From Siphonodentalium dalli (lineage: Eukaryota; Mollusca; Scaphopoda; Gadilida; Siphonodentaliidae): a DNA stretch of 64,000 nt. Positions 1 to 64,000 of this stretch are shown here, piece after piece. The position numbers and the translations under genes were made by a program. Within the stretch, counting starts at the first letter, position 1, and each line of letters starts with the position of its first letter. Under the pieces are notes generated by a model that made no database searches, was not told where the DNA came from, and was given only the letters and a program-made list of their open reading frames with translations. The DNA lies in assembly GCA_032622095.1 (NCBI GenBank), contig CP136066.1:100521319-100585318 (forward strand), read 5' to 3'.

Positions 1-838
1 ATTGTTTGCCGATTGTATGCATCATTGTCTGTCTCTGGTGGGATATACTGGAAACGATGCACGATAATAGTATTTTTAGCAATGCGAACATGCACTAATT
101 AAATGTATTGGACAGATATATAGCTAGGACCAGAATGTGTTATAACCAATCTAACATGGCACTCAACTGATCGTATGCATGATTCGTATCATACTTATTT
201 TCATTAAATTGAAATTTAAACGAAATAACTATACTGATGACAATTATACAAATGTGTACTAATATGACTACTACATTAATATTGGAGTCTTTGAGATTGT
301 GATGGCTGATTGTATAGTCCTGACACTTACAGTTATATATACCTAAGTACAACTACTATTGGATTAATGTGACTGTCTTGTGTATGTACTACATGTATGT
401 AATGTAATGTGGTTTGCATGTTTCTTCGATAATTATAACTGTGAAAAAAAAAATAGAATAGTCGATTCGATATCCATCCCAATTGATTAGTTGATGCCAT
501 GTTACACTGTTTATGACAAATAGTTCCAGTAGTTATTAAAAACAATTTAGAACGAAACAAGCAATTTTTATATTTTGAAAATATTTTAACATTTGGTTTA
601 CAGTATAACAAATTTGAAAATGTTTTCAAATCGGCGACAGCAAAGCAGTCGGTGGCCCACACTGGCACTTTCATTATCAGGAAAGTGACATGTACAAAGT
701 ACATCTATACATTGTTTTCGTGGCATCAAACGTTTAATAGATATTAACCACTTGAATGCGTCAATACATCGTTGCTAATTGATATGACGGCAAATACGCA
801 ATAATATTCGCGATAGTTTATTATAACTGAAGTAAAAT
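1..838. other. AT-rich intergenic or intronic sequence, nothing recognised
   Basis: Short frames here lack splice context, domain motifs or repeats that I recognise. Local AT runs and a TACATGTATGTAATGTAATG-like stretch near 388-410 are the only texture. Confidence 0.5.
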
Positions 839-942
839 AGTGGACCGGACCGGAGAGTACCGGACCGGCGGCAAAAATCGGTCCGGTCCGGTCCAGTGAC
901 ACCCGGGCCGGACCGGACCGGTCCAAAGCGGTCCGGTCCGCA
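839..942. repeat. GGACCG hexamer-rich, self-complementary GC block
   Basis: About 100 bases built from interrupted copies of GGACCG and its complement CGGTCC, in surroundings that are strongly AT-rich. The first part reads CCGGACCGG, the middle GGTCCGGTCC, and the pattern repeats, so the block can fold on itself. It abuts a minisatellite that begins about ten bases later. It may be the end of a mobile element or a simple-sequence expansion. Confidence 0.6.
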
Positions 943-950
943 TCACTAAA

Positions 951-1445
951 TGACATGTAGATGGGAACGAGTCATTTTGGGGTCATTTAGCCAAAAAACA
1001 TGGCCGCCAGCAGCCATCTTGGATTTTACTCTTTGTATGACTAAATCCTTTAGCACGGGCTACAGGTCGTACCTTTAGACTGATCATCATGAAATTTGTC
1101 ATGGCTGTTGAAATTGGAATGTAGATGGGAACGAGTCATTTTGGGGTTATTCGAACAAAAAACATGGCTGCCAGCGGCCATCTTTGATTTCAAAATTCAA
1201 TCCATTAGCACGGGCTACAGGTCGTACTGTTCATCTGATCATCATGAAATTTGTCATGGATGTTAATATTGACATGTAGATGGGAACGAGTAATTTTGGG
1301 GTCGTTTGACCAAAAATCCTGGCAGCCAGCAGCCATCTTGGATTTTACTCTTTGCATGACTAAATCCTTTGGCACGGGCTACAGGTCGTACCTTTAGTCG
1401 GACCATCATGAAATTTGTCATGGCTGTTGAAATTGGAATCCTACA
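951..1445. repeat. Minisatellite, about 160 bp period, three units
   Basis: The word GTAGATGGGAACGAGT recurs at 957, 1121 and 1276 (spacings 164 and 155). Each unit then carries AACATGGC(C/T)GCCAGC, CCATCTT, GCACGGGCTACAGGTCGTAC and CATCATGAAATTTGTCATGG in the same order. A fourth unit is cut short near 1436. A diverged relative lies at 20200-20430. Units of this type form the core of Helitron-like elements in invertebrate genomes; no element ends were found here. Confidence 0.75.
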
Positions 1446-2293
1446 GTCCACTTCCCTCATCTGATCGTCTCCAGACTTCATATTAATCTTGATATTGATC
1501 TTACTAGATGGAAGCTATCAAATGTTTTTGAATTTTATTGGAAAACATAGCTGCCAGCAACCATCTTGGATTTTACTTTCATATATATATATCTCTTCAT
1601 GTTGATAATCTAGTATTACTTAGACATTTCAACTTTCTGCATTCCTAATCGCTCCATTGCGTGTAATACATTAATTTATTCCCTTTCCAAATTGAGCTAC
1701 AGTGTCATTGACATTTTCATTTTACACACTGTACTTACTACTATCATAATTAAAATTTAATTTTCATGATCTTGGTAAATGCCAGATGGCCGAACAGTGT
1801 TTATTTACTCAACCCATATATAGATAGAACGACACAAGTGTGTGAACTGAGTAATGTTATTGCATGAGTTTGTTGTGATGCAATGGTAAAATGAGAAGAT
1901 TGTAGCTTGTAATATTATTCTGAAATTTAGGTCGATATTGTTTTATTTATTTGAACAAACGTGTGCTTTAAGTAGACTAGCTATACCTCACAAATTAGTG
2001 AAGAAATTTTTTGTTAATGTTGATGTCGTCAATGACATTGTTGACATAATCAGGTTGTATTGTTCAAGGACATGCAAATTTGTTTATTGAACGTTTTTAA
2101 ATCTTCTGTATTTTTGCTGTATTTTTCAAAAATAAACAAAATGGGTGTGCAATAAAAAAAAATTATAACAGCCAATGTGTTAACCCCATTACAAGATACA
2201 TAGTATAATCGGCATCTGCCAGTGTCTAAATGTGGATAAATGGCAGATAGATTTTCCTATATGGGTTCAAACCCATTGCTTATTTATCTTCAG
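1446..2293. other. Likely AP4E1 intron sequence, nothing else recognised
   Basis: AT-rich DNA with scattered poly-A and poly-T. No coding exon or element end was recognised. It leads into the polypyrimidine tract and CAG acceptor of the first AP4E1 exon seen here, at 2291-2293. Confidence 0.45.
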
Positions 2294-2409
2294 GCATTCA
2301 AAACTCAGATGACAGCTCACTATTGAAGGATAGCATTGTGGACTATGCTGAGGATGTTCTTTGGCGTGACACCCATGTGAATAATCATGTGACGACTGTT
2401 GCTATATGG
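2294..2409 (+). CDS. AP4E1: AP4E1 exon (trunk segment)
   Basis: The acceptor is TTATCTTCAG at 2284-2293 and the donor TGG|GTATGT at 2410. The exon enters in phase 2 (two bases complete a split codon), has no stop in that frame, and ends in phase 0 on the tryptophan of the W-x-I-G-Q-Y-G motif. The text is adaptin-trunk-like and acidic. Nothing upstream in the window supplies the preceding exon. Confidence 0.8.
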
Positions 2410-5400
2410 GTATGTTCCAATAAAACACACATAGAATTCTTATAATTCCCATGATGACACATCCAGACAAATATAAGCCTCATCTGCTATGGCAGATCTA
2501 GACACAGGTTTAAGATTTCCGGATGGTGATGTGCACCCTTTGGGCACCTCGATTATACATTCTGTCATCTGCCAAGTTAAGGATATAGCAAAACTAAACT
2601 AAGAAAAAAACTCTATAGAAGTTTCTAAAGAAACTAAAAAACTAGTTAATAACTTTGATTATAAAGATACTTTCCAGAGAAATTGAGGGCTAAGTAGAAT
2701 GAGGTCCCCAGAGGGTGAATATAGTGATGCTAGCCCTCCGTGCGGGGCTAGTGTCACTAAATTCACCCTCTGGGGACCTCGTTCTGCAAAATTCCAGCAC
2801 CATATTTTGAGGCCTGATGATGGTAACATATAGGAGATTATCTTCCCAAAGATTCAATGTATTCTCAAGTAACTACTCATCAAGTAGTCAGATATCAAAA
2901 GATTAATCGCCGATATTTCATAATTTGCAGGCCATAGGTCAATATGGATTCAGTCATAGAACAGACATCGAGGCTGGAGTGGAAACACTATTTCGGCACT
3001 TTATGAAATGTGGAAGTGATAACCAGCAAATCAAAGCAGTAGCAGCTTTTATGCATCTGGTTGTTTTACAATCTTCATGCAAGGATCAAGTAATCAAGAG
3101 TGTCAGAAGTCTTGATCCTGATACCCTATCTCCAGAGATAAAACAGGTGGGCTTCTACTTATTGTCCCCCGAATAATTTAGGAATAATTTAGGAGGACTA
3201 TTATAATCGGCATGTATATTTATAATTCCTCTGTGTGGGGGTGGGTGCACCTTATATATTCAGGGGAGGAGCCTAATACAAAAGGAAAGTTATTTAGTGT
3301 TTGTCTTTTCTGCTCCATAAAATTGGGATGCTTTGTTGTATTCTTTTGAAACTTGACACACTTGTTTCTAATGAAGAGACGATGTGTCGCGCACAATTTG
3401 TTTCTAACCATTGAAGGTCAAGGTCACATGTCAAGGTCATTCTCTCAATTATGTCACCAGACACTACCTTCATGTCCATCCATAACTTTTGTGCACATCA
3501 CATGATTTCAACCAAACAAGGTAGGATGGTGTTTCACGATATATATGGATTGTTTTATTAAAGGGCAAGGTCTCAGGTTGCTTTCAAACTCAGACTTCAT
3601 CTGCACAAGTCGTATTTTCTTGCACCCTTCGAGTCCACTCCATAACATCACGATGCTTTATTGGATTCTGTTGGATTGCCATAGTTGTTCCTAATGAGGA
3701 GACGACATGTTGAGAACAAATTGTTTTCCAATCCTTGAAAGTCAAGGTCAGAACCGTCAGATGTCAAGGTCATTCTATCGATACTAAATCTGATAAGTTT
3801 TTCATGAAAGTATGGGGAGTATCATATTCATAAATCAAATGTGGGGAAACATTCTTTCAGCAATAGGGTGTTAATAGGCAAATATCCTGTCAGAATATAA
3901 TGACTTAATAATTTAATTACTTCACTTATTACTTCTTATGTAATTTTGGATTTCATTTTTGGAATCAAGTCTTTCCCCTTATTAATCAGGCACATGTACA
4001 GTAATGCCCTAATTAATCGACTCCTTAACCACAGCAGAATTATGGGTAATTTTTCAGGATTTAGTCGGAAATAAGGAGTTGATTATTTAGGGCATTGCTG
4101 TATGAGGGACTACATGTATCCTGTATTCTTCTTAAATTTGACATTCCTTTCATCCAACATGTAGTTAAACTGAGTTTTCCCCCCAAGGAGAAGCCCTTCA
4201 ACTGAACTATATGGATTATTATCCTCGGCCTTGTGTTATCAGGAGGGTTAAAATTTATTGTCCGTTTATTGCCTACTCCGCGGTCAATCAGCGCTCGGAT
4301 TACCCCACGCATGAATGCGTCCCGTGCAAATCCCGCGCTCTAACAATTCATCTAGCCAGTTTTATTTCTCTCCTTGGACCTATCAGATGTGGTTTTAACT
4401 AAAGGAAGTATTTCTCTATTTCGAGTTTATCAACTCATTATTTATTGTTGATAACAAACTTGCAATTTATCCGTTGCTTACCCGGTCGTTTAATATTTTT
4501 TAATTACGCGCAGAAACTCTTCGTTTCATAGTAGGTGCAACGCAATTTATAAAAATTCCGTGTTTTTTATCGACACATTTTATCTCGAAAATTTTGGGAT
4601 TGGAATCGACAAAATCACGTTGAGAACTTCGCCATTGATGGCCATTTTGACAATGACTACAGACTTACATCGTTTACTTGTAGCAAACCTATATTGCATT
4701 ATTGTGCAACATATATACGGTGACATGAATCATCCGATTTCGGAGTCCACGTGGTACGGTATGCGAAGTCTCCTAATTTCGTGCTAACTCTCTTTCATGA
4801 AGCGGACTTCTCGCTACGTTCATTTCATGTCCCTACCTCATCGTATATGCAACAGCTCTGTTAGTGCGCAGAAAGTTGGCCAGGACAGAAATGTCTCCTT
4901 TGACGATAATTTACATGTATTCATAAACAAGATAGAACTTGTAATCCAATGAAATTTCTTTTGCCTCAACTAATTGTAAGTTGAAGTTGAGCGACTGGAA
5001 CTTAACCGACATTTGGATAATGATTATCACAGAACATCATTGTACATATACAACATGTCGTTATAATTAATTGTGCTTACCGATTAATATTTGCAAATCT
5101 TAGCTAGCCCGAATGTATTACTATTAACATGAGGGCTCGTATTTGGATACTTGGAACGTCGCGAACGTTACATCGACTTCAAGATATTTATTTGAAATTT
5201 TGACCCTGTTCTTGCGATTCCATTTTCTTTCCCTCATTGTATCATCGGAACAATTGTTAGAAACAATGAGATTATGTTTGTTATATCATATAGTATTATA
5301 TGGCCTGTGTTCAAATAATGCTGTGTCTCTTGAATAGTCTCGTTCTTTACATGCCTGTCCAGTATTACTGACAATGTCTGGTTGCTACGAATCGTGCAAC

Positions 5401-8400
5401 TGGTTTGATTGGGGACTAGGATTATCTGACACAAGATTGGGCACCAAGGATTTTCATTTCAAGTTCCAGGGCTCAAAATACATTTAATTTTACGAGAATC
5501 AAATGCTGAATCATGTTAGTCATAATGCACTGCAAATTGTAAAGTTTTGTGAGAATCATTACGGGAATCGATTCGGTGATTCTCGTCGAATCTTGAAGCC
5601 TGAGTTCCCATTGTCGAATGGCGATCTCCATCAATTCATACCGGTACTCTGTCGTTATTTCGGCGACAATTGTGTCTGTTTCTTTGCAATCACTCAATGT
5701 ATTTTGCTGAATGGGCTTCCCTGTTCCATGACTACACAGATATGCAAGTGCAGTAGCCTGAACCTTCAGCTATAGTTTGCTTAAATATCCAAGGATACTT
5801 CCGTCCGTGGTCAGAACTCTTTGGAGATATTTTTGGATGAGAGCCTTTGGCTGGCCTACTTGTGGCAAGTCACCATATCCGTGTGACCTAGCATGGTCGC
5901 AGTGTTGAAATGATTCATTGGCTAGCCAGTGTCTCAATAAAATTTCAGTCAATCAATGTTTATACTTTTGATGATTTTTGATGTTTCACATTTCCATGTG
6001 TTCACTGTAACAAATAGACAACATCTGAACTGTTATCCTCAGACATTAGTGTTTGTCGATACATTCAAATTACTAATTAACATGATGCAAAATGGTGAGC
6101 TTAAAAACATGTATGGCCAGCCATAATTGTTCCATACTAGTACAAGGGTGTCAGTGCCTCAAAGGCTCAATGACATACGAACTGACTATATCAATATGGC
6201 GTGCGTCAATTTTCACTGATACCGACCTACTTCTGCGCTTTCAATCCGTGAATAGTCAAGGTGAACTACTATGCATTTATATTGTCATGTGCCCCCGATG
6301 CACTGCCAATAGCCATTCCAACAGAGTCCATCACTGGGCTCTCTACCTTCTATTTCCACATATAGAAAAGATCAAATGTCAAATAGCCTTCACTCACGTA
6401 TTAAGCACAGTTACAGGAAATGCATTTATATTGCGCAGGGCCGCTGCCACTATAATTTCCATCAGAGACCAACACATGGCTCTTTTCCTTCTATTGCATC
6501 ATATCCAATTGATTATCGGGCAAATAACAGAAAGGACAGCATTTGTATTGTCACACATATAAAGTGCAGTTACATGAACAGCGTTTATATTTATATTGCG
6601 CACGACCACTGCAGGCCTGCGTATTGGAGGCGAACGACGGTTCGGTTCACCTGGAGGTTGTGAAATCTAGGTCACGTCAAAGTTGTATGTGGCTCTCGTG
6701 ATACTGAATAGAACAGTTTGTGTAACCTATGGGTACCTAAGCACAACCAGACAACCGACAAATACGTTACGGCTTACAATTTATTTTGCATTCGGCAGGC
6801 CTGCCAGTGCCAATTTCAAAAGAGTCCAAAACATGGCTCTTCTCCTTCTATTACCACATATCCATATGATTATCTGGTAACTAGAAAACCTAAATGAATA
6901 ACACAAATGAAAGCATTTGTATCATCACACATATAAAGCGCCGTTCCACAAGAAGCCTTTATATTGTGCATGACCACTGCCCAGTACCAGTGACTGGCGG
7001 GTTGCTACCATCGTTGATTCGGAAAACAAATCTTCAAGGGCGAATGCCACCGCTCCTGAGCCTTAGGGTGGGGAAGACTCATTATGTGCCGCTAACAGCG
7101 CACCAGCCAACCAGACTCCAGTTCTTCCCAGATGTAAACGCAGCTCGAGCTCTCATTTGCTCTTGCAATTCAGAAGACGGATGTACTTGCGCCTGTATAA
7201 TCATCAGTTGTGTTTTTCTCAAATTCAATGACATTGTGGGATAGACCTCAAAACATGCATGTTCCATGGCACTCTCATATTCCCATAATTTAACTGCGAT
7301 GGGAACGGTTTTAAATATACCTTCCAATAGTTTAATATTGAATCAACGATTACTGTGACCATGCACATTTTGTCAAGAGGGAACAGTGCACAGTTTAATA
7401 TTCGTGAATTAGAAAATTACAATTGCATATGGCTGCGAGAACAATTGCTCCTGTCTCCTGGGAAGGACTGAGACTTCTGACTCTTCCCCACGGTCCGTGG
7501 CCCACTCCATTACGAGAGTGGGTCTTGTCCCCCTGGAATCATACTCCCTCGGGATATTCCAGGCCTGCTCCACCATCTGTGGACTTTCCGTAAGTGTATA
7601 AAACGTTCTCCTCACCGTAAGCAAGGACACCGCTATGTTCTTGCACAGGAGAAATCGGATCTCATCGTCCTCTTCGCCGAGAAAAGACAGTATCTTACCT
7701 GCGGTTTAATTTCTAGCAGGTAAGATCACGTGGCCATAGTAAATAACGGAATTTACCTTATTAACCTTGTTTTGCAATAACTAACAAATGTTTTGTATAT
7801 TATGCTTGCTAATAACTAACAGAATGTCTTGTCTTGCTTATAGTCGAACGAGATTCGATTTGATGGCCACACACCGTGCGGGTTGCTCATGAATATACGC
7901 GTTATTGTCATAGTTGGTTTAGGGGCCATTGGTCCATGGTTAAACATTTTGAGCAAACGTACCAGTCTTAACTCGGGCAGGAACCATTCGGTCCCCCCTG
8001 GTCATGCTGCAAGCCCCGTCTTCTGCAGACCGTGGGAGGCAGGGTACCGTCCTCCGGAGATTCGGGCAACCAATCCTCCAGGACACAAGCACCCGCGCCT
8101 TTGGCGACTGTTCTGGGTGGGGAAGCCTCGTTGTCCCGTGCCGCACAAAGCGCACCAGCCAACTGGCCTTCTGACGCTTCCCCACGGCGCCGTGGCCCAC
8201 TCCATTACGAGGGTCGGTCTTGTCCCCCTGGAAACGTCATCCCAAGTGATACGTCCAAGCCTGCTCCTCTGCCGTCAGGGGATCCTAGTGGTATGTCATC
8301 GACGTTTATGTTAGCGTGTCAGGACCACCTGCATTTGGAAGATTCGGTGGGGGGCTTTCCCTGGTCAAATGGATCCTTTCAATTTCCCTTTTTTCCGCCA

Positions 8401-11400
8401 TTCTGGCCTTGGGGTGGGAAATAACACCTTAAAATCTAACTGCGAGCGCAATTGTTCCTCGTTCGAGCCATTCCCAGTGTGGGCTTCCCTCTAGTACCTT
8501 ACCTCAACCTGATGCAGGCTGTTCTGTTGCTGGCGTCGATCCTGACATGCTTTCTAGTTTCTATAATTCTCCTGGCGTCTGATGGCTTTGACGACGATGA
8601 GCAAGGATCTCGGGCCGACGGTGGTTCCCACTGTCGGTCAAGGATTCTGTCGTTCCTAGGGAACTCGCTTTGCGTACTGAAACGACACGGGTTGATCTCT
8701 TGTAAAAACTTCATCACAGGATATGTGTCAAATCTTGTTACAATGAATTACTCAAACTTTGCACAACTGTACCAGTCCTCGGGCTGTACCAGTTCGCGCC
8801 CCCTGGTCCTGCATCAGCAGACCGTGGCAGGCAGAGTGCCGTTCTCTGAGATTCGGGCAACCAATCCTCCGGAACAATAGCACCCGAGCCTTTGGAGGTT
8901 GTTCTGTGTGAGGAAGACTCGCTGTCGCGTACCGTCAATAGCGCTTTCTATTTTGGAAGATATAAATAGTAAATACAGACATCACTCTCATCGCAGGAAA
9001 CGAGAAAAAAGCAGCAGAAGAAGTCTCTACTGCTCGGTTTCTACTAGTAGCTGGCACGTATCGTATGGCACTGCCTGGGATGTTTATTCCAAAAGACAAG
9101 GGGGGGGGGTACAAGCTTGAGCAATGCTGGAATCTGAATTTATGAGCTCTTTCACATAACATATCAAAGCTGATTCATGACTAAATCACATTTACATGAA
9201 ATCTGTTTGGAAGAGTACATTCCCGTCAAACTGGAATATTAAATTTATTGCTCGTTGCCTCCTCCTGGGCTTGCATTCTAATCCATATATTTCAGTTGAA
9301 GGGCTTCTCCTTGGCGGAAAAATATAATTTTTAAAATTAAAATTAGTTTTTCCTCAAGGGAAGCCCGAAACTGAACTATCATAGATCCCTCCCATGGCGG
9401 TGCCATTCCCAACCCCGCGACTCGCTAAGTCGGAAATAAAACTGGCTAGATGAATTGTTAGAGCGCGGGATTTGCAAGGGACGCATTCATGCGTGGGCTA
9501 ATCCGAGTGCTGATTGGCCGCGGAGTAGGCAATAAACGGACAATAAATTTTAACCCTCCTGATAACACAAGGCCGAGGATAATAATCCATATAGTTCAGT
9601 TGAAGGGCTTCCCTTGAGGAAAAACTAATTTTAATTTTAAAAATTATATTTCTAGTCCTCTGCATTTGCATTGAATACTTCCAAGCACAGTCCGGGGGAA
9701 CCACAGTTTGTTGAATATTAATTATAATTTAATCAAAACTCGCTGCTGGTGAAAAAACAATATTTGAAAAATGAGACAAATATAATATTTTGAGTTGGCA
9801 GCAAAATAATGGGTCGGTCGGGAGAGGGGAAACTATTTTTTTTTTTAATTATTGCCTGACAGTTTAATTTATTTGATTACAGAGACTTGCTGAACTGGAA
9901 TTGATGTGCACATATGAATCTCCACAGAGCTTTAATTCCTTGGATGTTCCTTCTTCAGAGGTATATATTGAAATATAAATGGAAATATTGCAACATTTCA
10001 ATCAAACATTACATTGGACCCATGTTAAGTCTGTTGTGATACATATATGTTATCACTGGTCACCATGTAGGTCTCCGAGAATCGAGATCCATATTAAAAA
10101 TGTCTTCTGGGCCACAATTACAACAACGTAATTTTTCTAAACTACAAATATCCTTTTTATGTTTATCCATACCATAGTATGGCTAACATAGTGTCGACAT
10201 CTGGATTGACCACTCGTCGTTTGTCCATACATCTGTCTGTCTAGCCATATGTTCGTCTGTCCATCTGTCAGTAGACACTTTATGCAGGGTGCGATAACTC
10301 AAACATTTTCTATCCAATCGGAACCAACTTTTGTCTATGAGTTTTTCAGACCAAAATACAGATCGAGTTCGAATATGGGTTTGATCCGAGTTTTTTTAAC
10401 GAGTTATGGCCCTTTTTCGACTTTCGAATTTATCCGATCAGAACCAAATTTGGCATGTGAATTTCTCAGCCCACAATACAGATCGAGTTTGAATATGGTT
10501 TGATCCGTTATTCTTTTACAGAGTTATGGCCCTTTGACATCGTATTCACTCATGTTTTGATAAATTAACCATTTTTCATCTGATTTGGTATGTGAGTTTC
10601 TCAACTCAATATACAGATCGAGTTCGAATATGGGTTTGATCAGATTTTTTATACCGGAGTTATGGCCCTTTTTCAACTAAGAAGTATCCAGATTATAACC
10701 CATGTAACTTACAATTAATTAATACCTCCTTCTCTGTGAAAGAGAAAAGAGACAAGGTGGTTTATTGAATTGAGATTTATTTATAGCCCTCATATGTTAA
10801 TAAGAGAATTGGTCACACACAGATTAGTGAATTATTGGATAAATTGATTTAGCTATCTTTTTAACAACAACTTAACCATGTCAATTTATTTATCTAGACC
10901 AATGGAGCACTAGGTCCTTGGATGCTTGGACTTACATTTGATCAAACGGGGCAGAGATAGGCGATTTAACCCCTTTTACCCATTCCATGTCTTTTCATCT
11001 TTTCCAATAATTAAGTAACTATATTATTTTTATATCTCACATGGCAATTTGCAACAACATGAATAGAACTTCTTACACTATAGTGGTGTCCGGCTCTATA
11101 GTTTAGATGTTATATTAACCCTTCTATTTTGATCCATACATTCCAATAATACGTGTTATTAATGGCTATTATGAACATTTATCTATACTACTTTAGACCA
11201 TAACAGTATACTCTACAATTCAACATTAAAAGATTATGATTCCAATCATAACAATTTACTATTGCCAAGGGATGGGTTAAACATCTGCCGATAATGATCG
11301 GCCTCTCGTTCTGTGAATAAAACAAAGACAAAACTGAAGATCGGATATATTATTTCTGTAAAAGGCATAATAAAGTGGTTTATTCCTGCAAAATATCTGA

Positions 11401-14400
11401 ATCGAAATGACATTTTGCCTTGATTGAGAGTGCTAACAAGATAGAGTTGTCCTTCTTGCTATGCTGTGAACGTTTCCGTGAATTATCTAAAGTTTCTGTT
11501 CTAAAAATTGCAGAAAAACTCTAAATAAAATCTCCATGAATAGATTGAAGTGTATCCAGGCAGGTGTCTTCAATTCATATTTATTATTTTATACCCTGGA
11601 AACTAATAATATAAAACTTGTTAGGACGAGATCATATTTTTCTAGGCTTCAGGGGTAAAAAGTATTTGATTCGAGGAACCAACCCATCAAAGCTCAAGAG
11701 TGATCAGATATCGATTTTTTAAATCTATGAATTTTCACCACCAATAAGTTTTAGTTGTCCAGTAAAAGTCGACGAGAAGACGGTCTCGGACCAAATTTGC
11801 AGATGAAGATGGATAACTCTAAAATCAAGTGGCTTTTTTGTGTCAGATATCTGACAAACCGGCAAAATTTCGTTGAACAAAATGTTGATAAATAACATGT
11901 TTTGGGCAATTTTATAATATAATTGACTGTGGTTAGCATTATTTTGGGGCAATTAATCAATTCTGATAACTGAAGCGACATTTCAAAAAATTTTGTTGTT
12001 GGAATCTGATGATATGGGGACCACCGTATTGGGTTGAGTACCTTTAGTTATTTTAAAAAGCTGTGAAAGTTCAGAATAAAGTAAGAAATTTGGATGCGTT
12101 ACAAAATTTTCATAATCAATACAGGCCAAATCTGTGTGTTTTGTTATAAGAAAATGCCCGATTTCTCTCCCTGAATTTTGTCATCTGCAGTTGAAAGGCT
12201 ACGAAAACTTTTTTTCTATTTCAAATATATTTCTCATTTCTATCATAGCTCTCTCAAGTATCTGCTTTACGGTTGAAAATGGTAAATTTTTGTCAATAAA
12301 TGGTTAAAATCGGATGTTTTGTGTGTGCAAATCAAGGGGCATAACTCAGTAAATAAAATATCAAAGTACAGACATTTGTTTCTCCAATCACTGCTCTCTG
12401 AAAGACAAAATGATTCATGGAGCTTATGCCAAGGATAATGGCTCAGCATAGATTTGAAGTACGCTACCCCCTTCCAAATTTCCAAAAGTTGCTGGAAATC
12501 ATGTATTTCTAACCTGACATCCACTGCTCCATTTTGCAGATGGATTTCACACTATCATTCCTAGATGATTACGTCGCAGATTCGTTAGAGAATGGGGCGG
12601 TGCCTTATGTTCCCCCTCATCTAAGAGTCCTGGACAAAAGTAAGTATATATCAATATAAGATATTCATCTCTTTGTCTCTCATAAAAGTTTTAACCTAGG
12701 CTACTCCTGCATCGCTCGATGCTGCTATTGGTGACCATTGATTATTTCTCATCGAACACACATCTGCCACTTATAGTCCAGTGTAGTTATAGTTTTAGCC
12801 AGAATCAATTGCAACAGCAGTTTTTTTGTATACCCCCCCCCCCCCCCCGCAACTAATTTGTGGGGGGGGGGTATACTGGAATCAGCTTGTCCTTCCGTCT
12901 GTCGTCCGTCCGTCAGTCCGTCCGTCCGTTGACACAAATTTGTCTGGAGTTTTTCTCAGTCGTTTTTTAATCATTTTCTGTGAAACTTGGCACAGACATC
13001 AACCACCATGGGAACCTGTGCACCTGCGATTAAGATGTCTGTCAGACTTTGTTTTGTTGAGTTATCCCCCTTTTTCGACTAAGAAACTTTTTGCAACATG
13101 TATAATTTTGGCCGAGCTTTTATTCCTACATTTGTTGGTCGATGTTTTTGAAACTTGGCACAGTTATTTATTACCATGGGAACCTGTGCACCTGCTATTA
13201 TGACATCTGTCCAACTTTTTTTTGTGGAGATATTCCCGTTTTTCGACTTAGAACATTTTCGCAACTTGTATAATTTTGTCTGAGCTTTTATTCCTACATT
13301 TTTCGGTCAATAGGTTTCGGATCAGGGTTAGGGGTTAGGGTTGTGCACCTGCAATGGGAATCTGTTATTTTATTATTTTAACTTAATGTTTTCTGACATG
13401 TGAAACATCTTTGTGGGGGGGGGGGGGGGGGGGGGGTAGTATCCTTAGTCCCATGGGACAGTCACACCTCTAGTTTGTAGGAATAATTATGTACATAAAC
13501 TCTCCAAAAACAACATTCAAAAATCGGTAAAAGAGAAATTGATGAATTTCGTTAAATTTGGGAAACTTTTGTCAAATCATCAATTTATGGATTTTCAGGG
13601 ATGTATATAAACAACTAAACTTCACAGGTCCTTCCAATTGTAAAGTCCATTTTGTCGACCTTACTTACCTGATTCCAGATTCAGTATTTTTGTTCTTTTT
13701 TGATACAAGTAATTACAAGTAATTTTCAGGATTTAGTCTCAATGAGAGCTTTCAGATGAATGGCAACAAGCCTTATTTCCGACTAAATCCTTAAAAGTTA
13801 CCCATAATTCTGCTGTGGTTGAGGAGTCGATTATTTAGGGCATTACTGTAGTTTGCAAGGGAGCCCCAATGGAATAACATCTGTTAGAATTATTTTTGCA
13901 ATACCTTAATATAAATTTTTGATGACTATTTAAAGGGGTACTGTACACAAAGATAGGCGAATTTTTTATTTACTCCCATTGAGATAACTTTCAAGTTAGA
14001 TTGTGTTTGTGTTATATGAGTTTCGTATAAACCTAATTTAGCGAAGAAAATATTGATCTTGGAAACAAAAATATTACGATTTCAAACTACGCGCCATGTT
14101 TTTGACCTTCACCGGAGAAGACGCAGGTCGCAGGAAGAACCGGAAGTTCATTGCTCACAGCTTCGATTGATGCATTCAATCTCTTCCATCGAAAAATCTC
14201 ACTCCCTATAAAATACTTGACGCATTATGACTCTTGTATCTTTCTCCTTTTTTTCCGAATCGGTTATAACGGGCCTTCTTTTGCAGGTAACATGTTTTGT
14301 TTGCAACTCAATAATGTTCACGAACGGCCGTCGATAAAAGACACGCAACATATGCGATTTCAAGAACGGTAACTCGTAATGGCATAATTCTCCATTTTAT

Positions 14401-17400
14401 GACTCCAGCCATAAATGATTTTATATTAAATAAATCAATTTTACTTTTACGATAGCCTGTTAACCGGAACGATTTCAGTAGACATCGTCGACTCAAATTA
14501 GTTATTTTATAATATAATATTAATATTAGATCGCTATTGTCACCGGGAATTTATTGAAATTGGGGTACAGTACCCCTTTAATCAGCTATACTTGACAGCC
14601 CCAATGGTGTATAACAGGGAACATAATTTTATGTATTGCATCCTTTCTTATTGCCAGGAGTTCCGTGTCATACAGATTATGAAACATATGAATGTGATGA
14701 GTCTCAATCTTCCACTCCCATTGATACACGTTCACCGATGTCACAGAGCAGACATTCAAAATCTGAGGAACCAAGGTTAGTGTATAAAACTATGCGATGA
14801 GTCTGGGATTTTTTAGGCATTCATAATGGGGAAATAGTCCAGATTTTACACTAAAATCCTTAAGTCACAGGATACCGAATGATTCCGTCCCGCTTTGGGT
14901 ATTCCTCCAATTATGTAGTCCAAGTTTCCTTCAATGTAAAGCAGCTAGTGAAATCTGTAGTGATAGATACTGCGTTTATGTCCAAGCTCCATCCATGTAC
15001 CATTATATTGCGGACTTTATGCCCAGATCCAGTGGTGGGATTTTTAGTACATTTTAGTCGACTTTATCATACAAATCAATACAGAATGCTGTATTTATCA
15101 GAAAGAGTAATATCTTTTATTCATAATGACCTATTATAATCTAACTTTTATGTTAAATTATGTACAGAATATGCTATAATTAGAAATAATCACACAAATA
15201 ACCTCCAGTTTTTAATTAACGGAATTACTACATAGGTGACATGTCACAGTATAGAAGGTGGAAATGTAACTAGCGTAACCCCAAACTTCTAGGGCTAGAT
15301 CCAAATCCACTGTGTTATGACAATGCATTCTCTTTATATATGCTAGTCTCACATAAGGAGCCTCGCATATATAAGAGAATACATTGGCCTATGAATATTT
15401 ACCTTGATCTTGTAAGCCAGTGTATTCTCTTATATATGTGATGCTCCATATGGGAGACTCACATATATACGAGAATGCACCAGCGCAGCTCCCATCATAA
15501 ATCGGTATATCAATAGATATATCAAAATCCTATTTCAGTATTGCTCTGCATACAGTTCCAAAACTTTGGAGTAAGGAAGGCAGGCGGAAAGATGCAGAAA
15601 GAGAAGAAGAATCATCTGCGACTACAGAGGTACAATGCCAGCGGTTAAACATGGCACTATCTGAATTGTTATGTCTTCGCACCACAACATCTCCCTATGT
15701 TACAAGGGGTTGTGGTAACAGAGGAGGGGGGTATGGTCTGGTCTGGTTCAAGGGGGAGATGCAGTTGGAATTTCAAGGTGAACACTGCCCCCAACATAGA
15801 TCCGCCAGCCACATAACTGCCCATATAATTAAAAGTCGTAGAATTATTTCATTTGACAAAATATTGAAGAGAGTTGAAACAGTCTTTTCTCGTATATATG
15901 TGGACCGTTTATTCTCAAACTTACACACTTGATTGCCGTATAGTTTGGCTAAACAAATTTCTTGTTTTAAAAAAAACATGTGTTCCTGTTGTGTTTAACA
16001 ATTCCTGTTATGTTTAAGTATACTAAAATACTTATCCTGTACTAAATACTTTTTGATGATCACCTTAGGAAATGTTCAAACAATAATTTCAACTAACGAC
16101 CATTACTAAAATGTACTAAAACGGTGCCATTTGTATTAATCAGTATGCTGGCATTGGAAACGGAATGTCCAAATAAGGTATATTGTATTATCTTAGCATC
16201 AAGTTATTAAAAAACTTTGTGTGCTGCTTTCTCCTCAATTTAGTCATTGAAATGTTTCAGAGTGATGACAGCTCTAGATTTTCTTCCCATGGTCTAAATT
16301 TGTAATTTTTACGCGACCACCAACTAAAAAAATTGAACTGGCACAAACGAAACGATCTCAAAGTTATCAAAAAATATCAGAAACAAAACAGGTATTTTCA
16401 GTGCACGTAACGCCCTAAATAATCAACTGCTTAACCACAGCACTGAGAGCTTTCCGATGAATGGCAACAAGCCATGTTTCCGACTAAATCCTGAAAAGTT
16501 ACCCATAATTCTGCTGTGGTTAAGGAGTCGATTATTTAGGGCATTACTGTATATCAGCGAATTTGAGAGCGAGAGCTTTCTAATGAATGGCAACAAGCCA
16601 TATTTCCAACTAAATCCTGAAAAGTTACCCATAATTCTGCTGTGGTTAAGGAGTTGATTATTTAGGGCATTAATGTATATCAGCGAATTTTTTCAGAAAT
16701 CTTCTGCTTAGGTATTTGTTGAGATACGTCTTTCCAAATTATTTGTACATCATTTTTTGGTTTGAATGAGCCATGTTCATTTTACAGAATTATCTTTCAT
16801 ATCCCTCTAAAGCATAGAAACAATATGAAATAAATTTATAGAAAATTCAATATCAAACAAAATATCATCTTTCGTGTTGCACTTCTTGTTCCAAATATCC
16901 TGTTTTACACACTAGAATCTAATTGAAAAGTAAAATAGGTTTCGTAAAAATTAACTTGGAACCTTGAATACATCTTTAATATTATTTTGTAACTCATTTC
17001 GCATCTATGTTGTGTTATAGACTCGAAAACTGCTCGACCGATCTGACTAAAGATTGGTATGTAGGACTACTTTGATCCAGGGAACAATATGGGCAGGTCC
17101 AATTTTACGTGCGATTGTGTCCTTGACCTCTCTCATATACGGTCATATAGGCATGTTTCTGGACCGATCGAACAACAGTTTTTTTCTTTCTCCTAATACT
17201 TTTCAATGTTGTTCGCTCAGTATTGTTCAGGCCTACTTTGATCCCAAATGGAGAAATAAATATTTATAAATGAGTGTAGTTCAGATGATGATTTCTATGG
17301 AGTGGTAATGTTGATTTGCTTGACATTTTTGGCGATGTTACTGAAAAGCTACATTCCTCCAGTTGACATAGCCCCGGAATACTAACTTATCAGTCCCAAA

Positions 17401-17563
17401 CAATTCCATAATATGTCTTTAAAACATGTCGAACGGACGAAGTCGGGTATATCAGCTAGTTAGTTGATATTATTGAATTGCATCATTACAGCTGAGCAGT
17501 GAAGAGGATGCAGATGATATGAGGAAACAAGAACTTGCTAGAGCGTTATTTGGAGAAACATAA
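2294..17563 (+). CDS. AP4E1: AP-4 adaptor complex subunit epsilon, central part, seven exons (partial gene)
   Basis: Epsilon is the large subunit of AP-4, the coat-associated adaptor that sorts cargo at the trans-Golgi network. Seven exons with GT/AG borders and matching phases join into one open frame: 2294-2409, 2931-3146, 9883-9960, 12540-12639, 14658-14775, 15539-15629 and 17492-17563. The product shows the end of the alpha-solenoid trunk (a W-x-I-G-Q-Y-G motif across the first junction, like W-x-I-G-E-Y-G of large adaptins). Next comes the epsilon-specific LSFLDDYV...GAVPYVPPHLR hinge block, then KLWSKEG, an acidic stretch and a final QELARALFG. From memory of the vertebrate protein, these blocks occur in this order around residues 540-750. 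The N-terminal trunk lies left of the window and no ear-domain exons were found. The frame ends at a TAA (17561) ten bases before a good donor, so the gene may be truncated, shifted, or have a short isoform. Confidence 0.86.
2696..2785. repeat. Near-perfect 90 bp palindrome (foldback MITE)
   Basis: The arm starting AGAATGAGGTCCCCAGAGGG is repeated in inverse as CCCTCTGGGGACCTCGTTCT, with arms of roughly 40 bases around a short loop at about 2737-2744. It sits in the intron between the first two AP4E1 exons. No clear target duplication was seen, so its class is open. Confidence 0.8.
2931..3146 (+). CDS. AP4E1: AP4E1 exon (end of trunk solenoid)
   Basis: Exactly 72 codons, phase 0 at both ends, acceptor TTTGCAG (2924-2930) and donor CAG|GTGGGC (3147). 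It opens with AIGQYG, the adaptin motif completed by the tryptophan of the previous exon. Helical text typical of HEAT-like trunk repeats follows. An internal ATG makes the frame look like an independent ORF, but both splice sites and the homology argue for an internal exon. Confidence 0.85.
3226..3840. repeat. Two diverged tandem units carrying AAGGTCA motifs
   Basis: Two blocks about 330 bp apart share the order: TTGTTGGATT/GTATTCT, CTAATGA(A/G)GAGACGA, ACAATTTGTTTCTAACC-like text, then GTCAAGGTCA and ATGTCAAGGTCATTCT (near 3410-3445 and 3740-3778). This resembles the interior of the Helitron-type repeats further along the window. No termini were identified. Confidence 0.6.
3999..4100. mobile_element. 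Tc1/mariner-type MITE, family M1, TA target
   Basis: Terminal inverted repeats CAGTAATGCCCTAA and its inverse (TTAGGGCATTGCTG) are each flanked by TA (3997-3998 and 4101-4102). The interior reads CGACTCCTTAACCACAGCAGAATTATGGGTAA. Partial or related copies lie at 13716-13851, 16400-16676 (two) and 18560-18670. The TA duplication and short TIRs fit a Tc1/mariner-mobilised MITE. Confidence 0.8.
4373..6090. other. Intron sequence, nothing recognised
   Basis: Several short frames occur, for example at 4560-4787 and 5503-5775, without domain motifs or credible splice partners. No repeat family seen elsewhere in the window is evident. Confidence 0.45.
6090..9100. repeat. Patchwork of diverged local repeats, GC-richer
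   Basis: From 6330 to 6990 a unit of about 140 bp recurs (ACATGGCTCTTTTCCTTCTA, CACATATAAAG, ATATTGCGCA). From 7000 to 8950, cassettes recur: GTGGGGAAG with AGCGCACCAGCCAAC near 7070-7105 and 8118-8162, CCCACTCCATTACGAG with CTTGTCCCCCTGGAA near 7501-7540 and 8190-8232, and GAGATTCGGGCAACCAATCC at 8058 and 8849. Base composition is higher in G+C than its surroundings. Frames up to about 140 codons exist but none carries a motif I know. It may be a decayed large element inside the AP4E1 intron. Confidence 0.55.
9883..9960 (+). CDS. AP4E1: AP4E1 exon (trunk to hinge)
   Basis: 26 codons in phase 0, acceptor TGATTACAG (9874-9882) and donor GAG|GTATAT (9961). It starts RLAELELMCTYES and ends in a serine-rich run, matching the place where the epsilon trunk passes into the linker. 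It is short and recognised mainly from its splice sites and its position between stronger exons. Confidence 0.72.
10230..10690. repeat. Minisatellite core, about 125 bp period
   Basis: ACAGATCGAGTT(C/T)GAATATGG recurs at about 10360, 10480 and 10613, each followed by a TTTGATC(C/A)G word and GAGTTATGGCCCTTT. A GTCTGTC/GTCCATC-rich lead lies at 10230-10270. This layout (short CTGTC-like microsatellite, then tandem units) matches the Helitron-like elements elsewhere here. Ends were not located. Confidence 0.65.
10691..12539. other. Intron sequence with a decayed TTAA-type element
   Basis: Between about 11615 and 12050 the text TTTGATTCGAGGAACC, GATCAGATATCGATTTTT and a final GGGTTGAGTACCTTTA resembles the better preserved elements at 34063-34530 and 59043-59349, so an old copy is likely. 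The remainder is AT-rich and featureless to me. Confidence 0.5.
12540..12639 (+). CDS. AP4E1: AP4E1 exon (epsilon-specific hinge block)
   Basis: 33 codons plus one base, acceptor TTTTGCAG (12532-12539) and donor AAA|GTAAGT (12640). It encodes the strongest diagnostic block of the gene, LSFLDDYVADSL followed by GAVPYVPPHLR. This closely matches the hinge start of vertebrate AP-4 epsilon and is absent from AP-1 gamma and AP-2 alpha as I remember them. Confidence 0.88.
12826..13473 (+). mobile_element. Helitron-like element, family H3, 3' end defined
   Basis: The 3' end shows a palindrome (GTCCCATGGGACA), about ten spacer bases, then CTAG (13470-13473) followed by T, the classic Helitron 3' layout. 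The interior has a CCGTC/CTGTC microsatellite (12893-12930), two units with AAACTTGGCACAG and ACCATGGGAACCTGTGCACC, and a run of 22 G (13415-13436). A C16/G10 inverted pair lies at 12828-12876. The 5' terminus is not certain. Relatives occur at 19430-19607 and 21330-21960. Confidence 0.7.
13716..13851. mobile_element. M1 MITE copy
   Basis: Contains GAGAGCTTTC-AGATGAATGG text, then TTACCCATAATTCTGCTGTG and the inverted end TTTAGGGCATTACTG followed by TA. The left terminus is degraded. Same family as 3999-4100, but with the longer interior. Confidence 0.7.
13934..14577. mobile_element. TTAA-target TIR element
   Basis: Terminal repeats AGGGGTACTGTAC and GTACAGTACCCCT are flanked on both sides by TTAA (13930-13933 and 14578-14581). 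TTAA duplications are characteristic of piggyBac-type transposition. At 644 bp with no transposase frame it is non-autonomous. It lies in the AP4E1 intron, ending 80 bases before the next exon. Confidence 0.85.
14658..14775 (+). CDS. AP4E1: AP4E1 exon (serine-rich hinge)
   Basis: Acceptor TTGCCAG (14651-14657), donor AAG|GTTAGT (14776); enters in phase 1 and leaves in phase 2, matching both neighbours. The peptide is rich in Ser, Thr, Glu and Asp, as expected for the unstructured hinge between trunk and ear. It has little conserved sequence and is supported by phase and position. Confidence 0.72.
14776..15538. repeat. Intron with a short hairpin-forming repeat
   Basis: Between 15320 and 15480 the words ATTCTCTTATATATG and its inverse occur four times in alternating orientation around TCACATA(A/T) cores. 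This gives a double foldback of about 150 bp. No termini or target duplication were identified. Confidence 0.5.
15539..15629 (+). CDS. AP4E1: AP4E1 exon (KLWSKEG block)
   Basis: Acceptor TATTTCAG (15531-15538), donor GAG|GTACAA (15630). One base completes the split codon from the previous exon, then 30 codons in phase. It carries VPKLWSKEGRR, matching the KLWGKEG block that follows the hinge in vertebrate AP-4 epsilon, then an acidic and serine-rich tail. Confidence 0.82.
16400..16676. repeat. Two M1 MITE copies in tandem
   Basis: Two units carry GAGAGCTTTC, GAATGGCAACAAGCCAT, TTACCCATAATTCTGCTGTG and an end GGGCATTA(C/A)TGTATATCAGCGAA. They are spaced about 127 bp apart (ends near 16549 and 16676). 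The shared flanking word TATATCAGCGAA shows that a local duplication copied one inserted MITE with its flank, rather than two independent insertions. Confidence 0.75.
16680..17491. other. Intron sequence, nothing recognised
   Basis: AT-rich DNA between the MITE pair and the last AP4E1 exon. The frame at 17054-17269 has no motif or splice support. The stretch ends in the acceptor TCATTACAG (17483-17491). Confidence 0.45.
17492..17563 (+). CDS. AP4E1: AP4E1 exon ending in an in-frame stop
   Basis: Acceptor TCATTACAG (17483-17491), phase 0. It encodes an acidic lead and then RKQELARALFG, matching the EKQLLASSLF block of vertebrate epsilon. The frame meets TAA at 17561-17563. A strong donor CAG|GTAATT follows at 17574, so the exon may originally have run to 17573 with the frame kept open. 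A TTAA-target MITE begins 24 bases beyond that donor. Confidence 0.75.
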   Translation: MSSEEDADDMRKQELARALFGET

Positions 17564-17597
17564 GCAGCTCCAGGTAATTCCAACATTTTTCATTTAA

Positions 17598-18075
17598 AGA
17601 TATGGGCGGCGTTGGCGGTGGGTATGCTGTTAAAATATTCACCTCCGTCAAAAACCGCCATAAACAGAAAGAATAGTAAAATATAGAGAGATTTTGTTCT
17701 TATACCAATCAGAAATATGGCATAAACAGTATGTTATTGTCAAATGTTTTTCCTTTGTTATGTAAACAAAAGCAAAAAACGTTACCGAACCTGGCTTTTG
17801 TTTAGATCCGGATATTGTAAACATAAAGAGCGTTTATATCATTTATGTGTGATTAACCAATAGAATTGAGCTGTGTTATGTAAACAGAAGCAAAACTTCT
17901 GTAACACGAGCAGGCTCTTGTTTACGTGCACCATCGTTCATCTTGACGACAATATACTATTTACGCGCTGATTATGTTTGGCATATGAACAAAACTATAT
18001 ATATTTTAATATTCCTTCTGTTGATGCCGATTTGAACAAATATGAATATTTCTGCAACGAACGCAGCTCGAGCCT
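17598..18075 (-). mobile_element. TTAA-target MITE, family T1
   Basis: Flanked by TTAA at 17594-17597 and 18076-18079. The interior matches, in reverse, the elements at 46397-46874, 59986-60481 and 60845-61339. Shared words include AAAACCGCCA, CAAACAGAAAG-like text, GTTTACATAACA-like text and CGTTCGTTGCAGAAATATTC. No transposase frame. It sits directly behind the last recognisable AP4E1 exon. Confidence 0.8.
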
Positions 18076-18191
18076 TTAAAGGGAGCCAAGGTACTTGCCA
18101 TGGGTAAATGTGCAAAAAAAATTAAAGTCTGTAAAAACATCTAAGAAGAACATGGATAAATAGAAGTTCTTATGTTCGTTATTGAAAGTTT

Positions 18192-18311
18192 ATCTGTTAA
18201 AATCTGTTACGGCGATTTGTCAACAAACATCGTTGATCACGTAATAAGTTCATCTGTTAAAATCTGTTACGGCGATTTGTCAACAAACATCGTTGATCAC
18301 GTAATAAGTTC
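18192..18311. repeat. Perfect 60 bp tandem duplication
   Basis: Two adjacent 60-base units, from ATCTGTTAAAATCTGTTACG to CGTAATAAGTTC, are identical at every position. The second ends at about 18311. Perfect identity implies a recent duplication or a slippage event in assembly. Confidence 0.9.
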
Positions 18312-18559
18312 ACATATTTTAGTCTGAATGTGATCTTCACAATATTTTCCAATGACTACTTAAACATAGGTATCTTATTGGACTAATGGACTTATTTTTG
18401 ACATGCAAAATCTCATTATTGGAGAGTTAATAATAATAAAACTAAGAATCTAGTTTATTTATTTTTGCATGTTCCTTTTTAGCAAAGTCAAGTTTGAGCT
18501 TTTGCCATGGGTTCGTCGTTTGTCGAACGTGTGTGAGGGTGTGTGTCGGCATCGGTCAA

Positions 18560-18670
18560 CTAAGTAAGAGCTTTCCGATGAATTGCAAAAAAACATATTT
18601 CCGACTAAATCCTGAAAAATTACCCATAATTCTGTGGTTAAGGAGTTGATTATTTATGGCATTACTGTAT
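18560..18670. mobile_element. M1 MITE copy, left end lost
   Basis: Carries AAGAGCTTTCCGATGAATTG, TTTCCGACTAAATCC, ACCCATAATTCTG and the end GGCATTACTG followed by TA. It is a diverged member of the family first seen at 3999. Confidence 0.65.
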
Positions 18671-19105
18671 CCTTCTTTGATTATCAGCAGGAAATCTTGG
18701 TTTTTTTTGTCCATCCATGCAGATATCTCGACAATGGGTTATCGGATCTGAATGAAATTTGGTATGAAGCTTTCCCATCATGACTGCTTTCAAAAGAGAA
18801 CTGAATGCAATAGATGCATTTCCCATGTTCAGTTTGACACCAAAGGGGTATGCCAGCACCCGAGGTGTAACTTCTTGTTGATATATTATTGCTTGCTTTT
18901 GGTTTCAGGTTCAGACCCTGGGTATGATCAAAGATAAAGCATTCCAGGGCAGGATTTGGATGTTGTCGGTTGTTTTGGAATAGAGAGACAACACTGGAAT
19001 TTCACACGTGGAACTAACTCGTTATCTGATCAATGAAAAAATATACTGTATGTTTGTTCTCAAAATTTCTGTGATCTCTTATTGCACTAAATTCATGAAT
19101 ATTAT

Positions 19106-19317
19106 AGGGGTACTATACACTAAATCCAACCATTTATGGGATTGGAGTCATAAATTAATTTTCATTATAATTACCATGTTGTTCGCATCGTTTAAAGAGC
19201 ACACGAGTGTATTTTGCACTAATCCATGGCTCAAATTCATTCATTTGTTGCATATATTCTGTTGAGTATAAAAGGAGATGGTCCCATAAATGGTCGGATT
19301 TAGTGTAGAATACCCCT
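19106..19317. mobile_element. TTAA-target TIR element, 212 bp
   Basis: The inverted ends AGGGGTACTATACACTAAAT and ATTTAGTGTAGAATACCCCT match over about 30 bases. TTAA follows on the right (19318-19321); the left flank reads TTAT, a one-base decay of TTAA. The terminal AGGGGTACT is shared with the element at 13934, so the two may use the same transposase. Confidence 0.8.
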
Positions 19318-19429
19318 TTAAATTATGTAATTTGTAAAACAAATTTTGTTAAAATAAATTTTTGTGTTTTTTTTGTTAAACCATCATTATAATTCGTCGT
19401 GCCTGTTAGTAGGTATATTTTTCTAACTT

Positions 19430-19607
19430 GGCTTCACCATTATTTCGAGGGTGTTCAAGAAGGTGCACCTTAATTATACCCTACATTTTTCTGTAATTTT
19501 TTTTAACCTGGCACAGATGGCAATTTTTTTCTCTACTGCCACGCTGAGGGGTGGGGGGGGGGGTATCCTTTAGTCCCTTTAGACAAATTGGGACAGCCCA
19601 CCTCTAG
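19430..19607 (+). mobile_element. Helitron-like 3' end, family H3
   Basis: A G-run (19553-19563), then TATCCTTTAGTCCC paired with GGGAC across a short loop, then AGCCCACCT and CTAG (19604-19607) followed by T. This matches the 3' end at 13437-13473 nearly word for word. The body to the left is a shortened unit with CTGGCACAGATGG; the 5' end is missing. Confidence 0.7.
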
Positions 19608-19674
19608 TTGTGGAAATTTAGGCATCTAAGTCCCTGGGATTTATAGTTGTTTCAGTCACCATATTATATGCTTA

Positions 19675-20453
19675 ATGCATGGCTTGGAGTTGATTATGCC
19701 AATATATTTTATCTCAAGTGATTATCTAAGCCTGGTACAAACTAATGATGGTTCATTGACACTCACTATTTCCGATAGTTCTGCCCCCAACACGATAGTC
19801 CGCTTCCTGATTGTATCACACTCACTATCGCTGGAAAATATATTTTTATCATGCATGCTATTTCGGACAATATCTTGATCAAGTTCGAAAACCAGGTTTG
19901 TCCGATTTCTTTTGCCTGAGTTATGGCCTTAGTTTATCTATTTTTAGCAATTTTATGACCATTAGCATTATAACTAGAACAAACTTCAACCGATTTCATT
20001 CATATTGGGTGTATGGATATTGCACTCCAATATCTCAATCATTGGGCATATGGATTTTTATCAAAAATATTTTGATTGACTTCAAAAACCAGGTTTGTCA
20101 ATTTTTTTTTACATGAGTATGACTCTTAATTCTGAGTTATGGTTCCTTAGTTTATTCATGTTAATCCCTCATCCGATTGTCACCAAATTGCATATGGCTC
20201 TTCGGGGTGGTCTATAGATGGGACCCATCAAATCTTTTTGAAAGTTGTTAAAAACATGGCCACCAGCAGCCATCTTTGATATCACATTTGAATTCATTGA
20301 TCGTCACACCATACATCCCACATTTATTGGATAAATTTATTATTTTAATTTACAGGCATGTTTACGATCACTTCTAGATGAGAGCTATCAAATTTGAAGA
20401 TTTTCGATGAAACACAAGGCGGCCAGGAACCATTTTGGATATTACTCATTACA
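19675..20453. repeat. Diverged minisatellite units
   Basis: Two units share ATATTTTGATTGACTTC/ATATCTTGATCAAGTTC, GAAAACCAGGTTTGTC and GAGTTATGGC(C/T) (near 19870-19930 and 20060-20130). A third region (20200-20430) has ACATGGCCACCAGCAGCCAT, linking it to the minisatellite at 951. It is probably a Helitron interior with lost ends. Confidence 0.55.
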
Positions 20454-21304
20454 CAGGGTTTCCGCTAGGGGGTAGGGGAATGGGGCTGGTAGCCGTCAAG
20501 GGGAAAAATCCAGGTAAAAGTAGCCTGTTTTAGCACTGGTTGAACTACTTTCATTATATCGGTCAATAGAATCGTGTGAGAGAAGAAATGGCAGATTGTT
20601 TTGTTCCATTTCTGCCCAAGTGCCAAGCTATCAAACCTTATATATGTACCTGTAACTTTAAAACTAGTAAATTTATTAGATATAAATTAATTTACGAAGT
20701 ACAGAACACCAGTAATTTGGATCCCGAGTTAAACGTGCTCGTTAATGTTAAAAGACTCACTGTGGAAGACCCAGCAGATATTTCGGATGCATAACGTAAT
20801 CGGAATATATTTTAGCAGCTGCAGTGTAAATATAGAAGGCTGATTACATATCTGGCCGATGAGTATTCTTTGTGGGCAGTCGTAAGATGCCTTGATGCCT
20901 GGTGCGGCTACTCCAACATTTCTCTCTCGCTCTATTACAAAGTGAACAGTATATTTTGCAGTATAAAACATGACTGGTACGATTAAAATACTGCTCTTTT
21001 GCATAACATAACCGCAACGTAACTAACCAGCCTCAAAGGCATAGCTTCTAGCGATGTCAGTTCCGATCACTTCCTGTTTCAATTTTCTGTATAACAATGC
21101 GTTTAGAGTGTGTACACTCACAAGATATAACATAAATTCACCTTTTAAAATTCCTTAGTACTATTCCAACAAAATTCAGAAGTTTTAAACATCTTTATAC
21201 CTTTATAGACATGCAGTATGTCCTGGGGTATGGCAGGAGGGGAAAACTTGGCGAGGGGAACGGGGCCGTCAAGGGGACCCCCTGCCGGTATAGCGGAAAC
21301 CCTG
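20454..21304. mobile_element. hAT-like non-autonomous element
   Basis: The ends CAGGGTTTCCGCTA and TAGCGGAAACCCTG are inverted repeats, followed inward on both sides by G-rich text with CCGTCAAGGGG. The word CATTACA directly precedes the left end and directly follows the right end, giving a 7-base direct repeat close to the 8 bp expected for hAT. The two short internal frames (20576-20794, 20729-21004) have no transposase motif. Confidence 0.75.
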
Positions 21305-21329
21305 CATTACATGACTAATTATTTACTCT

Positions 21330-21960
21330 ACGTGCCCTGCAGCAAACATTTTTCTCCCTTGACATTCCGTCTGAGGACTATAGTAATGAACTTTGTCCAT
21401 GTGTGTGTCGTACCGTCCGTCCATCTGGAGCATTGTCCGAGTCTGTATTCTGTCATTTTCTAGTCAATTTTTTTTAAACTTGGCACATATATCAACCAGC
21501 ATGGGACCTGCGCACCTGCGATTTTGAGTTTGGTTGGACACATTTTTGTGGAGTTATTGCCCTTTTTTACATAGAATCATACATCCTGTGACGCATCTTT
21601 TGTCCGAGCCTGTGATCCATCATTTTCCGGTATATTTTAAAAAAACTTTGCACAGATGTCAACCAGCATGGGAGCATGTGATATTGAGTTCAGTCGGAGT
21701 TATTGCCATTTTTCGACATAGAATCATACATCCTGGGATGCTCCTTTTGTTCGAGTCTGTATTCCATTTATTTTCCAGTCAATTTTGTTTAGACTTTGCA
21801 CAGATGTCAACCAGCATGGAAACCTGCACACCTGCCATTTTGAGTTCAGTCAGAGTCATTTTTGCAGAGTTATTGCCATTTTTCGACAGAAATGTTTTAT
21901 GTTTTTTAATTTAGAGTTATTGACTCTTTCTCGACACATTGAAGATATCCAACATATTTA
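21330..21960. repeat. Helitron-type minisatellite, family H3 body
   Basis: Three units carry AAACTTGGCACA or close variants, ATCAACCAGCATGGGA, CACCTGC(G/C)ATTTTGAGTT and GAGTTATTGCC(C/A)TTTTT. A GTCCGTCC microsatellite leads. Same unit type as 12930-13330. Confidence 0.65.
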
Positions 21961-22616
21961 GTGAATGTGCGCTTTGTATCATATTGGTGTAATGAATTCC
22001 TCCTACAGTTTGTAGTATAGGGATCTGAAACCCATAAATCCTTCAAACCAGCCACCTTCGTCAGCGGGGGACATATTTGTCAGCGATCTTTTATTCATCC
22101 AATTTATTGCAAACTTCATGAACAAATTTGTTCCGAATGAAGAAGTAAATATTTACAATTGGACGTATATAATTCATTCATAGTGTTTTCTGAAATGGTA
22201 CGATCTGCGTGTCTTGGCATATTCGGTAACATTAGTTGAATGCTGCATTCTTTCAGTGAACAGCCCCTGGGTACTCATCGGTTTGACTCACTGAAATAAG
22301 TACATAAAATGTCTTCAATTTCAAGCAGTCAGAATATGTGCATCTAAATTCATGAAAAGATGTGTTACATGTACATGTATAATTTAATGCCAAAAAAATC
22401 AATATCACACACCAAACAACAATAAAAAACAAAAAACACCACGGTTGTCCCTTAAATATGCACATGTTTGAATATCAAGATACCTAAACGGGGTTCACAA
22501 TTAGATAGCGATTGGTTTACAATAAGCGAGATCACTAAGTCACATCCATATTGAATTCATCCAGCCCCCGTTCCACAGTTTAAGTGGTACAGGTCAAAGT
22601 CCTGGAGTTGCTTTCA

Positions 22617-22694
22617 ATATATGGAATTCATGAATATTCAAATGCTCCATATATGGAATTCATGAATATTCAAAACTCCATATATGGAATATGG
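22617..22694. repeat. Short tandem repeat, 31-32 bp period
   Basis: ATATATGGAATTCATGAATATTC begins at 22617 and 22649, and a truncated third unit begins at 22680. Each unit contains the 10-base palindrome ATGAATTCAT in reverse-complement context. Confidence 0.8.
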
Positions 22695-22850
22695 TTACGA
22701 CTCAGTGACAGGATTTATCGCGATCACATGTGTCACATGATGTCAGGAGGTTCGGGCGGCTCTTTAAAAACACTTCTGTTTAAATTTATTTAAAAAAAAC
22801 ACTACTGTACTTTTTTAAATTTCTGTTAAATATGTTATTTAGTCAATATA

Positions 22851-23402
22851 ATCCTGGGTTCGCACTGCCACTTGCGAAATTTGCCAATGGCAAAAATAAT
22901 TCACATTGGCAAAAAAGAAATTCATTTGGTAAAAGTTTTGGCAAGTCACTTTTTAATTCCTCAAGACGGCTGACAAATATTGGCCAATCAATACCATTCA
23001 TTTCAGGAAACTCTTACACTATAACTATATTAGTGGTGTTTTATATGGTTCAGGAAAAGTTAACACCGCAGTTAATATGATAGCTTTTATAAATAGTATC
23101 GATGGGTGGATTGATTACCCCTATTTAGTGTGGTGGTGTTTACATAGCTAATCCTCTTGTGATGTGCCCTTCTGATTGGTTTACTTTTGTATGATAAACC
23201 ACAATAGAGATGAGAGTATAATTATTAACTAACTGCTTTCCTATCGATATCAAAAGTAATTCAAACCGCGAGTATAGAAACATAAGACTTAATGTCACAG
23301 AAAATGGTACTATCAGGGATAGCATTTGGTAAATTCTAAATGAATTTGGCAAAACATATTTTCATTTGGCAAACGTCAATTTCGGTCCAGCGCTGACCCT
23401 GA
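22851..23402. mobile_element. Possible TIR element with TTTGCCAA motifs
   Basis: The ends ATCCTGGGTTCGCACTGCC and, in inverse, ATCAGGGTCAGCGCTGGACC are similar but diverged. Both ends are followed inward by TTTGCCAA. No clear target duplication. The interior is AT-rich with no recognised gene. Confidence 0.35.
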
Positions 23403-23585
23403 TAGAATCATACCAAAAGGAAGGAATATTTCTTTTATAACTATATTTAGAAGTGGCTAGTTGGCCACATTTACCCCCTTCCAATTGGATTATATTGATG
23501 AGCTATATTCTGATATTTAATCAAACACTGCGTGAGTATTGGCTAACAGATGTCCTCCAGTCCAGTGCTGATTCTGTCACTGTCA

Positions 23586-24401
23586 CTAGGTGTTCATAAC
23601 AGTGACATTGCTATTGAACACACATCTCTGTTTTTTAGATGCACTCGGCGCAGTCCGACAGATTGATTTCAGGTTCAAGTTTGATTGTTCATTGCTGCCA
23701 TCATTTGTAAAATCTCTACCATGCATGTTATACGTGCTTAGACATGTTTCTAATGAATGCTTTTTAATGGGATTTTTCACAGCCGAGTAACTTCTAAACA
23801 TTGTGGGGTCGCCATTTACTGTTGAATGCCGCTTCCCAGATTCGTGAGGCTTTAGTGATGGACTTGATGTTGATTGGTTGAAAAAAGGATTATCATGGTG
23901 ATTAACTGCCACCCTCCGCTTCCTCTCGCAGCCACCCGTGCTATGCATCTTGAAAGGAGCCACCGTCACCCTCCGCCTCCTCTCACAGCCACCCGTGCTA
24001 TGCATCTTGAAAGGAGCCAAGTTGAAGATATCGTCAACTTTAGCATGTGTAGAATCGTAGATAGAGTTACCATTTCTTTGATTTTCATCTGTTGCCAATA
24101 TGGGTTCTAATTCTGTTAATTCGAGGCATTGCGGTGAGGATGAACATCGTTTCCATGGATACCCGACTTGTTCTATATTGAAGTTAGTTTGACTGCCACC
24201 GATACAGGCATTATCCCTATCAACGAGCACGAATGCTGAATTCTTTCTGACAGCATTGTTCATGTCCCTGGAATAACTGGCTGTTGAGATGTTGAGGTAG
24301 AGAAGTGGGTCCAACACTGTCTTCAGCATAGCAAGCAGTCCAGCGTATTCTATCAAAGAAGTGGGAACAGGAACCTCACCCAGGTGCAACAATGAAGAAA
24401 C
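23586..24401 (-). CDS. GPCR final exon: TM7 and cytoplasmic tail
   Basis: Reading the minus strand, a TATATTTCAAG acceptor ends at 24402 and the exon opens in phase 0, running 271 codons to a TGA/TAG/TAA-bounded end at 23586. It begins with a short extracellular segment and a hydrophobic helix ending KTVLDPLLYLN, the D-P-x-x-Y form of the class A N-P-x-x-Y motif. A tail of about 220 residues follows, rich in Ser, Asn and basic residues. A 19-residue unit (APFKMHSTGGCER...) is repeated twice in the tail at about 23905-24018. The exon lacks TM1-6 and fits in phase and topology with the exons ending at 51175 and 56336, some 27 and 32 kb upstream. An in-frame ATG at 24458 is probably intronic. 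The ligand is unknown. Confidence 0.75.
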   Translation of the reverse strand, partial: VSSLLHLGEVPVPTSLIEYAGLLAMLKTVLDPLLYLNISTASYSRDMNNAVRKNSAFVLVDRDNACIGGSQTNFNIEQVGYPWKRCSSSPQCLELTELEPILATDENQRNGNSIYDSTHAKVDDIFNLAPFKMHSTGGCERRRRVTVAPFKMHSTGGCERKRRVAVNHHDNPFFNQSTSSPSLKPHESGKRHSTVNGDPTMFRSYSAVKNPIKKHSLETCLSTYNMHGRDFTNDGSNEQSNLNLKSICRTAPSASKKQRCVFNSNVTVMNT

Positions 24402-24458
24402 CTTGAAATATAGGAACATAATCTTTTTTAATGCATGGACTTTGACCTGTAGTATCAT

Positions 24459-25913
24459 GTGATTAACTCACATACTAAATTTGAAGCTATCGTGTAATCA
24501 TAACTTGAGTTATACAGCGACAAAATAATTGGCAAATTCTAAGTCGAAAAGGGGCATAACTTTGTGAGAATTGGGGAACGAATCCACATTTGAACTTAAC
24601 CTGTATTTCCATGTGGTAGCAGGGGATCTCTAATGAGTTGCAATTATATACAAATTTAGTAGATGAGGTTATAACTTTTGTATAAAATTGTGACGAATTT
24701 GAGACCCATTTTCATCACATAATCTCACTTTAGCAATGAAAAATGATCTTGAAACAGCTGGGGTTAATACAAATTATTATTGATTTCCTTATCACAACCA
24801 AAGAGGAAGTAAAGACACCTTCAAGAAAGAAAAAAATATAGTTCCATTTTAAATATATCTTTTAATGTTGACAAAATTGTTCAACCACCCTTATCACCCA
24901 TGTTTATCTCACAGTCAACACTAAATAACCCAACACAAATCCAACACAAATCAATTATCATAACTATATTCTAATTAACATATTAATAAGGTTTTGACAT
25001 CGATATCATTGCGCTAAGCTCTTACGTCACTGCGTGTGCCGATAATACACATGCGTCTTAATAAAAAATAAGAGACCTGGTTTAGGTGATAATTATATGT
25101 GATAAATCCACTTACTAAATTTGAAAGCTATATGATGACAATAGCTTGAGTTATTCGGCAATAAATAATCAGCGAATTCTAAGTAAGAAAGCGGCATAAC
25201 TACACCAGAAATGGTCGGACCGGACCCGATATGGAGGCCACATACCAAATTTCATCAACTTCTGTCAAATACTATTAAAGTTATCATCCGGTAACAAATG
25301 GTTGTGATGGCCATATACCTGCCAAAAGACACTTGTGGGGTGCATTATATTGTTATCTCGACCGGAGAATTGTTTTTTAAAGAGAAAATGTTTGTTGCTC
25401 GGATGATAACTTGAATAGTATTCGACATTAGTTTGTTTTCATTTCAAATCATTGACTTCCGGTACTCCCATAGGCTCAGTCCCATTGACTTAGAAAAGTT
25501 TTGGATTTTTTTTTTGTGGATGCTTTTTTCCCTGGAGTTGTGTTCCTTCTTAGCAAAGTTTGGTTTGACTGACGAAACACTCGACAAAAGCCATCTTAGA
25601 TGTTAAGGTTGCGTTTCATTTTCTACCCTTTTTTGGGTTTCTGCAATCATTCGAACAAATATGAACCAATTTGAATATTTTTTTCTGTACAAGCTTCTTG
25701 CAACAACATATCGATATTATTAATCCAAATTTTTCTTTAAGGTTAAAAATCTGTTTTGTTGGGTTTACGGATAATGCGGGTTGAATTTGCCATGGTGGGG
25801 GTATGCTAGCACGCGACTGCACACCTCTTGTTCCATTTGCACCCCTTGCACCTCAGTGCGCAGGCCTAATTAATATCCTATATATATTCATAAACCATGG
25901 TTCTGTATTCCCG
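24459..25913. repeat. GPCR intron with diverged minisatellite units
   Basis: Blocks near 24450-24570 and 25085-25215 share ACTAAATTTGAA(A)GCTAT, AACTTGAGTTAT-like text, GCGAATTCTAAGT and GGGGCATAACT. This is the same style as the Helitron cores elsewhere. The rest is AT-rich with no recognised feature. Confidence 0.5.
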
Positions 25914-27200
25914 GTATGAGAACATTCAGATATTTTAACCTGAAAAATTGCATAAATCCTAACATTCTAGTAGTCTAACTCCAGACAATGCACACGGCTA
26001 CGGGCAAGAGACCAGGACACACCAGGCTGACCATGGCTGTTCGGCCCGGTGCGAGAAAATTTTGAAACCTATACAAGAAAATCGCAAATCCTAGCATCTA
26101 GACTGGCCTGAACTGAAGCTTTCCTATAGTGTTGGATATTTCAAACCTCATACTGCCCCTCAGGTTGTAAAATAAATCAATAAATAATAAAAATTAATAG
26201 TCTCAAATTGAGTGTTCGTACTATTACACCACAAACCCCCACGAATTATGTGTCATAAAATACCTTTGCATACATAAATCCCTCTTATGTCACATTTATA
26301 GATTTTATTATTTCACTACTATCACACTATTTTATTAATATACATTACTATAACGTACTATTGCGAATTTCCCCGTTAAACTGCGCTATAAAATACACAG
26401 CTGCTAAACGGAAACAAACTGATGTCTTTAATTTTTGCCTGGGCGATGATGGGAAGACGGCCATAAGGTCACATCACCGCCCGGATTCTGTGTGTACACT
26501 GTATTTGTATTTCTATTGTTCACCTTGTATTTTATAAATGCTATATGTACGTGTACATGCCTTATTCAATAAATTATTCATAATATATTGTTTTGTTAAT
26601 CTTATTAGCAGTTTTGTATTGGCTACGGGCGAGGGACAATGAAACACCGGGCCGACCATGGTTTGGCCCAGTGTGCGAAAATTTTGAAATCTGAACAAGA
26701 AAATCGCAAAATCCTAGCATCTATACTAGCCTCAAGCCTTCCTAGAGTTGGTGATTTTAAACCTGACCCCCACTTAGGTTGGAAAATTTCCAACTGATGA
26801 CAATTCCAATGACAATGTTGACCAAATGTATGACAATATTGTTTTCTTAAATTAACTAGCAGTTTTTGACTGGCCACAGGTGAGGGACGTACCAGGACAC
26901 ACACTTTCCAAGTGTTGGAAATTTCCAACCTGTCACCCCCCCCCCCCTAAGGTTGGAAAATTTCCAACTGATGACCATTTCAGTCAAAAAATTTGACCGA
27001 AAATATGCAAATATTGGTCCAAAAAGAATTACTTCCCCCAATAAATTGTTTGAAAATCAAACTACAAGAACATTTTCAACCTATTGTTGGTGTGAAATTT
27101 CCAACTATTGTTTTGGCATTATGAAATTTCCAAATGTTGTAAATTTTGACCAAAGTTGGGGGTGAGACAAACCCCCACCCATGTCGCCACCACGTCTCTG
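25914..27200. repeat. hAT-related repeat rich in GTTGGAAATTTCCAAC
   Basis: The block 25914-26160 is repeated directly at 45176-45425 (AGGTATGAGAACATTCAGAT, GGACACACC(A/G)GGCTGACCA). Further right, GGTTGGAAAATTTCCAAC and close variants recur many times. The right end CCACGTCTCTG (27190-27200) equals the right terminus of the bounded hAT-like element at 45081-46055. The left end is not resolved. Confidence 0.6.
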
Positions 27201-27207
27201 TGTGGAA

Positions 27208-28330
27208 CCTGACCTATCAAAAGCTTTTGATACAATAAATCATAAAATAATGCTTAGCAAACTTGAACATTCTGGATATCGAGGGGTTGCACTGAATTGG
27301 TTTTGTAGCTATTTATCAGATAGGAACCAATCAGTACAATGTGATTGTTAAAAATAGTCAGATACATTTTCCCGTGGGGTGCCTCAGGGATCAGTTCTTG
27401 GTCCCCTTCTCTTACTCATATACATGACTGATTTGCCTAACATATGTAAAGATCTGAAATTGATACTCTTTGCAGATGAAACTAATGCCTTTTATTTGAA
27501 TAGCGACAATGGAAGGCTGTATGAGAAAGTAAACACTGAGATGAATACAATGTGTGAATGGTTCTCAGCTAACAAACTGTCACTCAATCTTGAAAAAACT
27601 AACTATTTGCTTTTTACAAATATTGACCTTAAAAAGGAGAACATTCTCTCAGCTGAACTAGAAATTAAAGGAGGAGTGATAAACAGTGTAAAAAACCCTA
27701 ATTTCATTGGTATAAACATTGAAGAAATTTTTTCCTGGGATATACATATTGATCCAATCGCCTCAAAGCTTTGTAGAAGCAATCGCCTCAAAGCTTTCCA
27801 GAATCATGGGAGTAATGAGGAAAGTCAGTGAATTTGTTCCACGGAAAACTATGAAGAATCTTTATTCCACGCTTATTCTTCCACATCTGACCTGCTGCAA
27901 TGAGATATGGAATGTAACAATACAAAAACATCTCGGAAAAATACAGAATAAGATAATAGCAACCTTATGTTATAGAAAAGTAGATGTTAATAACATCTGT
28001 AAAGAAAACAATCTTTTATTAATTAGGGATATCGGGAAAATGCAGAGTCCCAAAATCCTTATCACTGTTCACTAAGTTGAATGAAATTCATAACCATTAC
28101 ACTCGATTTAAAGAAAACTCAAATCTATATTGCAAATTACAGGAGAATAACTAAAGCAAGGAAAACTATATCAACCAGAGCAAGATGAATGTGGAATGAA
28201 CTATCAAGTGACTGCAAGCTCAGAATTGAAAATGTCCAAACCTATCGTTAATATCTGAAGAAGTACTTCATGAATAAGTACAACACCCAGCTGCTTTATT
28301 ATATGTGGTTATTCATCACCCTGACCCAAA
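27208..28330 (+). pseudogene. LINE reverse transcriptase relic
   Basis: A broken non-LTR retrotransposon of the CR1/L2 type. Readable pieces in order are [12 protein letters not shown] (RT motif A), [11 protein letters not shown], then GVPQGSVLGPLL, then LILFADETNAF, where the catalytic F/Y-A-D-D has become F-A-D-E. A thumb-like region with an ILPHLTCCNEIWN motif follows. An internal stop lies near 27350. A 25-base tandem duplication (27755-27797) shifts the frame. The 5' half including the endonuclease is missing. The element is dead and lies in the GPCR intron, on the opposite strand. Confidence 0.85.
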
Positions 28331-28544
28331 CTGAAGTTTCTTCATTGAGTACCTGAGTTAAACTATTTGAAAAAAGGAAGGAATAATATATCATAATTAT
28401 CTAATATCAAACCTACATTCCTATTTTTTTGTTTCCATGATCTCTGCTCAGTGTGCCCAGAAGCCAGTTTGCCAAAAAATCATTCCAAACAATGAATGCC
28501 AAACAAAAGCTGTCCTATACATGAGTGATAAATCCATACACCTA

Positions 28545-28745
28545 GCAATATCTGTATCTCCGTCAAAGGTATCTTGCCCACTGAACTATATGGTATATTA
28601 TCCCAAGTAGGAGGGGTTAACTCTCTGAGTTGAAAAAAACGTACGGAAATTCTATGGTACATATCTTCTGTCATGTTCATGACCCGTGTATTCACGTGGT
28701 TTCTGACACGTAGTGAAAGAATCGCCATATTTTTTTCCCTCCTCA
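28545..28745 (-). repeat. Repeat family R5, copy also at 33185-33555
   Basis: GTATCTTGCCCACTGAAC, ATGGTATATTATCCCAAGTA, GGAGGGGTTAACTC and TGACCCGTGTATTCACGTGG recur in inverse at 33350-33510. The copy here is in the opposite orientation and lacks one end. No coding content. Confidence 0.75.
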
Positions 28746-29560
28746 CCAGGACGGGTGCAAAAAGAATCTCTCACAAAGAATACGAAGCTAAGTTGCAGTT
28801 TGTATAGCAAAAACAGTTTTGTTTTTGTTTTATACAAACAACATTATTTCTTTGCTTATAGTTGAAAATTATGTAACGATTCACATAAAGATTACGACGG
28901 TTTGTTCCGAATATAATAATATCGGAATCGGTTGACTCGTTTCGTTTTAACCGACTTTTGTCTTCCATAATTTTAATCGGTCAATGATTTAATATCCGTT
29001 TTCTGTGCAGACAATGCAACGTTTCTGGCCTATTAAAGGCAGAACATTCGAGGCACCATTGGATATGACTAAAGATGCTGATCGTTTTCTTTATAACAAA
29101 TCTATGGCATACAGGTGACGTGTTATTTAAGTTACCACGTGCGTTGACGGTGGTTAAAGGTATCACGAAATTAGGTGACTTATTTTCGAGTTCATTTTTT
29201 CGTTTGACGGCTTTCTTTATACGTTGACAATCATCGTCTGGTGTACAACTGACGGACAAAGCAGTGTTTAAACGCTTGTGAAATAGGCTGATAGGATTGT
29301 AAAATCCCGAATGTCACTTTGAACCTTTTTCACCCTGGATGATTAACAATGGGGCCGTTACTGCCTTGGTTGCCACATGGTAACATACCACAACAGGTGT
29401 ATTTGTGATTGTTCGCAATCACATTAATTACTTTCACAGGACTGCTTATCGAGGTAAGACCAGGTTCATGAATCGCCTTCCCCGTAGCTCCCCTTGAAGT
29501 CGCTTCCCTCGTTTCGAGGTCCCAAGAGTTGAGAACGAAAGTCGATATATAGGGTTCCTC
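28746..29560. other. Unassigned sequence with a 92-codon frame
   Basis: The minus-strand frame 28981-29259 ends in text with three cysteines (WCLECSAF...LHCLHRKR), faintly like a zinc-binding stub. I see no splice partners, homology or repeats, so it is not called a gene. Confidence 0.3.
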
Positions 29561-29564
29561 CAAT

Positions 29565-31275
29565 TGGCGTAATTAGCACTCGGGGCGATAGTCACACCAC
29601 ACAGGACGCGGGTTGGGGCTACCCATCGAACCCGTAGCTCACACGAGTTGCTTCCCCTAGGACACGGACAAACTCGCGGGGAAGGATCCAGAGACTTTTT
29701 GTTTGGGGACACCTGTTCTGTATTTGAGTATGTGCCCATATAAATTTGGATGTTAAAATATTCAGGACTGGATACTTGATTGTGCAAATAAAGGCTCCAT
29801 ATTATAGACTATATATCATCTGCGGGCTGATGATTTGCATTACTAGGACATTTTGTTGAATTGTAGAAAAATTCCTTGAAAATATGGAAGATCCAACTGG
29901 AATAAATACTATCTACATGGAATTTGGGGACATTTGGGTCTCTATAGTTTGGGCACCCAAACCTGTAACAGGTATCAAAACATCCCTGTATCCTTCTCTG
30001 ACTTGCCGATATATCGTGTTCCTCTAATTGGCGTAATTAGCGCTCGGGGCGATAGTCACACCAAACAGGCGCGGGTTGGGGCTACCCATTGAACCCATGA
30101 GTCACATTGGTGCGCTCCCTGGACTATCGAATGGGACGTCAATCTGCTTCTGCGGGTCGACCGTTGGCTGTTGACGTGCCCCGGGCGGCTGTGACCACTG
30201 AGCTCTACTAAAACACTCGACACACGCCGTCCATCGCTACAAGTCGTCATCTCGGGGTCAGCGCGGCTGGGGGATACACCCTCGGTGATCCCTGACCATG
30301 CTCTCCGGTGCCTTATGATCGTAGTGTGTGGAAATTTGGGCTAAAATTACTAGTCGAATGGCCATTTTACTTTGTCTCAATTCCAATTAGGAGACTTTTT
30401 CTCAATTTATTACATTTACGCAATTATTTGGCACCTGAAAGTTTATCCTCCATGCTTTCTGCCCCAGCTGGGCTTGGAATGGGATCACAGTTCACAGGCT
30501 TGTTTCCTCCTTATTATAAGTCCCCACTTCCGGGGGCTTGGCTGACAGGTTACTGGTCGCATTCTGGCCAACAGCTGCCAGTAACTTCGGGTTTGATTTT
30601 AAATGAAAACAAAAGATCTTATTCCCTGACGCCATTATAGCAGGAAGCTTGCTTGGGAACTGGTACCTACTAACCTCCCATCGCCAGTTCGGTCGGTTGG
30701 ATATCGGGATCGGTCCTGCTGCTGCTCCACCCCGAGATGTACAGGCTCTGGACATTCCTCCGGGGTCCCCAATGACCAGACCTCACATGCAATTAGAAAT
30801 GAAGCTTGTCGTGGTGTATTGTGCTGTTAACACTCCATCGACGGATGGAGATCAGGATCAGATCGAGCAGTCGCTCCAGCACGAGGTGAAAGGGCTTTCG
30901 ACATTCCTTTCGGGTCACCTTTACATGCGCTTACGAGGGAGCTCAGTTAGTTGTTCAGGGTTCTCTGATGCAGCCAAGCGCAGGAAGAAAATTAATGTCG
31001 AATTTTGATTAGCAAATAACCTCAGATTGACATGATTTGATAGCATTGTTCTACAATCATTTACAATTTAACAGAACATCAGAGTGCTTTCCCTTGTTTC
31101 GAGGGTTCCAAGGAAGCGATAGAAACCTTTACGACCAGGACACTGTCACTTGTCGATGTATAGTGTTCCCTTCATTGGCGTAATTAGCACTCAGGATGAT
31201 AGTCCCACCAAACAGGTCGCGGGTTGGGGCTACCCATCAAACCCATTGACCGCATTTGGTGGGCTTTCTGGACTA
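29565..31275. repeat. Three copies of a ~100 bp GC-richer repeat
   Basis: Near 29565, 30014 and 31171 the order TTGGCGTAATTAGC(A/G)CTC, GATAGTC(A/C)CACCA, CGCGGGTTGGGGCTACCCAT and (A/G)AACCC is repeated on the same strand. GTTCC(T/C)TC(T/C)AATTGGCG or a variant precedes it. The TGGCGTAATTAG and GGTTGGGGCTACC words are loosely A-box and B-box-like, so a tRNA-derived origin is possible but unproven. Frames between the copies (30308-30640, 30649-31008) are not recognised. Confidence 0.55.
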
Positions 31276-33020
31276 TTGACAGGGACTCCAAGTCGGATAC
31301 TACGGGACGACTGTTGGCATACCCTGGGACAGTCAAATGAGGAAATAGGATACAAGTTGCATGGCTTTTGTTAGCATTTGGGTAGCAACTTGCCCTGTGA
31401 TGCCGGTCAGTTTGTACCCTGCTTAACGTCGTCAGAGATGGGTGGTTATGCCATCGGACTGCACACTTGGCGACCTGGGTTCGACCATCCTGAGAGGTAT
31501 TCAACCATTTTACTGTTCTCGGGTTGGGATGTGTTCAACTTTTTGCTTTAGAAGTGGTTGCTTCTTTCCATGTTCCATCCAGCTCTTTCATGGTCACGGG
31601 CTTTGCTGGAGAATGTCTATAGTCATTCATATCACTAGATTAGTATATGACTCTCGCCCTTTCATTTTCCTGACTTTTTAAGACGTGTTCTGGACTGGTT
31701 CGGGTGCTCGATAGGGTAAATATTTACATCTCGATTTGGGACGCAAGAATCAGAGATCAACAAGCATACATGCTTTATCTCCGACCTCGCTGTGTTTCAG
31801 TAATAGTTACGAATGACATATATTTTGTCTTCAGGTTGCTTTCAGTGCTAACTCAACATGGATTTCACTTTTGTTGTCCAGTCATACATAGATGAGTCCA
31901 TTATCCATGGTTCGACATATGCTCATTTTCAGAACACTGTTGACACGAGGTCTCGTTCAGCACCCCACTCGGTCCTTTGCTGACCTCAGCGATTGCCAAT
32001 ACAGGATAATGTTGCACCTGTGGGGCAGCATATGAATCGTGTTGGGCACAATTCATAAAGTTTCATTACATACCTGCCGTCGGTTTCTGCTGGTTTTGGG
32101 CTTGTGCCACAATCCTGATGCCTCGTTAGTCCAATTTTTGTTTTGTGGATTTCCACCTTAACGATATTGGAATTTCGGTTCCTGGATGCCTTTCTGTCAT
32201 GGATTCAGTAGCCTGTAATTGGTCAGTTGGGTTTAACTGTGTGGGTGGGCATTTCCATATTTGGGAACGTCATCGGGGAAAAAATGTCATGGCTTATTAC
32301 ATCTTAGTCGGTCATATCTCGAACTCCAGGCTTCAAACTAAGTTTTCTGCTGTGAAACTCCAATTCTGAGCCATGTTCTTCATACGGCCTGAGCCTTGCA
32401 ATGTATGTCTGTGTAATACCCATTCGCTTCCCGGTCAGGCTATTGGTCACTGATACCTCCTCCTTATCGACAATGGCATGTCTCCAAGTAGTTGGTGTCG
32501 GGCCCTTTCTTGGGAGCTTGCAGCTGGTTTTTCATCGGGCTCTCATCGTGTACTGGGACACGGCCCAACCCACTCACGATTTGGGTCGGGGTGGGTTCTA
32601 TTGTTTTTAAGGGGTGTCTTCGTTATTACTTGCGGCTTTTGCTGCCTGGGTTAGCCTGTTAGGTGCGGTATTAGTATTTAGCCATCCCTGGGTTTATAAT
32701 ACCCGGCTGGGGATTTCTTGTCAACGGGTATTTTTCTATTTCCATTTCCTTCGACTTGGATGCTTCTCCCCTTTCGGGGGGGGGGGGGGGGGGGGGGTGT
32801 GTTACCCGTACCTTTCCCGGCAAGTACTAGGCTGATACATTATTAGCCCTAAGTTCCGATGCGAATGTCGTATCCGACTATCCATCTCCAGGTCTTCTGA
32901 AGCTATTTACTTTACTTGCAGGGGTCTTAAACTCTTTAAGTGGCCACTTTTTGTTCGTTTCTGAGTGCTGACAGGTATTAGTTTAGGATGGAATATTACA
33001 TTGGCTTATGGTCCTATTGT
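31276..33020. other. G+T-rich unassigned stretch with a 22-G run
   Basis: Several frames of 60-80 codons occur without motifs. The stretch contains a run of 22 G at 32776-32797. Texture is unlike the AT-rich surroundings and resembles the 7-9 kb patch, so a decayed large element is possible. Confidence 0.4.
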
Positions 33021-33024
33021 GCAT

Positions 33025-33095
33025 GTGTGTATATATATATATATGTATATACATATATATCTATATGTCTGTGCATGTGTATGTATATATTGTAG
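33025..33095. repeat. TA/TG microsatellite
   Basis: Alternating TATATA and TGTATG text, including GTGTATATATATATATATG. Ordinary low-complexity sequence. Confidence 0.85.
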
Positions 33096-33184
33096 GTTAT
33101 CAGGTCAATCCAGTTCTTTGATTCATATGCATAGCGGTGTTTTTGTTTCCTCGTGGCCTCCACCTGTTAGAAAATTCTATGCTT

Positions 33185-33555
33185 TACCATATAGTTCAGT
33201 GGGCAAGATACCTTTGACGGAGATACAATATTTTCCTAAAAAAAGTAAAATATATATCTCCTAGAAGTATCTTGCCCACTGAACGCTGAGCTCCCTCCCA
33301 GGGTTTCGCACCCACCCCGCTTTCGAGGAATGTCCTACTGGGGATAAAAAATATGGCGATTCTTTCACTACGTGTCAGAAACCACGTGATTACACGGGTC
33401 ATGAACATGACAGAAGATATGTACCATAGAATTTCCGTACGTTTTTTTCAACTCAGAGAGTTAACCCCTCCTACTTGGGATAATATACCATATAGTTCAG
33501 TGGGCAAGATACTTCTAGGAGATATATATTTTACTTTTTTTAGGAAAATATTGTA
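33185..33555. mobile_element. R5 element with nested inverted ends
   Basis: TTCAGTGGGCAAGATAC appears at both ends (33197 forward and again at 33499), with its inverse near 33265-33285. The outer segments are inverse copies of one another (GGAGATATATATTTTACTTT and AAAGTAAAATATATATCTCC). The core matches 28545-28745. The arrangement suggests a foldback element whose termini were duplicated; target duplication is unclear. Confidence 0.6.
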
Positions 33556-33875
33556 AACCGAAGATATTGTCATATCAAAATCACCAAAGATCCAAAAAGC
33601 ATTAGCATTAAATTAGTTATACAACTAACCACTCCACTAGATCCTTGTCAAAGTAATTAGTATATAATAGAAATAAAACTTGGAGCTATGAACAGCATAG
33701 TATTAAGCTGCAACATGAAATATGAGTGTGAATATACCCCACTCCTCCCTGCCAGCCCCGCCTATTATCATGGCCCCTTATATTACCTCTCACTCTGAAC
33801 TGCTCTTTGTAAATGAACAGCTCCTTTTCTTCTCCATAAACTGTTCCCCCTAGTATATACATGTAGATGATCTAA

Positions 33876-34016
33876 AACGAGTCCCCAGTTTATAGCGGAA
33901 TTTACAAAACGAGTCCTGTAAATCATGATTAGGTCTGGACCGAGACTTTGGCGAGGTCCAGGCCTAATTTACTGAACGAGTTTTGTAACTTCCGCTATAA
34001 ACTGGGGACGTGTTGT
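33876..34016. repeat. Palindromic MITE-like sequence
   Basis: The left arm ACGAGTCCCCAGTTTATAGC is mirrored by GCTATAAACTGGGGACG on the right. The pairing continues inward through TTACAAAACGAG / CTCGTTTTGTAA-type text and AGGTCTGGACC / GGTCCAGGCCT, so most of the 140 bases can pair. Confidence 0.75.
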
Positions 34017-34062
34017 AGATTATATTTATTACATTATCAAATACCTCGACAAAACATATTAA

Positions 34063-34530
34063 AAGGTACTCAATCCGATCAGAGAGTCCCCATCTCAACA
34101 TATTCCAACAACAACAATCCGATCAGAGGGTCCTATATTACTATTTCTTTGGCTTTGGGGTTAAAACATATTTGATTCGAGTCGAAGAACCCATCAAACA
34201 AAGCTCAGAGTTATTAGATATTGATTTTTGAAATTTGTTATTTTCTCGAGATGAGTACTAATAATTGCCCTTAAATTCGTAATCTGCTCGAAATATGTAC
34301 ACCAAAACACTATTCAAACAGACAAGGATGGATAACTCTAAAATCAAGTGGTAATAATAACGCAATTTTGACTGTGTTTTGGGACAGAAAGAATAGAAAT
34401 AACGAAACTTCAAATATCAATATCTGATCACCCTGAGCGTTGGTAGGTTCCTCGACTCGAATAAATTATTTTTTTTACACCCAAAGCCAAAGAATAGTAA
34501 TATAGGACCCTCTGATCGGATTGAGTACCT
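34063..34530. mobile_element. TTAA-target element, family T2
   Basis: Ends AAGGTACTCAATCCGATCAG and CTGATCGGATTGAGTACCT, flanked by TTAA at 34059-34062 and 34531-34534. The interior has TTTCTTTGGCTTTGGGG with its inverse and TTCGAGTCGA(A/G)GAACC. Same family as 59043-59349, with an older copy at about 11615-12050. Confidence 0.82.
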
Positions 34531-36494
34531 TTAAATCAACAAATGGGACGCGAAACTAACATTGGCTTCTAGGCATGCGATGACGTTTCACTCAACTATG
34601 CGTTGTTTACCGCGTAAAGAAATAGTTCCAGATAAATAAAGACTCTGACGTATATAATAGCGCATATTAATGAAATTACTTTTCAAACTTGTCATTCATT
34701 ACAGTTTTTGGAAAAATGTTGAAAGCCATAGTAATTTGAGACGTAGCGTATGGAATGTAATCAGGCGACAAACCGGAAGTCAAAGGTCGCCTGGTAATAT
34801 TTACTGTTGTTAAACGAACGTTTAAATATTAGTCCAGGCACATTAGGCGTGAATGGGGAAAAGTAAGGAAATAAATCCGGGAAAGCGGATACGTCACGAA
34901 AAGTCCCCTCAAATCGGAGTTGAGCTTTCGGAGTTAACCAATATTTTCCATATTTTTTTTATTTTTTTTTATTTTTCACAATCATAGGAATAATGGGATG
35001 ATATAACAATTTTTCAGCCGAAACCTATACCATATGTACTCAATATTGTTCAGTACACAATTCTCGAACCAGAGATACAAATTCAACGGGGGGATTTGAA
35101 TGAATTTCGCAGATATGGATATAAAATAACATAATGACCCCAAAAAATGACGATTTTTTCCGACAAACTGTCCTATTCGATGTCAAATTTCTCGGGCTAT
35201 TCATTACGTAGGCGCAAGCAATTTGTTTTAAAAACTGCACAGACATCACTCCTGCAATATAATATGCGGGATTAGCAAATATACCTATGATAAGTGGTCA
35301 ATACTTGTAAAAACATAACCCTACCCCCTAAACTGGCTCTCGTCACATTTTGCTCTTCCGCTAGTCCAAGTGCTTGTTGTAGAAAACACACCAACTGTGA
35401 AAAGGGCGATAAAAGCATGAAACTTGGAACACAAGTTCCTTATAGGCTACTGCTCATTTTCACATGTGGCGACATTTGCGACAGGCTCTTCTTAGCAACG
35501 GTTGCTATGCAACTACCTGGCATCGGATTAATGCATATGACTGATATTATATGTGTTCTAACAAACTAAACTACGTCGTATAGCATTTTTATGGTGAAAA
35601 TAATTGTTGTCAGTTTTGAACTGACTGACAAATTACCATATTTCTTACTTACAAGGGTTGGCGGTTGCTAGGGACACACATGCACACAATCTAAAAATGC
35701 ACATATGACTGATATTATGGTAGCTTTAACAAACTATACTACACCTAATCGCACTTTTATGTTGAAAACAATTAGAATAGTTGTTGTTAGTGTTGAGCTG
35801 GCTGAAAAAAATACCATATAATTCTTACTTATATGAGTGGTAACTGTTGCCATGGTCATACCCGAAATACAACAATGCACATATGACTGATATTATGGTA
35901 GTATTAACGTTTTTATGGTGAAAACAATTATAAATGTTGTTAGTGTGAGCCTAACCAGAATATGGGTACAATTATCCGTTATGCTCCATCAGTTTAGATA
36001 TCGGGAATTCAAAGTGAGAGTTGAAAAGTTGTTGCTTATATTTAATATGAGGCATGGCCATAATAGCTATATAAGCCATAGACCCACACAGCCAGTTGTA
36101 TATTGTAAGTCACGGACCCACTCTACTATATATGAAGAACATAGCTAGGGTCAGCCACCAATATGTTAGCCATGGGCCTAGCCTACAATATAGTTAGGTT
36201 AGGAACACAGGCACATATATAGTCACAGGACCCATGTCCATACATATAGACTATGGACGTAGGATATGTATATTCCATGAATCATACCGCTTTATATAAA
36301 CATACATATATGGTATCTATGACCATGACACTGTTACATGGTGCAAATACCCAAGTGCCCACAGATAGACCATGTGCTAAGATGCCATAGACCAAGTCTG
36401 ATGCACAAAACATTAGTGCACCATGGATTCAGGACCCTATATATGGTATGAACATATGAGACAGTTTTGTGACAGACCAACCTATATATAGATA

Positions 36495-37038
36495 CTAGAA
36501 GGTGACCCGACTTCGTCCGAGCTTTGACCTTGAATTGTCCATTTTGAAGGTCAAGGTCAAGTGGGGTCACGATTTGACCCGTCCAAAACACTGCCCGGAC
36601 AAAAGTACCCGTCGAAATCCATCCGGTTTTACCCGATTTGACCTTGAATTGATCATTTTGAAGGTCAAAAACACCCAGTGGACAAAAGTAACCCTATGTA
36701 TAAAATATCGTCGAAATCCCTTCAAAATTCGCAATTTGACGTTGAATTGACCCGATTTCAAGGTCAAGGTCACGTCGCACGGGCAAATGAATATGCTGAT
36801 GAGACTCCCCATACGAAAGTATCCCCACATACCAAGTTTCATCGAAATCCCGTGATATTCGGGCGTTTGACCTTGAAATTACCCGATTTCAAGGTCAATG
36901 TGACGTCGCACGGGCAAATTAATATGTCACTCCCCGGCCGAAAATAACCCCACATACCAAGTTTCATCGAAATCGGGTCGGCCGTTTTCGAGTTCATCGC
37001 GAACACAGACACACAGATCTTCCAAAATATATAATAGA
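36495..37038 (-). mobile_element. Helitron, family H1, inner member of a tandem pair
   Basis: Minus-strand 5' end TCTATTATATATTTTGG at 37038 and 3' end hairpin (CGGACGAAGTCGG) then TCACCTTCTAG at 36495. The interior has repeated TTGACCTTGAAATTACCCG and CCACATACCAAGTTTCATCG words. The nonamer TCAAGGTCA occurs about seven times on either strand. It is non-autonomous, with no Rep/helicase frame. Its 5' TC directly follows the 3' CTAG of the next element. Confidence 0.82.
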
Positions 37039-37772
37039 CTAGCAGGTTAGCCCGCCACCGGCGGCGTTTGTCCGAAACATGACATTTTATGACATGTTTA
37101 TAATGTTTTTTAAATGTAATATATTTTTTTTCTGAATTTTTTTCAAAACATGACATTTTATGACATGTTTATTTTTTAATATTAATTTAATGTTTTTAAA
37201 TGTAATATATTTTTTTTCAGAATTTTTTTATTTTTTGTTTCTGGCGGAAAAAATTACCCGATGAAATCCCCCCTTCCTAGGAACGATATTGGGTTTTTCA
37301 ATATTTTACCCGATTTGACCTTGAATTGATCATTTTCAAGGTCAAGGTCATGTCGGGGTCACAATATATAATTTGTGGGTACGCGTTTGAAGGTTAAGAC
37401 TGACCCGATGAAAAATTCCCCCGTTCCTAGGAACGACAGACATAAGAATGTTTCACACAATGCGACGTCGACGATCCCCGTGTGTTTTTACACTTATAAC
37501 GTTGAATGGTAAACAGACGCTCTTTATAGCGATGCGTCAAAAACAAACGCTCATTAAATTATGACTTGATTAACCATCGCGGTGCCGATTGCGGTGATTT
37601 GGGAAGTGAGAAACGGTGCTCTGAGCTTCTCCAAAACGCGACAACTACGGTGTTCGTGGGTTTTTACACTTATATACGAAATTTGAACTCGATGGGTGCA
37701 GTCGTTTTCGATTCTATGACCCAGGTTCCTAAATAAAAGCTACGGCACCGGCGTTATTAATAATTTCATAGA
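37039..37772 (-). mobile_element. Helitron-like element, outer member of a tandem pair
   Basis: Minus-strand 3' end: stem CCGCC/GGCGG, then GCTAACCTG and CTAG at 37039-37042. The proposed 5' end TCTATGAAATTATTAATAACG begins at 37772, preceded by A. The interior includes a duplicated GACATTTTATGACATGTTTA block (about 37080 and 37150) and two TTCAAGGTCA words. The 3' end is firm; the 5' end is inferred from the A/T flank rule. Confidence 0.65.
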
Positions 37773-39888
37773 TTCACATATATGCTGGTAGGCAATGGAC
37801 TGATCCACATATATAGGAGAAACGTGGACCCCATGCCTACTGGTAAGTCATTGACCAAAATGAATGTGCATGGATCCACGTCTCTATATGAATACCATAT
37901 ACGTACGTCCGTTTTCAGCCATTCGACCAACGCCCTATAGGATGGAGGTTCCTATCGATTGGCCGTGTGCACCACCATAGCTTGGCTATGGACCCAGGCT
38001 CATATAGGTAGGAGATTGAGACGGGCCATTATGGACAGCCCGTGTATCCAGGCTGATTTAGTTATGACCTTATTAACAGACATATATGTAAGACATGAAC
38101 CCATCCCATGAATGTACATGTTACGTGACTATCTAGGTTATAACAACAGCCACACATACGCCATGGACCCATATGAACACCACATGTAGTGCAAATACAC
38201 AGGTGTCTGTAGTTATGAACGCATGACATGTACCCAGGTATATACGGCAAATCAATAGAACCAACCCTAAATAGTATATCATCGGTCCAGGCCCCTTTCA
38301 GGTGGTCAGGTGGTATCGACATAAATATGGGTCAATATTTTTTACATGTCTCATTAAAATGTATTCCAACAATCGATTGGTGGAATAAACAATAATAAAC
38401 TCCACACAGGTATGTGATTCTGATAAAACTAACTGAATAGTATGTCAGTTTAAAGAAGATTTGTCAATGGTAGGTGGTTACCTAACAACAATGAAACCTC
38501 AATACCAATTTGCCTCACGAGAATCACACGAAAATGCATCAGTACACAACACAACAACCTTTAGTTATGCATTATTGTCAATATAAGCATAATATGGCAT
38601 ATTATGAAACAATTATATGAAACTCATACATATGGTATGTTTTCAAAGGTGGGTATGTCCATAGCAACCATTACACCCCGTTAGGTAACGAATGCGGCAA
38701 CTTTACTGCCATGTTCACACTGACAACAATTATAATAATTGTTTTCAGTATAAAAATGTTATATGACGTAGTTTATTTTGTTAAAACTATCATAATATCA
38801 GTCATGTGTGCATTTTTCGGTGTCTGGTATGTCCCTAGCAACCGTTACCAGAAATATATAGTAATTTTTAAAGTCGAACCCACACTAACAATAACTATTA
38901 CAATTGTTTCAACATAAAATGATAATGACGTAGTTTATATTAGTTTGTCAAAACTACCATAATATCAGTCAGCTCGGCATTTTTCGATTTCGGGTATGTC
39001 CCTAGTAACCGTTACCACACCTGTAAGTAAGAACTGTGGTAATTTTCCAGCCAGATCCACCCGAACAACAACTAATAGTATTTTCACCATAAAAATGCTG
39101 CATGCCGTAGGTTAGATTGTTAAAACTGACATAATATCAGTCATATTTGTATTTCTTCGATGTGGGATAGTTGCCTAGCAACCATTGCCAAGGAAGGACC
39201 TGCCGCGATGTCTACACATCTGAAAATGATTAATAGTGTATAAGGAACCTATGTTCCAAGTTTCATAGTGTTATCGCCATTTGCACCATTGTTACGTCAA
39301 ACGCCAGGACTATTATGTTGTATTTTTGCCTTTCAGACACTCAAAGCCATGGCGTACGTTTTAGGGGTAGTGTTATGTTTCCGGCTATAAAATCTTAAGG
39401 ATGGTGATGGTTCGATATATCTCATCACTTTCCTGTTCTGAACTAATCACTGTTCTAGTAATATGGTTCATATTTTAGCTCATTGTCGTCTGAATATCTT
39501 TACTCGCCCTCTTTTGTTTGGAAAAATTTGAATCACCATGCGATTTATATGCGCTCTTCGCCAATAAATTTCATCACAATTATGGAGTATCGACTGTTAG
39601 TAAGCGCTAGCATCAATTACGCATATCTATCGACACCTGCTCCATGGTTGACGGGTATGTGTGAAGATTGAGTCCATAAATTAGCCTACATACGACTGCA
39701 TTAGCATATGGTATAATGGAATGTCGTCAGAATTTGCACCATTACGAACAATCATGATATCTAAAAAAGCTCAACTCGGATTCTAGGGGACTTTTGCCAA
39801 GTTGTTCATAAACATGTTCTTATTAATCCCTGAAAAATTCAGCTTTTCCGGATTTTGTTCACTAGTGAAACCTAATGTGCCTGGACTA

Positions 39889-40488
39889 TATCACAATTTA
39901 TAGAATGGGTTCATTGAATGGAATAAGGGTAGAATCATGTCATAAAAGTATATAATGAATGTGAATAATGTATTACCACGAGGGCCTTCCATATTAACAA
40001 TCTTTGCTTCAATGGGGTCCTGTTGTGTGTATATTTATTATACGCCCAACGGTGAATTATAGAAAAAAACGAGTTTAGATAAATATCGATATCACCCAGG
40101 AGGGGATATAGAAGAATATACTTTCACACTAGCTTGCGCGTGCGACCGATTCACTTGCGAGTACCAATACTGTTTCCGGTTTGTACTATTGAAGAATGTC
40201 AAAGTGAAAGAACCCATTGTGATATTCTAAATTATATTATATTCACTGATACAGTTATAATTAAAATCTATTTTATGTTGAAATTCGACATATTTATGGC
40301 GGAAATAAAGGGAAGAATACGGGAACTATATTTGTATATTCTGCGGATGGTGAAGTAGCATTGCGAGAACAGGCATCGATTAGCTGATGGCTTCAAAAAT
40401 TATGCATCGATTGAAGACGATTGTGATATCATTTAACGTCGTAAGTGGTGAATTTCTTTGGAAATGCGTATAATAAAAAGAATATATA
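39889..40488. other. GPCR intron, nothing recognised
   Basis: AT-rich sequence following the long-inverted-repeat element. The 74-codon frame at 40134-40358 has no motif. Confidence 0.4.
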
Positions 40489-40629
40489 GTGTTTTTTTAG
40501 TGGATACCGAAAAATACGTCATTCGTGACCGCGACAAATGTTTATTTTCGCTCGCGGCAAGCCGCTCGCGAAAATAAACATTTGTCTCGCTCACTCATGA
40601 CATATTTTTCGGTATCCACTCAAAAACAC
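40489..40629. repeat. Palindromic MITE, probable TA target
   Basis: GTGTTTTTTTAGTGGATACC on the left mirrors GGTATCCACTCAAAAACAC on the right. The inner arms GACAAATGTTTATTTTCGC and its inverse pair around the loop CTCGCGGCAAGCCGCTCG. TA borders both sides. Arms of about 65 bases leave almost no unpaired interior. Confidence 0.75.
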
Positions 40630-40679
40630 TAGATATCCTCTATGTATTAATGTCATTGAGTATATAATAAACTATATTG

Positions 40680-41416
40680 AACTTAAACTTGATAGGAGAG
40701 ATGGGCGTTTATACCTCCCACCATACTTTTGCCAAACTTTTCAACAATTTCATGACACTTGACAACACTTGGACTTTAGTTGGGAATTTCAGACCAATAG
40801 AAACTTATGTCGAAACTGTTTTGATTGTTTCTTTTTTTCCCCAGAAACTGGAATCACTGACTTGTAAGCCACCTTTAGAGAATTATCTGGGGGAAACCCT
40901 ATACTACTACAGTTAAACCCCAAAAGAATTCTCAAAAAGTATGTAATTCCATGTTATGTGGATTTTCCAACCAACATTTAGTGTGAAATGTGTTCTTTTA
41001 GACCAAAAGTCATAATAATGTTGCTACGGTTTGGATTGAAATGGCCATCAGTTTGAAGTTTCCCAACCATAGTGTGGTGTTTAGTTGGACATTTATAACA
41101 GTTGAACAGTTCATGGTACTGATTGGAAAATTCCAACACAAAGCCTGAAAGGATGGGGTTGCAGATGGAACTTCCTTAACTTGGGAATGTGTGTTTGATA
41201 CATGCCTTCAAGGGGTTCAGTTGAAAATTCTGAGTTTGATATTGCCCACAAACACCCCGCATGCATAGAGAACTAAGCACGTCGTGGTATGCGATGTCCC
41301 TGGCAACGGTGCACCGCAATGTGGATCCTGTTATACTCCTATATCAATCGGACATTGAATTAATGGATACATATTTTAATTATTCAGTTAATAATTAAAA
41401 TATTTCTTGCTGGTGA
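40680..41416. repeat. Repeat segment, second copy at 44770-45080
   Basis: The 310-base segment 41107-41416 (GTTCATGGTACTGAT to TTCTTGCTGGTGA) recurs at 44770-45079 with few differences. The part before it (40680-41106) has words such as CAACATTTAGTGTGAAATGTG and AAGTTTCCCAACCA, relating it to the GTTGGAAATTTCC family. Confidence 0.75.
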
Positions 41417-44400
41417 TAGGATAGGATAGGATAGGATATTTTATTTCAATATACACATATTAATACATGATACATTTGACAAATATTACATTGTATATTC
41501 GAGGGGGTGGCATAGTCAGGCTAGACTGTCTTACTGTCGCCCCCTTGAAGATGAAAATATGTTACGATAGGCGGTCAGGATTCATTGTACAATGCACGGC
41601 TAAATAATTATGTATCTCACAATGGTTGCATTTAACTGGATTATATGCATGGAGGATATACGTCTAGATAAATCGATTATTGGTTACTCGATGGTTTGTC
41701 TCTTTCTTGTCAGTGGGATGTTCCTTGAAAGTCGAGTAGGAATGTGTTGAGTGAGGTTCTGGATTGCGATATAGCGGAAGTCACTTATTGACGAGCTACC
41801 ACACAGTCGGGACATCTTTGATTGTTGCATTTAATTGTTGCAGCATATTTTTTAATGCAATCGGCATGTAAACGACGTTTGAATGTGTGCCTGGATTGGT
41901 ATGATGTAAATTTGTTATCTAAGTTGTTCCAGATGGTTGGATAAGAATGGAATGGTAGTTGTTGGGACCAAGATGTTCTTGGTTTTTTTTTAAATAGTGG
42001 GTGCTTTGGGTGTCTGGTTCGGTTTTGCGTTTCGTAAACATGTCGGTGAATGATTCTATTAAGCGCATATAATACCAATCATGCATGAAAACCGCCGCTT
42101 GTACTTTGTGGATGTCGTAGATTTTGAGTATATTTTCTTTTTTAAAAAGAGGTTCTGTGTGGCTTCTATATTTCTTATTACATAAAACTCGTATCGCGCG
42201 TTTTTGAAGCATGATTTTTTTTTAGACCGCTGGGACGTGTTCCCAAATTTGAACACCGTAGACAAGATGGCTTTGTATTAGAGCATAATATAATGTTTAA
42301 AGTGCGCTACCAGGAAAGAAGTGTTTAACTGTATTGATGTGGTATATGGCATTTACCATTTTAGAACAAACTGAGGACACATGTTTTTTAAAGGTCAGGT
42401 TTTCATCTATATGGATTCCTAAGAATTTTGTGGAGGATTCGTGCTCAAGATTTCCTATCTTATTTAGTTCCGTATTATTTAAGTAAACCTTTATGAAGTT
42501 CCATTTGTCATCATTGTTCTCTGTGTGTATTAGCATATAGTTGCTTTTTTTTGTATTGATCACTAACTTATTGCTACAGCACCAATCAAATATGTTGCGT
42601 AACTCATTATTCACATAACTTTCTACAAGGATGTTATTTTTTCCACCAGTTACTAGAGTCGTATCGTCCGCGTATGATAAGATATCCATGGTTGTCTAAT
42701 TGGACATATCGTTAACGTAAATTAAGAAAATTATCGGTCCCAGTATTGAACCCTGGGGCACTCCACACATCACTTCCGTTAATTTAGATTTGGTACCATT
42801 GAGTTCAACATATTGCCTTCTATTTTGCAGATAGCTCCGAAACCATGAGTATGCTGTGCCCCGTATGCCATAGTGATCTAGTTTATGAAGTAAAATATCG
42901 TGATTTATCGTATCAAATGCTTTTGCAAGGTCGAGGAATAGAGCTAAAGTGGAATCTCTTGTCATGGTGTCATTATTTGAGACAACTTGATCGAGGAGGT
43001 GTAATACAGGATGGAAGGTTGAATGATTAGGACGGAAGCCGTATTGGTGTTTATAGAGTATGTTTTGTTCATTTAAGAAGTCTAGTAATCGTTTATGCAT
43101 TATTTTTTCGAGAAGTTTCGAGATAGCTGTAAGAATGCTGATAGGTCTGTAGTTGGAGATTTCATGAGTGGTATTATTTTTGGGGATCGGGACTACTTTA
43201 GACATTTTCATTTTGTTAGGGACAATTCCATGCTCTAAGGACAAGTTAAAAATATGCAATAATGCTGGGGCTATCTCCTCAATTGTTTCCTTGATAAGTT
43301 TAGTTGATATACCATTGAAGTCCCTTGATACTTTCCCAGTCATAGAGAAACATGTGAGGATGATCTCCTGTATAGAGGTCGGAATTATTTTGAAATTGAT
43401 GTCGTCTGGTTTGCGGTTATGAAGAAAATCTGTAAAATGTGAGTCATTTTCATGTTCATTAAGTTTGCTGGTTTCCCGCCCAATTTTTGAGAAAAAGTCA
43501 TTGAACCTTTCCGATATGAGTTTGGAATTTTCAAGTTCTATTCCGTTTTCAGTAAAAGTCTTTGTGTTAATATTTGTGTTTCCATTTATCTTCAATGCAC
43601 CCTTAAGTATTTTCCATGTTTTCTTTAAGTTATTTTTATTTACTTCTAGAATATTTGTATCTATTATATATTTGGGAAGATCTGTGTGTGTGTGTGTCTG
43701 TGTGTGGTGTGTGTGTTCGCGATGAACTCGAAAATGGCCGAGCCGATTTCGATGAAACTTGGTATGTGGGGGTACTTTCGACCGGGGGTGGCATAGGCAT
43801 ATTAATTTGTCCGTGCGACGTGACCTTGACATTGAAATCGGGTAATTTCAAGGTCAAACGCCCGAATATCACGGGATTTCAATGAAACTTGGTATGTGGG
43901 GATACCTTCGGCCGGGGAGTGGCATACACCTATTAATTTGCCCGTACGACGTGACCTTGACCTTGAAATCGGGTCATTTCAAGGTCAAACGTCCGAATAT
44001 CACGGGATTTCGATGAAACTTGGTATGTGGGTGTACCTTCGGCCGGGGAGTCTCATAAGCATATTCATTTGCCCGTGCGACGTGACCTTGACCTTGAAAT
44101 CGGGTCAATTCAAGGTCAAATCGCCAATTTTGATGGGATTTCGACGAAATTTTATACACAGGGTTACTTTTGTCCACTGAGTGTTTTGGACGGGTCAAAT
44201 CGTGACCCCGATCTGACATTGACCTTCAAAATGATCAATTCAAGGTCAAATCGGGTAAAACCGGATGGATTTCGACGGGCACGTTTGTCGGGTACTTTTG
44301 TCCGGGCAGTGTTTTGGACTGGTCAAATCGTGACCCCACTTGACCTTCAAAATGGACAATTCAAGGCCAAAGCCCGGACGAAGTCGGGTCACCTTCTAGT

Positions 44401-44634
44401 AGTATATATTTTTACTCCTTCTGATTAGTTTATTATATAAGGTACGATAACTCAAATATTTATTTACGTTCGTTTCCGTGGGTTTATTCAATTTGCGTAA
44501 ATATAGCTGGTTCTTAACAATACTTGACTTAATCAATCCAGATGTCATCCAAGGTTCGCGTTTTATGAATATTTTGGGTATATGTCGACTTTTGATGGGG
44601 AAAGCTAGTTCATATGCATTCATATAGATATCTA
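41417..44634 (-). pseudogene. CR1/L2-type LINE, 5' truncated and broken
   Basis: Reading the minus strand from 44634: the linker after the endonuclease (frame to 44396), a 740 bp Helitron (43660-44399), then the RT frame 42696-43832. RT motifs in order are [54 protein letters not shown], an in-frame TAG at about 42700, then SYADDT (42668 region). A thumb and C-terminal part with further stops and shifts continues to about 41785. The 3' tail is a (TATCC)n pentamer run at 41414-41438, typical of CR1/L2-group tails. With the Helitron removed the frame is continuous across the junction. The endonuclease is missing. Dead element in the GPCR intron, same strand as the receptor. Confidence 0.9.
43660..44399 (+). 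mobile_element. Helitron, family H1, inside a LINE reverse transcriptase frame
   Basis: 5' TCTATTATATATTTGGG preceded by A (43659); 3' hairpin CCCGGACGAAGTCGGG, spacer TCACCTT, CTAG (44396-44399), then T. After the 5' end comes a TGTGTG microsatellite (43681-43712), then five units of about 128 bp starting GATTTCGATGAAACTTGGTA or variants (43745, 43877, 44005, 44138, 44266). The TCAAGGTCA nonamer occurs nine times on either strand between 43821 and 44248. No protein of its own. Removal restores the host LINE codons exactly. Confidence 0.93.
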
Positions 44635-44639
44635 AGAAG

Positions 44640-45080
44640 GGACGTGGCTAGAGTGTCTCCGTTTGGGGGGGGTGCCCACCTTGGGAAATTCCAACTGCAT
44701 GCACCCCCCCCCCCTTGAATCAGAATCAGACCAAACGCAAGTTTTGAATAATTCCATTTGCACCACCCCCAGTTCATGGTACTGATCGGAAAATTCCAAC
44801 CCAACGCCTGAAAGGATGGGGTTGTATATGGAACTTCCTTAACTTGGGAATTTGTGTTTGATACATGCCTTCAAGGGGTTCAGTTGAAAATTCTGAGTTT
44901 GATACTGCCCACAAACACCCCGCATGCATAGAGACCTAAGCACGTCATGGTAGGCGATGTCCCTGGCAACGATGCACAGCAATGTGGATCCTGTTATACT
45001 CATATATCAATCGGACATTGAATTAATGGATACAAATTTTAATTATTCAGTTAATAATTACAATATTTCTTGCTGGTGAC
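44640..45080. repeat. hAT 5' fragment plus copy of the 41107 segment
   Basis: 44640-44765 resembles the first 90 bases of the hAT-like element at 45081 (GGACGTGGCTAG, GTCTCCGTTTGGGG, CCTTGGGAAATTCCAACTGC). 44770-45080 repeats 41107-41416. The order segment, LINE, hAT start, segment, hAT shows a local tandem duplication into which the LINE later inserted. Confidence 0.7.
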
Positions 45081-46055
45081 CAGGGACGTGGCTAGTGGGT
45101 CTCCGTTTGGGGGGTTGTCCACCTTGGGAAATTCCAACTGCATGCACTCCCCCCTTGAATCAGAATCAGACCAGGTATGAGAACATTCAGATATTTTAAC
45201 CTGAAAAATTGTATAAATCCTAACATCTAGTGGTCTAACTCCAGACCAATGTACACGGCTACGGGCAAGAGACCAGGACACACCGGGCTGACCATGGTTG
45301 TTCGGTCCGGTGTGAGAAAATTTTGAAAACTATACAAGAAAATCGCAAATCCTTCCATCTAGACTGGCCTCAACTGAAGCTTTCCTAGTGTTGGAAATTT
45401 CAAACCTCATACGCCCCTCAGGTTGGAAGTCTTACCAAATGTAGTGAAATATTGTTTTGTTAAACTGATTAGCAGTTTTGTATTGGCCACGGGGGAGGGA
45501 CAACGACACACCGGGCGGACCATGGTTCGGCTCGGTGTGCGAATTTTTTTTAATCTGAACAAGAAAATCACAAACTCCTAGCATCTAGACTAGCATCAAG
45601 CCTTCCTAGAGTTGGACATTTCAAACCTGACACCCCCACTTAGGTTGGAAAATTTCCAACTGATGACAATGTTGACCAAATGAATGACAATATTGTTTTC
45701 ATAAATTAACTAGCAGTTTTTGACTGGTCACGGGGAGGGACCAGGACACAAGCTTTCCAAGTGTTGGAAATTTCAAACCTGTCACCACCCCCCTAAGGTT
45801 GGAAAATTTCCAACTGATGACAATTTCAGTCCAAAATTTTGACAAAAAATATGCAAATATTGGTCAAAAAACAATTAATTCCCCTCAATAAATTTTTGAA
45901 AATCAAACTATATAAGACCATTTTCAACCTATTGTTGGTGTGAAATTTCCAACTAATGTTTTGGCAGGTATGAAATTTCCAACTGTTGAAAATTTTGACC
46001 AAAGTTGGGGGTGATACACCCCCCCCCCCCAAACCCCCCTGTCGCCACGTCTCTG
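45081..46055. mobile_element. hAT-like element with 8 bp target duplication
   Basis: The 8-base word CTGGTGAC stands on both sides (45073-45080 and 46056-46063). The ends are CAGGGACGTGGC and GCCACGTCTCTG, inverse repeats apart from one base. The interior contains repeated GTTGGAAA(A)TTTCCAAC words and a block shared with 25914-26160. At 975 bp with no transposase frame it is non-autonomous. Confidence 0.85.
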
Positions 46056-46396
46056 CTGGTGACACTTCCAACTAAAACTAAGTTTCCATGAAACTCTATT
46101 TGAGGCATATTAAATCTGACAAGTTTACATTGAAAATCGCCGTCAAGCTCCCTTCAGACTATGCCAGCGGTTGTAAATCAGTATCTAGTAGTGAAACACA
46201 TTTATAAACGAAGTTGTGAAACATTCCACGGCTGTTTCTTTAAAGGATTACACTGGTGTAGCTTTTCTCAGTCATTATCGACGCCCGCTAATTCACTGAG
46301 CACGTTGCCGAAAAGTGGTTTTGATAGGCCGCCCGTAATTAGGTTATGCCGATTCATGCGATTGAATATTCCATTATGGATTATGCAGTCTGAATC

Positions 46397-46874
46397 GGGC
46401 ACGGGCGGCGTTCGTTGCAGAAATATTCATATTTGTTCAAATCGCCACCAACAGAAGGAATATTAAAATATATATAGTTTTGTTCATATGCCAAACATAA
46501 TCAGCGCGTAAATAGTATATTGTAGTCAAGACGTACGACGGTGTACGTAAACAAGAGCCTGCTCGTGTTACATAAGTTGTGCTTCTGTTTACATAACACA
46601 GCTCAATTCATCCATATCAGGAAAACAGTAACAAATAACGCTCTTTATGTTTACCATATCCGGATCTAAACAAAAGCCAGGTAACGTAACGTTTTTTGCT
46701 TTTGTTTACATAACAAAGGGAAAACAATTGACAATAACATACTGTTTATGCCATATTTCTGATTTGTATAAGAACAAAGTCTGTCTATATTTTACTATTC
46801 TTTCTGTTTGTGGCGGTTTTTGACGGAGTTGAAGATTTTTAGCAGCATACCCACGGCCAACGACGCCCGTATCT
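46397..46874 (+). mobile_element. TTAA-type MITE, family T1, left flank decayed
   Basis: Starts GGGCACGGGCGGCGTTCGTT and runs through TTCATATTTGTTCAAATCG, TTTGTTTACATAACAAAG and GGCGGTTTTTGACGG to the end GCCCGTATC followed by TTAA (46875-46878). The left flank is AATC rather than TTAA. It matches 17598-18075 in reverse. Confidence 0.7.
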
Positions 46875-47034
46875 TTAATAACACAAAGAGGATAGTTAAT
46901 TTCTAATATTGATAATGACACATTTGCAATTGTCAACTATACTGAGCTGTTTTTTTCCCGAATGAAGAATAACCGGATCATGCTACACACATCAACAGTT
47001 ATTTCCCATCGCATGCTTGTTTTTCATGATAGTT

Positions 47035-47761
47035 AACAATTTGTTCGGTTCATTCATCTTGTAAAGACCCGGTTAGTTTCTTTAAATCGTTTCGAAAAAA
47101 ATTTGTCTGAGGTCATTATAGGCATCGAATTCCATGACAAAATGTATCTCCGTTTCAATTCTATTATGTTTGCACACAGGGCACATTCGTATTTCTAATG
47201 GTGTCTTAGGTTGTCTGCATGTGTCTCTTTTTTTCTATTTCTAGAACATGATTATTTGCGCGAAGTCTAGTTAATTTTTCTCGAGCTTCTTGTGATTTAG
47301 TATAGATGAGATATGGTTCAAGAATATATTCTTCCTTGAATAACCTGTAAGTGCGTAATTTTTATTTTCCACTCAATTTATCGTCGTCGAATATATCATG
47401 TTTGAACTGCGAGATCTGTTCTTGTTTTAACTTCACGACCATCTGCCTCTCATTCGTTCCGTTATTTATTCTTCAAAAGACCCGGATAAAATATTGTCAC
47501 TGTTTACTTAAGAAAGTTAAAATTTACTCATGTATTTGATTAATTGGAAGTATTGCATCTTTAGCTAAAGGAAAACGACATAGCTTCGCCCTTAACGCGC
47601 GATTAGATGATTTCCTGTTTAAGAATAAAATATATTTACACAACTTCACATGCGTTTGTTCACACGCAATCGTATCTTTGAACTGCAAATTAAGTTCCGG
47701 CGCCCATATTTCACAACCATATAATAAGATTGGTTTAATAAGCTTATCGAAAAGTTTACAC
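47035..47761 (-). pseudogene. LINE C-terminal relic, 3' half
   Basis: Minus-strand text KLFDKLIKPILLYGCEIWAPEL, then CKYILFLNRKSSN, RFPLA, and near 47090-47190 a CPVCKHNR-IETEIHF zinc-knuckle-like stretch. This order is usual for the thumb and tail of CR1-group LINE proteins. It is the continuation of the piece at 48914-49260, from which it is separated by the insertion at 47765-48910. Stops and shifts are present. Confidence 0.75.
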
Positions 47762-47764
47762 TTA

Positions 47765-48910
47765 GGGTGCATTTACACTGATACAGAACTGTATACAGAT
47801 CTGTATGAAGTCACGTGTCGCGCATTACTGTGATCACAATATGATTACTAATAGTGAACGCGCGCTGATCAGTACTCTGGTAATTGACAATTCACTACGA
47901 GTCGTTTCAGTATAGGCCAGACATAAAAATGGATCTACCATCAGCAGACAACAGCGATATGATATGTGCCGCATGTATTTAAAGTGTATCCTTATACCAC
48001 TTGATAATGGTTCGAAGAAAGAATGAAAATCGCATAGGAATACACAATAAACAACAGTATACACAAATAGAGGCTAGAGAGCACACATATAGCTTTAGAT
48101 GGAGATTCCACCAATATTTAGGATTTCAGGTGATCAACTATATATATATATATATATATTGGTCTCCTGTTTGACACCATCTGGGCGGTGGCCATTTTGG
48201 ATCTGTATGGAATGGGTATCCACCCTACAACACCATTTATTTGACCAAATGTAGTAAAAATTTCCAACAGATGACAATTCCAATGACAATGTTGACCAAA
48301 TGTAGGACAATATTGTTTTATTAAATTATTTAGCAGTTTTTGACTGGCCACGGGGAGGGATCAGGACACAATCTTTCCAAGTGTCTGAAATTTCCAACCT
48401 GACAACCGCCCCCATGATAAGGTTTGAAAATTTCCAGCTGATGGCCATTCCAGCCCAAAATTTTGATAAAAAGTAGGAGATTGTGCAAATATTGGTCCGA
48501 AAACAATAACCCCCCCCCCCCCCAATAAAATGTTTGAAAATCAAACTACAAGATCATTTTCAACCTATTGTTGGTTTGGAAATTACAGCTAATGTCGTGT
48601 CAGGTATGAAATTTCCAACTGTTGAAAATTTTGACCAAAGTTTCCACGTCCCTGTCCGTGTTCAATATTCGAAATACACGGGTTGAAATGACAACGAAAA
48701 CTAAAACACATTCGCCAAGCCCGAGTAACAATTAATCAAAACAGATTTGCCTGTCGCAGTGCTTCGGCGTTGACCGTGACGTATAGCGGACACGATTTTT
48801 GCTCACACGAACTAATACCGTTTTCTTTCTGTGTGCATTTCTATATCAACCCGTTTACACTAGTCTGCGTGTAGATCTATGTGCAGTTCTATAGCAATGT
48901 AAATGCACCC
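47765..48910. mobile_element. PIF/Harbinger-like element, TTA target
   Basis: The ends GGGTGCATTTACAC and GTAAATGCACCC are inverse repeats. Looser pairing extends to about 48 bases (AGAACTG and AGATCT words on both sides). TTA flanks both ends (47762-47764, 48911-48913), the 3 bp target typical of PIF/Harbinger. The insertion splits a LINE relic. The interior carries a GTTGGAAATTTCC-type repeat (48200-48651) and a TA microsatellite (48140-48160). No transposase frame seen. Confidence 0.78.
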
Positions 48911-48913
48911 TTA

Positions 48914-49260
48914 GTCATTATGGGTAATTCAATTCAGGTTCGTTAAGAAAAACATAACTTAGTTGCCCTTGAACTCAAGTTCTCCTGTGCCTTTTTCATT
49001 TCCCCGTTGCAAGTGAAAATCAGACCAAGGTATTTCATTTCCCCGTTGCAAGTGGAAATCAGACCAAGGTATTTATACTTATCGAGGTCTTCCTTCAACA
49101 TAGAATGATTTGATCCTCTTTCGTTTTCATTTACGGGAGCACCACACATTTTGTTTTCTCGGTATTTATATGAAGATTATTGTCAGTTGCATATTGCTCA
49201 AATGGTTTTAAGCACGTTTGTAGCCCCAAGGGTGACTGTGATAACACAACTAAGTTTGTC
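48914..49260 (-). pseudogene. LINE relic, mid-RT piece
   Basis: Minus-strand frame PVNENERGSN, KEDLDKYKYLGL, CNGEMKKAQENLSS, ATKLCFS, then stops. This is the part after the catalytic YADD and before the thumb. A 45-base duplication of KYLGLI-CNGEM coding text is visible. It joins in the same frame to 47761 once the TTA-flanked insertion is taken out. A second copy lies at 53219-53580. Confidence 0.78.
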
Positions 49261-49319
49261 AGAACCAACGTAAGTTCGCCACCTTATTAAAGAGTAAAAC
49301 TATATAATTGAAGAAAGTG

Positions 49320-49700
49320 TAATTTTGAGACAGTGCAATTTTTTTTTATGATTGGATGGGATTCGAACCCCGGCCCATGACGACCAGCGCAGATGTGGCA
49401 CAGTAGCATGTTATATACATCTTCGAAACATGCCAAGCTTTATAACACAAGGAGCCTATTTTTAGAAGCAGTTTAATTTTGAGACAGTGCAAAATTAGTT
49501 TTTTTTTGTGGGGGATTGGGTGGGATTCGAACCCCGGCCCATGACGGCGATTGCGACTCAAAGTCCGACGTAAATACCACACTAGTTCGAATCCCACCCA
49601 ATCCCAAACAAATTTCGCACTGTTTCAAAATTACACTTGCTTCTAAAAAAAATTAGTCATATTGTGTGTTGTATAGTCCCAGACATGCTCAAAGAGCAAA
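49320..49700. repeat. Inverted tRNA-like repeat cluster
   Basis: GGGATTCGAACCCCGGCCCATGAC-type text occurs twice in one orientation (49367, 49524). GTTCGAATCCCACCC occurs in the other orientation (49585). Each is flanked by TTTTGAGACAGTGC or its inverse. GGTTCGAATCCC is a tRNA B-box word. Further out, CATGTTATATACATCTTCGA and its near-inverse at 49710-49735 also pair. A tRNA-derived SINE-like or foldback origin is likely; no complete cloverleaf is present. Confidence 0.55.
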
Positions 49701-49747
49701 GCTCGGCGTGTTTCGGAGACGTATATATAACATGCTACTTTGCCATA

Positions 49748-50393
49748 TCTCATATATATTTTTAAGACCTTTGTCTGTCTGTCTATATGTCTGTGTCTGT
49801 CTGTATGTCATTTATACAAATCTACGATTCTCGACCGATCGGGACGAAACTTGGTACGTGCGTGTAGTTTGACCAGGCGGTGGACGTTGTCGTATTGGCG
49901 AGCCCGTGCGGCGCCCGCTTCGCGCATGCGCAGACGAGATCTCGGAAACGGGTGGAGCTATCGACTTGAAATTTGCTATGTGAATGTATCTTGCCCCGGA
50001 TACGAATTTTATCGGGTCGCCGAGTCCGTGCGACGCAAGCTTCGCGCATGCGCAGACCAGATCTCGGAAACGGGTAGAGCTATCGACTTGAAATTTGGTT
50101 TTTGAATAGCCCGGACAACGTCGGGCTCATCAGACGAGATCTCGGAAACGGGTGGAGCTATCGACTTGAAATTTGGTATGTGATTGTATATTGACCCGGA
50201 TACGAATTTTATCGGGTCGCCGAGCCCGCGCGACGCCAGCTTCGCGCATGCGCAGACCAGATCTCGGAAACGGGTGGAGCTATCGACTTGAAATTTGTTT
50301 TTTGAATAGCCCGGACAACGTCGGGCTGGGTAGAGCTATCGACTTGAAATATGGTTTTTGAATAGCCCGGACAACGTCGGGCTCATCGGCTAG
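49748..50393 (+). mobile_element. Helitron, family H2, copy in duplication unit 1
   Basis: 5' TCTCATATATATTTTTAAG preceded by A (49747). 3' hairpin AGCCCGGACAACGTCGGGCT, spacer CATCGG, CTAG (50390-50393), then T. A GTCTGTCTGTCTATATGTCT microsatellite follows the 5' end. Then come tandem units of about 125 bp with GAGATCTCGGAAACGGGT, GAGCTATCGACTTGAAATT and CGGATACGAATTTTATCGGG. The 3' hairpin sequence is repeated internally at about 50108 and 50308. Confidence 0.88.
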
Positions 50394-50859
50394 TCTACTA
50401 TATATATATATAATTGAAGCCGATGTTCTAATTTCATGGACACCACAACCAATCCAGACATATATGAAGCATATGAAAAACAAATTACGAAATAATTTAA
50501 TATCTTCCAACAGACCATCATCGAATAGCATATCAGGAATTTGCATTTAATAAATTTCCCGATATTTCCAATTCTGATTCGGTCGCTGTTTCTGGATATA
50601 TTTATAATCCAGTTCAGTTTCTAGAATTCTTCCAACAAAATACTTTTCTTAACAAAGAAACCTATATTTTTCAGTCAACCTTTGAGCAAAATCAACCGGT
50701 TGTTGAATAGAAATAGTTTACTCAACACTTTAATCAACGTTGCTTGGTGGTATATACTTACACTATACGGTTGAGTAACGTTGCTTTGTGGTATACTTAC
50801 ACTACGGTTGAGTAATTGTTGAGTAAAATTTTAGTCAACGAGATTTTCAGAGTAGCAAC

Positions 50860-51153
50860 ACAGGGGCCTGTAACGCGCTCCGCTGCCCGCCCCTTTTGCA
50901 CTGTCCATATACGCCGCTTCTATATACGCGCCTGCTTCGCGTTAATTGTATACTATAATAAAGACAATTAACGTGAAGCAGGCGCGTATATCGGCAGTGC
51001 AAAAGAGGACGGAAAGCGGAACGCGTTACATGCCCCCGTGGTTAATGGTACTATAATAAGGACCATTAACGTGAAGCAGGCGCGTATATAGAAGCGGCGT
51101 ATATGGGGAGTGCATAAGGGGGCGGGCAGCGGAACGCGTTACAGGCCCCTGTG
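50860..51153. mobile_element. hAT-like foldback MITE beside the GPCR splice donor (copy 1)
   Basis: The 8-base GTAGCAAC flanks both sides (50852-50859, 51154-51161). The ends ACAGGGGCCTGTAACGCG and CGCGTTACAGGCCCCTGTG are inverse repeats. Further inverted words (GAAGCAGGCGCGTATA and TATACGCGCCTGCTTC) let most of it fold. It stops 14 bases from the receptor exon's donor, so the intron starts almost directly with this structure. Confidence 0.85.
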
Positions 51154-51174
51154 GTAGCAACTAGAAATACTCAC

Positions 51175-51897
51175 GTGTATCGGCAGAATGCAGACAATGT
51201 AGGTTACAGACAGGGCAATCGAAAGTTTAGCAAACTTCATCTGATTGGCCAATACGATGGTCGCACTATCCCACGTGTGAACTTCACCCCAAATAATAGA
51301 CTCAGTTTTGCTCACGGTGTGGTATATCGAACACACTGCCGTGCAGGGCACAGACACACTTAGAAGAACGCCAAAATGTATAAACATGTACGTCGCAGCT
51401 ATCCAATTAATCGCGTTTCTCGACGTAGCATACGGTGTGCATTTCAGTGATAGTTCATTGTCCATTGAAATGCCACTGCAAAATACGCAAATGACAATCG
51501 AAATTATCAACATGGCCAGCGTCAGCATTCTTACCGGGAATTTGTTCGCGTATTTCTTATGGAACGTAGGCATAAGTAGCGTCGACATCCGCTCAGTAGA
51601 AAGTAATGCCGAAATACCGCCAGTAAATGTGACGTAGAATATATTGTCCAAAGCGTTCGAGACACAGAGAATGGAAACGTTTCCCGGACTTTCGAATTTG
51701 ATGATCGTGGTTACCACACCAATAAGGCTGCATATTGCGTTCGTCGTGGAAAGAATTGACAAGATAAAATTGAATACCATCGATGCTCTTCGTCGTTTTT
51801 TCAACATAACGCACATGTACAAATTCAGAATACTGGCGCCCACGCGAATAGTTAGTGTTATCAAGCACAAAATAAGTGATTCGGAGTCTCTCGACAT
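51175..51897 (-). CDS. GPCR exon with TM1-TM6, copy 1
   Basis: 241 codons from ATG at 51897 to a donor CAC|GTGAGT (intron begins 51174), phase 0. Class A receptor features are TM1 with GASILN, a cytoplasmic KKRRRAS loop, TM2 (FNFILSILSTTNAICSLIG), a cysteine before TM3 (SILCVSN), S-T-E-R-M in place of D-R-Y at the end of TM3, an extracellular-loop cysteine (LKCTPY), TM4-TM5, and TM6 ending IVCILPIH. Reading on past the donor gives only 11 intronic codons. The missing TM7 and tail are supplied in matching phase by the exon 23586-24401. The TM2 aspartate and the usual TM4 tryptophan are absent, so the subfamily is unclear. Near-identical to 56336-57058. Confidence 0.85.
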
Positions 51898-53218
51898 GGT
51901 CTAGCTTCTCCTCGGAAATGTCGAATGGCCAGAAAAAAAAAGCGTGGCATATAGATCACCGATTATGTTCGAAGAAGTTGACACATATGGACAGGTGACA
52001 ACAATCTTTCCGCGAACGTACGCGATGCTGCAATTTTCGCACGGAAGAAAGATTTAGCACATAATACAAGCCGCAGAACGCGATAATATTTGACGTAGGT
52101 TCCATTATTTTTATAGAGCCACTCCGATTTGACGCCAAATAATTCAGCATTTAATCAACCAGATATCCGCTTACTAGGCAAAAGAAAATGAAGAATACTT
52201 GAAATGACCGCCATTCATATTTCAGAGTCATCGCGTCAATCCACAGAATCACTCACAATGCCCTTATAAAATGTCCCATGGTTTTCTATAGCAGCTGTAT
52301 ATGGTAACATTGGTACGCATGGTTTTACCGTATATAGGTACCATTGTATAATTGTGTCTAATTTGTGTGGTATTTGCATACCATGTTTGGTGCTACCATA
52401 GTTTTTGTAGTAAAAATATTGTTAAAGCAATGAATCTCACATCTGCGTAACCATGGTCTTTAATTTATGTATAATTTACCATGGATTGTGTGGAAAACCA
52501 TGCATATTTAGAACTATATAGTGAATCAACAGCTCACCATAGTTAAAGTATGGTTTTACTACGATGACTAGGGTACTGATATTTCCAATGACAATGTTGA
52601 CCAAATGTAGGACAATATTGTTTTATTAAATTATCTAGCAGTTTTTGACTGGCCACGGGGAGGGATCAGGACACAATCTTTCCAAGTGTCTGAAATTTCC
52701 AACCTGACACCCGCCCCCATGATAAGGTTGGAAAATTTCCAGCTGATGGTCATTCCAGCCCAAAATTTTGATAAAAAGTAGGAGATTGTGCAAATATTGG
52801 TCCGAAAACAATAACCCCCCCCCCCAATAAAATTTTGAAAATCAAACTACAAGATCATTTTCAACCTATTGTTAGTTTGGAAATTACAGCTAATGTCGTG
52901 TCAGGTATGAAATTTCCAACTGTTGAAAATTTTGACCAAAGTTTCCACGTCCCTGTCCGTGTTCAATATTCGAAATACACGGGTTGAAATGACAACGAAA
53001 ACTAAAACACATTCGCCAAGCCCGAGTAACAATTAATCAAAACAGATTTGCCTGTCGCAGTGCTTCGACGTTGACCGTGACGTATAGCGGACACGATTTT
53101 TGCTCACACGAACTAATACCGTTTTCTTTCTGTGTGCATTTCTATATCAACCCTTTTACACTAGTCTGCGTGTAGATCTGTGTGCAGTTCTATAGCAATG
53201 TAAATGCACCCTTAGTCA

Positions 53219-53580
53219 TTGTGGGTAATTCAATTCAGGTTCGTTAAGAAAAACATAACTTAGTTGCCTTTGAACTCAAGTTCTCCTGTGCCTTTTTCAT
53301 TTCCCCGTTGCAAGTGAAAATCAGACCAAGGTATTTCATTTCCCCGTTGCAAGTGGAAATCAGACCAAGGTATTTATACTTATCGAGGTCTTCCTTCAAC
53401 ATAGAATTATTTGATCCTCTTTCGTTTTCATTTACGGGAGCCTCACACATTTTGTTTTCTCGGTATTTATATGAAGATTATTGTCAGTTGCATATTGCTC
53501 AAATGGTTTTAAGCACGTTTGTAGCCCCAAGGGTGACTGTGATAACACAACTAAGTTTGTCAGAACCAACGTAAGTTCGC
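53219..53580 (-). pseudogene. LINE relic, duplicated copy
   Basis: The duplication partner of 48914-49260, with a handful of substitutions (for example a G to T change in the NHSML/NNSML codon and one in the CGAPVN/CEAPVN codon). Here the rest of the LINE is absent because the duplicated block started inside the TTA-flanked insertion. Confidence 0.78.
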
Positions 53581-53644
53581 CACCTTATTAAAGAGTAAAA
53601 CTATATAATTGAAGAAAGTGTAATTTTGAGACAGTGCAATTTTT

Positions 53645-54000
53645 TTTTATGATTGGATGGGATTCGAACCTCGGCCCATGACGACCAGCGCAGATGTGGC
53701 ACAGTAGCATGTTATATACATCTTCGAAACATGCCAAGCTTTATAACACAAGGAGCCTATTTTTAGAAGCAGTTTAATTTTGAGACAGTGCAAAATTAGT
53801 TTTTTTTGTGTGGGGGATTGGGTGGGATTCGAACCCCGGCCCATGACGGCGATTGCGACTAAAAGTCCGACGTAAATACCACACTAGTTCGAATCCCACC
53901 CAATCCCAAACAAATTTCGCACTGTTTCAAAATTACACTTGCTTCTAACAAAAATATAGTCATATTGTGTGTTGTATAGTCCCAGACATGCTCAAAGAGC
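53645..54000. repeat. Inverted tRNA-like repeat cluster, copy 2
   Basis: Duplicate of 49320-49700, with GATTCGAACC(T/C)CGGCCC twice and AGTTCGAATCCCACCC in inverse. Small indels occur in the T-runs. Confidence 0.55.
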
Positions 54001-54055
54001 AAAGCTCGGCGTGTTTCGGAGACGTATATATAACGTTACATGCTACTTTGCCATA

Positions 54056-54828
54056 TCTCATATATATTTTTAAGACCTTTGTCTGTCTGTCTGTCTGTCT
54101 GTATGTCTGTCTGTATGTCTGTCATTTATACAAATCTACGATTCTCGACCGATCGGGACGAAACTTGGTACGTGCGTGTAGTTTGACCAGGCTGTGGACG
54201 TTGTCGTATTGGCGAGCCCGTGCGGCGCCCGCTTCGCGCATGCGCAGACGAGATCTCGGAAACGGGTGGAGCTATCGACTTGAAATTTGCTATGTGAATG
54301 TATCTTGCCCCGGATACGAATTTTATCGGGTCGCCGAGCCCGTGCGACGCCAGCTTCGCGCATGCGCAGACGAGATCTCGGAAACGGGTGGAGCTATCGA
54401 CTTGAAATTTGCTATGTGAATGTATCTTGCCCCGGATACGAATTTTATCGGGTCGCCGAGTCCGTGCGACGCAAGCTTCGCGCATGCGCAGACCAGATCT
54501 CGGAAACGGGTAGAGCTATCGACTTGAAATTTGGTTTTTGAATAGCCCGGACAACGTCGGGCTCATCAGACGAGATCTCGGAAACGGGTGGAGCTATCGA
54601 CTTGAAATTTGGTATGTGATTGTATATTGCCCCGGATACGAATTTTATCGGTCGCCGAGCCCGTGCGACGCCAGCTTCGCGCATGCGCAGACCAGATCTC
54701 GGAAACGGGTGGAGCTATCGACTTGAAATTTGTTTTTTGAATAGCCCGGACAACGTCGGGCTGGGTAGAGCTATCGACTTGAAATATGGTTTTTGAATAG
54801 CCCGGACAACGTCGGGCTCATCGGCTAG
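54056..54828 (+). mobile_element. Helitron, family H2, copy in duplication unit 2
   Basis: Same ends as 49748-50393 (A then TCTCATATATATTTTTAAG; hairpin, CATCGG, CTAG, T). It holds one more internal unit of 127 bp (extra GAGATCTCGGAAACGGGT to CCCGTGCGACGCCAGC) and a longer GTCTGTCTG run. The difference arose after the segmental duplication. Confidence 0.88.
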
Positions 54829-54845
54829 TCTACTATATATATATA

Positions 54846-55571
54846 CTAGAAGGTGACCCGACTTCGTCCGGGCTTTGACCTTGAATTGTCTATTTTGAAG
54901 GCCAAGGTCAAGTGGGGTCACGATTTGACCCGTCCAAAACACAGTGCCCGAACAAAAGTACCCGACAAAAGTACCCGTCGAAATCCATCCCGATTTGATT
55001 TCCACTGAAGTATATAAACGCGCCTCAAGTTTCAACGTAAAGATAAATTACCATCGGTGCCCGAGATATCGCCAAGACGTCTGAAACAGTCAAATGCATC
55101 GGCCGGGTAAGAGTTAACGTGATCTAACTGTATGACCTCTAACGACGTCATAGAAGTTACGCATTGTTTTTACCCTGATAGAAGATCGTACCAATTCTTC
55201 TTAATAATTGAGGCAGATAACTAAAACGGATACATACATATTATATATCGTTGGAAAGAGGAAACACGAAAGATTCTCATAGTGTCATTATTATGACTGG
55301 CATGTTATTATTCGCGCTGTTTCGAATCGATTTGTAAGCACCGAACTCAAATGAAAGTCCCGTAACACAGCGTAAAAACAGATTTGACCTCGGCACGTGA
55401 AAAGTTGACCTCGGATCTGAAAAGCAATAGGCCTATGTTCGTCCCCGGCCGAAAATACACCCACATACCAAGTTTCATCGAAATCGGCTGGGCCATTTTC
55501 GAGTCCATCGATTACTGACAGACAGACACACACACACACACACACACAGATCTTCCAAAATATATAATAGA
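54846..55571 (-). mobile_element. Helitron, family H1, with unique cargo, inserted after duplication
   Basis: Minus-strand 5' TCTATTATATATTTTGG at 55571, flanked by A (plus-strand T at 55572). The 3' hairpin then CTAG lies at 54846-54849, flanked by T. Copy 1 of the duplication shows the unoccupied site at about 50408. A CA microsatellite (55527-55548) and one repeat unit lie near the 5' end. Between about 55010 and 55435 the element carries sequence found nowhere else in the window. Confidence 0.92.
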
Positions 55572-56020
55572 TAATTGAAGCCGATGTTCTAATTTCATGG
55601 ACACCACAACCAATCCAGACATATATGAAGCATATGAAAAAGAAATTACGAAATAATTTAATATCTTCCAACAGACCATCATCGAATAGCATATCAGGAA
55701 TTTGCATTTAATAAATTTCCCGATATTTCCAATTCTGATTCGGTCGCTGTTTCTGGATATATTTATAATCCAGTTCAGTTTCGAGAATTCTTCCAACAAA
55801 ATACTTTTCTTAACAAAGAAACCTATATTTTTCAGTCAACCTTTGAGCAAAATCAACCGGTTGTTGAATAGAAATAGTTTACTCAACACTTTAATCAACG
55901 TTGCTTGGTGGTATATACTTACACTATACGGTTGAGTAACGTTGCTTTGTGGTATACTTACACTACGGTTGAGTAATTGTTGAGTAAAATTTTAGTCAAC
56001 GAGATTTTCAGAGTAGCAAC

Positions 56021-56314
56021 ACAGGGGCCTGTAACGCTCTCCGCTGCCCGCCCCTTTTGCACTGTCCATATACGCCGCTTCTATATACGCGCCTGCTTCG
56101 CGTTAATTGTATACTATAATAAGGACAATTAACGTGAAGCAGGCGCGTATATCGGCAGTGCAAAAGGGGACGGAAAGCGGAACGCGTTACATGCCCCTGT
56201 GGTTAATGGTACTATAATAAGGACCATTAACGTGAAGCAGGCGCGTATATAGAAGCGGCGTATATGGGCAGTGCATAAGGGGGAGGGCAGCGGAACGCGT
56301 CACAGCCCCCTGTG
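56021..56314. mobile_element. hAT-like foldback MITE beside the GPCR splice donor (copy 2)
   Basis: Duplicate of 50860-51153, again with GTAGCAAC on both sides (56013-56020, 56315-56322). Both are 294 bases, so the MITE was present before the segmental duplication. Confidence 0.85.
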
Positions 56315-56335
56315 GTAGCAACTAGAAATACTCAC

Positions 56336-57058
56336 GTGTATCGGCAGAATGCAGACAATGTAGGTTACAGACAGGGCAATCGAAAGTTTAGCAAACTTCA
56401 TCTGATTGGCCAATACGATGGTCGCACTATCCCACGTGTGAACTTCACCCCAAATAATAGACTCAGTTTTGCTCACGGTGTGGTATATCGAACACACTGC
56501 CGTGCAGGGCACAGACACACTTAGAAGAACGCCAAAATGTATAAACATGTACGTCGCAGCTATCCAATTAATCGCGTTTCTCGACGTAGCATACGGTGTG
56601 CATTTCAGTGATAGTTCATTGTCCATTGAAATGCCACTGCAAAATACGCAAATGACAATCGAAATTATCAACATGGCCAGCGTCAGCATTCTTACCGGGA
56701 ATTTGTTCGCGTATTTCTTATGGAACGTAGGCATAAGTAGCGTCGACATCCGCTCAGTAGAAAGTAATGCCGAAATACCGCCAGTAAATGTGACGTAGAA
56801 TATATTGTCCAAAGCGTTCGAGACACAGAGAAGGGAAACGTTTCCCGGACTTTCGAATTTGATGATCGTGGTTACCACACCAATAAGGCTGCATATTGCG
56901 TTCGTCGTGGAAAGAATTGACAAGATAAAATTGAATACCATCGATGCTCTTCGTCGTTTTTTCAACATAACGCACATGTACACATTCAGAATACTGGCGC
57001 CCACGCGAATAGTTAGTGTTATCAAGCACAAAATAAGTGATTCGGAGTCTCTCGACAT
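56336..57058 (-). CDS. GPCR exon with TM1-TM6, copy 2
   Basis: Same length, start and donor (CAC|GTGAGT, intron begins 56335) as 51175-51897. Only two residues differ: Val for Leu in TM1 (LNVYMC) and Leu for Ile before TM3 (VSLLCVSN). No TM7-coding exon lies between this exon and copy 1. Its transcript must therefore splice past copy 1 to 24401, or end prematurely. It is intact, so either it is used as an alternative first exon or the duplication is too recent for decay. Confidence 0.85.
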
Positions 57059-57429
57059 GGTCTAGCTTCTCCTCGGAAATGTCGAATGGCCAGTAAAAAA
57101 AGCGTGGCATATAGATCACCGATTATGTTCGAAGAAGTTGACACATATGGACAGGTGACAACAATCTTTCCGCGAACGCACGCAATGCTGCAATTTTCGC
57201 ACGGAAGAAAGATTTAGCACATAATACAAGCCGCAGAACGCGATAATATTTGACGTAGGTTCCATTCTTTTTATAGAGCCACTCCGATTTGACGCCAAAT
57301 AATTCAGCATTTAATCAACCAGATATCCGCTTACTAGGCAAAAGAAAATGAAGAACACTTGAAATGACCGCCATTCATATTTTAGAGGCATCGCGTCAAT
57401 CCACAGAATCACTCACAATGCCCTTATAA

Positions 57430-58140
57430 AATGTCCCATGGTTTTCTATAGCAGCTGTATATGGTAACATTGGTACGCATGGTTTTACCGTATATATAGG
57501 TACCATTGTATAATTGTGTCTAATTTGTGTGGTATTTGCATACCATGTTTGGAGCTACCATAGTTTTTGTAGTAAAAATATTGTTAAAGCAATGAATCTC
57601 ACAACTACACCACAGTAAAACCGTGGTTTATCTGAGTAACCATGGTCTTTAATTTATGTATAATTTACCATGGATTGTGTGGAAAACCATGCATATTTAG
57701 AACTATATAGTGAATCAACAGCTCACCATAGTTAAATTATGGTTTTACTACGATGACTAGGGTACTGATATTTTGTTCATGTCCTATACATGACTTACCA
57801 TGGTTTCGTGGTAGAACAATGCTCGCGATAAAGATACTCAACATTACTATATAATTTAACTACAGCTCACTATATATATATGGTAATACCGGTACCATAT
57901 TTTATTGTACACCGGTGAACTACATGTGCCTTGTATTGTTTTGTTACTTAATTTTTCTTGATCAATATTTGTTATTTTGTTAATAAAAGGTGAGAGTAAT
58001 CAATTTTACAATTATACCACAGTAAATCCATGGTTTAATTAACTACGGTACAGTATGCATGATGGTCATGCTAATACTCATGATATGGTTTTAATTTAGC
58101 CAACTATGTATAATTTGACCATACGTTTTGTGTGGAACGC
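57430..58140. repeat. ACCATGG-rich diffuse repeat
   Basis: Words such as ACCATGGTTT, TACCATG, CCATGGATT and GTGGTAGAAC(A/G) recur at loose spacing, also at 52280-52580 and 63880-64000. No sharp period or termini. Confidence 0.5.
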
Positions 58141-58764
58141 CACGGTTGCCTTATGTGGTGCTGTCGCAATTATATAATGTGATTTCTCCATTATATTATG
58201 TAGATTATGTACATTATATTATGTCGTTTCTTCAAAACGATGTGATGTGATTTCTCCATTATGTTGTGTGGTTTCATCATTATATGAGGTGGATTCACTA
58301 TTATATATAAGGTGGTTTCTCCTTTATATTAGGACGTTTCTTCGTTATATATGAGGTCGTTTCAGAGGTTTCTACATTACATGATGTCGTCATATCATTG
58401 TGTGAGGTGGATTCATTATCATATATTTACACACTAAGTGTTGTCATCACTAAATCCAGCATTCTGATTGGTCGGCGCCCACGTGGCTAGTTGCAGTTAT
58501 TTCTCGGTGAATGCGTAACGCATCATAACACCAAGCTAATAACACCATCGATACGTCATTAGGTTTGGAAAGACGAACGCGTAATGCTTTGGGCGCATTT
58601 TGACTCGCGCAGGATTGACTTAATACATCATCGGGTTTCAACATGAAGAGAAATTGTTCCTATTAACTTTTGCCAAGGGTGCTATTGGGTATTTTGGGCT
58701 GATCTTGTCACGATACACTTTTCGATTTAAATATATTTACAAAAGCGGCTTTTTCGCTAAATGT

Positions 58765-58940
58765 ATATAAATATAAGGATTAACTGTCATGTGGACTATT
58801 TTTATGGAGATGTAACGGTGAGGTAAGTGGACATAACTTGTATGTAAAACCCTTCGGGTTTTACACAAGTTATGTCCACTTACCTCACCGTTACATCTCC
58901 ATAAAAACAGTCCACATGACAGTTAATCCTTATATAAGGT
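58765..58940. repeat. Snapback hairpin, about 80 bp arms
   Basis: GGATTAACTGTCATGTGGAC ... GTAAAACCC, a CTTCGGG-type turn, then the near-perfect inverse ending GTCCACATGACAGTTAATCC. One imperfect base separates ATTTTTATGG from GTTTTTATGG. Confidence 0.9.
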
Positions 58941-59042
58941 GGTTTTGTCATTAAACGATATCTCGTTATACTATGCTGATCCAAAAATATTTTGCAGACA
59001 ACGAAGACGTTGTATATAAAAGCAATCCACCACCAACGTTAA

Positions 59043-59349
59043 AGGTACTCAATCCGAGCAGACGCTCCTAAATTACTATTTCTTTGGCTTTGGGGGTAAA
59101 AATATATTGATTCGAGTCGAGGAACCTACACATCAAAGCTGAGATTGATCAGATATCGATTTTTGAAGTTTCAATTGTTTGTGAACCAGAGACACGAGGT
59201 CAAACGGACGGTCTTGTAGATAAAGATGGATAACGCTAAAACCAAGTGGTAATAATAACTACATGATTTTAGAGTTATCCATCTTTATCTGCAAGAATGT
59301 CCGTTTGAAGGCATAGTAATTTAGGAGTGTCTGATCGGATTGAGTACCT
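59043..59349. mobile_element. TTAA-target element, family T2
   Basis: Ends AGGTACTCAATCCGAGCAGA and TCTGATCGGATTGAGTACCT, with TTAA at 59039-59042 and 59350-59353. Internal inverse words AGATGGATAAC / GTTATCCATCT. 307 bp, non-autonomous. Confidence 0.85.
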
Positions 59350-59714
59350 TTAAAAGTTTAAACTCATTTGTTCAAATAATGTTATTCTGTTAGAGATGAG
59401 AAAACGTTTTCTTTATTATTTTCGTCTACGTGTACAAAACTATGCTCATGTTATCATCATGTTTAGTAATCGCTATTTATACCTCGTCTTTGGTGATATT
59501 TGCTTAGATGGCGTCCAATATTTTTGGATGACTGTTCCGGTTTGTGATATTTTCAGTCACCAATTACTAGAAAGCGAGGCTGATATTCGTCAGTAATGGC
59601 GGTCTTCGGCAAAAATTCTGGCATTCTTGCCGAAGATTTGCAGGACATCGGCCAATCCATTCGCTTTGATAAGTTCCAACAACGGAAAATTGTGAAGCAA
59701 CACATATCGTATAC

Positions 59715-59880
59715 ATAAGGATTAACTGTCATGTGGACTGTTTTTATGGAGATGTAACGGTGAGGTAAGTGGACATAACGTGTGTAAAACCCGAAGGGTT
59801 TTACATACAAGTTATGTCCACTTACCTCACCGTTACATCTCCATAAAAATAGTCCACATGACAGTTAATCCTTATATTTA
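59715..59880. repeat. Snapback hairpin, second copy
   Basis: Same sequence as 58765-58940 in inverse overall arrangement, with the turn AACCCGAAGGGTT. One arm lacks a few bases (AACGTGTGTAAAACC against AACTTGTATGTAAAACC). Confidence 0.9.
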
Positions 59881-59985
59881 TATACATTTAGCGAAAAAGC
59901 CGCTTTTGTAAATATATTTAAATCGAAAAGTGTATCGTGACAAGATCAGCCCAAAATACCCAATAGCACCCTTGGCAAAAGTTAA

Positions 59986-60481
59986 AGGCACGTGAGGCCT
60001 TAGTTGTCGAAAATATTCATATTTGTTCCAATCACCGTAAACAGAAAACCATTAAAACGCATACAGTTTCGTTCATATATATACCATGACCATCGCGTAA
60101 ACAGCATGTTATCATAAAGATTTACTATATTTTACCTAAGCAAGGGCCTGATTATGTTACAGAAGACAACACAATGCTGCTGGCTAATCACACACAAATG
60201 GCATAAACGCTCTTTATTCGTTCCATATAAGGAATTATCCCACAAAGAACGCTCTTTATATTTACCATCATAATATAAACAAACACCAGAAAAGTAACTT
60301 TTTAGGCTTTTGTTTACATGACAATGGTCAAAAATATGACAATAACATACTGTTTATGCGATATTTCTTATTTGTTTACGGACAAAGTCTGTCTACATTT
60401 TGATGTTCTTTCTGTTTGTGGCGGTTTTTGACGGGTGGAAATATTTTCACAGGATACCCACCGCCAAGGCCAACCGTACCT
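59986..60481 (+). mobile_element. TTAA-target MITE, family T1, with visible empty site
   Basis: Begins AGGCACGTGAGGCC and ends GGCCAACCGTACCT, with TTAA on both sides (59982-59985, 60482-60485). The opposite arm of the host inverted repeat reads CCTATTAACTTTTGCC with a single TTAA, which is the unoccupied site. Interior words TTTGTTTACATGACAATGG and GGCGGTTTTTGACGG match the other T1 copies. Confidence 0.93.
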
Positions 60482-60844
60482 TTAATAGGAACAATTTCTC
60501 TTCATGTTGAAACCCGATGATGTATTAAGTCAATCCTGCGCGAGTCAAAATGCGCCCAAAGCATTACGCGTTCGTCTTTCCAAACCTAATGACGTGTCGA
60601 TGGTGTTATTAGCTTGGTGTTATTAGGCGTTACGCATTCACCGAGAAATAACTGCAACTAGCCACGTGGGCGCCGACCAATCAGAATGCTGGATTTAGTG
60701 ATGACAACACTTAGTGTGTAAATATATAATTATAACGATAAAACCGACTCACATAACCACGACACCATCTAATATATACAATGACGAAATCACATCATAT
60801 AATGTCGAAACAATGGGATATAGAGAGAGATAATCATTTATTAA

Positions 60845-61339
60845 AGGCACGTGAGGCCTTAGTTGTCGAAAATATTCATATTTGTTCCAATCACCGTAAA
60901 CAGAAAAAACATTAAAACGCATACTGTTTCGTTCATATATACCATGACCATCGCGTAAACAGCATGTTATCATAAAAATTTACTATATTTTGCATAAGCA
61001 AGAGCCTGATTGTGTTACAGAAGACAGCACAATTCTGCTGGCTAATCACACACAAATGGCATAAACGCTCTTTGTTCGTTCCATATCAGGAATTCACCAA
61101 CAAAGAACGCTCTTTATGTTTACCATCATAATATAAACAAACACCAGAAAAGTTACTTTTTATGCTTTTGTTTACATAACAATGGTCAAAGATATGACAA
61201 TAACATACTGTTTATGTGATATTTCTTATTTGTATATGGACAAAGTCTGTCTATATTTTGTTGTTCTTTCTGTTTGTGGCGGTTTTTGACGGGTGGAAAT
61301 ATTTTCACAGGATACCCACCGCCAAGGCCAACCGTACCT
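60845..61339 (+). mobile_element. TTAA-target MITE, family T1
   Basis: Nearly identical to 59986-60481 over its whole length, same ends, TTAA at 60841-60844 and 61340-61343. The different flanks show an independent insertion. Confidence 0.9.
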
Positions 61340-61360
61340 TTAACGTGACATGTGCAATAC

Positions 61361-63840
61361 ATAAATCATTAATATATATATATATTTCAATTACAATTAG
61401 CACCCGGCCCATAGGGCCTATATGTCACGCTTAATAGTATAAGTATGTACATGGTTTGGTCCAACACATGTGGACTATCCTCAGTGATGATATAAAGAGA
61501 GTATAAAGTAGAGAATTTCATTTTAATCTTACACAATTTGGAGATATTCGGGTTTATATATTTTGTATTCTTACATGTTGATACGTTTGGTGTAAAATTT
61601 ACTTGTATATGAATCGTTTTCTTCGCATAAAAGCATCAAAAAGAAATTTTGCTAGTTGTCGGGGAAATAACATTAGCTCACTAAAAGAGTCGTCAATGTG
61701 GTCTGTTTTAAACATGTCGTTAATATATCTTGGGACGGAATTTAAAAGAGACATCCGGATGTCATTGTAAAAGGGACAATACAAAAGAAAATGTTTTTCG
61801 TCTTCAACTTTGTCAGAGCTGCACATAATGCAGATTCTTTGTTCGATTTTCTCGTTTCTAAATCGACCGGTTTCTATCCGCAGAGGTAAAATCGCACATC
61901 GAAATTGTGCAAGTATGGAGCGGTGGGACTTATCCATATTCATGGAAATATATTTTTCAATAGCATAATTTTTCTTAAAGAGTCTGTATGTGCGTAGCTT
62001 TGGTACATATGTCATTTTTTCAATCCAAGTTTTCTGTTTAAATGCGGAAAGCTCTCGTTCGAGGTCATGTATATTACATATATGTAGGTTTTCAAAGGTG
62101 CTTGTCATATTTATTTCCGACAAAACACTACTAAATGATGCACACCATCCATCGCTATTATTCATGAGATCCCAAAGAAAAACCATTTTTGCTAATCTGT
62201 CATCTTGCATGTGTATAAAATAATTCCATAGTCTTGCCATGTTAAGCCATCTTCGGACTTGACTCGAATGAATACCAAATTCCCCACTTACAGCTAAAAG
62301 CGGACAAAATCTGTGGACCCCAAGGAAGTATCTTAACGCTCGATTTTGCACCATATCTATACATGAGTATTTACGATATCCCCAAATAGCGGATGCATAA
62401 TCCATAACTGGGCACACACAGGTCAAGAATATTTTCAGGTACGTTTTGACACCTATGTCTCTATAAGAGTGGACGCTCGATATTAACGCTCCCAATGCCC
62501 TGCCTGATGATTTAGCTAATGTTTCAGCTGCTGTATCAAAACTACCATGTTCATGGAGAATTATTCCGAGATATTTATACTGATCCACTTTTTCGATTCT
62601 CTGATTTTGGAATAAGAAATTATAGTTTGTTTTAATTCTGTTTTTATGTCTAAAATGTACAATTTTAGTTTTATCCAGATTGACTGTCATACGCCAGTTT
62701 CGACACAATGATTCGACGGTGTTAAGCATTGTCTGCATGTCTGCTTCGTTTTCAGCAATTAACGCAATATCATCTGCGTACATTATGGAAGATACTTTAC
62801 ATTCATCTAGTGATACACCAATATTCAACCTTTTTATTTCAGAAATCAAATCGTTAACGAAAATATTATAAAGTGTCGATGAGAGACTGTCACCTTGTTT
62901 TACTCCAAAATTACATTCAAACTTGTCAGATATTCGGCCATTTACACGAACGCACGAATAAGTTGTTCGATACATGCTCTTAATGGATTGATATATGTTG
63001 CCATCTACGCCAATTTTTAAAAGTTTATATAATAACATATTCCTGTCTACTCGATCAAAGGCTTTACTGAAGTCAATAAACGTTGTAAATAATTGACGTT
63101 TTCCTCGTATTAAAGATGTCAGTACAAAAATGTTGTCCAAGCAGGACCTCTTTGGTCGAAAACCATTTTGTTCGTCTTCCAACAATTGATGGTATTCAAT
63201 AAGTCTGTTATTCAAGAGACTGCTATATAATTTGCCACATGTTGGTATAAGGGAGATTCCACGGTAATTTAGGGGAACACGTGGGTCAAGATTACCGTTT
63301 TTTGGAATAGGACAAATGCTCGAGTGTCTCCAATTGGATGGTAGTAATCCTGTATCAAATATGTAGTTGAAAAGACAATGTAAAATAGGTTTTACTGATT
63401 CACATTTTAGGCATTCATATGGAATTTTATCTAGACCAAAAGCTTTGCCATTTTTCGCATTGTTAATGACAGTTTTTACTTCCTCAATTGTAATTGCTCG
63501 ATTAAGCCGCGTGTTATGGTCATAGAGTGGGTCTAGACATTTATTTTCTATAAACGATTTTTCCTTTAGAATTTCCTGATAAAAGATATCATTAAACTGC
63601 CCTGCTATCTGTTTCGGGTTATACAGTTGTTCAAAGTCTGTTTTCCATTTACCCATTACTGTTTGTATATCGCTTGTGACTGATCCATCATTATTATAAA
63701 CCTCATCGGGTGTCATCACTTTTCGTTTGGGGCCTAATTTATTTACAGATTCCCAGAATGAGTTTGGATTCTTACTATTTATTTCGATATCGAGCATCAA
63801 ATCTCGTTTATATGTCCTTTCGTGGAAACGTAATATTTTA
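61361..63840 (-). mobile_element. 5'-truncated LINE with intact RT frame
   Basis: The element runs on the minus strand from about 63840, where LINE coding text stops abruptly against AT-rich DNA, to a TA-rich 3' tail at 61361-61388. The 3' untranslated part (61389-61598) ends GGGCCGGGTGCTAATTGTAA before the tail. The endonuclease half is missing, so this copy could not move alone. Confidence 0.8.
61599..63838 (-). CDS. Non-LTR retrotransposon reverse transcriptase, 5' partial
   Basis: The frame is open for 733 codons from the first ATG (63800), and in-frame coding text (LRFHERTYKRDL) continues upstream to about 63838, so that ATG is unlikely to be the native start. RT motifs in order are NYRGISLIPTCGKLY, QNGFRPKRSCLDNIF, TTFIDFSKAFDRVDR (motif A), FGVKQGDSLSSTLYNIFVNDL-like text (motif B), SIMYADDIALIAE (motif C with catalytic YADD), and YKYLGIILHEHG. 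A thumb with CPVMDYASAIWG and GVHRFCPLLA and a C-terminal C-x2-C-x9-H-x4-C knuckle (CIMC...HFLLYC) complete it. No stops or shifts, hence a recent insertion. CR1/Jockey/I-type supergroup; the exact clade cannot be fixed by eye. Confidence 0.92.
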
Positions 63841-63859
63841 TTAAAAATATATATAATGA

Positions 63860-64000
63860 ATAATGTTTAAACAAAAACCATCATGGTCAGTGTCATAGTG
63901 AATCGACAGCTTACCATGCAAGTAATTGAATCATGGTTTTAATACGATAACTATAGTGTTCATATACGATTCATGACTTTACCGTGGTATTGTGGTAGAA
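63860..64000. repeat. ACCATGG-rich diffuse repeat
   Basis: ACCATCATGGTCAG, TTACCATGC, TCATGGTTTTAATACGATAAC and ACCGTGGTATTGTGGTAGAA match the style of 57660-57840. It continues beyond the window. Confidence 0.5.

Follow-up and report, generated by a model that had tools for sequence, protein, structure and literature searches.

The closest described relatives in layout are loci that join variable first exons to a constant end. According to the published account of Drosophila Gr39a, several large exons encoding six transmembrane (TM) helices are alternatively spliced to shared small exons for TM7 and the C-terminus, and the large "head" exons have been gained and lost through exon duplication (PMC2204066). 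Tandem first exons ahead of a constant 3′ part are likewise described for UGT1, GCNT2 and the clustered protocadherins, with an own promoter before each first exon in the case of UGT1 (PMC1885805, PMC3325998). In Aplysia, the candidate chemoreceptors AcCRa-c are reported as rhodopsin-like proteins with a short N-terminus and E-R-x after TM3, clustered in the genome and mostly encoded by single exons, AcCRa having one intron at ISLM/GLAV (PMC2700072).

In the window analysed here (the whole stretch of 64,000 nucleotides, to which all positions refer) we found two homologous first exons whose donors agree in phase and which lie upstream of a single common 3′ exon, as in loci of the Gr39a and UGT1 type. 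The geometry is that described for Gr39a, in which six-TM head exons have the TM7 exon or exons in common, yet the Gr39a account gives three shared exons, four to five diverged heads and shown expression, whereas here there are one shared exon, two near-identical heads and predicted products. Gr proteins form a different 7TM family and are not of the rhodopsin type. UGT1, GCNT2 and the protocadherins, as described, are not receptors of the present type, and promoter choice is known there but inferred here. Their clusters hold many older, diverged first exons. The AcCRa-c proteins can be likened to the receptor of this locus by description only (rhodopsin-like, short N-terminus, E-R-x, clustering); the AcCRa intron is placed elsewhere, and the portion of the AcCRa-c account drawn on here mentions no shared-tail arrangement (PMC2700072). 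Among the matches listed by a literature search for class A GPCRs with variable TM1–TM6 first exons, only insect gustatory receptor loci share the plan, which falls short of establishing its absence from print.

On this comparison, the locus looks young and of a known kind, the variable-first-exon type, in another receptor family than Gr39a. If both heads are used, the plan of six variable helices and a constant seventh, known from insect gustatory receptors, would hold for rhodopsin-type GPCRs too. The locus would then be young enough to show how this arrangement starts, would have a whole-gene duplicate alongside as a control, and would allow exon duplication to be set against whole-gene duplication in a single receptor at a single locus. 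We tentatively suggest, at somewhat less than even confidence, a class A locus of the Gr39a type near its birth, in which a copied promoter and six-helix exon would give two separately switched receptors with one tail. If only one head is used, the locus amounts to a young partial gene duplication of the ordinary sort.

Exon structure of the locus

Both heads and the tail exon lie on the minus strand, and frame 1 of the plus strand at equal coordinates is stop-rich. Head A (51897-51175, minus strand) is the candidate first coding exon; its 241 codons encode TM1–TM6, with E102-R103-M104 closing TM3. Head B (57058-56336, minus strand) is a second copy that differs from head A at 2 of 723 bases. 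Each head is contained in an intact minus-strand ORF of 253 codons. As the distance from the ATG to the identical donor, CAC|GTGAGT, is 723 bases or 241 whole codons in both, the donor is in phase 0. Hydropathy analysis gave six hydrophobic regions in the head (grouped by eye), TM3 being the weakest. An initial annotation had read the heads as 723-base exons encoding TM1–TM6 with phase-0 GTGAGT donors, and these results bear it out.

The two residues said to distinguish the heads, in TM1 and before TM3, proved to be L26V and I76L (A to B). Codon 26 sits in TM1 and codon 76 two residues ahead of Cys78. Both base differences are replacements, and silent changes were found at none of about 170 sites. 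To speak of two receptor heads is an overstatement, as the replacements are only two and conservative, and two specificities are for the same reason unlikely.

The tail exon (24401-23586, minus strand) begins with a phase-0 acceptor, TTTCAAG|GTT, and encodes TM7 with DPLLY and a long cytoplasmic tail, 271 residues in all; its reading frame is open from 24401 to the TAG at 23588-23586. One hydrophobic region was seen in its hydropathy profile (grouped by eye), and the phase-0 acceptor and D-P-x-x-Y helix were thus found as annotated. Judged from donor and acceptor, an intron from head A to the tail would occupy 24402-51174 (minus strand, 26,773 bases). Splicing of head B to the same acceptor would call for an alternative intron at 24402-56335 (minus strand, 31,934 bases) that skips head A. 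The initial annotation was silent on strand; the junctions it named, 51175-to-24401 and 56336-to-24401, imply the minus strand.

The joined protein as a class A receptor

The product of head A and tail, spliced in silico, matched PF00001 (7tm_1) over positions 2-260 of the 260-position profile with E=6.5e-9 and 36.1 bits, above the curated cut-off of 30.5 bits. Scores of 35.9 bits and 34.6 bits were obtained for head B with the same tail (tail 1) and for head C with tail 2, the exons of a paralogous gene described below. Taken singly, the exons gave in Pfam (E<=1) only Srsx for the heads (E=0.15 and 0.10) and nothing for the tail, and a head read through its donor had no Pfam match. All five control joins, four with a shuffled TM7 and one with a candidate exon at 24858, stayed below the 7tm_1 cut-off; two of the four shuffled versions had no match and the others reached 28.8 bits (profile 2-228) and 25.3 bits (profile 2-254). 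Since three of the five controls retained 24-29 bits, most of the match comes from the head; the gain from the true tail is about 7-12 bits, together with the last part of the profile.

Seven hydrophobic regions were seen in the joined protein, six in the head and one in the tail, the TM3 and TM7 peaks being weak (1.28-1.36). Its motifs are E102-R103-M104 and D272-P-L-L-Y276, which we take as instances of the class A motifs D/E-R-Y (the third residue departing from it) and N/D-P-x-x-Y; Cys78 and Cys153 are presumably candidates for the conserved class A disulphide. With rhodopsin-family GPCRs (PF00001) the receptor thus shares the full-length profile match, E-R-M, the candidate cysteine pair and DPxxY. 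The comparison with class A GPCRs and the helix prediction that the initial annotation had proposed for the joined protein yielded a full-length match above cut-off and seven helical regions by hydropathy. The sequence evidence supports head and tail as parts of one predicted rhodopsin-family (class A) receptor, an orphan of no recognised subfamily.

Other families were also considered. The heads scored 11.9 and 12.5 bits against PF10320, for which the cut-off is 24.1 bits, and a nematode Srsx chemoreceptor was rejected. The insect Gr family was rejected as well: its Pfam model, which we take to be 7tm_7, was absent from the results for single exons (E<=1) and joined proteins (E<=10). Prostanoid receptors also have D-P-x-x-Y and an intron where TM6 ends. 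Kinship with them was set aside, as nothing among the matches listed by the literature search spoke for it and the PDB search did not point to them, the joined protein having one match, a GnRH-receptor chimera (E=0.019, not significant alone). With head A alone the PDB search (E<=1) was empty, and an AlphaFold2 model of head A alone from single sequence input had a mean pLDDT of 40.1 and a pTM of 0.27, values too low to inform on the fold.

Two duplications at the locus

Self-BLAST delimited two duplication units that directly adjoin each other, one with head A (48272-52584, 4,313 bases) and one with head B (52577-57773, 5,197 bases). They are direct repeats without assembly gaps (0 N over a stretch of 172,681 bases that includes the locus), and by eye their join shows 2 bases common to both edges. 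Unit B alone carries an insert of about 715 bases in a TA run (54845-55560), probably an interspersed element, most of which resembles (90%, inverted) a stretch of the paralogous gene's intron. As the initial annotation had it, the head exon was duplicated upstream of one tail; on this sequence evidence we trace the second head to a direct duplication of 4-5 kb, gapless, in which about 0.7 kb of upstream DNA was copied too.

A genome search gave three heads and two tail loci, in the minus-strand order head C, tail 2, head B, head A, tail 1. Head C (97% identical) and tail 2 (91%) belong to a second whole gene copy about 60-76 kb upstream, outside the window, with tail 2 upstream of both heads A and B. 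The annotated single TM7/tail exon therefore stands within the 64-kb window, but not genome-wide. Donor and acceptor are unchanged in the paralogous copy, in support of the exon borders. Positions 21791-64000 are collinear in pieces with this gene (mostly 90-97%, broken by insertions; paralogue from C6:100619023), and homology runs on to about 0.7 kb past the window end. In a wider genome search with head A, six of nine rows lay beyond the three heads (E 0.97 to 7.5); we take these weak matches to be chance.

These observations would fit a minus-strand class A receptor gene of two coding exons, a head with the ATG and TM1–TM6 and a tail with TM7 and DPLLY, separated by a long phase-0 intron. 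The whole gene would have been duplicated first, nearby and in the same orientation, with head and tail kept in each copy. Later, in one copy, a 4-5 kb block with the head exon and about 0.7 kb of the DNA before it would have been duplicated, giving two heads and one tail; this order is suggested by divergence. Transcripts of both heads would then use the one tail, with a copied promoter of its own most likely driving each head, and the head B transcript would need to skip head A. The predicted products are two almost identical receptors, and any difference would lie in where or when they are made. As a whole, we consider this the best explanation and slightly favour it as true.

Use of both heads or of one

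The alternative that survives best, which we regard as doubtful but serious, is that only one head is spliced, either A, which is nearest the tail, or B, and that the other is a young copy without a role or yields a truncated, tailless product. The A/B duplication looks young: the flanks are 1.4-1.6% apart and the proteins nearly identical, and intact young copies are expected even without function. A transcript from head B must also pass the intact head A. Replacements are not depleted between the gene copies, with 8 replacements to 2 silent changes between A or B and head C and 11 to 2 in 130 codons between the tails, which gives no sign of strong constraint. Against an unused copy, A and B are less diverged in the head exon than in its flanks, at 2/723 vs. 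21/1461 for adjoining DNA (p=0.012) and 2/723 vs. 51/3293 for the aligned flank stretches (p=0.0035); for B and C, exon vs. flank (10/723 vs. 9/355) was not significant (p=0.22). Selection or gene conversion would have kept the two exons alike. As both changes are replacements and none is silent, gene conversion rather than selection could account for the few differences, and an unused copy could then show the low divergence too. Donor, frame and upstream element are retained in both copies, and we lean toward use of both heads.

Regions upstream of the heads

The initial annotation had envisaged two promoters. These are possible, since the duplication gave each head about 0.7 kb of upstream sequence with what we recognise as a TATA-like element; their use in the cell is our inference. 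The element lies at 52106-52115 for head A (minus strand, 218 bases before the ATG) and at 57266-57275 for head B (minus strand, 217 bases before the ATG). Head C has it at -222, kept although about 100 bases immediately before the element are missing in C. TATAAAA[AG] occurs seven times in the window's minus strand, the A and B elements included, or about 0.03 times per 300 bases.

A variant of the favoured reading, which we think unlikely, has one shared upstream promoter with a 5′ UTR exon, heads A and B being mutually exclusive internal exons. Just before each ATG there is a T run followed by the first AG (CCGAG|GAG, about -15, by eye), alike in A, B and C except for T-run length and one neighbouring base, so that the head may be an internal exon behind such a 5′ UTR exon. 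Upstream reading frames of 29 codons from -53 (A) and 118 codons from -52 (B) overlap the head ATG and would impede translation of a transcript begun near the TATA-like element; a splice at the T-run/AG would remove them. However, no 5′ exon was identified within the duplicated block, and the TATA-like element at about -218 is present in all three copies, C with its missing upstream bases included. Own promoters thus stay the preferred form of the two-head reading.

Integrity of the assembly and choice of tail

We judged it quite improbable that the assembly had joined two alleles end to end as A and B. Allelic differences in many invertebrates span a range that takes in the flank divergence of about 1.5%, and several identically scoring 7tm_1 pairs 0.4-7 Mb apart could mean that haplotypes were retained at other places in the assembly. 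The absence of N, the clean two-base join and a gene-scale copy that is bounded on both sides argue against this at the locus itself. A megabase-scale haplotype duplication here was rejected: with lower limits of 300 bases and 88% for direct matches, both ends of the paralogous block lie inside the DNA retrieved.

The whole window was scanned for TM7 exons with a D/N/S-P-x-x-Y/F pattern and a hydropathy cut-off, a search that a motif-less TM7 exon would escape. The plus strand gave 0 rows for this pattern and the minus strand five, four of them overlapping versions of the 24401 tail and one at 24858. The latter was rejected, as its 7tm_1 match when joined to head A stops at TM6 (24.1 bits, profile 2-228). 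No tail remnant was found between heads A and B, and for neither head did the window yield a second convincing TM7 exon within reach of ordinary forward splicing. That the heads use an unrelated TM7 exon is therefore very improbable, even with a presumed intron as long as 26.8 or 31.9 kb and a scan blind to exons without the motif: the paralogous gene keeps the same pair of head and tail with the same splice sites, and the join to the 24401 tail reaches the end of the 7tm_1 profile.

Structure of the Receptor Gene

The predicted receptor gene lies on the minus strand and consists of two near-identical candidate first coding exons, head A (51897-51175) and head B (57058-56336), and a tail exon (tail 1, 24401-23586). 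Each head is an open frame of 241 codons (723 bases) that begins with an ATG behind an in-frame stop (GCTAGACCATG) and ends, in phase 0, with a CAC at a GTGAGT donor. Two base differences separate the heads, and each changes an amino acid: L26V lies in TM1, and I76L lies two positions ahead of Cys78. The tail exon opens at 24401 behind TTTCAAG, carries the motif DPLLY and ends with the TAG at 23586. The exon coordinates, phases and residue differences of the initial annotation were correct. The hydropathy profile of the joined protein, which bears on the helix prediction proposed there as a check, resolves into six head regions and a single tail region (grouped by eye).

Profile Matches of the Joined Head and Tail

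Searched separately, the heads gave only a sub-threshold match to the nematode chemoreceptor profile Srsx (E = 0.15 and 0.10); no profile matched the tail at E up to 1. When joined at the predicted sites, head A and the tail matched the Pfam rhodopsin-family profile 7tm_1 with 36.1 bits (E = 6.5e-9, profile 2-260 of 260), and head B and the tail with 35.9 bits; the search of the joined protein suggested earlier thus exceeded the 30.5-bit cut-off for both. The paralogous pair next door, head C and tail 2, reached 34.6 bits. As controls, head A was joined to shuffled TM7 (n = 4) or to an unrelated candidate at 24858. Two of the four shuffled joins had no 7tm_1 match, the others scored 28.8 bits (profile 2-228) and 25.3 bits (profile 2-254), and the 24858 join scored 24.1 bits (profile 2-228). 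Because three of these five joins still score, the bulk of the match resides in the head; in the head standing alone it is dropped by HMMER's filters. The true tail contributes about 7-12 bits more, which raises the match above the cut-off, and extends it to the end of the profile. A PDB search with the joined protein returned a single match, a GnRH-receptor chimera (E = 0.019), which also has an L-D-P-x-x-Y helix and whose alignment crosses the head-tail junction directly; we take this match as a lead, not as proof. At the sequence level, the gene model of head plus tail is well supported.

Among the 150 7tm_1 matches listed in the same genome, 11 end at profile 226-234 (counted by eye; 3 of the 11 contain stops; 147 of 1,534 candidates scored); breaks following TM6 may therefore be not uncommon in this genome. 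Three matches to profile 1-112 within 15 kb (C2:222957945-222972369), each with a TGA, are possible repeated receptor head fragments. Four equal-score pairs (C8:110.39/111.30 Mb, C2:233.15/233.73 Mb, C6:147.76/148.12 Mb and C2:40.84/48.20 Mb), spaced 0.4-7 Mb and in two of four cases on opposite strands, may be recent segmental duplications or retained assembly haplotypes.

Possible Use of the Two Heads

The most likely arrangement would be one tail common to two nearly identical receptors, any difference between which would concern expression rather than ligand. We consider it somewhat probable that both heads are used, and their use from two promoters is a tentative proposal; that one head is a passenger is rather doubtful. 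The duplicated DNA extends 687 bases (A) and 715 bases (B) upstream of the ATG, with a TATA-like element at -218 (A) and -217 (B). In C it is retained at -222 despite about 100 bases missing just upstream. The A and B elements are two of the seven TATAAAA[AG] motifs on the minus strand of the window (64 kb), a density of about 0.03 per 300 bases. Frames that begin upstream, at -53 in A (29 codons) and at -52 in B (118 codons), overlap the start of the head and count against a simple two-promoter picture. A T-run and then an AG at about -15 before the head ATG, read by eye, could be a 3′ splice site; the heads would then be internal and preceded by a 5′ UTR exon that they share. Use of both heads from a single promoter is unlikely. 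Under either promoter picture, a transcript starting at or above head B would have to skip head A.

The plan of the locus matches that of Drosophila Gr39a, in which large six-transmembrane-domain exons are joined by splicing to common exons that encode TM7 and the C-terminus (PMC2204066). It also matches variable first exons of the UGT1/protocadherin kind (PMC1885805, PMC3325998). Membership in the Gr family was rejected, no such match being listed for single exons or joined proteins. Among the papers listed by literature searches, none had such a plan in rhodopsin-type GPCRs, which is weak evidence of novelty; the locus would be a young case of an established type, within a receptor family for which no description of it was found.

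Origin and Divergence of the Second Head

The heads lie in adjoining direct repeats, unit A (48272-52584) and unit B (52577-57773). Two bases are common to both edges of the unit join (read by eye), which suggests that the second head arose via end joining and not by recombination between long repeats. Unit B alone contains, within a TA run, a segment of about 715 bases (54845-55560), most of which resembles a stretch of the paralogous gene's intron. The A and B flanks differ by 1.42% (11/775), 1.46% (10/686) and 1.64% (30/1832), and the exon by 0.28% (2/723; p = 0.012 vs. the two adjoining flanks, p = 0.0035 vs. all three). An assembly artefact is a quite improbable source of the second head. 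In a three-way comparison restricted to the aligned 1.1 kb common to A, B and C, exon and flank differences were 2/723 vs. 8/356 for A-B (p = 0.003), 10/723 vs. 15/356 for A-C (p = 0.008) and 10/723 vs. 9/355 for B-C (p = 0.22). Seven of the eight A-B flank differences fall on A's side and one on B's. Since the A-B exon is less divergent than its flanks, it has been kept alike by selection or gene conversion; the absence of silent differences between the heads (0 of about 170 sites) does not favour selection over conversion.

Directly downstream of both head donors (50860-51160 and 56020-56320), inspection by eye showed a CpG-rich stretch in which motifs recur in direct and inverted form, probably a small mobile element. 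Open frames judged by eye to resemble non-LTR retroelement reverse transcriptases lie at 61599-63866, 42297-43847 and 27358-28075.

Tail Exons and the Paralogous Gene Copy

Both strands of the window were scanned for a phase-0 acceptor followed by a hydrophobic D/N/S-P-x-x-Y/F segment. The minus strand yielded the tail exon (four overlapping versions) and the 24858 candidate; none was found on the plus strand of the window, and no tail remnant was found between heads A and B. A whole-genome search (2.23 Gb, 9 contigs; window at C6:100521319-100585318) gave three heads and two tail loci. The single TM7/tail exon of the initial annotation therefore holds within the window, where one tail exon is convincing, and not for the genome, which has a second tail locus. 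The order on the minus strand is head C, tail 2, head B, head A, tail 1; since tail 2 is upstream of A and B, it could not serve them by ordinary forward splicing, and use of another tail by these heads is highly improbable. The two-heads-one-tail geometry is present in the sequence, its use being putative, and the initial observation of exons, donors and geometry was accurate overall.

Head C (C6:100638255-100637533, minus strand) encodes a 97% identical protein and has the same donor as A and B. Tail 2 (C6:100620917-100621673, minus strand, from C6:100621673) has the same acceptor as tail 1 and is 91% identical over the first 145 residues. In tail 1, a basic cytoplasmic segment is present twice, as direct repeats of 57-base period at 23910-24019 (53 bases aligned, 96%); tail 2 lacks one of these two internal repeats and has a single copy. 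A one-base difference in frame near the 3′ end of tail 2 leads to a shorter, different C-terminus. Overall, tail 2 has 209 residues vs. 271 in tail 1, 62 fewer. The gene copies are collinear in pieces, mostly with 90-97% identity (one piece 86%), between 21791 and a point roughly 0.7 kb beyond the end of the window in one copy, and over about 97.7-123.6 kb in window coordinates in the other. Judged from direct matches with a minimum of 300 bases and 88%, the homology stops at either end within a stretch of 172,681 bases containing 0 N. The gene was thus duplicated locally, with its orientation kept. Between the copies replacements are not depleted: replacement and silent changes number 8 and 2 in the head, and 11 and 2 in the initial 130 codons of the tail. 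Past the window end, between the gene copies, lies a 1.87-kb inverted repeat (97.9%; 67480-69352 vs. 72686-74531; C6:100588798-100595849, window 67480-74531), with a tandem array of about 20-base period at its inner edge (68982-69567).
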